Shown one piece after another: positions 1 through 64,000 of a stretch of 64,000 bases of DNA; the first letter of the stretch is position 1; the number at the start of each line of letters is the position of its first letter. Origin of the DNA: Beroe forskalii (Eukaryota > Ctenophora > Nuda > Beroida > Beroidae); NCBI GenBank assembly GCA_011033025.1, contig WFMF01000358.1, forward strand, positions 62,001 through 126,000, read 5' to 3'. Below the pieces are notes generated by a model. That model was not told where the DNA came from, ran no database searches, and was given only the letters and a program-made list of their open reading frames with translations. The translations under genes were made by a program, and so were the position numbers.

Positions 1-1455
1 AAGAATACACTGGTGTCAGCAGAACAGTAGACTGGTGTCAGCAAAACAGTAGACTGGTGTCAGCAGAACAGAGGACAAGTGTCAGCAGAACATTAGACTG
101 GTGTCAGCAGAACACTAGACTGGCGTCAGCAGAACAGTAGACTGGTGCCAGCAAGTCAGTAGACTGGTGTCAGCAAGTCAGTAGACTGGTGTCAACAAAA
201 CAGTGGACTGGTGTCAGCAAACAGAAGACTGGCGTCAGCAGAACAGTAGACTGGTGTCAGCAGAACAGTACACTGGTGTCAGCAGAACAGTAGACTGGTG
301 TCAGCAGAACAGTAGACTGGTGTCAGCAGAACAGTAGTCTGGTGTCAGCAGAACCGAAGACTGGTGTCGGCAGGACAGAAGACTGGTGTTAGCTGAACAG
401 AAAACTGGTGTCAGCAGAACAGTAGACTGGTGTCAGCAGAACAGTAGACTGGTGTCAGCGAAACAGTTGACTGGTGTCAGTTAAACCGTAGGCTGGTGCC
501 AGCAGAACAGTAGACTACTAGACTGGTGTCAGCAAAACAGTTGATTGGTGACAGCAGAACAGGAGACTGGTGACAACAGAACAGTAGACTGGTGTCAGCA
601 GAACAGTAGACTGGTGTCAACAGAACAGTAGACTGGTGTCAGCAAAACAGTTTATTGGTGACAGCAGAACAGGAGACTGGTGTCAGCAGAACAGGAGACT
701 GGTGACAGCAGAACAAGAGACTGGTGTCAGCAAAACAGTAGACTGGTGTCAGCAGAACAGTAGACTGGTGTCAGCAGAACAGTAGACTGGTGTCAGGCGT
801 CAGCAGAACAGTAGACTGGTGTCAGCAAGTCAGTAGACTGGTGTCAGCAGAACAGTAGACTGGTGTCAGCAGAACAGTAGACTGGTGTCAGCAAAACAGA
901 AGACTGGTGTCAGCAAAACCGTGACTGCTGTCAGCAGAACAGAGGACCGGTGTCAGCAAAAATAGACTGGTGTCAGTAGAACACTGGACTGGTGTCAGCA
1001 GAACAGTAGACTGGTGTCAGCAGAACAGAAGACTGGTGTCAGCGTAACAGTAGACTGGTGTCAGCAGTACAGTAGACTGGTGTCAGTAAAACCGTAGACT
1101 GTTGTCAGCAGAACAGTAGTAGACTACTAGACTGGTGTCAGCAGAACAGGAGACTGGTGTCAGCAGAACAGTAGACTGGTGTCAGCAGAACAGTAGACAG
1201 GTGTCAGCAGAAGATTATACTGGTGTCAGCAAAACAGTAGACTGGTGTCAGCAGAACAGTAGACTGGTGTCAGTAGAACAGTACACTGGTGTCAGTAGAA
1301 CAGTACACTGGTGTCAGCAAAACAGTTCACTGGTGTCAGCAGAAGATTATACTGGTGTCAGCAAAACAGTAGACTGGTGTCAGCAGAACAGTAGACTGGT
1401 GTCAGCAGAACAGTAGACTGGTGTCAGCAGAATACCGGCCTGGCGTCAACAGAAC
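1..1455. repeat. 22-bp minisatellite array A
   Basis: About 65 tandem copies of a 22-bp unit with core actggtgtcagcagaac followed by agtag. Copies differ by single substitutions and small indels. The array is cut by the left window edge. The unit length is not a multiple of three, so a 66-bp (22-codon) superperiod appears in translation. One stretch (1135-1416) is open only because several copies have lost the TAG at the unit end, and I do not regard it as a gene. The array lies downstream, on the minus strand, of the coiled-coil gene exons and so probably sits in one of its introns. The same unit forms array B at 42292-45632. Confidence 0.95.
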
Positions 1456-1567
1456 AAATTTCAATACATGCCCCTTTAATCTCAATGTCACACAAAGCTG
1501 GAGGCAGAAAGGTGCAAAAAGGGGGCGATGACGGAGGTTTCAATGACCAAACTGCATAGGGAGAAGA

Positions 1568-1762
1568 CTTACATTTTTTAGCTGTAGGGTAAAACTTAGC
1601 ATTCTTGCTGTATTCTAGGAAACTTACGCCTGTTGCTGTAAAGAAAAACTTACGCTTGTTGCTGTAAATAAAACTAACATTTGTTGCTGTAGTAAAAACT
1701 TAAATTTGTTGCTGTATTAAAAACTTACATTTGTTGTTGTTAGTAAACTTACATTTGTTGAT
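1568..1762 (-). repeat. Tandem copies of a splice-donor segment
   Basis: Roughly seven degenerate copies of a 25-31 bp unit with core acttacatttgttgctgta. On the minus strand each copy reads like the end of the adjacent exon followed by its donor (AACAAATGTAAG), with a TACAG acceptor-like piece between copies. The copy nearest the exon is the true donor at 1752/1753. Confidence 0.75.
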
Positions 1763-2946
1763 GACAGCAGCTGACGTGGCAGCAAACACGTTAGGGTTAT
1801 CCTGAGAAGCTCGGAGTTGGTTGATGAAGGTCTGAGCTACGTCACGTTCCCGTCGTATAGACGTCAGCTCACGGCGGTCTCTGAGGAACAAGGGAAATAG
1901 GGAACAGAACTCTGAGACCCGCAATCCAGGTTTTTAAACATAAATACGTATTTTTATTAATAGGTACTGCAAAAATTACGATACGTATTTTTCATTTATT
2001 TTCATGCTTTTTTTCATATAACAACCTTCATAGAAATTATCGTTTTCATAGCAAGTCACGTATTTTGAAGAATACTTTATAGGAACCAATAGTACAATAC
2101 CACACCACAAAGCATTCTTCTTATCTTGGACGTAGAAGGGATAATTTTCAGAATTACTTGGTATAATCTTATAATTGTTGCATTGACACAATATATTGGT
2201 CTTATTCAGATTTAAAGTAGATTCAGAATTTAATAAAGTAGCTTCAGAATTCAGATTCTATTTTTAAAAGGTTGTAAATACAACCGATGCTATAATCAAA
2301 CTAGTCGGCAATTTAGGAATAAAGACTTCTGACTTTCATATGATAATCAAAGCGGGATCAAAAGAAGTAAATTACCTTTCTTGCTCCAATCGTAACTGAG
2401 CCACATTTTTGTTCGCTATTTCGTTCTCTTTCTTCAGCCTCTCCAAGGAAACGTTAACTTCATTTTTCTCCGTTTTAAGGGTATTTAACTCTGCAATCAG
2501 CTGAAATATGAGCATTGAAATTGATGGCAATGATCAACTTAGTTAGCAAATGGATCGATAGATAAAAACGCGCAAAACTGACAAAACGTTATGAATAGTA
2601 TATTGGGCGTAATTAACTTAAATTTATCAACCCTGCATCGATCAATGCATGTGCCCAAATATGGGTTATGTTCGAAGGAATGGGTAATAACCGGGAACCG
2701 CGGCTAGTCCCATTATTACTGACTAGTCCAGCAATTTAGCTGAACTTTACTTAAAATTTTAAGTTAATCGGTCCTGATATAGTGAAACAGGACTCCAATA
2801 AATCTTTCAATAAAATCAAACCTCTCTGAGCTGTTTGACACTCTCGTCTCGTTCCCTCCTAGCTTCCTTTCTCTCCCGTTCCGCAGATTGACACCGGTCT
2901 GTCAACAGAGATATCTTGTTCTGAAGCTCCTGAACGTTATACTCCC
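1753..2946 (-). CDS. Coiled-coil protein, three internal exons (partial)
   Basis: Three minus-strand exons join in phase: 2946-2822, 2500-2376 and 1880-1753. They encode about 125 residues rich in Glu, Lys, Arg and Leu with heptad spacing, for example KNEVNVSLERLKKENEIA in the second exon, typical of a long dimeric coiled coil. The third exon ends in a less charged stretch (DNPNVFAATSAAVINK). Both ends of the gene are missing: the start was not found above 2946, and the 3' part must lie beyond the left edge, past the minisatellite. Ciliary or centrosomal coiled-coil proteins look similar, but I cannot name the family. Splice sites: donors GTTTGA, GTAATT and GTAAG; acceptors CCTCAG, TTTCAG and CTCAG. 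Confidence 0.75.
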
Positions 2947-4072
2947 CTGAGGCAAGAAATGGGTCAATTCATTGTAATGACGTCATCAGATTAGCATTGT
3001 AAACAGTGGTTATGATTTCACCGTATTGGCATTGTAAAAGAACGATAGTACGATCAGCAATCATATTTTGGACTTGAGAGAAAATAAAATTGAAATTCTG
3101 AATTTGAACAGTCCTGATGACTATAATTTCTTGAGAAAAGCAAAGAGTTTCTGGGTTATGTTCATTAAAATGACTTCAATTCTTCGAGGAAAAGTGCTAT
3201 TTTTTGCATCGCTCGGAAGGAAGCCTCTCCCCTGACAATTTGACCTTTTTCTTGCTCCTTCTTGACGTTGGGCGGAGTCAACACAAAAGGTTTTAGAGTC
3301 CGGGCTCAAACCATGTGACCTTTTGTCAAAAAAAGTGACAGCACTCCGCTGATTTTGCAATTTCTAGGAAACCAAGTATTTTAGTAATATGCACTACGTC
3401 AGATCGAATCAACAAAATGGAAACCGATCAAAAATAGTGAATAACCTATTTCAAATATCATTAATTTTGCTACTGGCTCATTTATAACAAAGGAAGAACA
3501 ATGCCTTCACATATTCTGAATATGGTGAGGTGCCTCTCAGAAACATATTTCATATATGAAACATATTAATTTGGTGCAACAAAAGTCGTCGTGCCCCTAT
3601 TTCGAGAAGAGAACAATTATTACAGCTAAACAATAGGATACATAGTTACTAAGTATGAATATTTGGGGTTCACACAGTGTAGATGAATAGGAAAAGCATC
3701 ACTATCATTCCTTATAACAGGAACAAATATGGGTAGATTGGTACGGGATCAAAATCAGCAAGGGAGTGAGAAATATGATGTCACGCTACCAAGTCATTCC
3801 ACAAAGAGCTAAAATATAGATTGAATTCCTCAGAACACAAGACTCAGAACGCGCGAGATTTGGGGAGTCTCTCAGTCTTTCTCAGTTCTCACAATTGCGA
3901 TTAGAAGATTTTGCTCGTGCGTAATATATTGCAGCGCTTAAACATATAATATTTTCTTGTGTTTATAATATTACTCGTGAGAAATGTATTAAGTGCTTAA
4001 ATATAATATTTTCTTGTGTTTATAATATTACTCGTGAGAAATACATTAAGTTTTTTGTGCTCAGAGTGGGAG
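2947..4072. other. Intergenic region with a small 5' tandem repeat
   Basis: No convincing exon is seen. At about 3912-4050 there are two good and one degenerate copies of a ~57-bp unit (core ttcttgtgtttataatatta followed by ctcgtgagaaat) that run up to the signal-peptide exon beginning at 4073, so the repeat forms the presumed 5' UTR or promoter of the next gene. The rest is AT-rich single-copy-looking DNA. Confidence 0.5.
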
Positions 4073-6598
4073 ATGTCAGACTACGTGTTAAGGTGTCGTT
4101 TCGTTCTGGTTCCAGTGATCTTTCAGTTCATTTTCAGTGATATCGTGTGTGTTCCTTTGAATACTTATTCGTATTCGTTAGCTACAACAGCACCATCAAG
4201 GTAAGAGTACTATAAGAGGAAAATTCTCTGAAAGTTTAAATATGCACTTATTGAAACAATGTTAGATCGTTGAGAGATAGTTATGATCAGTCATTATGAT
4301 ATGACATGCCATTACATTAAACCTCTTTTCCCAAGGCCTGCCAGATTGAAGAATATTCAAAAATGACCAAGCCAAACTCACAAAAAACTCTTTAGGGCTC
4401 TTGTACAGCGTGCAATTCCTTGGAAAGTTTCATTTAATGTTATCTCAGTAGATTGGTACAGTAATTTCGGGGTTCCTTTGAGTTTAGTAGTCATGTCTGT
4501 AAAGTACCAATATCAGGTTTAAAAGTCTTTGATGAATTAGCAGTTTCCTAGGAGATACGAGATACAATGCTACTTCAGAATTACCAGGCTTCTTCCATGC
4601 TGTTGACTGACCAGTAACAACACCAAGACTGAGTCATGTGATTCAAGTAGCATTGATACGCTTCATTCATTGGTTGCTAAGAGTTAAGATGATTAAGGTG
4701 CTAGTAACTGCAATTCAGTTGTATCGAGTTAGTGTCTGTTATGGGATTCTGAATTCTCCACCGTTATCGAGAGAGTTCTTTATGCGCATCATCCCACTTT
4801 AGTTTCTATCAAAGCTTGTAGTTTTCATTTGTCCTGATGAACTAGATTGGAACTGAACTAAGTCGGAAAGAATGAGGGTTACGGCATTTGGGGATCTGGC
4901 TTCCAGAAACGAGACGCTGCTACGCACATCTAAGGGATTGGACATCCATGACACACCTTACAAATGGTGCGTCGGCCGGGAAGTTCGGCCTGGAACCTCT
5001 TCCTGGAACCGTGTGACTCTAACTTATGGATTGGACTGATTTGATCCCATCTGTAAATACTAGTCCATTACGTCCACTACACTCTGACAGAGACCGTTGA
5101 CAAAGATCGATCTGACAGTGCCACCAGATCAGGAAGGGACGACAGATTCGATGGTGACAACAACTCTGAAAGTGACAACAACTCTGAAAGTGACAACAAC
5201 TTTGAAAGTGACAACAACTCTGAGAGTTACAACAACTCTGAGAGTGACAACAACTCTGAAAGTGACAACAACTCTAGACTCGATAGTGACAACAACTCCG
5301 AATGTTGCAACAGATCTAGAGCTAGATTTGATAGTAACAACAGATCTAGACCTGACAACAGATCTAGATCTGACAACAGATCTAGATCTGACAACAGGTT
5401 TAGTCGCGATGGTATAAACGAAGCTGCCGGCACTTCCAAACTGGAAATAGTGCCTCCTTTAGGACTATTCGAGCCTCCGAACTGTATTGACGCCACTCAA
5501 GCCTTCACACCAGTCACTCCACCCTTCTCCACCTTCAAACTACAGACCGGAGGGATCTCACTTTGCGGGATATACTGTGAGACAACGTCCGGATGTGACT
5601 TGTACACTTTCCATTTCATCACGAGAAACTGTACCCTTTACACCAACGCTCAGGTAATACCAGTTTTTGGGAACATGGAGTCTCGTTCTCCGGATCTAGC
5701 GACAGGGTATCCGGACTGCTCGGCACCTTTGTTACGGACTTTGGACGAAGTGTTCTCGGCTGCGCCTCGCGGTGTTAAGATTCGACAGGTTTTCTTCAAA
5801 ACGGGGAAATGTTTGACAGTAACGAGTAACAAAGTGGCTGGGAATGAGTCGACGGCCTTTAAACTGGGTTGGGAATCGTGTTCCTCAGCTACCGCGTGGG
5901 ATATTGTGAAAGAGGAAAGATCAGGGACCGAGGGGCTGGAAAATCACGAGGTTCAACCGATCAGACTCTCGCCCGATGGGAAACCCAAATGGAGTCTTGA
6001 AGTTAAACTTTTCGACAATAATCACGTTGCGTACCTTTCGGAAACAAGCAATAGATCCAGTCAAACGGTTTTTATCACCGAAGAGCCTGGTGGTGATTGC
6101 GACTTTGAGATTTACTGGAATCACTACTACGTTTATACCGCTTTTAATAACGTAGCGTTCAACAACTACGGAGCTTCGCTGATGTGTCTCCAAATGATTC
6201 GTGTTAGCACCATCAAGAAATGCTCGCTCAAGCAAATGTCAGTGAAAAACGGAGTCGTTGTTAACCCTGGCAAAGTTCCGTATTTCCTGGAGGGAACTAC
6301 GGTTTCAATTCGTTGTAACCAGGGATTCCAAGTTAAAGGAGGGAACTATTCGGTCCTGCAAGAAGTTACATGCTCACGGAATTTCCAAGTCAAACCCTGT
6401 GTACAGATCAAAGGAAGTGGCACGGACAGTCTATCGACCAACACGACGCTTATCGTGAGTTTGGTCGTGTTTTTGTCGATTATTTTCCTCTTTGCGATGA
6501 TCGTACAACCTTGGACGACCATGTGTGAGCGAGAGAAAAAGGAGACCTCCGTCGAGCGGTCGGTTAGAGTGACAACAGTGGCGGAAACAATCAATTGA
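4073..6598 (+). CDS. Type I membrane protein: Asn-rich stalk, PAN/apple-like, beta-trefoil-like, sushi, TM
   Basis: Exon 1 (4073-4200) starts MSDYVLRCRFVLVPVIFQFI, a signal peptide, and ends at AAG|GTAAGAG. A second, large exon is open from about 5057 to the stop at 6596-6598. A phase-compatible acceptor is TGACAG before 5119, but that join is uncertain. Encoded in order: a stalk of DNNSES-type repeats with many N-x-S glycosylation sites (about 5150-5400); a Cys-rich PAN/apple-like region (NCIDATQ, LCGIYCE, CDLYTFHF, NCTLY); a region resembling a ricin-type beta-trefoil (TGKCLTVTSNKV, CSSATAWDIVKE); a sushi/CCP domain (KKCSLKQMSVKNG, VSIRCNQGF, VTCSRNFQVKPC); one transmembrane helix (LIVSLVVFLSIIFLFAMIV); and a tail of about 28 residues. 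An AATAAA polyadenylation signal lies near 6723. I know of no named protein with this order. The PAN and trefoil calls rest on motif spacing only. Confidence 0.75.
5150..5400 (+). repeat. 18-bp coding repeat (DNNSES) in the surface protein
   Basis: Seven to eight copies of an 18-bp unit, gtgacaacaactctgaaa, followed by several 15-18 bp copies around gacaacagatctagatct. The frame continuous with the downstream domains reads D-N-N-S-E-S and then D-N-R-S-R-S. Another plus frame is also open and reads a Thr-rich V-T-T-T-L-K/R repeat (5097-5417), so a small indel would switch one low-complexity stalk for another. Confidence 0.85.
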
Positions 6599-7004
6599 CG
6601 CTGTATATAAAAACAGAACACAAATTTAGTAATTGTGATTGTCTCACGTGCGTATCTAAATCTATAGTAATCCTAAGTGATAAACCGAAGAGCCTGGATT
6701 AGTGAATTTTCTCTTACGCTCAAATAAATGAGTTATACCAATGAGTAAAAAAAGGCGAAGAGACCCACACAAACAGTTAGTCTGGCGCATTTGATTTTTT
6801 ACTGGGCAGTTAGCTTCACCAGCGGGCTATTTTAAGCTTGTTCGACCGTTATGCACCGTTATTAATAGATCAGATTAGTATATATCATGCATTAGCTATT
6901 ATGCATTTTGAAAGTTTCAATAGTTATAGCATGCTTTTCAAATATATTATTCAAGTGAAGGGTGATCACTGCAACTAAAATTTCAAATTTGATGAAGAAA
7001 ATCC

Positions 7005-9061
7005 TCAAAACTCCCCCTCGTTTTGGTGACAACTAGTCAGGATAGAAAACGCCTCTTTGATTGACGGCCTGGTCGTGGGTTCGTAGCTGAGTAACTGTCG
7101 TACAATAAACTGGAACTCTTGAGCGTAGTTTGGAGGAAGCGAGGGGATTTGTCTGTCGTAGTACTGGATAGGGCGCCCATATCTGCAGTAGGGAGTTTAA
7201 ATACTAACTTGCTTTTTTAAATGAGTTATCAGTTCAGAAGCCTGATATTAATCGATTGACCCAAATCTCAAAATTTATAGATTGAGCAATTATCATTAAT
7301 TGATATTTAATTTAAAATTTGAATGAATGAAATTAGAAAAGAATCCTATTTGACAGGGTATTCAGGGAAGGGGTGGGTGTTCCTTATCATCTCGTGGACC
7401 ATGCACGCATATGCCCACTCTGTTTGTCTGAAGTAACTGACTGCAGCTGGTGCCATACCCCCTCGCTGCACCCTGGGTAGTCAGTCAATAATAGCATTGG
7501 AGATTGAAAATATAGCACAGTAAAATAAACTCATTCTCATTTCCTGGTTTAAGGATTAAAAGGTAAGGCCATAATTTAAAAACACTGCATGGCCTACCTG
7601 AAGAACTCATTAAGGACCTCTGGTGAGAGATGGGCCGGGTTTCCACCAGGTGGGAGGCCTCGAACCAGCTCCTTCCTCATAGACTCTGTGTCAAACTGCT
7701 GAGCACATCCAAAGTCACAGAGCACAATGTCATCTGAATCAGATAGGAGGACGTTGTCTGGCTTCAAGTCAAGATGAAGAACACCCTGCAAGTTTGGAAT
7801 TCATTGTAGTTTAGAGAAAATCTTGCAGACTTGTGCCTTGTTGGTTTTGTTAGGCTAACCCCTGAAGCATTCGCTCATCTTTCAGGAGTAATAATTAAAA
7901 TGGCCCAATTAGACCACTTCAGCTACCTTCATATTTTGTGCAATCAATAACTCAGCAATTCATCCATTTCAGCAATTCTTGCAGGTAGGTGTCATCCATT
8001 TACCTGTGACTTGAGGAAAAGCAGCCCATCAGCCAGCTGAACACAGTACTTCATGCCTGTTGACACTGGCAAAGGTGTTGCCATAGTAGCTCGCTTTCTT
8101 CCAAAGTTATTATGGTGAAAGTCCATGATAACAAACTGGGAGGAGAACTAAGAAGTCAAAATTAGTGTTCAGATATCAGAAGTTACTTTGAATAATGATC
8201 TTGCAGTTGATTTAATTCCCGGCAATTGTAATACATTTTACATAGATTAATAGAGTTATGGTGGCACTAATGTAGTCAAATCAAAAAATAACTTACTAGG
8301 GAATCTCACTGATTAATGCTAAATAAGTTAAGTCAGTAAAATCTTAAATGCTGTAAGTTCTGTACTATGGAAATGAATTTAGACCACACCTGAGACTGTA
8401 AGTTGGGAGTAGGATGTTTACATTGTCTAGCAATGACCTCTGGAACTACATCTACAAATTGAGACCAGTATCGAATGATATGATTATGTGTCCTGTACAA
8501 ATATATTTTAGGTAAATATTTATGCAATGATTCAAACCAACTTTTGGTTTACTTAATGATTTGATACTGGATTCTGGAAATAAACTTATTGACTCATATC
8601 ATAAGAAAGTAGAAAGATTTATGATTTGAAAGTAGAAAGAAGATGAATCATCAAGTAAACAAACCTTATTCTAGATAAGATCTCCCACTCATTTTCAAAG
8701 GCATCCCTGATATCCCTTGTTCTCAGAGCATTATCATTGAAAAGTATTTTCACAGCATACAACTTGTTGGGGAATGGCAAACCTCGTCGAGTACATTTGT
8801 GGGCATGGTCAAAATTAGAAAGGTACCTTTCAAGAAAGCAAATTTTCAATTGATCAAGCTTTCAATTTTGTCTAGATTAGGTCCAATATATCTTTATCCA
8901 TATGTTTTAATCTATAGAGCTATGGGTAGGTACATACTTGGCAGAAACTACAACACCATTATCTCCATTTCCAAGAATTCTATCAAGTGCAAAATCTCCA
9001 GCACGTGCTGCACTGAGGATTCGTAATTCTATATCACGCTTTTCATGTAGGTCATTTGATT
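7005..9061 (-). CDS. Divergent protein kinase, PINK1-like
   Basis: Seven exons: about 9061-8938, 8826-8665, 8492-8390, 8135-8004, 7785-7598, 7472-7355 and 7182-7005. All kinase landmarks are visible: glycine loop LGNGDNGVVVSAK, lysine in YAVKILF, helix-C glutamate in FENEWEILSRI, catalytic loop HLDLKPDNVLL, CDFGCA, and an activation segment with PPGGNPAHLSPEVLNEF. The C-lobe has TEWAYACMVHEM and ends RPSIKEAFSIL before a stop at 7005-7007. The GGN...PEV segment, the long insert between helix C and the hinge (IIRYWSQFVDVVPEVIA) and the C-lobe resemble the PINK1-like group. The usual Arg of HRD is Leu, as in other HLD kinases. The N-terminal part is incomplete: no start codon, targeting sequence or TM was found above 9061. 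The last intron shows a one-nucleotide phase mismatch under strict GT-AG rules. A role in mitochondrial quality control is inference. Confidence 0.8.
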
Positions 9062-9411
9062 CTTTCTGATTATTGGTTATGACCATGCCAGATCATTTGG
9101 TTTATTCATGAAGCTTTCTAAATCCTAGCTCAATTAAATGGAATGAGTATTGATTAGAAAATGATTGTTATAAAAAATCAAGTACCTACAAATTTTTGAA
9201 ACCCAGTAAGTGCAAAACTCGATTTGAGGTTCAATTATTCAAAAAAAACCGATTGTGAACAAACATGTGCTCAGTCGAGAGATCCCATAGTGTCAATGGC
9301 TAAACCAGCTCTTTAATTCAAAGTCTTCATCCTTCTTGTCAACAGAACTACAGTTCAGTACAAATGTACCTGATTGAATCAACCTTCCGACCAAATCAGT
9401 AGGACTTATGA

Positions 9412-9540
9412 AGACAGTTCAAATTGCAATTTTGTGTATGTAGTGTAAGTTTGCACAGTGTAAAGATATAAATATCATGTCTGTATGCCATGCAAACTTA
9501 CACCCCACAAACAAAACTGTAATTCGAACAGCCACCATTA
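9412..9540. mobile_element. Fold-back MITE, family F, copy 1 (diverged)
   Basis: Two inverted arms of about 60 bp meet near 9475. The left arm holds gtgtaagtttgcacagtgta and the right arm ctgtatgccatgcaaactta, and the outer ends read cagttcaaattg and aattcgaacag. Three better-preserved relatives occur at 51157-51290, 51408-51572 and 58286-58436. Confidence 0.7.
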
Positions 9541-9744
9541 CACATAATTAATTAATTAATAAGTCTAACTAGTTATACACACTAGTTATACACATAAAGA
9601 ATCAAAATGAAATTTACCTCAACCCAGAACATGCCAACATATGATCCAATAGATTATAACATCCTATTCTTGTTTATAAGCGGCAGATGCTTGAGATACA
9701 TAGTTTCATGAACATTAAAGAAAAAATAAACATAACAATGATGT

Positions 9745-10063
9745 TCTTTGTAGAACAAATACAGTCATCTTTGTAGTCAAGCCACAGAACTCTCCAACAA
9801 CTCCAACCATAGTCTTTGATGGGATAACAATGATGTAAATGTTTTCAAAAATCGGTAATCATTTGTATTTTCAAAGACTTTGCACTACCTACATACAGCA
9901 TTTTGATGCATTTAAATGCTTTTCACATATACATCTTCTTTGTAGAACAAATACAGTCATTTTTGCAGTCAAGCCACAGAACTCTCCAACAACTCCAACC
10001 ATAGTCTTTGACGGGATCCATGAAAGAAATGCCTTCATCAGAGAGCTAGGCAGATCCAAATAA
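9745..10063. repeat. Duplicated ~95-bp coding-like segment
   Basis: A segment starting ttctttgtagaacaaataca occurs at about 9745-9830 and again at 9930-10015, about 90% alike by eye. Both copies are open on both strands; the plus strand of the second copy reads on to VFDGIHERNAFIRELGRSK and a stop at 10063. I do not recognise the product. It could be a fragment of a transposon gene or a duplicated exon. Confidence 0.4.
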
Positions 10064-10495
10064 AGCATGAGACACCAAAAATGATATTAGTTAGTAAAAC
10101 AATTAGTTATCATTTTTAGCTAACAGAATTTCTTTATTTAGAAATACATCAATAAATAAATCGAGTATAATCATATCACTGTAAAATCTCGAACATAATT
10201 TTCAATGGCACCCTTTTTGAACAAATTTTAAGATCTCTTATAAATATGGATTTTATATAGATGAGCACAGATAGAGAGAAATAGTACTGAAAGGACTCAG
10301 CCTTGCAGATTAACTGAATAATCAAGTTGTTGATTTGCTAAGTAAAGGCAGGGTTAAGATTAATCTGGTATTAATCTGGGGATGGTGTACTGAAAGCTAA
10401 CACTGTGGCACACGGACTTGTGACCTTGTTGTGGGGTTGAATGCATTTTGTAATAAAATTAGCAGTAATCAAGTGACTATAGTTGTATTCATAAC

Positions 10496-12008
10496 GCATA
10501 TGTGTCTTCATAAGTCGAAAACAACAGGTTGAAAAGTAGGTCGAAAAGTAGGTCGAAAGGACATGCAGAATTTTACTGTGCCCCAGTCTGGATTGTTTTC
10601 ACCACATCTCTCTTGAAGATTGAAAGCATGATCTGCAATTTCCAAGCCAAGAAGGGACTTTGTAATGTAATGTAATGTAAAGATTTTGCCATAAAGCAAC
10701 TCAATTAGTCAGAAAATTCTTTCATCACACTTTATCATTTTAGCATGTACCCTAAACAAGGTACTCAAAATATTTAACTATAAGTATTGTTCATCTAAGT
10801 TGTTAAAAAACACCCATATATACAAAGATCCATATGCATAACAGTCTGCTATTCAAAACTTGACAGTATGTTGATGGTGTACTGTCATTAACTCTGTCAC
10901 ACAGTCTTCTCGACACTGTTTACAGTTCCATTTCTGATGAAATGTCGCTTGTTAGGCTCATCAGCCTTCTTCCTCTTCAACTCTGCAACAAGAGTCCTGT
11001 GTGCAAGCCTCTGATCGTGGGACCTGTCGGGAGACAGGAAAACACTCTTATACTTGTCCTTCTCATTGAGTAGGGGAGATTTAGCAATGACCTCTGAAAC
11101 AATCAAGGAACTGGTCAAGGCAACCTTGACAGGGCGTGGTCTACTGTCCTTAGCCTTGCCCACTCTAAACACCTCCATCTTTGGTTTTTCTCCAATTACT
11201 TCCATGATGCTACATATCTTCTCATTTAGGTCCTCCTTGTCCTGCTCTGCCAGACCAAATACCATGATGTTTCGGCTCCTGTCCTCCTCCTCTACAACTT
11301 TCTTAACAACAGACACAATGCTGGCTGGTGTCACTGATGTCTGCTCCTGCAGTCCTGACTTCACAACGGAGCTGTAGCTCTTGAACTCCTCTTTGACTGT
11401 TTCCTGGACAGATGACTTCACACATGATGTTACTGCACACAACTGTTTATCTTTAAACTCCAGCAACTGCTTCTGAAGCTGTACCACATTCTCCTGAGAC
11501 TCAATAAGCTTCCTTTGCAGCACAACCATCTCATCAGAGATTTGGCTGAAGGGAGAAGTCTTCAGTGACTCATCATGCTTTACCTGCATATTATGATTCT
11601 CTTCCTCCAACCCTCGAACAGTACGGTGCATATCTGATATATGGACAAAAGCTTGACAAAGCATTGCAGCGAGTTTATCCTTTCCAATTGATTCACAGTG
11701 GTTAACAGTCAACTCCTTGGTACTAGGACAACTCAAAATCTTTAGTTTTCTCTTTATCCACTTATCCCACAAGTCCACATTATCATCAGCATGATCCATT
11801 GCAACAACAACTTAACTCAGTGGAATCTGCCCTTTCTACCTACCTTTTCAACTTCCCCTAACCAGGGGTGTCGATACGCTTGCCGCGCCGCGCACTCCGT
11901 GCGTGTAACCAGGGCCCTGGTTAGAGCAACTTTTCAACCTACTTTTCGACCTACTTTTCAACCTACTTTTCGACCTGTTGTTTTCAACCTATGAGCACAC
12001 ATATCAGT
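10496..12008. mobile_element. TIR element (family T) enclosing a LINE ORF1-like unit
   Basis: Inverted termini: the left end reads catatgtgtcttcataag followed by gtcgaaaacaacagg and repeated gtaggtcgaaaa blocks; the right end is the complement with cctacttttcgacc blocks and ctatgagcacacatatcag. A 254-bp relative without the insert lies at 50453-50706 and shares both ends and about 165 bp of inner left sequence. The inner part (about 10662-11930) holds a minus-strand ORF1-like gene. The tgtaatgtaatgtaa run at 10662-10683 would be its 3' microsatellite tail. The simplest reading is a MITE-like element into which a short, ORF2-less LINE copy inserted. Capture and joint mobilisation is the alternative. 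Confidence 0.7.
10897..11799 (-). CDS. LINE ORF1-like protein (coiled coil + RNA-binding-like C-terminus)
   Basis: One uninterrupted 300-residue frame. Residues 1-80 are charged, and about 80-160 form a coiled coil (LEEENHNMQVKHDESLK, VVLQRKLIESQENVVQLQKQ). The C-terminal half has the motif series typical of ORF1 proteins of invertebrate non-LTR retrotransposons: RSRNIMVFGLAEQDKEDL, IGEKPKMEVFRVGK, RPRPVKVAL, SVFLSPDRS and KRHFIRNGTVNSV. These proteins bind the element's RNA and act as a chaperone with the reverse transcriptase. No reverse transcriptase frame follows, so this copy cannot move alone. The intact frame suggests a recent arrival. A decayed relative lies at 29530-30387. Confidence 0.8.
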   Translation of the reverse strand: MDHADDNVDLWDKWIKRKLKILSCPSTKELTVNHCESIGKDKLAAMLCQAFVHISDMHRTVRGLEEENHNMQVKHDESLKTSPFSQISDEMVVLQRKLIESQENVVQLQKQLLEFKDKQLCAVTSCVKSSVQETVKEEFKSYSSVVKSGLQEQTSVTPASIVSVVKKVVEEEDRSRNIMVFGLAEQDKEDLNEKICSIMEVIGEKPKMEVFRVGKAKDSRPRPVKVALTSSLIVSEVIAKSPLLNEKDKYKSVFLSPDRSHDQRLAHRTLVAELKRKKADEPNKRHFIRNGTVNSVEKTV

Positions 12009-13909
12009 AAGTCGGAGCTTTTCTGGCTATTTTGGCTTCATACCATATTTAAATCTAATTCAAATCAAATCACTGATTTGGCATAGTTTTCGAATTATTG
12101 CTAAAAAATTAGTATTCTCGATAAAATATTTCAATATCCAAACTTTGAATATAATAGCATTGATAAATACATAATAGATTTTTATGTCATGCTTGGTCAG
12201 ATATTGCAAAATTTGCAATTTGGACCATGACAGAAACTAAAGTCTAGTTTTCTTTTTGTCCTGCTCCGCGCGCGCCACGTCGCGATCGCGTAATCGTTCA
12301 AGTATCATGCATCACAAAATTGAACTGCACTGTCAATGGCCACGCTGCAGCTGTTCATTTTACTGTTCCTAAGCCCGCATAGGTGTGTGTACGCGCCGCG
12401 CGCTTCCCTACGGGACGCTTCCCTGTGCTGGAGAAGCGCGCCGCGCGAGCCACACAGGGATATACGTGTTTAGCAAATTTTACTGCACCATATGCAAATT
12501 GCGCGCGCGCGCGCGCCACGTCGCGTCAGCGGGTACGGTCATACATCGTACGACAACGTGCCTCGCAGCCGCGCACACAAAGAATAGGGTTAATCTGCAA
12601 CCTGCACGTGCTAATGCCGATCTTATGAGGAGTCAAACGACGCGCGCAAAAGAGGGTTCTGGTTAATCATTAATGTGAAGAATAAGGCACTTGCACTGGT
12701 TCGGAAAAGTCGTCCAAACATTGTTTTGCACGCCTAGCGCGTACACACACCTATGCGGGCTTAGGAAGGTGACGACTAACATCCTGTACTTTATATGGCG
12801 TGCACCACGGGCAAAGAAAAAAAAATTGATCATTGATAAATCATATTGATGAAGTAGATGAAAACAATGCATTTCATCATCAATTTCATATTATCAGTTG
12901 TCTTAAATTGTTCTTTATAATTCTATTAGATCAATTTATTTTTTTGGGTAATTTTGGTCTCGATCAAGAAAATTTTAAACTATTCCATGTCCAATGACCA
13001 CAGAAAAGTGATGTTTCTGTTGTCAGTACATTTTAATAGCATAGCATGCAGTAAATTTGAAGGTACTCTGCATCTTCAAGTTAAATTCGACTGTTTGTGA
13101 CTATTTCTGTGTGGAATGTGGAAGTGGATAATCCCTCGTGCTCTTTTCATTCAGACAGTGCAATATGCTTGCCTTTATTTTCAAAGATTGTGGAAGCTCA
13201 TAAAGCTTAAAAACCCAATGTTTGCACTTTCATTACATTATGGTATGTTATGTTCAAGAAATTGATTGTGTGTTGGAGCATTTTCTTCTGCATGCTACAC
13301 ACACCTTTCACTGCTTCAGTGCAATTGATACATTCATAATAGTTTTGATGAATGTGCCTCATACTAATTAATCACTGACTTTGTTCAAGAGATATGGGGC
13401 ACCACAAGGCTCAATTAACTGTGGGATAAATTGAAAAGTTATAATTACCTCACTTAGATCCTGCTGCTCTCCACATTGGATTACCTGAAGGGATCATGTT
13501 GGTGTTCAAGTATGGAGTTGGAGAAAAGTCTTGCATATTGATGTCTTGAAGAAAGATTTCTTTTTAATTCAAAAATATAATTACCTCTGATACTCAAAAT
13601 ATTCATACTTACCACAAACAAAAGAACATAAATTTGTGTTAGTTTCAGAGATGATGAAGCTGATTTTGATCATTTTGTTGTTACCCGTATGTGTGCACAT
13701 GGTTCGATCCAAAGACCCGTTGAAAGAATGCACAAATTTCAGCAAAAGTTCAATTAAAAGCAAATTTAAACCTTGCATGCACACAGTAATTTGCGCGTTC
13801 TTTCTATGGGTCTTTCTATTGATCCAAGTTCACACATATGCATAATCTTTCCATTTTATAGATTTTGATTAATTGAATCTGATCCTAAACCACTGAATAT
13901 CATGTAGAA
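12009..13909. other. Intergenic region upstream of the EFCAB5-like gene
   Basis: Apart from the MITE at 12366-12767 I see no convincing exon or repeat. Short open frames around 13636-13845 have no splice context and look like chance. The promoter and any further 5' exons of the EFCAB5-like gene should lie here, but no clear core promoter stands out. Confidence 0.4.
12366..12767. mobile_element. MITE with ~31-bp TIRs and CpG-rich core
   Basis: The left end ttcctaagcccgcatagg continues tgtgtgtacgcgc, and the right end is its exact complement ending in gcgggcttaggaa. The 402-bp interior is unusually GC- and CpG-rich, with an alternating gcgcgcgc run near 12500, and has no coding capacity. No transposase was seen. 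Confidence 0.8.
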
Positions 13910-16900
13910 ATGGTGGATACACATCAAATACAAACAACATCTGATGTATTCAACCTTTATCTGAAGCAGAAAACAGAATTTCATTTTCAACAGAAGAGTG
14001 ATAATGACTTCATAGTTTTCTTACTTGACACTGCAGTTCGTGTCATTTCCATAGGTTAGTTTCCTTGGTGGTACTTGTTTCAATTTAGTTTCCTTGGTGG
14101 TACTTGTTTCAATTTAGTAATAAAGGAAGGTCACCATTAGTTTGAATATCACTGAACTTTGTTAAAGCTATTTACATCAGTACACTCTGACACATATATA
14201 GAATTCATCCCTTTATCTTGAATTTGTCTCAAATGAACTTAATTTGAGTGCCTGTAATTCACATTATTTCAGTTCAGCACCTATCTCCAGTTATAGAAGC
14301 AGTTTCTGATGCCAGTGTCACCATTCCTGAATTCTCTAATATCCATCCAGATTTGGACACCAGGTTTGATAAATCCTTGCAAATGGTATTTGAATAGATT
14401 AATGTAGTTTGCAAGTAATGTTTTCATAGCACAGCTGTGCATTGAAATAAGTTGATGTGCCACTATAATATAGAAGTCTAAATTATTATTATTATTAGTT
14501 AATTTCATGTGTCCATTGAACAATAGTTTTTGGTGAGCATGTCGACAGGGCTGTGTAGCAAGTGAGTATGATTTTAGTGGCGCGCTTTGAGCCACGCAAG
14601 ATATCAATTCAAATAATGTTGTCAAGCAATTTCAACGGAATCAATTCCAACTTGCTTACCTGGTATTGCTGTTCAGGTCAAATTTCAAATTCAAATACAA
14701 TTCTAGAAGATTCAGGTACTTGCTAACTTGATACAATTGATGCAGAATTGTGTTGTTACCAACTACAGTGTTACATGAATGCTCAGTTATGTGATTTCAA
14801 TGTTGATGTGTCAACCGATGTGTCAATCTGTGATTCTGTGCGGGTGGACTATTCAATTATTGTGACAATCTGATGCCACCTTGATATCACATTAGCAAGT
14901 ACCATTTCACTTTCACACATGGTAATGACTATTTGTCGATTACTTTGTTAACATTTCAGGAAGTTGAAGAACCGACTGAAGATATAAAACCAGATGAAGA
15001 TGATGATGGTAGGTTGGGTTCAATCCACAGAAGTTTTACAAAAGTAGATATGCCGAGCTTAATCATAATGATGCTATTAATGATGCTATCTATATCATTA
15101 GGTTGATTATCACTTCATTAATATTGATGATTTCTCTCATATGTTTCACATATTCCATCAGAAGAGAGCACAGTAGAAGTTGAGCCTCAACTCCCACTGA
15201 TCACCACACCACCTCACTCCACCACAAACCTCACTGACGGATCACAAACACCCACCGACACCAAGACATCGTCTGACACCAAGTCATCGTCTGACACCAA
15301 GTCATCGTCTGATACCAAGTCTGACACCAAGTCATCGAGTGATGTGATCAAGTCATCCGCAACTAACCTGAGTTCGGATATGAAGTCGTCGTCGAGCACG
15401 GGTCACCTCATGTCACTGACATCCATTACGAGTGTGTCGCTGGGAAACCGGGCAGCTTCGTCTAAAGAGCTGGAGAAGGAAGATGACGGAGTTAAGAGTG
15501 AGTCACGATCATGTTCACGAATCACAATACTGGTTTCCCCTATCCAGTGGCTCCGCGGCTTGTCTCCCATGTAAACGGGAGCCTTCATTATCTGTGACAA
15601 TGACGTCACTTAGAGAAATATTAATAAGCGCAGCTGGCGCTTTGAAGGTAAGGATAAGGGTCGGGATTTAAGGTAAGGATTAAGGTTAGGGTTTTGGTTA
15701 GGGTCTTATTTAGGTTGAGGATAGCAGGATACAAAAATTGTCGTTTAGATCTGTGACGTCACTCTGCCCCGTTTACATGGGAGACATACCTGCGCCGCGG
15801 AAACCAGGGTCCTAGTAGGGCAAGATACTGGTTTACAAGGTTTTACAAGGTTTACAAGGTTTAAAGGTAAATATTGGGCAACTATCGTTACCCGTCATAT
15901 TTTACAAACAGCATATTCAAGAAAAAAAAACAACAACAACAACAAACGTTTTATTTCAATTCTTCAATTGTCTCACGCATTTCTTATTCTCATTGATAGC
16001 CTCATTCAAACACATTAAATTCCCATGTTAATCAGAATCTCATCCAATCAAATCATATAATAGTTGTAGCTATATGCGTTTTGCCAGTTACTTGTGCATT
16101 TTGTCTGCTCAGTCGCAGCGTCTACCATGCCAAGTACAAACTTCTAATTTAATTCAAGATTGTATAGTATCATAGAATATTCCCACCTGGTTTTTGTTTT
16201 CTTGTAATGATATGACTGCCTGCTCACTGACTATATAATCCCTTTTTTTTTCTAAGTACATCACTCAATCAAGTTCCCTCTTAGACACCTCACGGTTAAT
16301 TTCCATTTGGAGCACCCTCTTAGTAAGCCCGGCATAATGCGTATTTGGTTGCTTGTGACTTGATAAGTTGATAGTGCTTTGGTGTAAGAAATGTTCGTTA
16401 AATTCCAAAGTGAATAACAAGTGTATTAAGTGCTGCTTGGCGCTCCTTAAATCACTGAGGTACTTATGTCGTATGTCCATTGCTCGGTGAATAAAGCTAC
16501 AAATACATGTTATGATGTAGGCACGTCGCTCTTCAGAGTCGGCACGTTCGCGGGGCTCAATACTTAATCTCTGTGTATTGTGATGTAAGTTATAGGAGTT
16601 GAGATTCACACTAGTTGGGTCAGAACATGCGAATGGTGATAATAGAGTGATAAGGTTTTCTCTGAGCGTTACAATGTTAACATTAAGTTGTGGGTGATCA
16701 TTACATGTGTGACGTGGTGCATTATTAAGCTGATTGATGACTTTTACACGCAAACCAGCATATAGGTCACATTCATATAATAAGTGATTTTCGTCCTCCA
16801 TACTTTCTGTTCCCATAGACAATTTACACCAAGTACAGATACGCGACTCTCTTGGTGTGTTGCTGTACCTCCCAGTCTCGATCTCGAGGTCATGTGCGCT

Positions 16901-19900
16901 AATTCTCAATTTTGAAGTACTATAACGACGCGAAAAACCTTTTATTTGCATCAAAGGTATGGCTCTCTGGCGAATTTAGTTTTGCATTCATTATAGAACG
17001 AAAGTTTAGGTGATACAGACTTTTCCTTAAGCCAACACGAAACAAAATGATCTGTGAGACTTTTCATTACACTTCGAACATGAATTTTCCACTCGGTATA
17101 GGTTCAACATAGTTAGTTAATCCAAGTGGGTCTTTGGGTGGTATCACGTAATTATTGTCTTTCAGTACACGAAACGCGGTCGTGGTCCATATGGAAGATT
17201 TCGTCCAGTTTTAGAAGAGGTTTTATATTTTTGAACCAAGGAAGGTTTAATGACTTTTGTTCCTTCAAGGCAGCTTTAATGAATGTACTTTCGCCTGCAT
17301 TGGATATGTCCAATTCCACGTTACGTAATTCACAAAAACGTCGATTTTTTGACAAAAATTGCTCAACAATTTCAACAATCAACATAAACTAACCCCATTT
17401 TTAGGCTCATCCAGTACTTCAGGATGCTATCTACATTCCATAGAAACACTATTTCTAGAGATCAAAAGAGTTTCTTGTCAGAGTGTTTTAAAAAGCGTTA
17501 CGTAATTCACAGGGCTGAAATTATACTTTCACACTACGAAAATCTGACAGGGTATTTCAGCTCAAACAGGAATGCAGTGCTCTTTTGCTTATGCAAGTCT
17601 TATCTCAGAGGGGTGTAAATGCTCAGAAAAATTGCCACTTATCCACTACTTCCTACTTTGAATCTGTACCGAGCACTTTTCTCTTGTTACGTAATTCACA
17701 ATTTTGTGTTACGTAATTCACGAGACACATTGATAACTTCACTATTGTCATTTGCTTCACTTTATTGCCTCATTTAGTTTTCAGATTATCATCAAATGAA
17801 GATAAGTCATGAGCATTGCTTGAATCACAAATTTATGAATTTGAAATTGAATTATCATGCTTCAAAAATGTGAATTACCAGAAAGCATCAAGCACAACCT
17901 ATAATGGGTAAATTCTTCAAAGTTTCATAAAATATCGACTGTGATTAGTTTTAGGCCACTGATTGTCATTATTCGAAGTGTTATGTATTGAAAAATCTTG
18001 AATTTGAAACATTTCGTTACGTAATTCACATTATTTGTTACGTAATTCACAACTGATATTGGTCATATTTGTTGATAATAACCTCATAACACTGTCAAAC
18101 TCTTTTTCATTGTATAATATACATTCAAGTCTCAAAATAAAACGTTATTTATATGGATAACTGTAAAAACCATCGTTTTGTTGACGCTTTCGTCCCTGAT
18201 ATATCTTTGAAAGCCATAACATTGGACAGCATTGGACAAATAATGACAGTATGTATACGAAATTAATAGTTTTTGTTACTTGAAGCATATCCCAATCAAT
18301 TTTATATCAATTGCTGTAAAATAAAAGCATTTTCAAATTAAATGGCATACTTCGATATTTGTGAATTACGTAACGTTACGTAATTCACATCAGCTTTTTA
18401 TCTCATTCAGTGACAAAAACAAAGCACAAAGAATTGTCTCACTTTCAAGATATACCCACTAAACTCCTGAAATGAAAATTTGAAGACCAAGGACCTGATA
18501 CTCCAGGAGTAATAAAACTTTTTGTACTATACCGTTACGTAATTCACAAGGTTTGGGCTACTGACAAAAAATGAAATATCTCCTTCATTTGAAGTACTTG
18601 AGAGCCAATACACCAGGACAATACTGTTAGGGTTCCAAACAATATGTGAAACTATTTTGCAGCTTACCAAGTTTCATATTATTCAAGATATCATATGGTC
18701 AAAAAAGTCCCAAAATTGATCATTATTGATTCACATTTGAAGCAAAGTTTGACTGAATCTCACGAAAAACTGGTGAAGTCTATTCACAAACGGTTTTTTG
18801 TTCCTGAAAGTTACAGATCTCTTCTAACTAGACACAAAATTTCATTACCTTAGCTCCATCTTGAATTTTTGACCTGTGGTAAACATTGTCGTGGAATTGG
18901 ACATATATGATATACGTTTATAGTAGTTAAGAGTGAGTCGTATTGATTGATATATTAACGGATGTCGACCACTCTCTCCCCAAACACCAATGTTTGAGGC
19001 CTTTCTGTGAACGCCTAATGCCCATTTGAGGAAAGAGAGGTGGACTTTTTCAGACATAGTGCGACTTATTTTTGAGATGAAGTTGTCAAGGTTCATCGGT
19101 TGTACTGTGCAATGCTTAATAATCGATTTATTTATCACGCTTGTTGGGGTCCATACTGGGGCACCATAAAGTACGATAGGCTTAATGAGCGAGTCAAAAA
19201 GTGTGTTCACTGCTTTGAAAGATAATTTAGAGCGAATGACCGTGCGTTTGAGGCCGAAGAACGCTCTCATGGCCTTTTCCTTAAGTGTCGTCTCGGCAGT
19301 TTTGAGTAACAGTGAAAACTGGTGTCAGGGTAGATCTTTAGGCTGGTGTCAGAGTAGCGCTTGACACCGGTATGAACAGTTACATTGCTTGACACTGGTT
19401 TCAGTGTAGCGCTTGACACTGATGTCAGGACAGAGCTTGACACCGGTATCAGTGTGGCGCTTGACACTGGTGTCACTATGTAGCGCTCAGTAACAGCCTT
19501 GAAATCACTAACTCCAAGCACTCCTTGTACCCATCTACTCTCCTTATCAGTCGCCTATAACTCACCTTCCCTCACCTCCCCTCACCTCAGAGGATGAGGA
19601 TGTTGATGAGGAAGACGAGATTGTCCTGAAACACGACGTTGAGATGCTAGCAGAGGAGTATCCTTCGGAGTTATCTCAGCCCAGACCCCCCGAGATTGAC
19701 CCTCGTATCAACATTGACCAGTTCCTCTTTGTAACGGAGAAACTTCTGGGAGAGGACCCTCACCCGTAAGTTCTATATCACCCACCTTAAGAGCATAAGG
19801 GCAGTTTGTTTTCTTTAATTAGTCAATAGTGATATGAGCTAGTATTCATAAAGTTCCCATGCTTCCATTTTTTTTTCTAAAAGTTAAAGCACCCTTGCTG

Positions 19901-22900
19901 CGGTCCGTCGTCTGTCCTCTAAATTGATGATAACTCATGATCTATCCTTATTCCTCCCTGGTAGGCGTGCTCTGACCGCACTATCGGAGTTCCTGGAGGA
20001 CAGTTTCCAGGAGACACCACAACAGAGACAGTCGAGACAGATGGATGAGAAACTTGCGGCAAAACACCACATCATGATGATCAAGTGAGCTATTCAATCA
20101 CATTGTGGGTCGGAATTGACGGTCATAATCCAATGTTGTGGTTAGCCTTGAAGCTCGAATAAGAGATGAACCCTGATGCTGAAGGAACAAAAAACTAACA
20201 ACTTTACAATTCAAAACTTTTTTAAACCCAGGATAAACGATCTATTTGACGAATGGGACGTTGACAAGTTTGGATATCTTGATAAAACAGAGATCTTATC
20301 AGTCCTTTCGCAGTGGCAAAAAAATTCTACCAAATCATACAACATTGAAATGTGTAAGAACAATCACCCCGTTTTATTATTGAGTATTTGTTGATGTCCC
20401 ATGAATTCCAGCAAAACCTATTCCATAAAAGTATAAATATCATTCATTCTAACATCAGAATTTAAATATTTCCATTTGCTGAACTATTCTGTGTAATCTT
20501 TTAAGCAGCCATTTGATGTTCCATAATATTAGTGATGATTAACTTCCAATTGTAATTTCTCCTGTTTAGCTAAGCAGATCTGTAAAGCTATTGAGGCTAT
20601 CGAGAAGAGGAACATCCTCCGTGACGACTTCCTGCAACTCTGCAGGACATTCCACGCTGTCCTGGATAGTGACGACTACATGGATAGACTGCTAGACTTC
20701 GTCAAACTTGTTGTGCAGGTCTGAACTTGATTCCTCGATTGTTGTTTAATTTACGTGATCACTGATAGAAGATGAATATATCATGAGTCTCAGGGCAATT
20801 CCCTGAAATCACTCAGGAGAGTCGGAAGTCCCATACACGGCTCCTATTAACAGGCAGGGACTTTGATGTCACCTATAGCCCACTTCTGGGTGGATTTCCG
20901 CTTGATTTATCTGCGGAAGTTTCAAAGTATTAATTGGGTTTTGGGCACTCCTGCAATTTGTGATGAAAATTAGAAAAGGGTACTGGATTAAGCTGTCAAT
21001 GAGCACCATTTTTTGTGGTAAATGATGGGTGTTACCATGTCCTTTGACGTCTATGCTTTTTACTATTATTTTGCTATCTTCAGACTCAGCGATGGGATCT
21101 GAAGCGCGAGAGGAAGAGAAGAAGATGGTTGGAAGTTATGAAACTTCTTCCTAAGATATCTGGATCCGACCACTCTCTCTACTTCAGGAGTTTCTTTGAC
21201 ATCTTGGAGAAGGTTTGTTGACACAAAAACGCAAGCTACTTTCTCTTCGAACTTATAGACAGCCACATAGCTACCCAAGAAAAACCTGATCAACCTTGGT
21301 TTAACCCCTCACTCCGCCCTGGTTTAACCCCTCACTCCACTCTGGTTTAACCCCTCACCTTGGCCCTGGTTTAACCCCTCACTCCACCCTGGTTTAACCC
21401 TTCACTCCACCCTGGTTTAACCCCTCACTCCGCCCTGGTTTAACCCTTCACTCCGCCCTGGTTTAACCCCTCACCTTGGCCCTGGTTTAACCCCTCACTC
21501 CGCCCTGGTTTAACCCTTCACTCCACCCTGGTTTAACCCCTCACTCCACCCTGGTAAAACCCCTCACTCTACCCTGGTTTAACCCCTTACACCGCCCAGG
21601 TTTAACCCCTTACTCCGCCCTGGTTTAACCCCTCACTCCACCCTGGTTTAACCCTTCACTCCGCCCTGGTTTAACCCCTTACACCGCCCTGGTTTAACCC
21701 CTTACTCCGCCCTGGTTTAACCCCTCACTCCACCCTGGTTTAACCCCTCACTCCGCCCTGGTTTAATCCTTCACTCCACCCTGGTTTAACCCCTCACTCC
21801 ACCCTGGTTAAACCCCTCACTCTACCCTGGTTTAACCCCTTACACCGCCCTGGTTCAACCCTTCACTCCACCCTGGTTTAACCCCTCACACCGCCCTGGT
21901 TTAACCCCTAACTCCGCCCTGGTTTAACCCCTCACACCGCCCTGGTTTAACCCCTCACTCCGCTCTGGTTTAACCCCTCACTCCACCCTGTTTTAACCCC
22001 TCGCTCCACAGGACTTCGCGCATCACGGGGGAGGTCGGCTGATTAACGCTTACATCGCCCTGGTTGAGACAGACCCTGACGCGGATGAGGAAGAGGAAGA
22101 TAAGACGATGCTGAAATACGTGGCGAGCACTGCTAATGATCAGAGTATTGTGATGGGCAGGACTCTCTACGCTAACCAGAAGTGTATCAGGTTTGCATTC
22201 TGACACGTGAACTTCTGAGGCATTTTCATCAGTATGTTTCTATCTCTTATATAAAGTTGCATTTTCTGTTTTTCTGTACGTCACGTTTTTAGTCCTTTTG
22301 TAGACACATTTTGGGGCGCCCACGTGCAGTATAGAGATAGGCGCGCGCGTTGCTATGGTTACACGTGTTATGTTCTTTGCGCGCGCGCGTTCATTTCTGT
22401 TAAATGCTGTTTTGAGTGCATTGATCCGTAACTTTTGAACCGATTAGAATTTTTTGATGCGGTAAAAAGCATTTAGTTGATTTGAATCGTGGCCGGGTTT
22501 GGAATTTGCGAACGAGGTGCTGCGTAGCAGCGCCGAGTGAGCTGTGTATTTGCAGGCCCAACGGGCCTGCTAGTCATAATATAAACAACTAGCAGGCGGT
22601 GGGCCTGCAAAAACACAGCTCACCCGGTGCTGCTACGCAGCACCTCGTTTGCAAATTTCAAACCCCACAATTCAAATTGATTGAATATATTTTCCCGCAT
22701 CAAAAATTCCCGATCAAATGTAGTGTAGCTGCGTATTAGACGTACACTATCTCCGCAGTAACCCACCCCAGGATTTGTGCACTTTACTTGATTCACCTAG
22801 CACGTCTTTCGCTGCGATCGTCCTCGTCTTCTCAAAGCAGCCAAAACCCCATAATTCATTCAGTTGTGGTCATTTTTGAGGACAAATAAGACGACTTCTA

Positions 22901-25900
22901 ATAGAGCGATAGTGTTGCTTATGGGGTAAAACTACACAAATATCACTCTATAAAGCGTTGGCATGCTTCGAAGGACATCTGTCCTACCACAACGAATCGG
23001 AGATGTTACTGATCCATACTGACTCTATCTCACAGATAACAACTCAATAAAGACTGCCTCTCTGCGTTACCATGACAATCTCATTATACTCGCGGATTGA
23101 CTGCTAGTTTAAACTCAACTAATCATAGCTCCAATAATAAGCAATGTGGGGGCGGAAGCTATGAACTCAAATGATTATTAGATTTTAACAGCCCTGCACA
23201 AAAGTTACGCAGCAACAAAATCAAAACAACATTAATCAGAAATGAACGCGCGCGCAATTAATCTGCACGCGCACTTTACCTTTCTGCGCACGCGTTGCGA
23301 TGGGGCGTGAGCGTGACGTACAAAAAACAAACGCGATCTGCGACTTTTTAAGTAAGACCCATGTCATGTACACACAACCAGGATCATTTGACATCACCTG
23401 ATTAGTACAATAATTGCATTAACAAGTTTTATATTGAAAGTTTTCAAGTTGAGCTGTGTTCAGACTTCTGCTATATTTTAGTGTATTTCATATTAATTTA
23501 TTGAGGCACATGCCAGCGCCCTTAGGGCGTTTTCAATAATGAAAAAATCAGATGCGATACGCGAGAAGACACCTCGAATGTTCTCATGTACCACTGGGAC
23601 CATTCGCTCGAGCGATTACCTTAGTGGTAGAAATTAAGAAGTGTACTATTTAAGGCAGTAAGCGATTTTACTACCTTAAATAGTACACTCCTTAAATTCT
23701 ACAAATCTTAATTTCTACCTACCGTAATTTTTACAATACCAAAATTTTAGAAAATTTTGCTAAAGTAAAGATTTATAAATTTATACCTATCTTTTCTTTC
23801 ACTACAATATTAAGCATTCTATTTTCTCTCAAAACAGGTTCAGAATTTTTCAGCAAAAGCATCAGTGCAGACAAAATCAAATTTGATATGATAAACAATT
23901 ATCACTCGATAAAAATTATAGGCATTTCTTCAGCTTCTTCGTCTTCATTGACCCGTTTGTTAATCTGTTTCTCTAGAACGCATAGTTTTACTTTTGTCTA
24001 TTTCATAGATTCCAAATAATCAAATAGATTGAATTCAATGAAAAAAAAATCTGCCCTCTTCTTGTTTTCATATCGGTATTTTTGGCTGAAAATTGGTGAA
24101 ACGACGTGAAATTTAGTCCTTATAGATTTGCCTGATTTTTGGAGAAATTTTACTGCCTTAATTAGTACACTTCTTAATTAGTACGTCCTTAATAAATACA
24201 CTTCTTAATTTCTACCACTAAGGTAACGAATATCGAATATCGAATAGTAGCAAAAGCTAAGTATTCGATATTTGATTAGGGGTGCGTTATGAGTTAACTG
24301 GGTATGTTATGAGTTGATTGGAGTATGTTATGAATTGATTGGGGTATGTCATGAGGTCATTAGGGTATGTCATGAGGGTCAGTGGTGTAGTGGTATCGAT
24401 TGTTCAATGCAATGAAGTGACTATCTGAAGTGGACAGAGAAGTGGTTGAAAACTTGTAGGAAATCTTCAAATATTATTTCAACATCATGAATTACATCGT
24501 CGATTTCTCTGCGGCTTTAGTAAGATGGTGGAATATCAATGAATGAAGCCTAATTGGTTACCAGGATGCTTACCAACCCTGCAGCAAAGGAACTAAAAGT
24601 TGTACGTTTGCCAGAAAACTCTTCGTGATGTTTTTTGTTACAAATTTTGGCTTATTTTCACAAAATATGATTGTTAATTAATTGTGAAAAGTTTTAAAAC
24701 ATTGAAGTATGAAGAATTTAGTACTTAAAGTTAGTACGACGATAAGAAAATAGAGTAGAGTTTCTGAGTATATTTGAAAATAATTCCTGACCTGTAAGAT
24801 GAATTCAAGTTATCTAGCTTGGTAATTTGGTATACCAATGACCAATGTCAGTCTTCTGGGATGTTCAGATTACAATATTAGGTACTGACATGAGTTGATC
24901 AGATTGCAGCACTTCTGTTCTGTGGTTTGTAGATAACAATATACCTTAACCTCCAATATTTTAGTCGTGTAAAAATATAATCGGAATTATTATAGTCGTA
25001 AAATGTTAGTCACAGAGGGTCTGGGCATATAGTCGGCCGAAATTTTAGTCGGCATTTTCGGCGATTTATAGCCTCAAATTTCTTTTTTCAAAGCGTTTTT
25101 TTTAAATAAATTTCTTTGATTTCTGATTGTCGAAAATCGTAAATTTTAGTGAAGCTGACTGAGTACATCCCTACAACCCACTTACTTCTCAAAAAACTAT
25201 ATCGAATGTTAAAATGACGTCATAACAATCCATTTTCAGACCAGTTTGCTCTCTCATAATATGCTAAAGTGCAATAAACTATACAAATTATGATTGTAAA
25301 AGTAAAGTCTGCGGTTTCTATAGTCGGTAATAATTATGGTTTGCCGAATTTATAGTCGAAATTCGAATTTTGACTAAAAAATAGGCCGACTATAATTTCG
25401 GAGGTTAAGGTAAGTCAACAAGTTAAATTAAGTCGGGATATCAAAGTTCGAATGATATACACATTCTGCATATTTTAATATTTTTCATAATCACTAAAAA
25501 ATTGCTATGATCAAAAATGTTTGTTGGATTACAACGTAAGCATTCTCTAGAAAGTTTTCTTCCTTTTTAGTACTCCTTAGTCATTATCAAGTATATAAGA
25601 CTATGAAAGGTTTCAGAGTTTCAGGTGTCTGTTGTATGCCATTATCTCATTATCAATGCTCTTATTTTGTACCTTATGTTCTGCACAAAAGTCCTGTTCC
25701 TTGTTATGATGATGAGTGGTGTAAGGATAGCGTTCAGCAGGGGCAACATTGTCGACACAATAGCATCAACTCTGAAAATGGACCCAAGCACATCAGCTCC
25801 GTTGGGACTGGACACTATTCTGGAGTACCTAATGTAAATGCCTATGGTAGCCAATGTAAGTGCAGAGTTGCACAACAGGAATACAGCTGCCAGCATCATG

Positions 25901-28900
25901 ACTGTGGTGTTGATGTGCCCCCAATCTTTGAGATCCAGGAGCCCGGTGGTCTCCTCCTCCTCCTCTCCTCTGCGTCTCCTCAACACCACAACCTGCACCA
26001 CGACACTCACCAGCACTACGATCCCCGGTATCAGGAACCAGAGGCTGAGGAGAACGAGCTGTGTGGCAGTGGCAGCTGCGTAGAAGGTGCCGTGATGCTC
26101 GGTTAGCACCATTGCTAGTGAGCTCCCCGGGAAGAGAAGCATTCCGTCAAAGTTAAATGTCTTAACCCAGTCCAATAAGAAGTTTCTGAAGCTACCATCA
26201 TCAACCATCTTCCAGACATCAAAAGCAGTAAGGGATTGGGCTAGCAACAAATGTGTTATCCCAACTACAATGACAACTTTCAGATTCATCCGGTAGAAAG
26301 GAGCACATATCTTGATACATCTCAACACAGCCAGGATAGAGTTGAGCAGGATTGAGAAGCAGTAGCCACCCAGCCCCACCACCCTGTAAACCACCATGCT
26401 CCACCACATGATGGAGTGTCTGTGGTGCCCAGGCGACCACGCCATCACGCCAGCACTAAAGACAAGGTGTCCCAGGGCAGTGGCGATATCAGAGGCTGCT
26501 ATGAGAAGGAAGAGGAAGAAGGTGATAGTGCCTCTGTTCTTGAGGTAGTGCCACACTACCACGGTGTTCAGCAGGAGGATGAGTACACACAGGGCACTGC
26601 TGAAGGGAGCTACCGGACTGTAAGCTGCCTTGAAAAGCTCATCTAAAAACTCAAATGGCGGTGTGGAGGGCTGCATTGAAGTGGTGGCGATGTTTTCTTC
26701 AGATGGTATCATTGTTGGAGCTATTGTTGTCGCATCAAGTATAAGTTGAGACTGCTTATCATCATGCATGGTAGTCGAAATAATGGTGTCTCTTGGACAA
26801 TGACGTATATATTGGAAAACGTAAGTAGAAAGAAAGAGCCAGGAATAACATTTCCGTAGATTTATTTAAGATAAATTTTCCGTATGAGATTATTTTTGCT
26901 GCCTACGCCCGACAATCGCGTCAGCTTCTCAACCTAAATTTTCGCTTGCCACCACATATCACGTGGCAACATGGTTTTTCTCCTGACCTATCATTAGAAT
27001 GGACACTTATATAAGACTGTACGAATAAAGTGCAGTCTTATATTACAGCAGGAAGTGATTAATACAACTTAGAAATATAAATTGTGCAGATACTTGATAT
27101 CATAAACAGCTGAATGATCTCGGTAGCGTTGAATGATCAGTGAATTACCAAAACAGGAACGAAATCAAATCAGCATTATAGTTAGACAGGAATGATCGAG
27201 CGCGCAGTTAATCTGCACGTGCACTTTTTCCTCTGCGCGCGCGTTGCCATGGGGCGTGACGTACAAAGAAAAAACACAATCTGCGGCTTTATAAGTAAGA
27301 CTAGCAGGCCCGTTGGGCCTGCTAATACGGGCATAGATCCGTTTGCCACTTTGTCCAGGCGCCAGTCTAATGCAGGTCTAGCGCCGGTTTAATGCAGGTC
27401 TAACGCCAGTCTAGTGCAGGTCTAATGCAGGTTTGGCGCCGGTTTTGTGCAGGTTTAGCGCGGGGCCAGCGCTAGTCTAATGCAGGTCCTGTGCATTCCA
27501 ATGCAGGTTAGTTACCACCGTTAGCCATGGTTACGTGCGTTAGGGACCACCGGTAACCATGGTAACGTCCGTTAGCTCCCATCGGTAACCATAGTAACAT
27601 ACGTTACTACGTTAGTGACCAGTGACCACCGTTAACCATGATAACCCACGTTAGTTACCATCGTAATCCACCTAAGTTACCACCGGTAACCATGATAACG
27701 TACGTTAGCTACCATCGGTAACCATGGTAACCCACGTTAGTTACCAGGTCGGTAACCATGGTAACGTACGTTAGTAACCACCGGTAACCATGGTAGCGTT
27801 CGTCAGTTACCACAGATAACCATGGTAATGTACGTAAGTTACCATCGGTAACCATGGTAACGAATGTTAGTTACCACCGGTAACAACGATGAAGTACGAT
27901 AGTTACCACCGGTAACCATTATTTATTATTATTATGAAGAGTCATGGGGCATAGAATTGAACATGCTAAACCTGCATGAAACCGGCGCGAAACCCGCATT
28001 GGAATGGCGTTGCACCTGCATTAAAACAAAGCCAAACATTCATGAAAAAGACGTCAAACCTGCATAATTCAATCGGCGCCAAATCTGTATGAAATGCATA
28101 AGTAATATTGAGATAGCATCCTATGTGCATTGGACCAGCGCTGCACCCGCGCTAAACCAGCGCTGGACCTGCACCAAACCGGCGCTAGACCTGCATTAGA
28201 GTGGCACTAGACTGGCACAAGACCTGCATTAAACCGGCGCTAGACCTGCATTGCACCAGCGCTGTACCCGCGCTCAACCGGCGCTGGACCTGCACCAAAC
28301 TGGCGCCAGATTTGGCAGACCTGCATTATCTGTGAATCGAGGACTAAATCCCGCACCGGGGTAAACTTCCGGACAAAACTGAAAGTGGCGAAAGATTCCG
28401 GTATTGGCGTTTGGATAGCGGCAAACGCATTGGATCCGTTTGCCACTTTGTCCAGGCGCCAGTCTAATGCAGGTCTAGCGCCGGTTTAATGCAGGTTCCA
28501 ACGCCAGTCTAGTGGTATCTAATGCAGGTTTGGCGCCGGTTTTGTGCAGGTTTAGCGCCGGTTTAGCGCGGGGCCAGCGCTAGTCTAATGCAGGTCCTGT
28601 GCATTCCAATGCAGGTTAGTTACCACCGTTAGCCATGGTTACGTGTTAGGGACCACTGGTAACCATGGTAACGTCCGTTAGTCTATCGGTAACCATAGTA
28701 ACATACGTTACTACGTTAGTGACCAGTGACCACCGTTAACCATGATAACCCACGTTAGTTACCATCGTAATCCACCTAAGTTACCACCGGTAACCATGAT
28801 AACGTACGTTAGCTACCATCGGTAACCATGGTAACCCACGTTAGTTACCAGGTCGGTAACCATGGTAACGTACGTTAGTAACCACCGGTAACCATGGTAG

Positions 28901-31900
28901 CGTTCGTCAGTTACCACAGATAACCCGCACTTCAAAGCAACTAAATACTTTTTTACCGCATCAAAAATTCCAATCAGATAAAAAGTTACGCAGCAATCTG
29001 GGGTTGTGTTGAAAAACACACTTTGGATATACCAACATTTGACTCAATAGTTGCTGGTACCGAACGCAACCTCTCAGCTTCGGTTCCTTGTTTAACATGT
29101 CGTTCAGCGAGGACATCCACCTAGCTCGCCAGGCTAGGCCATATACAAACAACCATAGGGACAAATGTTGGTTTTATACCTTAAGGATCTTGAAGACATT
29201 TCCTTGCGTTTGAAATTAGATAATATCAACACAGTACTATAATCTTCGATCTTGATGTTATATAAGCTAGTCTTTATGTGAGAGAGGGGGCGGAAGAACC
29301 GACCATCAACTACGATCTCACCAGACTACGGAACAAATCTGGGGTTGTGTTGAGAACGTACTCAACGAACTCAACGTACTCAACGTACTCAAAACTGTAC
29401 AGTTTTATCACTTTCAGTACAGTTTTATCACTTTCATATACGTTGCTATTTTCTTGCTCTCTTATCGCAACGCTTATCAGTTAAAGATTTGCAATTGCTG
29501 GGCATCAGCAACCCTGTGTAGCATTGAAATGCGTACAAGTACATCGCAGTCGGACCCTGAGGACTTCGAGAAATTGAAGAAGAGCAGTGTGGATCACATC
29601 CAGGAGGCACTGTAGAGCCTTCGGTGTGGAGAGGACGGGGCAACTCAGCCCCTTCGCAATCAGCAAGCTGAAGAAAGACAGATTGTCCGAGTTATTGCTT
29701 GATACACTCTGTATGCTGGATGACCTGACGTGTAGTGTTGTGACAGCCATTTTGCCCCCGTGGTGTGAATTGCCGAGCTTCTGAAGCTCACAGGAAGATC
29801 ATCTCGCTCCAGTCAGAGCTGCTGGAGTGCAAGCAGAGAAGTTGGACTCAGTCAAGACTGTAGTAGTACAGTCATCAGTGTGTGAGACCGTGAAAGAAGA
29901 TGAAATCCTTCAGTGCAGTTGTCCAGAGTAGTACAGAGGCTCACAGAAGCCATTGAGCCAGTCTGGTGCTGAAGAAAGTCGTTCAGGACGTCGTTAAGAC
30001 GAAGACGCAGAACGTCATGATTTTCGGACTGAGTGACGAGGCGAATGAGGACATCGAGTGCCAAGGTCAGCGAGCTGTTCGATGCGTTGGGGAGAAACCA
30101 CGAATCGACGTCTGCAGAGTGGGGAAACATGTTCCCGGTGGATCACCGAGACCGGTGAAGGTAGTGACAACGTCCTCCACCGTAGCAGATCAGCTGATGC
30201 AGAAGGGAGAGACTCAGTCATCTGGAGAAGTACAAGAGGGTGTATGTGAATCCTGACCGTTCACCGGAGCAGAGGGAGGAACGCAGGGAGCTGGTGAAGG
30301 AGGTCAAGCGGTTAACGGATTTGGACAAGGACAAGCGTCACTACATCAGGAATGGGAAGGTGTGCAGTGTCGCCCGGTCAGCAACTTGATAGCGGCGCGT
30401 ATGTGTGGTTTTTGAAACGTGTGTTTGAGTTTGAATCCTGGATTTTAACATGTGTTTTTGTGTGGACAGTAGGAGAATTAACTTGGCGTTCAAGTGGGCG
30501 GACACAAAAACTTAATTGTTTTCCCAATCATTTCAACTCTTCCCGGTGTTTTATTAGCAGCACTTCCACACTTGTTTATATGATTCCTTGATTGGCGTGC
30601 AGCACCCAATTTTTGGGTCGATTTTAATGTTTATTTACTGTATATTATTTTTGTTTAGAAGCCCTCTGCGGTACCCTTCATGGGTTTTCAAACAAACAAA
30701 CATCATTAAACAGAAATGAACGCGCGCAAGCAATATATAACCATAGCAACGCGCGCGCATATATCCATACTGCACGTGCACGCTTCAAAATGTGTCTACA
30801 AAATACATAGACAAGCGCCTGTCGGGTCCATTTTGGGATACTGCCCGAGAGATGTATCGGATACATTGTATCCGGTTTTGGCCCGAACCCGTAGGGCGAG
30901 GGTCTAAACCAATATGGACCCGCATGAAAACGTCAGAGGGTTCCATAAAAAGACAAAAACGTTACTACGTACAATATACAGAGGGTGCGGAATTATATTA
31001 GAGACTAGTAGGCCCATTGGGCCTGCAAATACACAGCTCACTCGGCGCTGCTACGCAGCATCTCGTTCGCAAATTGCAAACCCTTAAATTAATATTGATT
31101 GAATAATTTTTACCGCATCGAAAGATACCATTCAGATCAAAAGTTACGGAGCACCGAAATCAAAACAGCATTCAACCGAAATGAATGCGCGCGCAATTAA
31201 TCTTCACGTGCATTGTCCCCACTGCGCGCGCGTTGCCATGGGGTGTGGCGTACAAAGAAACAGAAAATGCGGTTTTATATCAGAGACTAGCAGTTCCATT
31301 GGGCTTGCAAATGAATACACAGCTCACTCGGTGCTGCTATGCAGTACCTCGCTCGCAAGCACCATCATTCAAATTGATTGATACTTTTTACCGCATATCA
31401 AATGTAACGGAGCAACGAAATCAAAACAGCATTAAACAGCAATGAACGCGCGCACGCAATAAATCTGCACGTGCACTTTTATCCTGCGTGCGTTACCATG
31501 GTGCTTGACGTACAAAAACATACAGAAAGCGCGATTTCATTAGTAAGAAGACTCGCAGGCCCGATGGGCCTGTAAATACACAGTTCACTCGGCGCTGCTA
31601 GTGCTACGCAGCACCTCTTTCGCAATTTTTAAACACAACAATTCAAGTTGATTGAATACTTTTAAGTTTTTACCGTACAAAGAATTCCAATCAGATCAAA
31701 AGTTACGGAGCAACAGAATTAAGCAGAAATGAATGCACGCGCGATTAATCTACACGTACACTTTTCCTTTCTGCGCACGCGTTGCCATGGGGCGTGACGT
31801 ACAAAAAACATACAGAAAGCACGATTTTATAAGTAAAAAGACTCGCAGGCCCGATGGGTCAGTAAAACTTTGTTTACTTACACAGCTCACTCGGCGCTGC

Positions 31901-34900
31901 TACGCAGCACCTCGTTCGCAAATTTTAAACACAACAATTTCAAGTTTCGATTGAATACTTTTTACCGCATCGAAGAATTCCAATCAGATGAAAAGTTATG
32001 GAGCAACGAAATCAAAACAGCAGTAAACAAATGAATACGCGCGCAATTCATCTGCACGTGAACTTTCCCCTCTGCGCGCGCGTTGCCATGGGGCGTGACG
32101 TACAAAAAACATACACGAAATGCGGAAATATAAGCAAGAAGATGATACAAAATACTAAAATAGTTTCGAAAAAGTAAATGAAGGTTTCCTGATTTCATAC
32201 CTAAGAAATACTGTACTCTCTTTTTCAGTAACCAAGTGCGAAGGTCTGGGAAAGCAGTTTACATCAACCAGATCCGCAACAACAACCAGGTGCACCTGTG
32301 GGCCATGGACCGGTGGGCTGTAGATGAGGAGAGGGACGGGGCCTTCCTGGTGCTGCCTCTCAAGAACGACGCTGACAAGGTGGTGGGCGTGGTCGGCTTA
32401 GACACCCTCCTCAGTAACAGCCCCACCCAATTCCTGCCACATGAGATAACCTTCATACAGGTACCCAGTTCCTTCCATATCAGATAACCTTCATACAGGT
32501 ACCCAGTCCCTGTCACACGAGATAACCTTCATACAGGTACCCAGTTCCTGTCACATGAGATAGCCTTCATTCAGGTACCCTGTTTCTGAAAAGTTTGAAA
32601 TCAGGAGCTTTCGAAAGTCATGTGATAATCATCACCACCCAGGTTCTCCCTAGTTCGGGAACCTTTGTCTCACCTCCTTATCACACAGAACGTTGTCCGT
32701 GAGTTGAGCAGCGGTTTCACCTACCTGGACTGCAGACACAAGTTCCAGCGGACGCTGATCAGTCTCCTGGAGGTTATTCCCAGGAAGGAGTCCGCCGTCC
32801 TGGCAGCGTCCTGCTACGTGGTCGAGCCTGTGCCTCACGTGAGTGGTTACTCGGTGCCACGTGATTTGTTAGGGATTCTTTAAGTTTATGAATTGGTCGA
32901 GCACACTTGTATTGTAGACCACAAAATAACTGAGAGATGGGTAAGTATTTGTCTCACCGGGTTAAGCATATGCTCATGTGATTATATAGCGAGATCATGT
33001 GTTGGAGAAGCTGACAGTGAACGCAAAATGTTAGATTTATTGTTTGTCAGGGTTCTCCTTGTTTTGCACTCTAAACTACATTCCCTACATTGTTCCTGAT
33101 AATAATTGGAGTAGGGGTTATTATCCATTTTCTTGTTATAACGACGCTCTAACCATGTATTAAATGTGAGGTTACGTTGTCCCCAGTCCCGTATAAAAGT
33201 ATACATCAGATTTTCTGTACAATTGTGAGAGTTGCTTTTATGTATTGTGAAGGTAGTATGATTCAGCTAGAATTAAGGTACATTGTTTTGTGTGAACTAT
33301 CGTTGTATATGTCATGTGACAACCCTGAAAGTATTTCTACCTTAGTACCTTGCACATGATTAAATTTATATGATCACTATACCTTTATATTTCACTGTAA
33401 CTTCCCCTCTGTCCCATTTCCTTACTCCCCTCTCCCAGATCCCCCCTGTCTTATCTTCTAACTCCCCTCTCCCAGGTCCCATCTTTCCTATCTTCTAACT
33501 CCCCTCTCCTAGAGCCCATCTTTCCTATTTCCTAACTCCCCTCTCCCAGGTCCCATCTTTCCTATCTTCTAACTCCCCTCTCCTAGAGCCCATCTTTCCT
33601 ATTTCCTAACTCCCCTCTCCCAGGTCCCATCTTTCCTATCTTCTAACTCCCCTCTCCTAGAGCCCATCTTTCCTATTTCCTAACTCCCCTCTCCCAGGTC
33701 CCATCTTTCCTATTTCCTAACTCCCCTCTCCCAGATCGCCCCTGTCCTATTTCCTAACTCCCCTCTCGCAGATCCCCTCTGTCCTACTTTCTAACTCTCC
33801 TCTCCCAGATCGCCCCTGTCCTATTTCCTAACTCCCCTTTCCCAGATCGCCCCTGTCCTATTTCCTAACTCCCCTTTCCCAGATCGCCCCTGCCCTATTT
33901 CCTAACTCCTCTCTCCAGATCCCCTCTGGTCCGCAAGACCCGGAGGCCCCCGAGACCCATGTGTTGCGACCCATCCTGTACCTGAACCCCAAGACAGGGA
34001 TGGTGGACGTGATGACGGGAGCTAACCGAGCCTCCATTCGACGGAGTGACAGCTCCTTTAGGTACTCGGAGGTCCCGGACATGGAAAATGCAGCCAACTT
34101 GGACGGGAAAAGGTACGCATTGCACGCATGTCGTGTGTGATAAATAGGCAGTTGAGATGCGCGGGATTATCACGGTATTTAGTGATGAATCTGTGAAATC
34201 AAACCGCCTGTTTTTCGCGCACTGCTTATAAGAAAATATAATAGGATGGTGGTTTCCGGTAGTGGCATGGATGATAGTGCATGATAAGTGTATTAGGGTG
34301 TTCCTTACATCCAATATTGCATGAGATTGGTTTTAGTGGGTAAGAAATTTTGCTGCATGCAACGTTTCAAAATTATTTTACCCTCACCCTTACTGCTCCC
34401 GGCTCCATCAGCTAGATTCAATTTCTAACCCCCCCCCCCATCTGCACACCTTGTACTCTCCTACAAATTACAATTCACGAAATCAAATTGCTCATATAGA
34501 ACGCTCCAGATTCCCTTGAAACACCCTTGAACATACCAAATTTCCCTTTACCCCTGGAAATACCAAACGCCTATTACAACCCCTTGAAAACACTGCCAGA
34601 AGTCCTGATGAGGATGATGATAATACTGTGGAGCCATATCCAGAAGAAGGGTAAGATACCCTCTAGTTACTGTCATGTGATACTTCACAGCTCTCTCATA
34701 CCTTTGTATCGCGTGATCCCAGAGCTAATTTCTCTTATAACTAAAATCCCCCTTTTTTTCCTGCCTAAAACCTTGACTTGATGCTTTATTACTTTATCGC
34801 CTAAAACTTAAGTTCTTTGCCTTTCTACTATTCACATCATTTTGAGCCAATTGCCCTATTTCTTTGATCCTCCTTAAATCATACCCCTCCCAATCTCATT

Positions 34901-37900
34901 TTAAGCCCCTCGCCCGATTTCTTAAATCGCTTTTCATACAGGTTTCACAGCTTACATTATCAAAAGCTCTGCAATGCCTTGATGATTTTTCAGCACTTTA
35001 CATTCAAGGAAGGTTCTTTTCGCACGCTTTTATCACTAAAAGCTTTCATATAAAGATATAATATATTTCCTGCTCCAAATCACTTTTCGCATAAGTTGAC
35101 GACGACAAGCACTTTTTTCAAATTTCATTCCAAATTTGCTTATTTTGAATGATATCGGGTATCTCATTATGTGTATAAGACATACAAAACTGAAACAACT
35201 TCTCGGATAATTTGATAAGTCATCTTTTTTGAATCTCGATAGCCTGGTCCTATGAATTCATCTGAATTAAAAAATTTGGGGATCAATGTTATTTTTCTGG
35301 AAGTGCAAAAGTTAATTAATACACGCCACTTACCAGACTCTAACCATGCTATGCAAGCTAGATAAAAACTGCGGATTGTTAATTTGACCAATTCAGCACA
35401 GAATCTCGACTTGGAAGTCGATTTTACCTCTCAAGAACTCCTGAATTTTGGAATACCTAGAGACAAGTATCTTAATTCTTGAGTCCTCTTGAGTCTTGCT
35501 CTCATGCAGTCACATGGCTCTCTGAAATGCACTCAGCAATCTATTATTATCTTCTGACTTCCTTCAGATTTTGAATGATCACGGAGGTTTTTGCTTATCT
35601 CTTCTACCTTTAAAATTCTTCTACCTTTAAAATTCTTCTACGCTTATTCTTCTGCTCCTATTCTGCTATTCTTTCAATTATCTTCTCGCTTTTTCTGCCT
35701 AAAAGTATCACATGAAACAGGAATGTACCTACAGTGTACCCCTTCTTCCCTCTGAACTTGCTCCATTGAAAATTATCATAGATCTACAGATGCTTCTTAC
35801 TCAAAGAAAATACTATACATCCATCTCAAACTTCGGCTTTTTGGGTGCAAAATCTGGTAGAACTTTAGAAAAACTTCTGTAAATGAGTTCTCGTGAGACT
35901 TCTTCGAACTTGCTGTAGAACTATTTCAAGGTCCTACATTATGTTCCTTTCAATACCTTTTCCCGATCCAGAAACTCTATATTACATACGGTGAGACGAT
36001 CGTTGTAAACATGTGGAGCACTGGAGCAGCATATTTTTATTTGTGTATTGGCATGATCCTCTTTATCGTATATTAGCAAGATATCCAAGATGGTCAAATC
36101 TACTTGTTCTTTATCAACGTTGAAGAAATGATGAGTTTTATCTACTCATTGCTTTAAAGCTGAAAAGTTGAATTACAGTAAGAGAAAATTAACAATTATA
36201 GAAGTTGTCAAGCAGAGAGAAAATAGTTCCAGCAGTTGAAATATTTTAATGGTTTGTTCCAGGATAGGAGTTTACCTGCCTTTACAATTTTGTGACATAA
36301 CGCACTCCTTCTATCCAGCGATTTAGCTTCCAGAAGCACTGCACTGTGTGTCAGATAATTACATATCAGCGGATAACTAACTCCTGTCTTTTCTCCACAG
36401 AGACTACCTGTTCGACTGTTTGGAGAAGAAACAAGACATGCAGAGAAGAGCATACGGCTCTGACCACCTTGCAATGCTCATTACTGACAAGACCGGACAT
36501 CCAATCTTTGTCATTGACTTGGATACCGGAGCAGATGCTGCCAACATCTTAAAACCTACTCAGGTTCATACTTTGAAAACATGTCATCAATTGAATACTT
36601 AAAGTCATTACCAAACTGCCTTACATTCTGCTGCAATCTATAACTGCCTATAAACCTATAAACAGCTGATTGGGACTAATATCACTGATCGTCCTCCAGT
36701 TTAGCTTGAGGGAATATGTATTATGTAATTGTTTTGTTTGACCACTCTTCCTTCAGATTAAGTCAATCAGGAACCTGTACACTAAGTTGGTCGACATTTT
36801 CAATGAACTGATAAAAGAAGAAGAGAAAAACTTCGAAAATGGTGAGTGAAAAAGGGCTAACATCTTTATTTGTTTCCGTGATGCAATATCTTATTCGTTT
36901 ACCAAAAAACCTTTCAAAGAAAGAGGTATGCTTTGAACGTATTTTTAATCGGCAACTTAAGTAATAAGTACTTAATTACCCCATAAACCTTCATGAACCT
37001 ACAAAAAACTTTGCTGTTGGTAGATAGTTCGGATTAACGGAAGCATGATGTTCTTGGTGTAATGATAAAACTGTTCAGAATGGGAATCCACCCTGACTGA
37101 CGACTTGAGGTTCGCTTTGAGGTTTGAGAAAAGGATCCTTGAAGATTTGAAGAGAAGGATGTCTAAAATGGATGGCGGGTGAGTTCTAATTTGTGAGCAG
37201 TGTATTATTTAACGACAAGAATATTCATTACAAAAAAAATTTAGCATAATTTTCTAGGTTTTAGTTCATTTTAAATTTCAATTTCACCATTTCTGCGAGT
37301 AATCAGTAAAGAGTAAATAGTTTTGCTGTCATTTTCAGAGCTCTCTCTGAAATCAAGAGTTACAAGGAGCCCCCTCCGGTTATTGCTACAGTCATACAAG
37401 TGGTAATGCTCATGTTAGGTGCTTGTGGAGAGGAAGAGCTCCAGGAATGGACAAAACTCAAATCGGTTTGCCAATTAATCGAAATTTTGTCTAGGAACTC
37501 TGTCATAAATTTCCATTATCCGTATATATGCACATGTTATTCACCCTACATGCCAAAGGCAATCCACAAGTTTGACTAGCCTGCATCCTACACATGAATG
37601 ACGGACATGATCATTCTTTGAAATCTTATTCACCTCAACCCTCAAACATCTCACGCTATTTATCACCTCAGCATCTGTCCGGAGAGCTTCTAAAGAAGCT
37701 TGCGGCTTTCGATCCCATTTCATCCGAACACAAAGTTGATATCCACAAAGTCAACGACCGACTCAAAGGTATGATAATATGCAAATGGAAATTGCCTAAA
37801 TTGAGTGAAATAGTTTCGTAATATTATTTTAAAACTCTTATTTCACAATCTTATCTCCACACTCTTATCTCTCTTCCCATTTTCCAATACTTTTATCCCA

Positions 37901-38175
37901 CACACTCTTATCCCACACACTCTCATCTAATTCTCTTATCCTCTTTCTCACCCTTATCTCTCATTCTCTTATCTCACTTTTATCTGACTCTTATACCTCA
38001 CTCTCTTATCTCTCTCTCTCTTATCTCCATCCTTACTTTCTGAACTGACGCTCACACCTCAAGCTACAGGGCTAACGGCATCCGATGTTAAGAAGGGCGG
38101 GAGTCTGCCCACCTACATGTTGTACCAGTGGGTTATTGATGTTATCTCCATTATCAGAGTGGGAGAGTCCACTAG
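13910..38175 (+). CDS. EFCAB5: EFCAB5-like protein (EF-hand + GAF), multi-exon
   Basis: Exons whose phases agree: 13910-14054, 14273-14363, (14677-14715 tentative), 14960-15008, 15162-15497, 19591-19765, 19965-20084, 20232-20353, 20570-20718, 21084-21212, 22012-22190, 32229-32460, 32689-32838, 33919-34112, 34600-34650, 36401-36563, 36757-36841, 37079-37178, 37339-37465, 37672-37768 and 38070-38175. One linking exon before 14960 and the terminal exon are unresolved (candidate near 38553). The start at 13910 follows an in-frame stop, but an upstream exon is possible. Features: acidic then Ser/Thr-rich DTKSSS repeats; an EF-hand-like loop, DEWDVDKFGYLDKTEIL; a GAF-type domain built from 22012-32838 (KAVYINQIRNNNQVHLWAMD, KVVGVVGLDTLL); and a conserved C-terminal region (SDHLAMLITDKTGHPIFVID). 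The EF-hand plus GAF order points to EFCAB5, a poorly characterised protein often linked to cilia or testis. Introns carry most of the window's repeats and one nested gene. Confidence 0.75.
14055..14118 (+). repeat. Tandem duplication at a splice donor
   Basis: Directly after the exon end at 14054 the donor region is duplicated: a ~31-bp unit gtttccttggtggtacttgt, then ttcaatttag, occurs twice in a row. The first copy overlaps the true donor GTTAGT. Confidence 0.85.
15529..15818. mobile_element. MITE with ~45-bp TIRs just after an exon
   Basis: The left end ctggtttcccctatccagtg continues into gtctcccatgtaaacggg and tgacgtcac. The right end is the complement, tgacgtcac to cccgtttacatgggagac and ccgcggaaaccagg. 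The element is about 290 bp and lies only 31 bp downstream of the splice donor at 15498 of the EFCAB5-like gene. There is no coding capacity. Confidence 0.75.
16260..19305 (-). pseudogene. 5'-truncated LINE reverse transcriptase remnant, interrupted
   Basis: Minus-strand pieces of a LINE ORF2 C-terminus occur in order. 19305-18845 reads LLKTAETTLKEKAMRAFFG, TLFDSLIKPIVLYGAPVW and EKVHLSFLKWALGVHRKASN, a region conserved downstream of the RT domain. About 17305-17152 reads FIKAALKEQKSLNLPWFKN. 16954-16265 reads KLRISAHDLEIETGRYSN and then a CTWC...ENHLLYEC zinc-knuckle-like motif, ending in a stop. The RT core and endonuclease are absent because the copy begins at a minisatellite near 19306. 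A ~1.5-kb foreign segment (17310-18840) splits it. The element lies in an EFCAB5 intron, opposite to the gene. Confidence 0.8.
17310..18840. mobile_element. Insertion carrying a cluster of GTTACGTAATTCAC motifs
   Basis: This AT-rich, non-coding segment interrupts the LINE. It contains about nine copies of GTTACGTAATTCAC or its inner TTACGTAATTCAC, near 17318, 17496, 17684, 17701, 18017, 18038, 18360 (inverted), 18375 and 18534, mostly in one direction. The pair at 18360-18390 forms a perfect 28-bp palindrome. The copy at 17318 lies at the edge of the LINE coding remnant. I found no clear terminal repeats, so the limits are approximate. The motif contains TTACGTAA, the known consensus of PAR/NFIL3 bZIP proteins, but it could equally be a transposase-binding repeat. 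Confidence 0.55.
19306..19490. repeat. Short degenerate minisatellite (GGTGTCA family)
   Basis: About seven to nine degenerate 20-25 bp units built on gcttgacaccggtatca or aactggtgtcag, in mixed orientation. The ctggtgtcag core matches the unit of arrays A and B. It forms the border of the truncated LINE. Confidence 0.7.
21290..22011 (+). repeat. 23-bp minisatellite ending at a splice acceptor
   Basis: About 31 copies of a 23-bp unit, ccctggtttaacccctcact, then ccr. The last copy (tttaacccctcgctccacag) is itself the polypyrimidine tract and acceptor of the exon starting at 22012. The array fills the 0.8-kb intron almost completely. The reverse-complement frames are open over part of it but encode only repeat. 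Confidence 0.95.
22270..22740. mobile_element. Head-to-head pair of repeat family R (large fold-back)
   Basis: Two family-R copies are arranged as an inverted repeat. The arm at 22500-22572 (gaggtgctgcgtagcagcgc, ending gggcctgctag) is mirrored at 22592-22677 (ctagcaggc to gctacgcagcacctcg) around a ~20-bp spacer. The outer left part holds GTTGCTATGGTTAC and the gcgcgcgcgcg block found in the other copies. Confidence 0.75.
23200..23350 (+). mobile_element. Partial copy of repeat family R
   Basis: This copy begins aaagttacgcagcaac, then aatgaacgcgcgcgcaatta, then cgcgttgcgatggggcgtg, then gacgtacaaaaaac. The same blocks in the same order occur at 27165-27320 and in the tandem array at 30700-32145. 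Non-coding. Confidence 0.75.
23618..24224. mobile_element. MITE with ~29-bp TIRs (ACCTTAGTGG ends)
   Basis: The left end accttagtggtagaaattaa, then gaagtgta, is matched exactly by the complement at 24197-24224. The interior is about 550 bp, AT-rich and non-coding, and has further internal inverted copies of ttaagtagtacactt-like blocks (23645-23700, 24165-24200). Confidence 0.85.
24282..24382. repeat. Short 20-22 bp tandem repeat
   Basis: Four to five copies of gggtatgttatgagttgatt with small changes, next to a small gaatatcgaatatcgaata run. Confidence 0.75.
24942..25412. mobile_element. MITE with TACCTTAACCTCC termini
   Basis: The left end taccttaacctccaatattt continues tagtcg, and the right end cgactataatttcggaggtt, then aaggta, is its complement. 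The 471-bp element has an AT-rich, non-coding interior in which agtcg-type blocks recur. Confidence 0.8.
25642..26769 (-). CDS. Intronless rhodopsin-like GPCR (orphan)
   Basis: A single 375-residue frame. The N-terminus (about 60 residues) is Thr/Ser-rich with no clear signal peptide. Seven hydrophobic segments follow: about 60-80 (ALCVLILLLNTVVVWHYL), 86-108, 125-150, 165-185, 230-260 (LVLLSLWFLIPGIVVLVSVV), 290-312 and 335-357. A loop-3 RRRRGEEEEE cluster follows TM5. TM1 has the class A LNTVVV Asn. The DRY position reads LRCIKICAP, and the NPxxY region reads LNAILTPLIIITRN, so both hallmarks are altered, as in many lineage-specific invertebrate receptors. The gene lies inside the 10-kb intron 22191-32228 of the EFCAB5-like gene, in the opposite direction. 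Ligand and coupling cannot be told. Confidence 0.85.
   Translation of the reverse strand: MHDDKQSQLILDATTIAPTMIPSEENIATTSMQPSTPPFEFLDELFKAAYSPVAPFSSALCVLILLLNTVVVWHYLKNRGTITFFLFLLIAASDIATALGHLVFSAGVMAWSPGHHRHSIMWWSMVVYRVVGLGGYCFSILLNSILAVLRCIKICAPFYRMNLKVVIVVGITHLLLAQSLTAFDVWKMVDDGSFRNFLLDWVKTFNFDGMLLFPGSSLAMVLTEHHGTFYAAATATQLVLLSLWFLIPGIVVLVSVVVQVVVLRRRRGEEEEETTGLLDLKDWGHINTTVMMLAAVFLLCNSALTLATIGIYIRYSRIVSSPNGADVLGSIFRVDAIVSTMLPLLNAILTPLIIITRNRTFVQNIRYKIRALIMR
27165..27320 (+). mobile_element. Partial copy of repeat family R
   Basis: Blocks gaacgaaatcaaatcagc, gcgcgcagttaatctgcacg, gcgcgcgttgccatggggcg and tgacgtacaaag occur in the family-R order, followed by the gcaggcccgttgggcctgc palindrome that starts each unit of the tandem array at 31000-32145. 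Confidence 0.75.
27336..28930. repeat. Compound repeat: 490-bp direct duplication plus inverted block and X-box-like arrays
   Basis: A segment beginning gatccgtttgccactttgtc occurs at about 27336-27826 and again at 28433-28925, almost identical apart from small indels. Each copy has two parts. The first is aatgcaggtctagcgccggt-type units. The second is a tandem array of ~30-bp units built on ggtaaccatggtaac and gttagttaccacc. Between the copies (28120-28310) the first part recurs in inverted orientation (accggcgctagacctgcatt), making a very large potential hairpin. No long reading frame is supported. Confidence 0.85.
29530..30387 (+). pseudogene. Decayed LINE ORF1-like gene
   Basis: This is a plus-strand relative of the 10897-11799 protein, broken by several stops and frame changes. 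Recognisable pieces in order: MRTSTSQSDPEDFEKLKKSS at 29530; SKLKKDRLSELLLDTLCMLD near 29660; QNVMIFGLSDEANEDIE near 30010; GEKPRIDVCRVGK near 30090; RPVKVVTTSS; and YVNPDRSPEQREERREL to HYIRNGKVCSV, ending at a stop at 30387. No ORF2 follows. About 300 bp of unrelated non-coding sequence leads into repeat family R. It lies in the same direction as the host EFCAB5-like gene. Confidence 0.75.
30700..32145 (+). repeat. Tandem array of ~285-bp repeat family R
   Basis: Four near-complete units start at about 31002, 31285, 31549 and 31840, preceded by a diverged partial unit (30700-31000). Each begins gactagcaggcccattgggc and then has cacagctcactcggcgctgc, tacgcagcacctcg, ttttaccgcatc, agttacggagcaac, atgaacgcgcgcgcaatta, gcgcgcgttgccatggggcg, tgacgtacaaa and a T-rich end. 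Short open frames inside are not conserved between units. The array ends about 80 bp before the GAF exon at 32229. Confidence 0.85.
32440..32580 (+). repeat. Tandem duplication of exon end and splice donor
   Basis: Three to four copies of a ~38-bp unit containing gataaccttcatacag, the last codons of the GAF exon, followed by gtacccagt, its donor. The true junction is at 32460/32461. Copies recur about every 38-39 bp, so the intron start offers several identical donors in a row. Confidence 0.9.
33410..33918 (+). repeat. CT-rich minisatellite carrying repeated splice acceptors
   Basis: About twelve copies of a 38-48 bp unit, cctaactcccctctcccag, then atc or gtc, then cctatttcctaactc. Each unit has a polypyrimidine tract and a cag. 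Many copies also include bases like the first of the following exon (cag|atcgcccctg against the exon's cag|atcccctctg). The last copy is the true acceptor at 33918/33919. Confidence 0.9.
34651..36400 (+). other. Intron of the EFCAB5-like gene without recognised content
   Basis: AT- and CT-rich intron sequence. Short open frames (34527-34781, 34864-35061) are not supported by splice context. No transposon or array was noticed. Confidence 0.5.
37830..38045 (+). repeat. CT-rich low-complexity tract before an exon
   Basis: Irregular repeats of actcttatctc and cacactcttatccc over about 200 bp lead into the acceptor at 38069. This is simple sequence rather than a clean minisatellite. Confidence 0.7.
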
Positions 38176-39659
38176 GTGGGTTATTTTCGTCATTACAAGG
38201 TGGGTTATTTCATCATGACTTCCAGTAACTTCTAGAGTAACGTCCAGTAACTTATCCGGTATAATGGTCGATCATGGCACCGATACGCTAGTGTTTGAGG
38301 TGCTTTACTAACATTATTTCCAGCTCAAAAACCTCAATTTTAAGTTTTTTACTATACTCTTGAACATTTATAAGGTTAGGAGCAGTCACTTTACTTCTGT
38401 TTTCGTAACTTAATTTTCTACCATTGTTCCTTCTCTTTTTATGGAACCTTAAAAGTTTTTGGATGAATTGACGAATGGGCAAAGGCACTCCTCTACACTT
38501 GTCTCTTATCTGTCTGACTTCTTATTTGCATGATCTGACATACGTCCCATCGCAGGTAAATAAGGCAGCTGCTAAAAAGTAGAGTTTTCAAGAACAAGAG
38601 AATATGATGACTGGTGATGATTCATCAAACTCATACCAGTACCACATTGTTAAGTTATTCAACCACCAAATATTATATTAAAAGTGTTGATTTTAATTTG
38701 TTTCTACAATAACACCTACAATATATGATTTGTTAGAGCTTTTAATTTATAAAGGTTAATAAGTTATCACATTTTGTGTGTCAGATTATGGAGAATAATT
38801 TTCTGTTTTTGTTTAATATATTAATATGGAAGAGGTTCAGACAGGTTTTGTAAATAATGTACCAAATATATAATCACAGATGTAAATATATTCAAGTAAC
38901 CATGATTATCATACTTTATACTATTCAACACAACTAAACGAATTTTTTGTGATATGTGCATAAAACTCAGTAGCTGAGGGCAAGGTCGTGTACCCTTCAT
39001 TGTCGAGAAGGTTGCTCAACGGTTTTCAGTACTTTAGACCATGCTGAACAAAACGTACTTGCTGGCGTTCGATGAATCGACGTCAGGAGGGGTGATATGG
39101 CCACGCCCATTTTTGCCCTCAGGCGGTGATATAAAACCAGATTATCTCTACTTCTGATGGTCGTGGAGACTTCGGAATTGAACCAGGGTGTCTATCTCAT
39201 CGAGGGGAACAACTTTTTCTCTGGCAACTTTTTTGTCAGATAATTAGTTAATTGACCAATTAGCTAATTGTATTTTTTCAAAAATCGAAAAACTTTTTTA
39301 TTTAAATGATCACAATTACATAAAACGTGGAGAAAAGTGGTTTTAAGAATATTTGTAAAAATTTTCACTTAGAAAATTTTCTGGACTTGGAAAATTTTGA
39401 GCGAAAAATCGAAATTTTCATTTTTCATCCTTGACTTTTGTCCAATAAAAACCCTTTTTTTAAAAAACCAACCCCAAGCCAATTTTTTGGATCAAAAACT
39501 TTTATTTTCTTTCCCCAAAATTGTTTCCAAAAACCCTTTCTGAACCTTTTTTTTTTCCCCCCAATAATAAAATATCACAAACAACTGAAACATATCACTT
39601 CCATCTGAAACAATTACCAAAACTGAAATTCAGCTAGTTCTAACAGATATGGTTTACAG
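38176..39659 (+). other. 3' end of the EFCAB5-like gene and gap-like sequence
   Basis: The terminal exon of the EFCAB5-like gene should lie here. The acceptor tcgcag at 38555 would give an almost immediate stop, and a weaker AG a few bases later would add about 13 codons. From about 39440 to 39570 the sequence is full of homopolymer runs and doubled bases (for example ccccttttttt-like and ccccaagcc patterns). It looks like poor base calling rather than biology. The first exon of the adenylate kinase gene, with the P-loop, was not found. Confidence 0.45.
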
Positions 39660-42600
39660 GCACACAAGCTATAAACCTTGAAGGAAAAAGTTTGGGAGTT
39701 TGCCATCTGTCCACTGGTGACATGCTCCGTGCTATTGCCAAGGAGGATTCTCCATTGGGCAAAAGGTCAGTTAGGCGAATATTAATCTGTTGTATGAAAA
39801 TTACTTCGTGAAATTGCTTCTCAACTTTAATGTCCTCTACTATTTTTCAGCTAAAATCTAGTATTCTGTATTCCATTAAGTTAGTTTTAAAGTGTCCATC
39901 TAACTTAATAAGCATTAAATACAGGTTGCAAGAACTCTTGAGGCTGGTGAGCTTGTTACCGACAGCCTTGTTATTGAGATCATTGAAGCAAACTTGAAGA
40001 GTGAGGCTTGCAAGTGAGTAAAACATTGGAATGAGGGTGGGATTTGTATTCATATGCAATGAGATGATTAGTAAAACAGAAGTTATTCTAGACAGTAGAC
40101 AGAAGCTACAATTGAAAGCTTACCAAATAAGTAGATGATAATTACAATATCATGATCAATAAAAGACATGTACCATGTTAATATATTGTGCATAGTCTTG
40201 ACTCTTGATTGGTCTATTGGTCTAATAATGATATAGAGCAGAAAAGAGCATAAACCTCAATTATGTACGTTATTTTTTTTAATAAGAAAGTACATGCTAG
40301 TTTTCTGAATTGCTGTAAACAAAATTTTGACTCCTGTAATCTAATTTCCAGTATTCAGTACATAACCTACACAGGCAATTACAAGTACACTGGCAGCTTC
40401 CTACCATTAACAATTATAGTCGTAGTTGGAAAACGCGACATTTTCGCGACAATTTTCTCAAATGTGGTCGCTAAATTTTCCAGGAATGATATGATAAATA
40501 TAGTGCAAGTACTCTTTCTTCAGAACGAGTAATATAATAGAACTCTCATCACTGTGTTTAGCACTCTACTACATGCTTTCGTCGCACTAATTTACATACT
40601 TCTGCTTTAACAAAACAAAGCCTTGCAAGTGCTATGAGCTTGGCAGTAAATTTCTGAAGGCTGTTCAGCAGTCGGCTAGCCAAAAACGTGAACTTATAAA
40701 ACGATTTCTTTTTGTCGGACGGAAGTCGGATATATGCATAAACTGACGATGTATTAGTTTACCTACAGCTATCTCTAAACCAATCAGTGCTCAGTAAAAT
40801 GCAAATCTAGTCACATCACAAGTGCCAGATCACAAGTAATGTCCCGTCGATAGAACCATTCTGAAATCTCAAGGGTGGATACTGGATACTAACTTTTCAT
40901 TTTACTATTATAATCCATGATAATGACGTCATCAATTCACCATTGTAATCCAAGATAATGACGTAATCATTTTACCATTATTATAAATCATAACGACGTA
41001 ATCAATTCACCATTATCACCCATGATAATGACGACACGTGTTTCAACCAACTGTTTCATTGGATTGAGTGAACTCCTCACTTAAATGCGACTCTCAATTT
41101 GTGCGACTTTCATCGTTATTTTTACTTATCAATGATTTCCCATGATTACGCATTTGATTTGACAAAAATCGCACAAATACAATTCAGTGTTGCACAAATT
41201 ACATGAAACTGTATGGTTACTACTTTTTAACAGAACCTACTACTCTACTACTCTACTTTGATTGCGACCATGTTAGATTGTTATTGAAAAGTTAAACAGT
41301 TCAATGATTCATTAGCCCAACGTATCAATATATGCAGTATGCATTCATTGTTACATTATGTAGAATACATTGTAAGAGACAATGTTGAGAGTGATGAGAG
41401 TCCATGATGTGTGTAGTGTAATTTACACGGTAAATAGTGTAACTCTAGTGTATTGAAATGGATCATCTTACAAATTCGGTGCATACGAACATTAACATTA
41501 TAAGTAAAATTGAAGACTTATTAACAATGATTCGTTGATCAATTCGCAACACAGTACACTACTAAATGTATAGTTCATGTGGAAGAGAAATATGTATTGT
41601 GTTCGAGACGTCACCAGTCACTGTAAAATGCACGTTTAAATGAGTATTCAGTCTGCAATACACTGGAGTTCAGGCAGATCATTTATCAAACATACCTTAT
41701 ATAATTTATCCCATCCCTCATTTCTTCATTATATGAGAAAGCACGTACTTCATAAATTCACCATGGAAATGCTGTTGTCAATAGATGTCAGCTGTAAATT
41801 TTATGTTCGATTTAAAATATCCAAGCCTTAAATTTAGTGATAAGAAGCACGTTAAATATTCTTTATATCCATGCAATCACTTATAACACCTTGTTACTGT
41901 AGTGTCTCAACGTTTTCAAACGCGGCACACTTGTACTTTGCTATGTTCTGCATAAGCATAGCTATAGAAAGCGCATTTAATAATAAGCGCTGCACACAAG
42001 TTGAGTGAGAATATATCAGTATTTGAAGGCTCCTAATTTCAAAACTTCTCGTAGCATTTAAAAGTTTTGAACTTATTCCCTAATTTAGTATTTGTAATTT
42101 GTTGTTTAACATCTCTACTCTGCTCAAGCTCGGTTTCATGCTTGACGGATTCCCACGCAATGAGACACAGGCTACTAAACTCGACGAGTATCTAGAGGGT
42201 CAGTCAGAACCAATCAACAACGTCATCGAGTTCAAGGTGGGTTGTTTAATTAGAGGGTCAATCTGAAGTAATCAACAACGTCATAGAGTTTTGTCAGCAG
42301 AACAGTAGACTGGTGTCATCAGAACAGTAGACTGGTGTCAGCAGAACAGTAGACTGGTGTCAGCAGAACAGTAGACTGGTGTCAGCAGAAACGAAGACTG
42401 GTGTCAGTAGAATAGTAGACTGGTGTCAGTAGAATAGTAGACTGGTGTCAGCAGAACTACAGTAGACTGTTGTCAGCAAAACACTAGACTGGTGTCAGCA
42501 TAACAGTAGACTGGTGTCAGCATAACAGTAGACTGGTGTCAGTAGAACAGTAGACTGGTATTTGTACTTTTGTAAACTGGTGTCAGTACAACAGTAGAAT

Positions 42601-45600
42601 GGTGTCAGCAGAACAGTAGCTATACTGGTGTCAGTAGAACATTAGACTGGTGTCAGCAGAACAATAGACTGGTGTCATCAGAACAGTAGACTGGTGTCAG
42701 TAGACTGGTAACAGCAGAACAGTAGACTGGTGTCAGCAGAACAGTAGAATGGAGTCAGCAGATCAGTAGACTGGTGTCAGCAGAACAGTAGACTGGTGTC
42801 AGCAGAACAGTAGACTGGTGTCAGCAGAACAGTAGACTGGTGTCAGCAGAACAGTAGACTGGTGTCAGCAGAACAGTAGACTGGTGTCAGCAGAACATTA
42901 GACTGGTGTCAGCAGAACAGTAGACTGGTGTCAGCAGAACAGTAGACCGGTGTCAGCAGAACATTAGAATGATGTCAGCAGAACAGTAGACTGGTGTCAG
43001 CAGAACCGAGGAACGCTGTCAGCAGAACAGTAAACTGGTGTCAGCAGAACAGTAGACTGGTGTCAGCAGAACAGTAGACTGGTGTCAGCAGAACAGTAGA
43101 CTGGTGTCAGCAGAACAGTAGACTGGTGTCAGCAGAACAGTAGACTGGTGTCAGCAGAACAGTAGACTGGTGTCAGCAGAACCGTAGACTGGTGTCAGCA
43201 GAACAGTAGACTGGTGTCAGCAGAACAGTAGACTGGTGTCAGCAGAACAGTAGAATGGTGTCAGCAGAAACGAAGACTGGTGTCAGTAGAATAGTAGACA
43301 GGTGTCAGCAGAAGAGTAGACTGGTGTCAGCAGAACAGCTGACTGGTGTCAGCAGAACCGTAGACTGGTGTCAGCAGAACAGTAGACTGGTGTCAGCAGA
43401 ACAGTAGACTGGTGTCAGCAGAACAGTAGACTGGTGTCAGCAGAACAGTAGCTAGACTGGTGTCAACAGAACAGTTGACTGGTGTCAGCAAAACAGTAGA
43501 CTGGTTTAAGCAGAACAGTAGACTGGTGTCAGCAGAACAGTAGACTGGTGTCAGCAGAACAGTAAACTGGTGTCAGCAGAACAGTAAACTGGTGTCAGCA
43601 GAACAGTAGACTGGTGTCAGCAGAACAGTAGACTGGTGTCAGCAGAACAGTAGACTGGTGTCAGCAGAACAGTAGACTGGTGTCAGCAGAACAGAAGACT
43701 GGTGTCAGCAGAACAGTAGACTGGTGTCAGCAGAACAGAAGACTGGTGTCAGCAGAATAGTAGACTGGTGTCAGCAGAACAGTAGACTGGTGTCAGTAGA
43801 ACAGTAGACTGGTGTCAGCAGAACAGTAGACTGGTGTCAGCAGAACAGTAGACTGGTGTCAGCAGAACAGTAGACTGGTGTCAGCAGAACAGTAGACTGG
43901 TGTCAGCAGAACAGTAGACTGGTGTCAGCAAAACAGTAGACTGGTGTCACAGTAGACTGGTGTCAGCAAACAGTAGACTGGTGTCAGCAGAACATTAGAC
44001 TGGTGTCAGCAGAACAGTAGACTGGTGTCAGCAGAACAGTAGACTGGTGTCAGCAGAACAGTAGACTGGTGTCAGCAGAACAGTAGACTGGTGTCAGCAG
44101 AACAGTAGACTGGTGTCAGCAGAACATCTAACTGGTGTCAGCAGAACAGTAGACTGGTGTCAGCAGAACAGAGGACTGGTGTCAGCAGAACAGTAGACTG
44201 GTGTCAGCAGAACAGTAGACTGGTGTCAGCAGAACAGTAGACTGGTGTCAGCAGAACAGTAGACTGGTGTCAGCAGAACAGTAGACTGGTGTCAGCAGAA
44301 CAGTAGACTGGTGTCAGCAGAACAGTAGACTGGTGTCAGCAGAACAGTAGACTGGTGTCAGCAAACAGTCAGCAGAACTGGTGTCAGCAGACAGTAGCTA
44401 GACTGGTGTCACAGTAGACTGGTGTCAGCAGAACAGAATACTGGTGTCATCAGAACAGTAGACTGGTGTCAGCAGAACCGAAGACTGGTGTCAGCAGAAC
44501 AGTAGACTGGTGTCAGCAGAACAGTAGACTGGTGTCAGCAGAACAGTAGACTGGTGTCAGCAGAACAGTAGACTGGTGTCAGCAGAACATTAGACTGGTG
44601 TCAGCAGAACAGTAGACTGGTGTCAGCAGAACAGTAGACTGGTGTCAGCAGAACAGGAGACTGGTGTCAGCAGAACAGTAGACTGGTGTCAGCAGAACAG
44701 TAGACTGGTGTCAGCAGAACATTAGACTGGTGTCAGCAGAATCTTAGACTGGTGTCAGCAGAACAGTAGACTGGTGTCAGCAGAACAGTAGACTGGTGTC
44801 AGCAGAACAGAAGACTGGTGTCAGCAGAACAGTAGACTGGTGTCAGCAGAACAGTAGACTGGTGTCAGCAGAACAGTAGACTGGTGTCAGCAGAACAGAA
44901 GCAGTAGACTGGTGTCAGCAGAACAGTAGACTGGTGTCAGCAGAACAGTAGACTGGTGTCAGCAGAACAGTAGACTGGTGTCAGCAGAACAGTAGACTGG
45001 TGTCAGCAGAACAGTAGACTGGTGTCAGCAGAACAGTAGACTGGTGTCAGCAGAACAGAAGACTGGTGTCAGCAGAACAGTAGACTGGTGTCAGCAGAAC
45101 AGTAGACTGGTGTCAGCAGAACACTAGACTGGTGTCAGCAGAACAGTAGACTGGTGTCAGCAGAACAGTAGACTGGTGTCAGCAGAACAGTAGACTGGTG
45201 TCAGCAGAACAGTAGACTGGTGTCAGCAGAACAGTAGACTGGTGTCAGCAGAACAGTAGACTGGTGTCAGCAGAACAGTAGACTGGTGTCAGCAGAACCG
45301 AAGACTGGTGTCAGCAGAACAGTAGCTAGACTGGTGTCAGCAGAACATTAGGCTGGTGTCAGCAGAACAGTAGACTGGTGTCAGCAGAACAGAAGACTGG
45401 TGTCAGCAGAACAGTAGACTGGTGTCAGCAGAACAGTAGACTGGTGTCAGCAGAACAGTAGACTGGTGTCAGCAGAACAGTAGACTGGTGTCAGCAGAAC
45501 AGTAGACTGGTGTCAGCAGAACAGAAGACTGGTGTCAGCAGTAGACAGTAGAACTGGTGTCAGCAGAACAGTAGACTGGTGTCAGCAGAACAGTAGACTG

Positions 45601-46227
45601 GTGTCAGCAGAACAGTAGACTGGTGTCAGCAGAATGGCGTATATCAACACATAATTCGAAGTTATCCCAAGGACAAAATATTTTCTTATTCTAACTCAAA
45701 CTTTGGATATATAACTGTGACGAAATCCCAGAATTATTATATATGGACCTATTTTGTTTAAGATTTTGTTTAAAGTTTAGTATTGACTGATCCCGTTTTG
45801 CAGTGTTCGCCCCGCCTAAAGTTGACATGACAGACGACGTTACCGGAGAACCTCTCATCTGCAGACCGGATGATAACCCTACCGTGCTCCAACGCAGATT
45901 GGACATCTACCACGAACAGACTGCACCCCTCATCTCGTGAGTTTGGGTTTTCTCTCCGCAATTTTTATCAAAAGAATGGCGAAAAATTGATCGCAAAAAT
46001 TTTTCAAATAAGTTCAAAATTGTTATATCCTTGATTCATTTCCGTTCCCAACTATCCAAATTGCTAATTTCGAGATCTTCGAATCCTGAATCCTATAATT
46101 CCTCAAAACCAAGTGACCCATGCTTTTCAGGTTTTATAAGAAGAAAGGCGTGCTGCGTTCCATCGACGCCATGCAGTCACCAGAAAAGGTTTATGACGAC
46201 ATTTGCTCCAAACTCAATAAACAGTAA
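39660..46227 (+). CDS. AK2: Adenylate kinase 2-like (incomplete as assembled)
   Basis: Exons: 39660-39765, 39925-40013, 42129-42236, 45804-45936 and 46131-46227, with a stop at 46225-46227. The product interconverts ATP + AMP and 2 ADP; AK2 acts in the mitochondrial intermembrane space. Visible family motifs: [20 protein letters not shown] with DMLRA (NMP-binding region), [35 protein letters not shown] (Asp of DGFPR), VIEF, then the second half of the LID ([19 protein letters not shown]) and the C-terminal helix region ([20 protein letters not shown]). The N-terminal P-loop exon is not seen. The exon with the conserved RRITGR...SGRSYH part of the LID is absent between 42236 and 45804, where array B lies. 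The first two introns are one nucleotide out of phase under strict GT-AG splicing. It could be a real gene in a faulty assembly or a decaying copy. Confidence 0.85.
40880..41040. repeat. Degenerate ~45-bp repeat with CRE-like sites
   Basis: Three to four copies of a unit around gataatgacgtcatcaattc and accattataatcca occur in an AK2 intron. The first copy carries the palindrome TGACGTCA and later copies TGACGTAA or TGACGACA. Confidence 0.65.
42197..42291 (+). repeat. Duplication of an exon 3' end into the intron
   Basis: The last ~40 bp of the exon ending at 42236 (gagggtcagtcagaacc to aacgtcatcgagttc) recur, slightly diverged, at 42253-42291 (gagggtcaatctgaagtaat to aacgtcatagagtt), just inside the intron and directly before array B. 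Confidence 0.9.
42292..45632. repeat. 22-bp minisatellite array B
   Basis: About 150 copies of the same 22-bp unit as array A (core actggtgtcagcagaac), in the same direction and much more homogeneous. Most units are identical, with scattered variants such as acattag, accgaag and gtagctag insertions. It fills most of the AK2 intron between exons 42236 and 45804, where one AK2 exon should be. Confidence 0.97.
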
Positions 46228-48327
46228 ACGTGCTGGGTGCGCCGAAAACATGTTCATTTACTAAATACGTGTCTTATGTACTGTCAATTAGGGTGAGATT
46301 GATATAATGTGCCTTTCGGCAAATTATATTCTTTTGACCATGCTTAGTATGATATGATAAAGTGTATGTAGAACTTGGTTGGATATATCATTTTAAGTGT
46401 CAATTGTCGTTGACATGACCCTATAGTCAGAGCTTTAACCTTTTGACCATTTGAAATAATTAACTCCTTTTTTAAATTTAGAGTTCAGTTTTGATCTCAT
46501 TTTTGGAAGTCTTATATAGTATTTTGGAAGTCATGTGTCCTTTAAACCATTTAATTTATTTTCAAACAGAAAGAAATATCAGAAATTTTTCTTGAATGAA
46601 AACATATTTGCTCAGATGTTAATGTAACTGTTTTTATACGTTGCCATGATTATTTCGGGAATTCCATGTTTTTCTTGTCCCTTACATTTGAATTTCTCTG
46701 GTTGAGCAAGGGGAATGCGGTATTGAATTCAGCAGAAATGAAATAATGTGAATATGTTTTACGTTAAAGCATATTGCATTCGTTTTATTTTAGATATCCC
46801 AGTCGAGTTCAGTCGGGTGATGTAGTCAGTCAAAAATTTACATTCGCATTTGAACTCGCTTTTTACCGAATAGTATCCCTTAAAACTGGTTTTCCGTCAA
46901 ATTTAAGCAACTTATCGACGAATTTCGTGATGATTTGTCAAAATATTTGTACGAAACTGTCAACAATTTGTTGCACGAAAATCCAGTTTTCAAAATTTGG
47001 AACACCAAACTTAAGACTTATACGTAGGGCGCGAAATAACTTTTAACCAATCTTGCGCGCAGTTTTGCAATTACGTGGCTGCACTCGACTCGATCGCGCG
47101 CCGCTCTACATCTTATTAGGCGCATCTACTGTGAAATTCGTAGGCGCGATAGCACTTTTAACCGATGTTGCGCGCAGTTTTGCAATTACGTGGCCTCGCC
47201 CGTTCCAGTGCCACTTTTACCCTTTCCCTTTCGTACGTTTTCCTGTGTTGGTCGGCGGTCCCCGCGTTTGCTATCTACAACGTAGCGATTGGCCCTTCGT
47301 TTCTTATTTAAAGTAGATAGACATAAATCAGCGACCACTATCGCTGAATCAATTCTGTAGATTCACTGATTGGTAACTATAATTTGCGCCATCAAATTCG
47401 TGGAAATTGTTAATTCAACGGTGATCGTTTAGATTGGAGTTCATTTGATGATTGAAATAAGCACTCAGTTATTGTATGTCAAAAAGAGTGAATAATCAAA
47501 TTTAATATTCGTTCAAATTCCATATCTATCTGTCTGATCAATACCTGAAAGCCTCAAGTCTCAACATTTATTTCTACAAAATTAACGTTTGTTTAGATTA
47601 GCGTTTACAAGATTTATCATATTATCCCCATCTAAACGCTTTCATAAATATAAATCCGTAGACTCTTTACAATCAATTAGCAGTTGAAAACTGCAATTAG
47701 GTACATCTTTTCTAACTCGATTATTTCCCTTGTTCATTCTTTGCTTGCATTGAACAGAAGCCTAGAATTAAGAATATCTTTATTATAATCAAGGACCTGT
47801 AATTTTGGAATAATCCGTCTGGCAAAATCAAGTCCATCACGTGACCTTATCCTGTTTTCGCTTTTTTCAATTTTCAATTCTTCGTAATGCATCATTCTCG
47901 TTCTATCTTCTACTTTCCATATGGATTCTGTTTATCTTTAGCGAAATTATTCGATGGTTTCGTTGTTGTAGTAAGAGTTCAACGAATCGATTATCGAACT
48001 TTCCCAATGATTTAGTGATTGAGGCTGTTTCTTATATGTTTAATTGTGAATGAAAGCATTATAGGATATGAATAAGACGAAAGTCGAGCGTTCTGTCGTC
48101 ATTTAGACCAGGTACAAAAGCTTAAAAACACGTGATAATTCCCCTCGTCACATGTCAGATCACGTGTCACATCAGATCACGTGTGATGCCAATATGCCAT
48201 CTGCCATATCACGCATTGAAACACGTGTCACCGTGGAAACCGTAGTACTACCGGTGACCGTGGTGCAACGATAAATGATAATCACGCGTTATGTCCCACG
48301 CATCTAGCAGCACTTCATCACGTGACA
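46228..48327. other. Intergenic region between AK2 and the Ig receptor
   Basis: Convergent 3' ends face each other here. The only structure noted is a ~117-bp-spaced duplication near 47040-47210 (block ttgcgcgcagttttgcaatt, then acgtggc, occurring twice). No exon was recognised. Confidence 0.5.
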
Positions 48328-48335
48328 TCACACCA
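48120..48335. promoter_or_regulatory. Cluster of CACGTG palindromes
   Basis: Five CACGTG cores lie within about 200 bp (near 48130, 48178, 48192, 48230 and 48320), several inside repeated atcacgtgt words. CACGTG is the known E-box of bHLH-Zip factors. The cluster overlaps the 3' end of the minus-strand tail-B exon, so a role as a promoter is not obvious. The spacing suggests a degenerate repeat. Confidence 0.4.
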
Positions 48336-48814
48336 CGTCAGGGTCTTTATAAACGGCCGAGTTGAGAGAGTACCGTCTCCGGTGGTCGGGGGTGTAGGGG
48401 TCGTGTTCGGCGTTATACGCTCCAGGATTAGCGAACTGAAAGTACTTTTCAGTAAATTCGGTATTCCAATTCGATGCTAAAATATTTTCCCAAAACCAAA
48501 AAAGATTTGGTTGTGTTGGTTCACGGCAGTTTTGTCGCGGTTTAGCGAACTGAAATTACTTTATCACAGGAAATTCGATATTTCTAAGATATTTCAATGT
48601 AATTTGTATACTTACTATACTATAAAAATCGAAATATACCGAGCAGCGCAAGGAACGTACCGAACCTAGAAACGCACCGAACTTGCCTAGATTTCAGCTC
48701 TGTAACCTACCACATCATCATCGAATTTGAACTGTCGGAAGAAAGCATCCAGATTCCGCATTGACATACTCTTATCCGTGTACACTGATGTGTTGTACGT
48801 GTCTTCTACCAAAT
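48328..48814 (-). CDS. Alternative cytoplasmic-tail exons (tail B) of the Ig receptor
   Basis: Two minus-strand exons join in phase: 48814-48711 and 48435-48328 (stop 48330-48328). They encode a 69-residue acidic, Tyr-rich sequence with EDTYNTSVYTDKSMSM, NLDAFFRQFKFDDDV, FANPGAYNAEHDPYTPDH and a C-terminus SAVYKDPDVV. The first exon starts with AT in phase 1, exactly like the tail-A exon (52652-52435), so both can follow the exon ending at 54184 and restore GAT. The acceptor region of the last exon (cgaactgaaag at 48431) is duplicated about 114 bp upstream on the minus strand (48547). It could instead belong to a separate gene whose upstream exons I did not find. Confidence 0.6.
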
Positions 48815-50452
48815 CTGAGGTGGTTTGGATTCTCAGAAATTATATTCGGTACTAATATACTACGAAATCCAAAGCATTGATCCTTCCCATATGTGTGCTT
48901 TTATTATATGCGTACATATTTCAGCAAAACTTCAGACTATCAATAAGTTATACCAGAATTTCATACTTTCATAGTTGAATCTAAACCAGATCAAAGATGA
49001 TCTTTATTCAGCCAAATAAATAAGAATTTCACTCATACCTGCGAGCAAGGTTGCTGTGTGACGAATGCTTTATCCTGCTTCAGTTGCATTTCCAAGTATG
49101 ATTTAAAACAGTGCTTTCATATGTGCGTTTCACAGTGTTTAACGCATTGTATTTGTACTATGTACAATGTGTAAGTGTAGGCTAAGCTCCAAATGATGCT
49201 TGAAATAAGTATTGAGGCGGATTCCATTGAGGCAATCTTGAAATAACACTGTATCCAATTTCAAATTCCGAGGTTGCAAGAATTCTTGCTATGAAGGTGA
49301 ATTTTTCAGCTGGATCATGCTTTCAAATTTATGCTGTCGAAGAATACATGTGTCTAAATTAAGTAAATTTGATGGAAAGAGACAACTGAAACAATCAATT
49401 TGGGGCAATTAATATCAATTTACCTTCATATATAATCATAAGGAATTGCTTTGTAATTAATGCACGAACCTAAATGCGCTCATTTGACTAAACTAAATGT
49501 TATTTAACCTTTTCCATATATATCATTATCTCTTTCACAATAACGATATATTACGTCATCATTCACTTTCACTTGACGTGTCAAAACATGTATATATGTT
49601 TTATCTTTTGGTCCATGTGAAAACTAAAATTATGTGTTTCGAAATATATCTAATGAAATTCATATACATATCATACTATATTATATTAAGGTTAAATAAA
49701 CGTTGTTAAATAGAAAATAAATAAAGACGGTCAATTAACAGAAAATATAAAAAGTTGGGAAGGATGTTAATATATTTGGGTCACAGCACATGATATCCCG
49801 TGCCAGAATGTTAAATACGGGTTTTATCAGTTGTATGATTCGAAAAATTAACGCCATAATATCAAACCAATATCCTGAGCGTAGATTAATTTTCCAGCTG
49901 TTGTAAACTAATAGTATACTGTCGAAGTAACCCATATATTTTGTTATTACATAATCACATGTCTTTTTTTTCAAATTCGCTATTTCTTATTTTGTATCTT
50001 TGTATAATTTGAAATTATGCTAAATTTTAATTTAATTTCAAATTCCATTTCGTGATTACATAATGAATAACATTTCATTTCGTGATTACATAACGAAAAT
50101 AACATCCAATCTCATACGTATTTATTAAAGGTCACCCGAGCGTGCGAAATCGTGGTTGAAAACATCAATTTCACTCATGACGACGTTAGTTGATTACGTG
50201 ATAATACTAAGGGATTGACAGATTTTGAAACCCCCTTACCCTCTTCCCCATTCAGAGGAGCAGCGTAATCATTTGAAAGCCCCTTCCCTCTCTTTAACGA
50301 TCCCTAATTTCGTAAATCAATTTAACCACCAATCATTTGCTCGAGCGACCTTTCATTAAATGACATTTTATATTCTCTTCTCGAATTCGTATAAAAATAG
50401 AAACCTAACCTAGAGTAGAGTGTTTTCAACAAAAAGCCTAGTTAACGCATTC

Positions 50453-50706
50453 TTTGTCTTCATAAGTTGAAAGCAACAGGTGTCAAAAGGATAGGTAGTA
50501 GGTCGAAAGGACAGGTAAAATTTTCTAATACCTCCAGTTTGGATCGTTTTGACTATAAAATCTATATTTTCCTCATATCATTTCAAGATTGAATCCATGA
50601 TATGCAATCGCCAAGCCATGAAAGGTATTTATTGAGCCATTTTGAGACAAAACGTTTGACCTACTTTTCGACCTGCTGCTTTCGACCTATGAGCACACAT
50701 ATCAGT
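50453..50706. mobile_element. Family T MITE (254 bp, empty form)
   Basis: The left end tcttcataagttgaaagcaa and the gtaggtcgaaaggac block, and the right end cctacttttcgacctgctgc to ctatgagcacacatatcag, match the termini of 10496-12008. Inner words (ccagtttggatcgttttga, aagattgaatccatgat) also match. This copy lacks the ORF1-like insert. Confidence 0.8.
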
Positions 50707-51156
50707 AATAAGAACATCCATGACAAAATAAACTGGGAGGTTGTTATACGCGACGCTTTATATCAGTTTACCTACAGAACGCCATATAGCTTGACCAATC
50801 AACAAGCTGTATAGTACAAACCCTGGGAGCACTGATATTCCGTGATAAACTTGAAACGAGTTTGAATTGGTGAGGTGTAAATTAATAATAATATGATCGC
50901 ATGCCTTGTAATTTACAAATTGTCTCATGATTAATTAATATTAGATGTTCATTCTATGCCGGATTCCGTGATCCAAATATTCTACTTTTGTGATACTTTC
51001 TAATGCAGATAAATTGTGACGAAATATCATTAAGTCGCTTCTTTGAGACTCTATCTGGCGTTCACTGCAAATCAGTCATAAATCGTATATATCGTAGTTT
51101 AACCAAAAACGGCTAATTAGTGAAATAGTTAAAAACCTAACTAAAGGTGCAGCCCT

Positions 51157-51290
51157 AACGGCAACAGTTCGAACTGCAGTTTTGTGTGCGCGGCGTAAGT
51201 TTGCACGGCGTAAAGACATGAATAACATGTCTGTACGCCGTGCAAACTTACGCCGTGCACACAGAACTACAGTTCGAACTGTCACGGTAA
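51157..51290. mobile_element. Fold-back MITE, family F, copy 2 (best preserved)
   Basis: A near-perfect palindrome with arms of about 63 bp. The left arm is gcaacagttcgaactgcagt to cggcgtaagtttgcacggcg. The right arm is its complement (cgccgtgcaaacttacgccg to agttcgaactgtcacgg), and the centre is at about 51225 (gacatgaataacatgtc). Confidence 0.85.
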
Positions 51291-51407
51291 TACATCAACA
51301 AAGCAGTACAACCAGAGACGGCTTCAATCCACAGCCGGCCTTTAATCGACCAATCACCGCCCATTATCATACGAAACCCGTGCGCTGATCAGTTTAACAC
51401 ACAACAG

Positions 51408-51572
51408 GGGCAGTTCGAATTGCTGCACTTTGCGCGTCTTTTGTGGGCGCTACTAAAGTTTGCGCGGCGTACAGACTTATAGAATTAGATAACATGTCTG
51501 TACGCCGCACTAACTTAAGACGCGCACACAAACGCCGCGCAAACTGGAGTTCGAACTGTCACCGTAATCAAA
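51408..51572. mobile_element. Fold-back MITE, family F, copy 3
   Basis: Outer ends are gcagttcgaattgc and ggagttcgaactgtcaccg. The inner arms are aagtttgcgcggcgtacaga and tctgtacgccgcactaactt. It lies 120 bp from copy 2 in tandem orientation. Confidence 0.8.
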
Positions 51573-51984
51573 CTGTGGCACCGCGCTGTGGGAAAATTAA
51601 TGGGTCGTCGGTATTACTAATAACACGGCCTGAACATTGGATGTTTCCCACGTTGTTTTCTGTTGCTGCGTTGCTGTAGCGATTGCGGTATCATTAATTG
51701 TAGTTGTATTCTTCAAGCGTTACGGTAGAAAATACGTCTCTCTGACGACCATAAGAGTTAAAGAGTATATTGATTATTCGAATTTGTGATCGAGAGTTCA
51801 TCAAAGTTGGAAGTGTTGATTAAAGGTCTGATTTGAGCTGACCCTGCTTCATAAGATATTTGAAAGATCGTGGTCCGTCGGTCCGAGTGTACAAATGTAT
51901 ATGCGATGGGATGTCTTTGATACCTCTGAATGTATGTACGATAAACGTCTTTAGATATAAACACTATAGTCTGTGACTCTGTAC

Positions 51985-52125
51985 AATGCACAATGTACAT
52001 TGACAGTCAGTGTACAGTGTACAATGTACATTGTTAGGCAGTGTACAATGTACAATGTACAGTATACAATGTACATTGTTAGGCAGTGTACAGTGTACAA
52101 TGTACATTGTTAGGCAGTGTACGTC
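51985..52125. repeat. Palindromic minisatellite (ACAATGTACATTGT)
   Basis: Four to five copies of gtacaatgtacattgttagg, then cagt, with shorter interleaved gtacaatgtacagt pieces. The core acaatgtacattgt is a perfect palindrome. Confidence 0.85.
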
Positions 52126-52434
52126 CATGTACGCAAACAGGGCCGAGAATACCTAATATTATGACTGCATTTAGAGCGTTTCTCCACATTTCTTCACAAC
52201 AAGCCTCGCAATAACACATAAACTTGATATATGCTCCATACTTCCATATTTCGGATGTATTCCTGAACTCATTTCCGGCTCATCACTCTTCGATCTTCTC
52301 CTTCTCATGATGAAAACCACTTCTCTTTCTCCTTTGGGTGCATCATCATATTATATCAGGGGGAGCTATCTCAATACATATATATGACGTTTATCATGAC
52401 GTCACGCATCACGTTTAAGTCCGTCTGATTTTCA

Positions 52435-55400
52435 TCAGAAAAGCTCCTCATACTTATTCATAGTCTTGCTCTGCAGACTTTGGCTCTGCAGGGTCATTTG
52501 CTCGAGTTCACGGTACACGGGTGCCCGGGAGGTACTGGGATCGGAGGTATCCACGGGAACGAGGCGGGGGTGGGAGTAGGCCGGAACGTGGAAGGAGTTG
52601 GTGGCCACCTTCTCCAGGGTCAGGAGTTTGTAGTCGAAGTGAGGGTGCGGATCTAGAGGAGTGGGTGTCACGAGTAATATCACGTGTTGCTAGGTAACGC
52701 GTTGCGTTACATATCACGTGTTGCTAGGTAACGCGTTGCGTTACATGTATCATGCGTTGCGGGGCAACCCGATACGTGACATATCACGCGTTGCTAGGTA
52801 ACGCGTTGTGTGATGTATCACGCAAAGCGTCACGAGGGATGAAGCATTGTAGCAGGTTATTAGCGATGTTTGTAGCACGCGCATGTTTGGTGTATATTTG
52901 ACCTTTCTTATCTTACACTGTAAGACTTACAGGTTGTGAATCCACGCGGTTCTTGTTGAAAAATAATTTGTCGCAGCCCAACTTTTGAAATTCCGCCATG
53001 TTCTCTCATCATGTCGATATTTACAAGTGGCAATTCCAGATAAATGAGTAATGATAAACTGATAAGAGGCTAGATAGTAGATTTAGAATTCATTTGATGA
53101 AATTATAGACTTGACTGCAATTTCTTCCTGCGGCTGCACTAATATTGGCCCACTTCAGACTAATTTAGCTCAAGTTGAGAGTTCTAGAAGTTTTCCTCTC
53201 CTGGACACTTGAATACTTAACTTTTTTCTCCCTCCAACATATCTGAAGCCTCCATGATGGCTTGAATAGGTATTATACTTGCAATGATCTTCAAGAATTG
53301 TACGTTTTATCGCTTGTATATTTCCATCAATAGAATTTTAATTGGTGTATACCACCTGTTGACCACCTACTTTTTTGACGTAAATAGTACATTTTGGGGT
53401 TGACAGTCTCGTACATTAATACTACAACAACATGAAAATCGTGGATCGTGAAATCACATTAAAACTCAAAACTGCGGTTGCTTTTTGAAGGTTTGAAATC
53501 ACGGATATTTTTGATTTCAAAGTAAAAAGCATATTATCAGCTCTGAATTCGGCGAATAAAAGCTCAAAATATTAATAATTAAAGCAGATACGATATGGGT
53601 ATTTGGTTCATCATTATTTCTACCATTCTCTGTCAAACTCCAGTCATGAGCTCACAGTCCAAACTGCAAGTTATGAGCTATGCCAGTTTTTGTAAATTGT
53701 GATTCAATATGGATTTGCCTGATAGTATACGTGCTTGATAAAGCTCGATGAAACTATTTTACTATTATTTCACCCAATCGATAGTTTGGTTATTCCTGAT
53801 ATTATGCAAGAAAGATCCTGGGCTCATCCAAGAATTGAAGGATAAGGATATTATATGACAAAAATTGGAGAAGTTCAGTTTGAGTTTTCACAATACTGCT
53901 GCTGCTACAATGCTTTATCCCCCAAAATTAATGCTTTGAAAAAAAGTTTTTATAATATGCTTTCGAATGAAATGAAGTTTTAAAACTATGAAGAAGATTT
54001 CGAAAAAGTTCCAAATAAGGAAATTTTCTGTGTCACTAAGGAGAACAAAGACGTCTCTGGGCAAAAAAGATGTTGCCATGTAGTTCAAAAAAAGATAAGT
54101 AAGTAACCATGGTAACAGATTGTCTGTCTGTCTGTAATATCTACAAACAGGTAGACAGTGAGACTGCTCAGCTCTCCACTTACCTACAACAGGCGGGTCT
54201 TTAGGTTCGCAGCACTTACAGATACAGTGCCGCATGCACCCCAACTCAGACTTGTTTTTCTTCCCGCTCGCTGAAAAATATGACGAAAATTAAGCATCGT
54301 GATGGTGGGTTCACGCTGCAATTTTATTTGATTTTTTAAAATCTGTTTCAATTTTTTTCAAATCTTTTCTATTTTTTTTATATTTTTGAAATCTCTTTTT
54401 GATATATTTTTATGGATGTACTCACATATGAGGAAGAAGATGTACATGATAAGAATGATAATGAGAGCGAGAACGAAGAGTACGATCCCCACACTCAGAT
54501 ACACGTTAGCTGAAACTTCGTTAGCTGCACCTAAGGGGGTTTAGTGGGGTTCAAGGGTTAAGACGTGTTTTCAGGACTTTCGGGGTTTGAAGGGTTCAAG
54601 GTGTGTTAAGTGTTTTAATTGAGCAGAATGCAGATATGCTATTGCTGGCATATCTGTTTATTATATGGCTCGGGGTTTAGACCAAAAAAGTCATGATTAT
54701 AATATACGGAATCCACTCATGGCTCAGTCCTGATCTTTGATCTTACTTGTCGTGATTTGGATCCTTTTGATGACACTGGTCCCCCCGAAAACATTCTTAG
54801 CAGTGCACTTAAACTCGTAGTTAGTTCCAGTAAAGAAGTCTCCAGCAACCCCATCCGTGTTTAGGATGCTGAACGTAAAACCTGAAATGATCAGAATGAA
54901 CTTTTCATCTGTGTTGATTAGATTTTCTGTTATTTGATTGATGTTTGTCTCATATTAATTTGCAAAAAATCAATCTCTTTCAAACTTTCAGTAGGGATAG
55001 TACTAGCAAAAGGGACCTATGGAATTTGCTTCATCTATTTCAACTAATTAGTGTAGTGGCATAGATTCTACCATTTGTATTTCATGTCCTTTTTTATTTT
55101 TTACCTTTGGTTTTAGTGAGGGATGTCTGGAAGTTTAAGTTATCCAGGGGCTGGAAGACATTGGCTGATGATCCTGTATTCCTGTACTCCCAAGTAAACG
55201 TACTCTCGGGGAAACTCTTTGCCGAGCAGTTCAGTGACAGGGTTTCTGAAGAGCGTAGAATTCAGATAAGGTAAAATCCTGTATGTTTGTCGATGATTAT
55301 AGCGAATCTTTGAGATAAACCTGTTTATTTTCTTGAGATTTAAGTCTATTCTAGTCATGTAACTTAAAAGTAAATGTTCATTTCTTCAAAATTCTTTAGA

Positions 55401-58400
55401 GGAGTCTATGACTTTTTGAATATCCATGCCTAGTCATCTTAATTACTAATTGTAATTGCATTGTACAACTAGCATCACTTACCCATGAGTGAAACTAGAG
55501 ACGAATCGTCAAGTGCCAGCGTCCCAATGTTCTCTATCCTCACTTCATGCGGCTCAGCGCCCTTAACTGAAACACAAGGAATAATTATCTTGAACTTGTT
55601 TATTAAACATTTTTAACTGTAACGCAAGGTAATATTTAAATAGTGAAAAGAAACTTGTTGTTGTTGATTTCAACCTTTGACTGAAACACAAGGAAATATT
55701 GTTAATCGTCGACGGTCGAGAGTCCAAGCATCCTATAAAATGTCCCAAATTTGACTAATGCTTTTTTTCCGAACTATTCAAACTCTAGACTTTGATCATA
55801 TTGGAATCAATATGGAATTTTTGGATTTAAATTTTATTTATTTCGGCACATTGCCAGCCCCATATTTTCCTACCGAAGCTGACGGCTATGGCCTCGTAGC
55901 AGTGCTCGTAGGGTGTTCCCTGGATCGTGTTCTCTCCACAACACTGGAACTCGTCAGTCGGGCAGTCGTCACTCTCGTAATCCACTTGGATTATCTGAGA
56001 GGATATATTGCATGAGCTAATGGAATGTCAGCCGTATATCTACCATACCTACTTAATCCCGATTTTTTTCGATCTTTTTCGTCTCTATTTTATTGTTTTT
56101 TTTTATTGTTTTTCATCCGATGATTGAAGTGAATTCTAATTTTCCTCTAATTGCGACGTACAAGGGAAACGAAAGGTTAATGGTCTTCAATTAAAATTCA
56201 TCCCTGATGTCAACTTTATTAACCGCTTGATTTGTACTTATTTGAAATTCCACCCATTTGATATATTTTTGTATTTATCTTTTTGGCTTTTCTCATTTAC
56301 TTTTATCGATTAAAGAATTCTTACTTAAAATTCAATCAAAAATGTGAGCTCATATTACTGTCTAACGTACCATTGTTCCATGACACCATTGGGCTGTTAA
56401 CGCGTGTAAATCTAAATCATTCATTTGGCTCGTAGTTTTTGTTTTTCATAGAATATTCAAGATGCATTTTTTACAATATTATTATTAAGTATGCATAGGG
56501 TCCAAAATCCTCATGACCTTTTTGACATGAGTACATGGGGTGTGCGCTGCGACCGAACATTTGGGAATTTGCCAACCTGAGTTCTAGATTCAGGAAATTC
56601 TAGATTCAGGAGTAGATAATAGTCAAACTCCTTTGATATCAAATTTGTGTCAGCGACACTCGCTCGTACGACCTAACTTATTAATGAATTGTTTAGCCAC
56701 TAATTTAAAACAATCCCACAAATAATTAACAAAAAACGGAACTCAAATTACATATTTTTGCAAATATATCTCAGACCATCACTCTTTCCCACGCTATATC
56801 ATAAAGCAGTAATAATATGCCCTCTGCAAATGTTATCTTGGGGGTTCGAAACACTTCACATGGACACCCAATGATAAAAGATAATGTGACGTCATCAATA
56901 TACCAGTGTTTAAACCTGATAATGACGTCATTTTAACCGCCTAAATTACACTCGTGTGTATATTGGGTACTAATTTAAGCATTATAGGGTGTTCTTTCAA
57001 TAAGAAATATCAAACGTATGTTATCTGCCAATTTGACAAATACGTGTCACAGGAATATTATAGATGTAGCCGTTTTCATTTTATCAATTAGAAATCTGCT
57101 CAACTTTATTGTTACTTCTGAATTGGTACTGCATATATGTTATTTTCACACATCTCAAGAATTGCAGCAATTTGCACAATATCATAGCGACTGCCAATTC
57201 ATAGAACACATAAAACTTCTATATACTTATTATTATAGTTTTCTGTCATTTTTTATCAAAAATATAATATTATTTCCTCCTCTTCTATAGATTATATTAT
57301 TGAAGGGCTTCTCCTCTTTTTATGACTTTTCCCATGGTTGTATAGTGTGTAATAGAGTGGAAACATGTGAGATGACAGCTCTCCGACAACTGCTAGCTTT
57401 TTAGAGATTACACACCAGAGTATATTGTGAAAAAGGGTCACATAGCCATCGGTTATCACGGTTATTTCACGACTTATCATGGTTATATTTCACTTCTAAT
57501 TATCACGGTTTAGTATAGTCATTAGTCCTTGAGATTACATACCAGCATCTATGGTTGGTATCTGAGTATATAGTAAAAAGGGTCAAATTGTGCCATCGGT
57601 TATCGTACTTATCACGGTTTTTCTGCCCCTGATTTCGAAAGGATTTTACTGAGAAAAAGTCAAATGGGGTCATCTGTCAGCTATCGACTATCGTGTGTTA
57701 TTTTGTGCATCAAAAGAATGATAAAATTTGAGAATATTTGACCATTTGGTAGAATACTGGTTCTGCGTAACGTTGGAATGAAAGTCAATATATCAAGTGA
57801 GACATTGAAAATGGGATAAGTATAGAAGGTTGAAAGGATGGTTTTAGAATGTAATCCTTAAACAAGAAAGAAGTACCCCAGCGATTGGACTACAAAGCCC
57901 CTAAATTCGCCTAGATTATAAAGAGACCCTCATTAAATTGGTTAATTACCTGCGCACGAGAAATAGGCGGGTAGGATGACGTCATTATCATAGCGTAATG
58001 TAGTGAGTTGATGACGTTGAACCGCAAATTTCTCGTGCGCGGCGTTTAATTGGTGGATTCTTAGCCAATAAGGTCGCCCCAAAAGAATTCGCCCCAGATA
58101 GAAATAAGTGGTGCTGAGTGCATAAGAAATGCTTTGATACTGTTAACTTACCCTTTGATCAGTAAACTGAAATGGTAATATTCTGGCATAAATATCAATC
58201 TAATTAGATAATTAGTAAGTTAATCAATCTAGTAATAAGTCCATTAGTGATGTCCCAGTGTCCCACCGCTACCCCGAAAGTCTGAAATTCAGCTTGCGTG
58301 TCTTTTTTAGTGCGCGCAGCTTGAGTTTGCGCAACCTATAAACATAATTGAAATACCATGTCTGTACGCCGTGCAAACTTAAGCCGCGCACACAAGAGAC

Positions 58401-61400
58401 GCGCAAACTCCAATACGAACAGTTACCGCATTTTTGCTCCAATCTTCGAGAAAGATAAGGGTCGAGGAAGAGAAAGTGATAAATAAAGAAATAAGACCTC
58501 AACGTCCCTACCTCAATGTCGTTTGACTTGGTGATTGTGGACACAGTTCCACAGCTGTTCTCTGATCGGGTTATGGAGATGGTGGGTCGGGGGAGCCCCG
58601 TGGCTTTGCAGGACGCGGACAGAGGGTAGCCTTCCGTGCCGTATACCTGACGATTGGAGAATAATAAGAGGATGGTTTTTATAGTGGGATGTGCTAGAGA
58701 AAAAAAAGAAAAAAGATATTCGCAGTGAAGGATAATCCTTAAATCCTTTTGATGTAGGATTGGCCAGGAAAATATTTCCTTGTGTTCGTAAAAGCAGAAT
58801 AATATCCTGCAACGACTCTCTATCACTTACCATGTTTCCTATGACGAGAGTGTAGTCTGTGTCTGGACTGTTCTGTGTTACCGTCACCCTCTCCTCAACT
58901 GCCAGGTTAATTGTAATGCACGCCTCGTTCTTTTGTCCTGCGAGGGTGAGTTTAGGAATTGATTAAATCTTAATCGAAAAACTAGATTTATTTTTGCCTT
59001 GTTTTTCACGAATTTACGTATTTTCTTTTTGGGGTTGGTAATGCTTATGTCAGCAAAATTAGGCAATTTGGAGTCGTGTGAAAGTATTTATTTTATTGTC
59101 AGTTAGTCAGTTTATAATTGCATGCATAGTCTTGTCTTCGATTTCCTCGTCACAAACCTGCCACGTAGTTGTGGGTACAGCAGGAGTAATTTCCGGCGTA
59201 AGCTTCTGATACTTTGTCAATGAGGAGGTTACCAATGTACTTCCCTTCTCTGAGGATGGAGTTAATTACCATGGTAACCATGGTTACCATGGTACCACAT
59301 GGTTACCATGGTTGCAAGTTAACGATACTTTGTCAATGAGGAGGTTACCAATGTACTTCCCTTCTCTGAGGATGGAGTTAATTACCATGGTAACCATGGT
59401 GACCATGGTACCACATGGTTACCATGGTTGCAAGTTAATGATACTTTGTCAATAAGAAGTTTACCAATGTTCTCTGAGGATAGAGGTAGTTACCACGATA
59501 ACTAAATGGTTACCATGGCTACTATCGTTAAAATAGTTGCAATTTTACCATGGTTGAATTGAATACCATGATTAAACTTATTTTAGTGTTGAAGACATGA
59601 TATTCTGAAAAGCACTCTTACTTGTTGACTTTAACGAGACTGGACGTTACGCTGGCACTGCTTGAGTCAGGAACATCGATTGTAATGTCCGAAGGAGTTG
59701 GGTTACCTGAGCCCGGTGCACTGAAAAGACCTTGGTTTAGGGAAATCATAGCCTTGGTTTGTTTGCTAATGCCAGTCCGATTGGAACGTGTCCGTTGATT
59801 TCTTCAGTTCCACGAGAAATATGATGTTTCCTATCTGTTTTCACTTTGTTCAAGACATATCAATTGTTCCAGAAGGTTTATGTAATCTTTTTCCTTGCAT
59901 GGTTTGCCGGTCAACCTGCATCTATGTTTTCTTATTCGAAGTATTCCCTAACCTGCATAGTGAAGTTGGCTCCCCTGACAGAGTGAATGTTGTTCCCCAG
60001 CACCGTGATATCCTCGTTAGACTGCGTCGTGTGGGCCACTTCAGCCGGCTGGGCGTCTGAAATGGAATCTGTAGAATTTCAAGGCAAATATTTAATAAAT
60101 CAAGCTAATATCCGACTGAAAAAGTGAAGAAAAAAACTATCAAATAAAGTTCAAACGTGTGAAAACGCGAAATTCCTTTAATTCGAAAGTCGAATAATAT
60201 GATGATAAACATGATGATAAATAGGATGGATAAGAGGGTAATAGGTAAATCATCGAACAATTGAGGGTAAATTATGACGTATGATGATGACGTTTACCTC
60301 GAATGATGACTGTTTTGTACTGCGTGACCATACCAGCCTCGTTGTACGCTATGCACTGGAATATCCCACTGGCATTTTTCTGTATGTTCTGATGATAAAA
60401 TAGTGTAAAAAGTTACGTAATGTATGTAAAAAGTAAAAACCGTGAAATATATAATTATGTCACGTTTTGATATATATTTTTATCTCTGAGCATCACATCA
60501 TTTTGTACTCTCCCTGGTATAGAAAACGTCATCATTTCGCTGTTCTGAACCATGATCATGACGTCACTTTTTCCACTTAAATTTTATTTCTCGTGTGCAG
60601 TGGCGTGTATGATATTTATATATCATTTGACCTGGTGTGTACAAGTGTAAAAATCATTAGCATTTATAATTTTTGCGGCTGTTACAATTTTCACATTTAC
60701 ACTCTCAACGTAATTTTCTTAATATGTAAACCGACAACATGGACTTTCTTAACATCAAATTTATCTACAAATTTGCAATATACTTTGAAAATTGCAGTTT
60801 ATTAAAATGAAGTGTAATGGATAAAATGTAAATTGCATTGTTCGTGTGTGAAAATGGATATAAATTCACATTTTCGTGATCACTGCATCCAGCCAGAAAT
60901 GGTATAAATCGAACGTAATTTGTCGAAAGTTCTCTTAAAATTGACATAATTCCCACTGTAAAAGTTCTCAATACACACAGAGACTGGGAATACATTTGTG
61001 TGAAGAATCTGTCAATTTTTATTCTGGACCGTGTAACTGTATAAAACCGCATTTTAAACAGAATTGTGTGAGCTATTGAGCTTTTAGTATACCTATTCAA
61101 TCGTGGATCGGAAGAGTAAATATTGAATTATTACGAAACTTTAATGGAAGAAGAATAAATGATAATTTTATTGATAATTTTCTCCGATTTAAGAATATGC
61201 CATTAATCATTTCACCATGAATTTATGTGTCAAAACTTAGTAACAGTGTTTATTGGCCTTAATTCTTTGAAAATTGTTGCAACCAAAAATTTTTTAGAAC
61301 ACAAGTAAAGGCAAATTTTTCATATTTTGTGTACAATAAATGGCATTTGCTGACGCTAATAACTAAGTTCGAGTTAACATGCACGGGCATGCCCTGGGAA

Positions 61401-63842
61401 CTTTGAACAAAAAAATTGCCACTGGGTACCAATTTAGGAACCCAGTGGCTCTCAATCGAACGGGTTAATCAAATGAAATTGTCGTCGTACGAAATTATAA
61501 AAAATTTAGAAAGTTGAGATACGGAAGTATCAGAAAATCGTGCTTACTCTTTTCTCAAGATTTGACTTTAATGAAAATTTAAGAAGAAATCATCAATTTT
61601 CATAGATTAATACCTCGATTGTCAGAATTCCGTCATCGAAGTTCATGGCGAGAACTCCTCGACTGTGGTCACTTGTGGAGCCATCCTCGCTCATGACAAA
61701 CTGAGCCAAGTTTATTCCTGAATTTAGAGTCGACATTAGAAAATATATTCAATAGTCATTATATTTTGTTAAATGAGTGAGAAATTCTGATTTCTGACTA
61801 AAAACTGACTTGAAATTTTTCTAAATTTCTGGGGAAATATATTTGTTATGGGTGGTTTATGAGCCATGAAATCATAGATAGATAAACTAGATCATGAATT
61901 TCTCATGAATGTTCTAAAATATATCTCCAGGCGGCGATGAATATTAAATTAGAATATTTTCCTGTCAGTATAATTTGTCAACTTACCATTCCAAAGATAG
62001 ATGGGATTTCCTTTGACCTTCAGCCCGAAGTCAATGATAACCGTGGCCCCAGGGATGTTATACTGGGAGTTGTCCATGGACTTGTTGAATTGGGGTTTCA
62101 TATCTGAATTATGAGTAAATTTAGTGTGGGAGTTTTTGAATAGAAGTTTCATATCTGAATTATAATGAGTCGATTTAGGCTTTTATAGTCAGAATTATAC
62201 GAATCAATTTAGGCTTTCATAGCCCTCAACCGCTATACCCGACATACTTCGCAAATTTGAAGTCGGCTTTCGAAAATATGTGAGCTACAATTTATAATAC
62301 TGAAGCACAAGTTGGTGCGTTCAAAACTTCAAAACTGTACCTGACAGAGTGAGTCTGATGGGTTCAACGGACTTGGTTCCTCCACTTAGCGCCGCGCACT
62401 TGTATTCCTCATTGTCATCTGACACTTTGATGCTCTTCACGACCATGCTTGTTTCTAACACCTGATGTAGAGCATGGGTCATTGCATGGATTGAATATGC
62501 CTTGGATATAATAATTTATTTTTTGAAATTAAATGTTTGATTTCATTGATTTTTGTTGAATAACCTGTTGATTAATTATTATGATTATATTGATTAAAAT
62601 ATGCGCATTCCTGCAGCACGCGATATCAGCATCATTATGTTTAGTCATGCAAAGCAATTCATTTCCATGGAATTTACATTGATTGATCATGGGTGACATC
62701 TTTTTTTAGCAGCAGCGTATTTTTCAGCAGTTAGTTGATATTCAAAGCGATCATAGCAAATTAAATAAATTGATAGAAATTGAGTATTTTATACCTATAA
62801 AAAATTTAATCAGATTTAATTATACGTATTGATCAACCATTTTTTATTCATATTTGACATTCAAAATCATTCTGCCTAAAATCGCGGGGAAAATCACAGT
62901 ATAAAATATTTTCTGTAAAAATCAGAGAGAAAATTCGGTAGGTACTCATTTCATCACCCTTTTTATTTAAACTTTCATTCCTAATTTAGTCGCACTAAAA
63001 TCCACTTATTTTACTTTTCTAATCAGCGATGTATTATTTGTATTTTATTTTTCTAATCAGCGATATATCATACACGCATTTACCTCAACGTATTCGTTCT
63101 GATAACGAATCTTATTGGCACTTTTCCGCTGGGGAAGGGTTCATTCTATAAATCTCACTCGACTCAAGACAAAATAAAAAGTCACCTTATCTCACCTTTG
63201 AGAAATGAGCGTTACTGCCCGACGTGCAAAGCTCTCAAGTCCTTCTAGTTCTATACTTACATCGTAAAGTAAAATTAAACACAAGGAAATATTTTGTTTT
63301 TTCTATGCTTACATCGTAGACATCGCTGGTGGTTAACTTCACGTTGTTCGTGTCCTGCCACTCGTAGTTTGGAGTGGGGTACCCACTTGCTCCACACCGC
63401 AGCGTCACGCTCTCACCCACTCGCGGCTTCCCGCCGTTGTCGATGAACAGGATCCGAGTGGAGTTGTCCGGCATCAGGCTGTTCGAGGCTGAAAGTTGTG
63501 TTTATAAGTTTATAAATTTGGGTTCTTAAATATTCTTGCTTTCTTTATCTTGCTTTATTCTGCTTTCTTTTTTCTTGCCTATGAGGCATTTTTTCAAAAT
63601 AGATTATTCGAGTCATTTTCGAAATTTGCTCTTCCTCAATTAGTAAATCCACAAATTGTAAAATCCACTGCTGTCATAACCCTACCTGCGGTCTTGACAG
63701 AGTAACTTTTAGCGACACTGGTTCGGCCCCTAAAGTAAGTGCCCGTTCCCTCCACGTCACAAGTATAGGTTCCAGCAAAGGTATCCTGGTAGTTGAGCAG
63801 AAGAAGGTCGTTCACTTCGATGTTGTATTGCTTGTCAACAAC
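52435..63842 (-). CDS. Ig-superfamily transmembrane receptor (5' end outside the window), tail A
   Basis: Eighteen exons: 63842-63686, 63488-63313, 62461-62341, 62103-61987, 61717-61614, 60388-60298, 60056-59953, 59706-59622, 59249-59158, 58937-58831, 58646-58512, 55994-55874, 55566-55483, 55245-55105, 54881-54747, 54509-54426, 54270-54184 and 52652-52435. At least six Ig-type domains are seen through paired motifs such as FAGTYTCDVEG, VTLRCGASGYPTPNYEW with EEYKCAALS, ASGIFQCIAYNEAG, YAGNYSCCTHNY, LSASCKATGLPRPTISI, and LSLNCSAKSFPESTFTWEY with YEFKCTAKNVFGG. Exon 54509-54426 encodes the TM helix (VGIVLFVLALIIILIMYIFF). Next comes a Cys cluster (CMRHCICKCC) and a tail with YKLL, YREL and YEEL motifs ending NKYEELF. 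One join (59953 to 59706) is a nucleotide out of phase. It is probably a cell-adhesion or recognition receptor. No named orthologue is claimed. Confidence 0.85.
52660..52815. repeat. ~50-bp repeat with X-box-like cores
   Basis: Three to four copies of atcacgtgttgctaggtaac, then gcgttgcgttaca. Each contains GTTGCTAGGTAAC, which fits the RFX X-box form GTNRCC-spacer-RGYAAC loosely, next to a CACGTG in the first two copies. It begins 8 bp outside the acceptor of the tail-A exon. Confidence 0.75.
55483..55705 (-). repeat. Triplicated splice acceptor
   Basis: Upstream (minus strand) of the exon 55566-55483, the acceptor segment aatatttccttgtgtttcag, then tyaaagg, occurs three times, near 55570, 55625 and 55685, with a few changes. 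The nearest copy is the functional acceptor. Confidence 0.75.
55995..58511 (-). other. Long intron of the Ig receptor
   Basis: This 2.5-kb intron contains the fold-back MITE at 58286-58436 and repeated ttatcacggtt words near 57450-57610. No exon was recognised on either strand. Confidence 0.5.
58286..58436. mobile_element. Fold-back MITE, family F, copy 4
   Basis: The outer arms gcttgcgtgtcttttttagt and caagagacgcgcaaactcca, the inner block atgtctgtacgccgtgcaaa, then cttaagccgcgcacac, and the end aatacgaacagttaccgc match copies 2 and 3. The left arm is more eroded than the right. Confidence 0.75.
59206..59475 (-). repeat. Tandem duplication of exon start, acceptor and X-box-like palindromes
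   Basis: A ~121-bp unit occurs at 59206-59326 and 59327-59447, with a shortened third copy to about 59475. It contains part of the exon 59249-59158 (tttgtcaatgaggaggttac), its acceptor (ttcccttctctgagg read in reverse) and a run of gttaccatggtaaccatgg palindromes. Confidence 0.9.
60389..61613 (-). other. Intron of the Ig receptor without recognised content
   Basis: AT-rich sequence. The open frame at 60765-61100 has no splice-site support and no recognisable domain. No repeat was noticed. Confidence 0.5.
61987..62190 (-). repeat. Duplicated splice acceptor plus exon start
   Basis: The acceptor and first bases of the exon 62103-61987 (attcag|atatgaaac) recur about 50 bp further into the intron (attcagatatgaaacttcta) at 62140-62162, with related aattataatgagtcgattta words beyond. 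Confidence 0.75.
63235..63330 (-). repeat. Duplicated splice donor
   Basis: The junction tctacgat|gtaagcatagaa of the exon 63488-63313 is repeated about 60 bp downstream as tttacgat|gtaagtatagaa (63250-63270). The second copy is the closer match to a consensus donor. Confidence 0.75.
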
Positions 63843-64000
63843 CTGGGGATATGAAATTGATGGATTTTAAACATCTTTTTAGCAGCGAAAATGCAAGTTA
63901 TAGTTCGGAGTAGTGAATTGATTTCGGGACAATTTATTTGTTTATTTATCTGTTAATTTATTTCTTTATTTGTATATTTATTCACTTGTTAAAGTATATT

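Follow-up and report, generated by a model that had tools for sequence, protein, structure and literature searches.

Exon-intron junctions are copied in tandem at several places in the DNA analysed here, and these copies are real, recurrent and of an already known kind, the boundary-spanning minisatellites called mirages. We studied the window, the whole stretch of 64,000 nucleotides, together with an independent comparison block of 200 kb on contig C592 of the same genome (assembly of 216 Mb in 1134 contigs). The block provides the fair test because the pattern was first noticed in the window, and in the block junction copies are no commoner than ordinary intronic tandem duplication. The copies appear to be harmless side products of frequent duplication of short DNA in this genome. 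We give a probability of about 75% to the reading that ordinary tandem duplication gave rise to them as minisatellites of the mirage type, with only those copies tolerated that lie intron-ward and preserve the outermost splice site.

All splice junctions are ab initio predictions from an exon finder that trained itself on window and block sequence, with a fixed length prior and with repeats excluded from most of the training data; counting exons of any score, it predicted 96 for the window and 211 for the block. Junctions of exons that scored below 8 or were more than half covered by repeats were excluded before counting, so that the test set came from exons scoring at least 8. Removing junctions near a sequence end took 244 junctions to 240 for a looser test, and removing both near-end and low-complexity junctions took 244 to 239 for a complexity-filtered test; points and junctions having a copy on the opposite side were also left out. 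Pfam matches support wider gene models in the window (adenylate kinase, GAF and immunoglobulin domains, above cut-off) and genes in the block (inositol-phosphate kinase, Ins134_P3_kin, and Thioredoxin), while the sole match among six proteins searched as single open reading frames was a sub-threshold one to Sushi.

An earlier note had named 11 places in the window as junction duplications, and Tandem Repeats Finder or direct reading found repeated sequence at all 11. Eight are true junction copies, in which the intron side repeats exon bases, splice signal and intron bases together: three donors (1753/1752 and 63313/63312 on the minus strand, 32460/32461 on the plus strand; the slash marks the junction) and five acceptors (33919 on the plus strand; 48435, 55566, about 59249 and 62103 on the minus strand). 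The claim did not hold at 42197, where only an exon tail is copied, or at 14055 and 21290, where the repeats are intronic. The four arrays at 1620-1760, 32425-32588, 33403-33928 and 59208-59470 are the clearest of the eight. The features are as follows.

1620..1760, minus strand: 25-bp unit in 5.6 copies carrying AAT/GTAAGTTT (Tandem Repeats Finder)
14056..14118, plus strand: intronic 29-bp repeat in 2.2 copies, beside a weakly predicted donor
21297..22007, plus strand: intronic 23-bp array of about 31 copies, ending 4 bases before acceptor 22012
32425..32588, plus strand: 38-bp unit in 4.3 copies, containing the exon end and donor CAG/GTACCC
33403..33928, plus strand: 37-bp unit in about 14 copies, containing a pyrimidine tract, AG and the first bases of the exon
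42197..42291, plus strand: adenylate-kinase exon tail with donor 42236/42237, and a single diverged copy some 55 bp further downstream
48419..48566, minus strand: acceptor 48435 and one diverged copy upstream, about 115 bp away
55559..55710, minus strand: acceptor 55566 of an exon in an immunoglobulin-type gene, copied twice upstream, at -50 and -114
59208..59470, minus strand: 116-bp unit in 2.3 copies that takes in the acceptor (about 59249) together with some 40 bases of an Ig-like exon
62090..62180, minus strand: acceptor 62103 and one upstream copy
63245..63325, minus strand: donor GAT/GTAAGCATAG at 63313/63312, with one copy 52 bases inside the intron

Among the donor arrays, the one at 1620..1760 most likely has its authentic donor at 1753/1752, and the following copy, at 1728, is stop-free and in frame. 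CAG/GTACCC occurs four times in 32425-32588, where the predicted authentic donor, 32460/32461, ends an exon encoding a GAF domain. The largest true junction duplication is the acceptor array at 33403-33928 (about 14 copies of 37 bp), whose authentic acceptor is either 33919 or the in-frame 33883; by eye, two 37-bp variants alternate inside this array and its edge units differ. Acceptor copies claimed at 59206-59475 are genuine, but the acceptor lies at about 59249, some 40 bases less deep in the exon than the earlier note had put it. Ig-like codons form part of the repeat there (59208-59470); their I-set and ig matches (residues 4-35 of the joined peptide) fall below the Pfam cut-offs.

At 42197-42291 the aligned part covers 20 to 4 bases 5' of the donor, and in the copy a 22-bp satellite begins directly, before any donor; this is a copied exon tail lacking a splice signal, distinct from the eight true junction copies. 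The repeat at 14055 was rejected as a junction copy: it begins at the intron, the GT of its copy is lost, and the adjoining exon is weakly predicted (score 3.2). Also rejected was the 31-copy array at 21297-22007, which had been presented as a junction duplication grown to high copy number. It is not one: the array lies within the intron and ends 4 bases short of the exon, and AG is missing from its consensus unit, although one copy contains it.

Similarity between a junction and its neighbouring copy is far above chance. Spanning copies with a score of at least 16 under the complexity filter were present at 10 of 238 junctions in window and block combined, compared with a rate of 0.0004 (0.04%) when junctions were aligned to the flanks of other junctions. 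The claim that junction duplications exceed chance expectation is thus upheld as a statement about similarity, and fails in the block when introns are the yardstick. There, 3 of 146 junctions carried such a copy versus 32 of 1697 intronic points, whereas the window gave 7/92 versus 20/925, an excess of about 3.5-fold. Pooled intronic points 60-400 bases away gave 49/2601, for a junction-to-intron ratio of 2.2 (bootstrap interval 0.9-4.1), and at score 18 the pooled ratio was 2.5 (1.0-5.2). Among mid-exon points, none of 89 window positions and 2 of 131 block positions had such a copy.

The looser test, which used no complexity filter, found copies at 14/240 junctions versus 819 of 20421 intronic first-copy points; an intron-side spanning copy was present at 8 of the 93 junctions in the window and 6 of the 147 in the block. 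Further good cases in the block lie in the inositol-phosphate-kinase gene and the thioredoxin-domain gene. When rates were profiled by position at a score of at least 14, copies were present in 10/234 cases at the junction, 13/225 at +20, 12/216 at +30 and 6/211 at +45, versus 0.8-3.7% at 60-400 bases, so that the rate is highest in the first 30 bases or so from a junction. An early test with ungapped 24-mers, in which many-copy arrays and low complexity were left undiscounted, showed no enrichment.

Repeat arrays were also relocated at random within their gene neighbourhoods. Array ends, which had been said to coincide with splice sites, fell within 5 bp of a junction once in the window (1.2 expected) and twice in the block (1.8 expected), so they do not concentrate there. 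Arrays spanning a junction numbered 4 in the window versus 1.5 expected (p 0.06) and 3 in the block versus 2.95 expected (p 0.58). A junction preference above the intronic background is therefore not supported outside the window, nor is the earlier proposal of a process that copies DNA around junctions; the alternative offered alongside it, selection that tolerates the copies, fits the intron-ward tolerance found here.

The by-product reading is suggested by the block, where junction copies are no commoner than intronic tandem duplications. Short tandem duplications abound in the introns of this genome, and some would straddle an exon edge by chance. Such a straddling copy would be harmless only if it fell within the intron and splicing still used the outermost original site, in which case the mRNA would be unchanged and the intron would merely lengthen; copies extending the exon would be purged by selection. 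Slippage or unequal exchange may then enlarge some of the first duplications to arrays of 4-14 copies. Across 240 junctions, at a score of at least 16, there were 14 intron-side copies versus 3 exon-side ones, which is what selection would leave if the mRNA stays unchanged whenever the outermost site is kept. What the data show is the anatomy of the copies, their one-sidedness and, in the block, a rate equal to that of introns; the duplication chemistry, the neutrality of the copies and the use of the outermost site we infer. The modest apparent excess could, by reasoning, reflect an exon half held constant by selection, so that a junction pair stays recognisable for longer than free intronic copies do.

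Whether the copies could serve splicing was judged by counting alternative sites that scored above the 5th percentile of predicted sites. The eight window junctions have 34 such alternatives, of which only 3 were in frame without a stop (33883; 62154, which lies at -51 from acceptor 62103; and 1728). The same held for 0 of 12 at two block junctions, and none of the four window array units (25, 37, 38 and 116 bp) is divisible by 3. Judged by their sequence, the copied splice-like sites are probably mostly unusable. The suggestion that they form a reservoir of alternative donors and acceptors is accordingly weak: with so few in-frame, stop-free sites, a reservoir of useful sites is unlikely, the three options notwithstanding.

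Three other explanations were weighed against ordinary duplication with intron-ward tolerance. Duplication might actively favour splice junctions, through slippage or double-strand-break repair at AG/GT-like microhomology or through transcription-linked structures at exon edges. The window excess, the peak of the rate profile near junctions and the threefold surplus of genome-wide loci with pairs of the donor word AAGGTAAGT over those of its reversed word (below) speak for such a process, but the independent block has no excess, array ends do not cluster at splice sites and most of the AAGGTAAGT pair loci examined lie away from detectable exon ends, and we consider it unlikely. Less probable still is that the copies are kept because they supply alternative donors and acceptors, like NAGNAG sites on a larger scale, or because they tune splicing as decoys. 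In the 33403 array each of the 13 upstream units does retain an acceptor score (5.0-8.7, versus 8.95 for the authentic site), and three in-frame options exist; against this stand the scarcity of usable sites in window and block, a 48435 copy in which site scoring found no splice site above threshold, a 42197 copy devoid of a donor, and published mirages that, in the available text of PMC3087553 and PMC3902484, are reported not to alter splicing.

That the arrays are misassembled reads seems very improbable. According to the available part of PMC3087553, a draft genome misrepresented one of the published lancelet mirages through misassembly, and contig C213 terminates within an array resembling one on C701, but the copies are diverged and mostly non-identical, and similar structures recur across unrelated contigs and genes. 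A search of the single assembly found no second haplotype of 32150-34150 or 1500-2100.

Genome-wide searches for word pairs bear on the junction-favouring process. Exact AAGGTAAGT pairs 17-47 bp apart gave 96 matches at about 29 loci, compared with 13 matches at about 10 loci for the reversed word and 20 matches at 6 loci for a second reversed word, TGAATGGAC. A composition-matched control, GAAGTGATA, nevertheless out-counted the donor word with 142 pair matches (53 for its reverse), one array supplying 98 among the 100 matches listed, and because of this control match counts alone say little. Pairs of CAGGTAAGT numbered 219 versus 20 for its reverse, with large arrays predominating among the 100 of 219 matches listed, and single words 1734 versus 1365; control words are imperfect, and single-word counts cover this one word pair only. 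TTTTCAGAT gave 316 pairs versus 5 for its reverse, 92 of them in one 9-kb array among the 100 matches listed. The word pairs carry little weight because a few large arrays and words outside exon ends dominate them.

We examined 28 of the AAGGTAAGT loci, leaving out C392:556870; one of them, L045, has too little upstream sequence. At 6 of the 28 a predicted exon with a score of at least 6 ends at the first copy, and a seventh resembles a kinase exon by eye. Peptides from two of these loci are, we presume, kinase-like and SENP-like; Pfam gave no match for these short peptides, and for a third gave only a sub-threshold match to BTB_2. One of four CAGGTAAGT loci examined lies at a clear exon end, and three of eight control-word loci examined lie in coding-like sequence, two of them being copies of one another.

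The occurrence of several acceptors or donors close together is familiar from NAGNAG and other tandem alternative splice sites. Neighbouring multiple acceptors or donors are found here too, but their spacing is 24-116 bp or more and mostly breaks the frame, and in-frame alternatives are not the rule (3/34), unlike in alternative splicing of the NAGNAG type.

The closest known phenomenon is the mirages of lancelets, which the available text of PMC3087553 and PMC3902484 describes as minisatellite-like tandem duplications of 5' or 3' exon-intron boundaries in Adh3, the globins BflGb6 and BflGb9, TnC and PGBD5, the last two contributed by PMC3902484. As set out there, units are about 10-160 bp, AG/GT is present in many but not all copies, several genes per genome are affected, and the arrays have alternating inner variants, distinct edge units (concerted evolution inside, with the outer units excluded), normal splicing and a length that is unstable between haplotypes or somatically. 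As far as these accounts go, the copies here are alike in spanning the boundary (8 of 11 places, and the block cases too), in affecting both 5' and 3' boundaries, and in having units that fall within that size range with AG/GT in copies; the inner and edge units of the 33403 array, as seen by eye, may fit as well. They differ in that a rate was measured here against introns and that the host genome, at 216 Mb, gave no match in an uncalibrated GFP-family search. Lancelet genomes are larger and rich in GFP genes, and the host is probably not a lancelet.

The titles and abstract openings listed, with few subscription papers among them, included no report that we recognised of mirages outside lancelets or of a genome-wide rate. 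The present data supply a rate for junction-spanning tandem duplication in a stretch that was not preselected (3/146 at a score of at least 16), and its equality with the intronic background argues that mirages need no special mechanism. They also suggest, provided that the host proves to be something other than a lancelet, that mirages extend beyond that group. We consider it unlikely that mirages are a genome-wide feature of this animal outside the lancelets, at a few percent of splice junctions and with a real junction bias of twofold or higher; were this so, one could follow in this genome how tandem duplication converts exon edges to intron sequence and, at times, to new introns.

PMC3443670 and PMC2891723 treat another relative of these copies, the gain of introns through tandem genomic duplication of AGGT, in which a new intron arises inside a former exon. 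To the extent that the available text of these papers describes it, the present copies differ in flanking existing predicted introns and resemble it in that the duplicated stretch carries splice-like signals; read from the sequence, the unit between successive copied donors in the 32425 array runs GT...AG.

Elsewhere in the genome, two contigs hold very long tandem arrays with a repeat unit of about 40 bp:

C358:148903-157771, very long tandem array
C248:400078-414219, very long tandem array

Among the copies listed, the units of these arrays bear splice consensus (TTTTCAG|AT and CAG|GTAAGT). A 45-bp unit that includes a donor is common to two loci with close-spaced pairs of one donor word, L045 at the end of contig C213 and L063 on contig C701, and from a motif recognized by eye we take the exon bearing it to be kinase-like. 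Contig C213 stops within its array of this unit, perhaps reflecting an assembly break or an allele.

The window holds two large arrays and one diverged third array of a 22-bp satellite with the unit ACTGGTGTCAGCAGAACAGTAG:

9-1432, 22-bp satellite
19318-19475, 22-bp satellite
42292-45634, 22-bp satellite

Both large arrays sit close to a listed duplication. Genome-wide, the satellite gave 97 exact 39-base matches, 93 of them on the window's contig and all 93 in the same orientation; the remainder fell on contigs C433 (one) and C580 (three).

Immediately after the donor array at 32425-32588 (+) comes a dispersed element roughly 44 bp long (32590-32637), found at at least 36 other genomic places with 89-97% identity. 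Two long open frames contain 18-bp coding repeats (5154-5397 and 15257-15333), suggesting that tandem duplication also survives in exons if the frame is intact.

Two ORFs have a retroelement look:

10897-11811, retroelement-like ORF
18845-19324, retroelement-like ORF

They resemble pieces of non-LTR retroelements; a Pfam search of both returned zero matches at 0.01. Palindromic repeats like GTTACCATGGTAAC, which in our reading resemble the RFX X-box, occur in clusters at 27507-28925 and 59266-59428.
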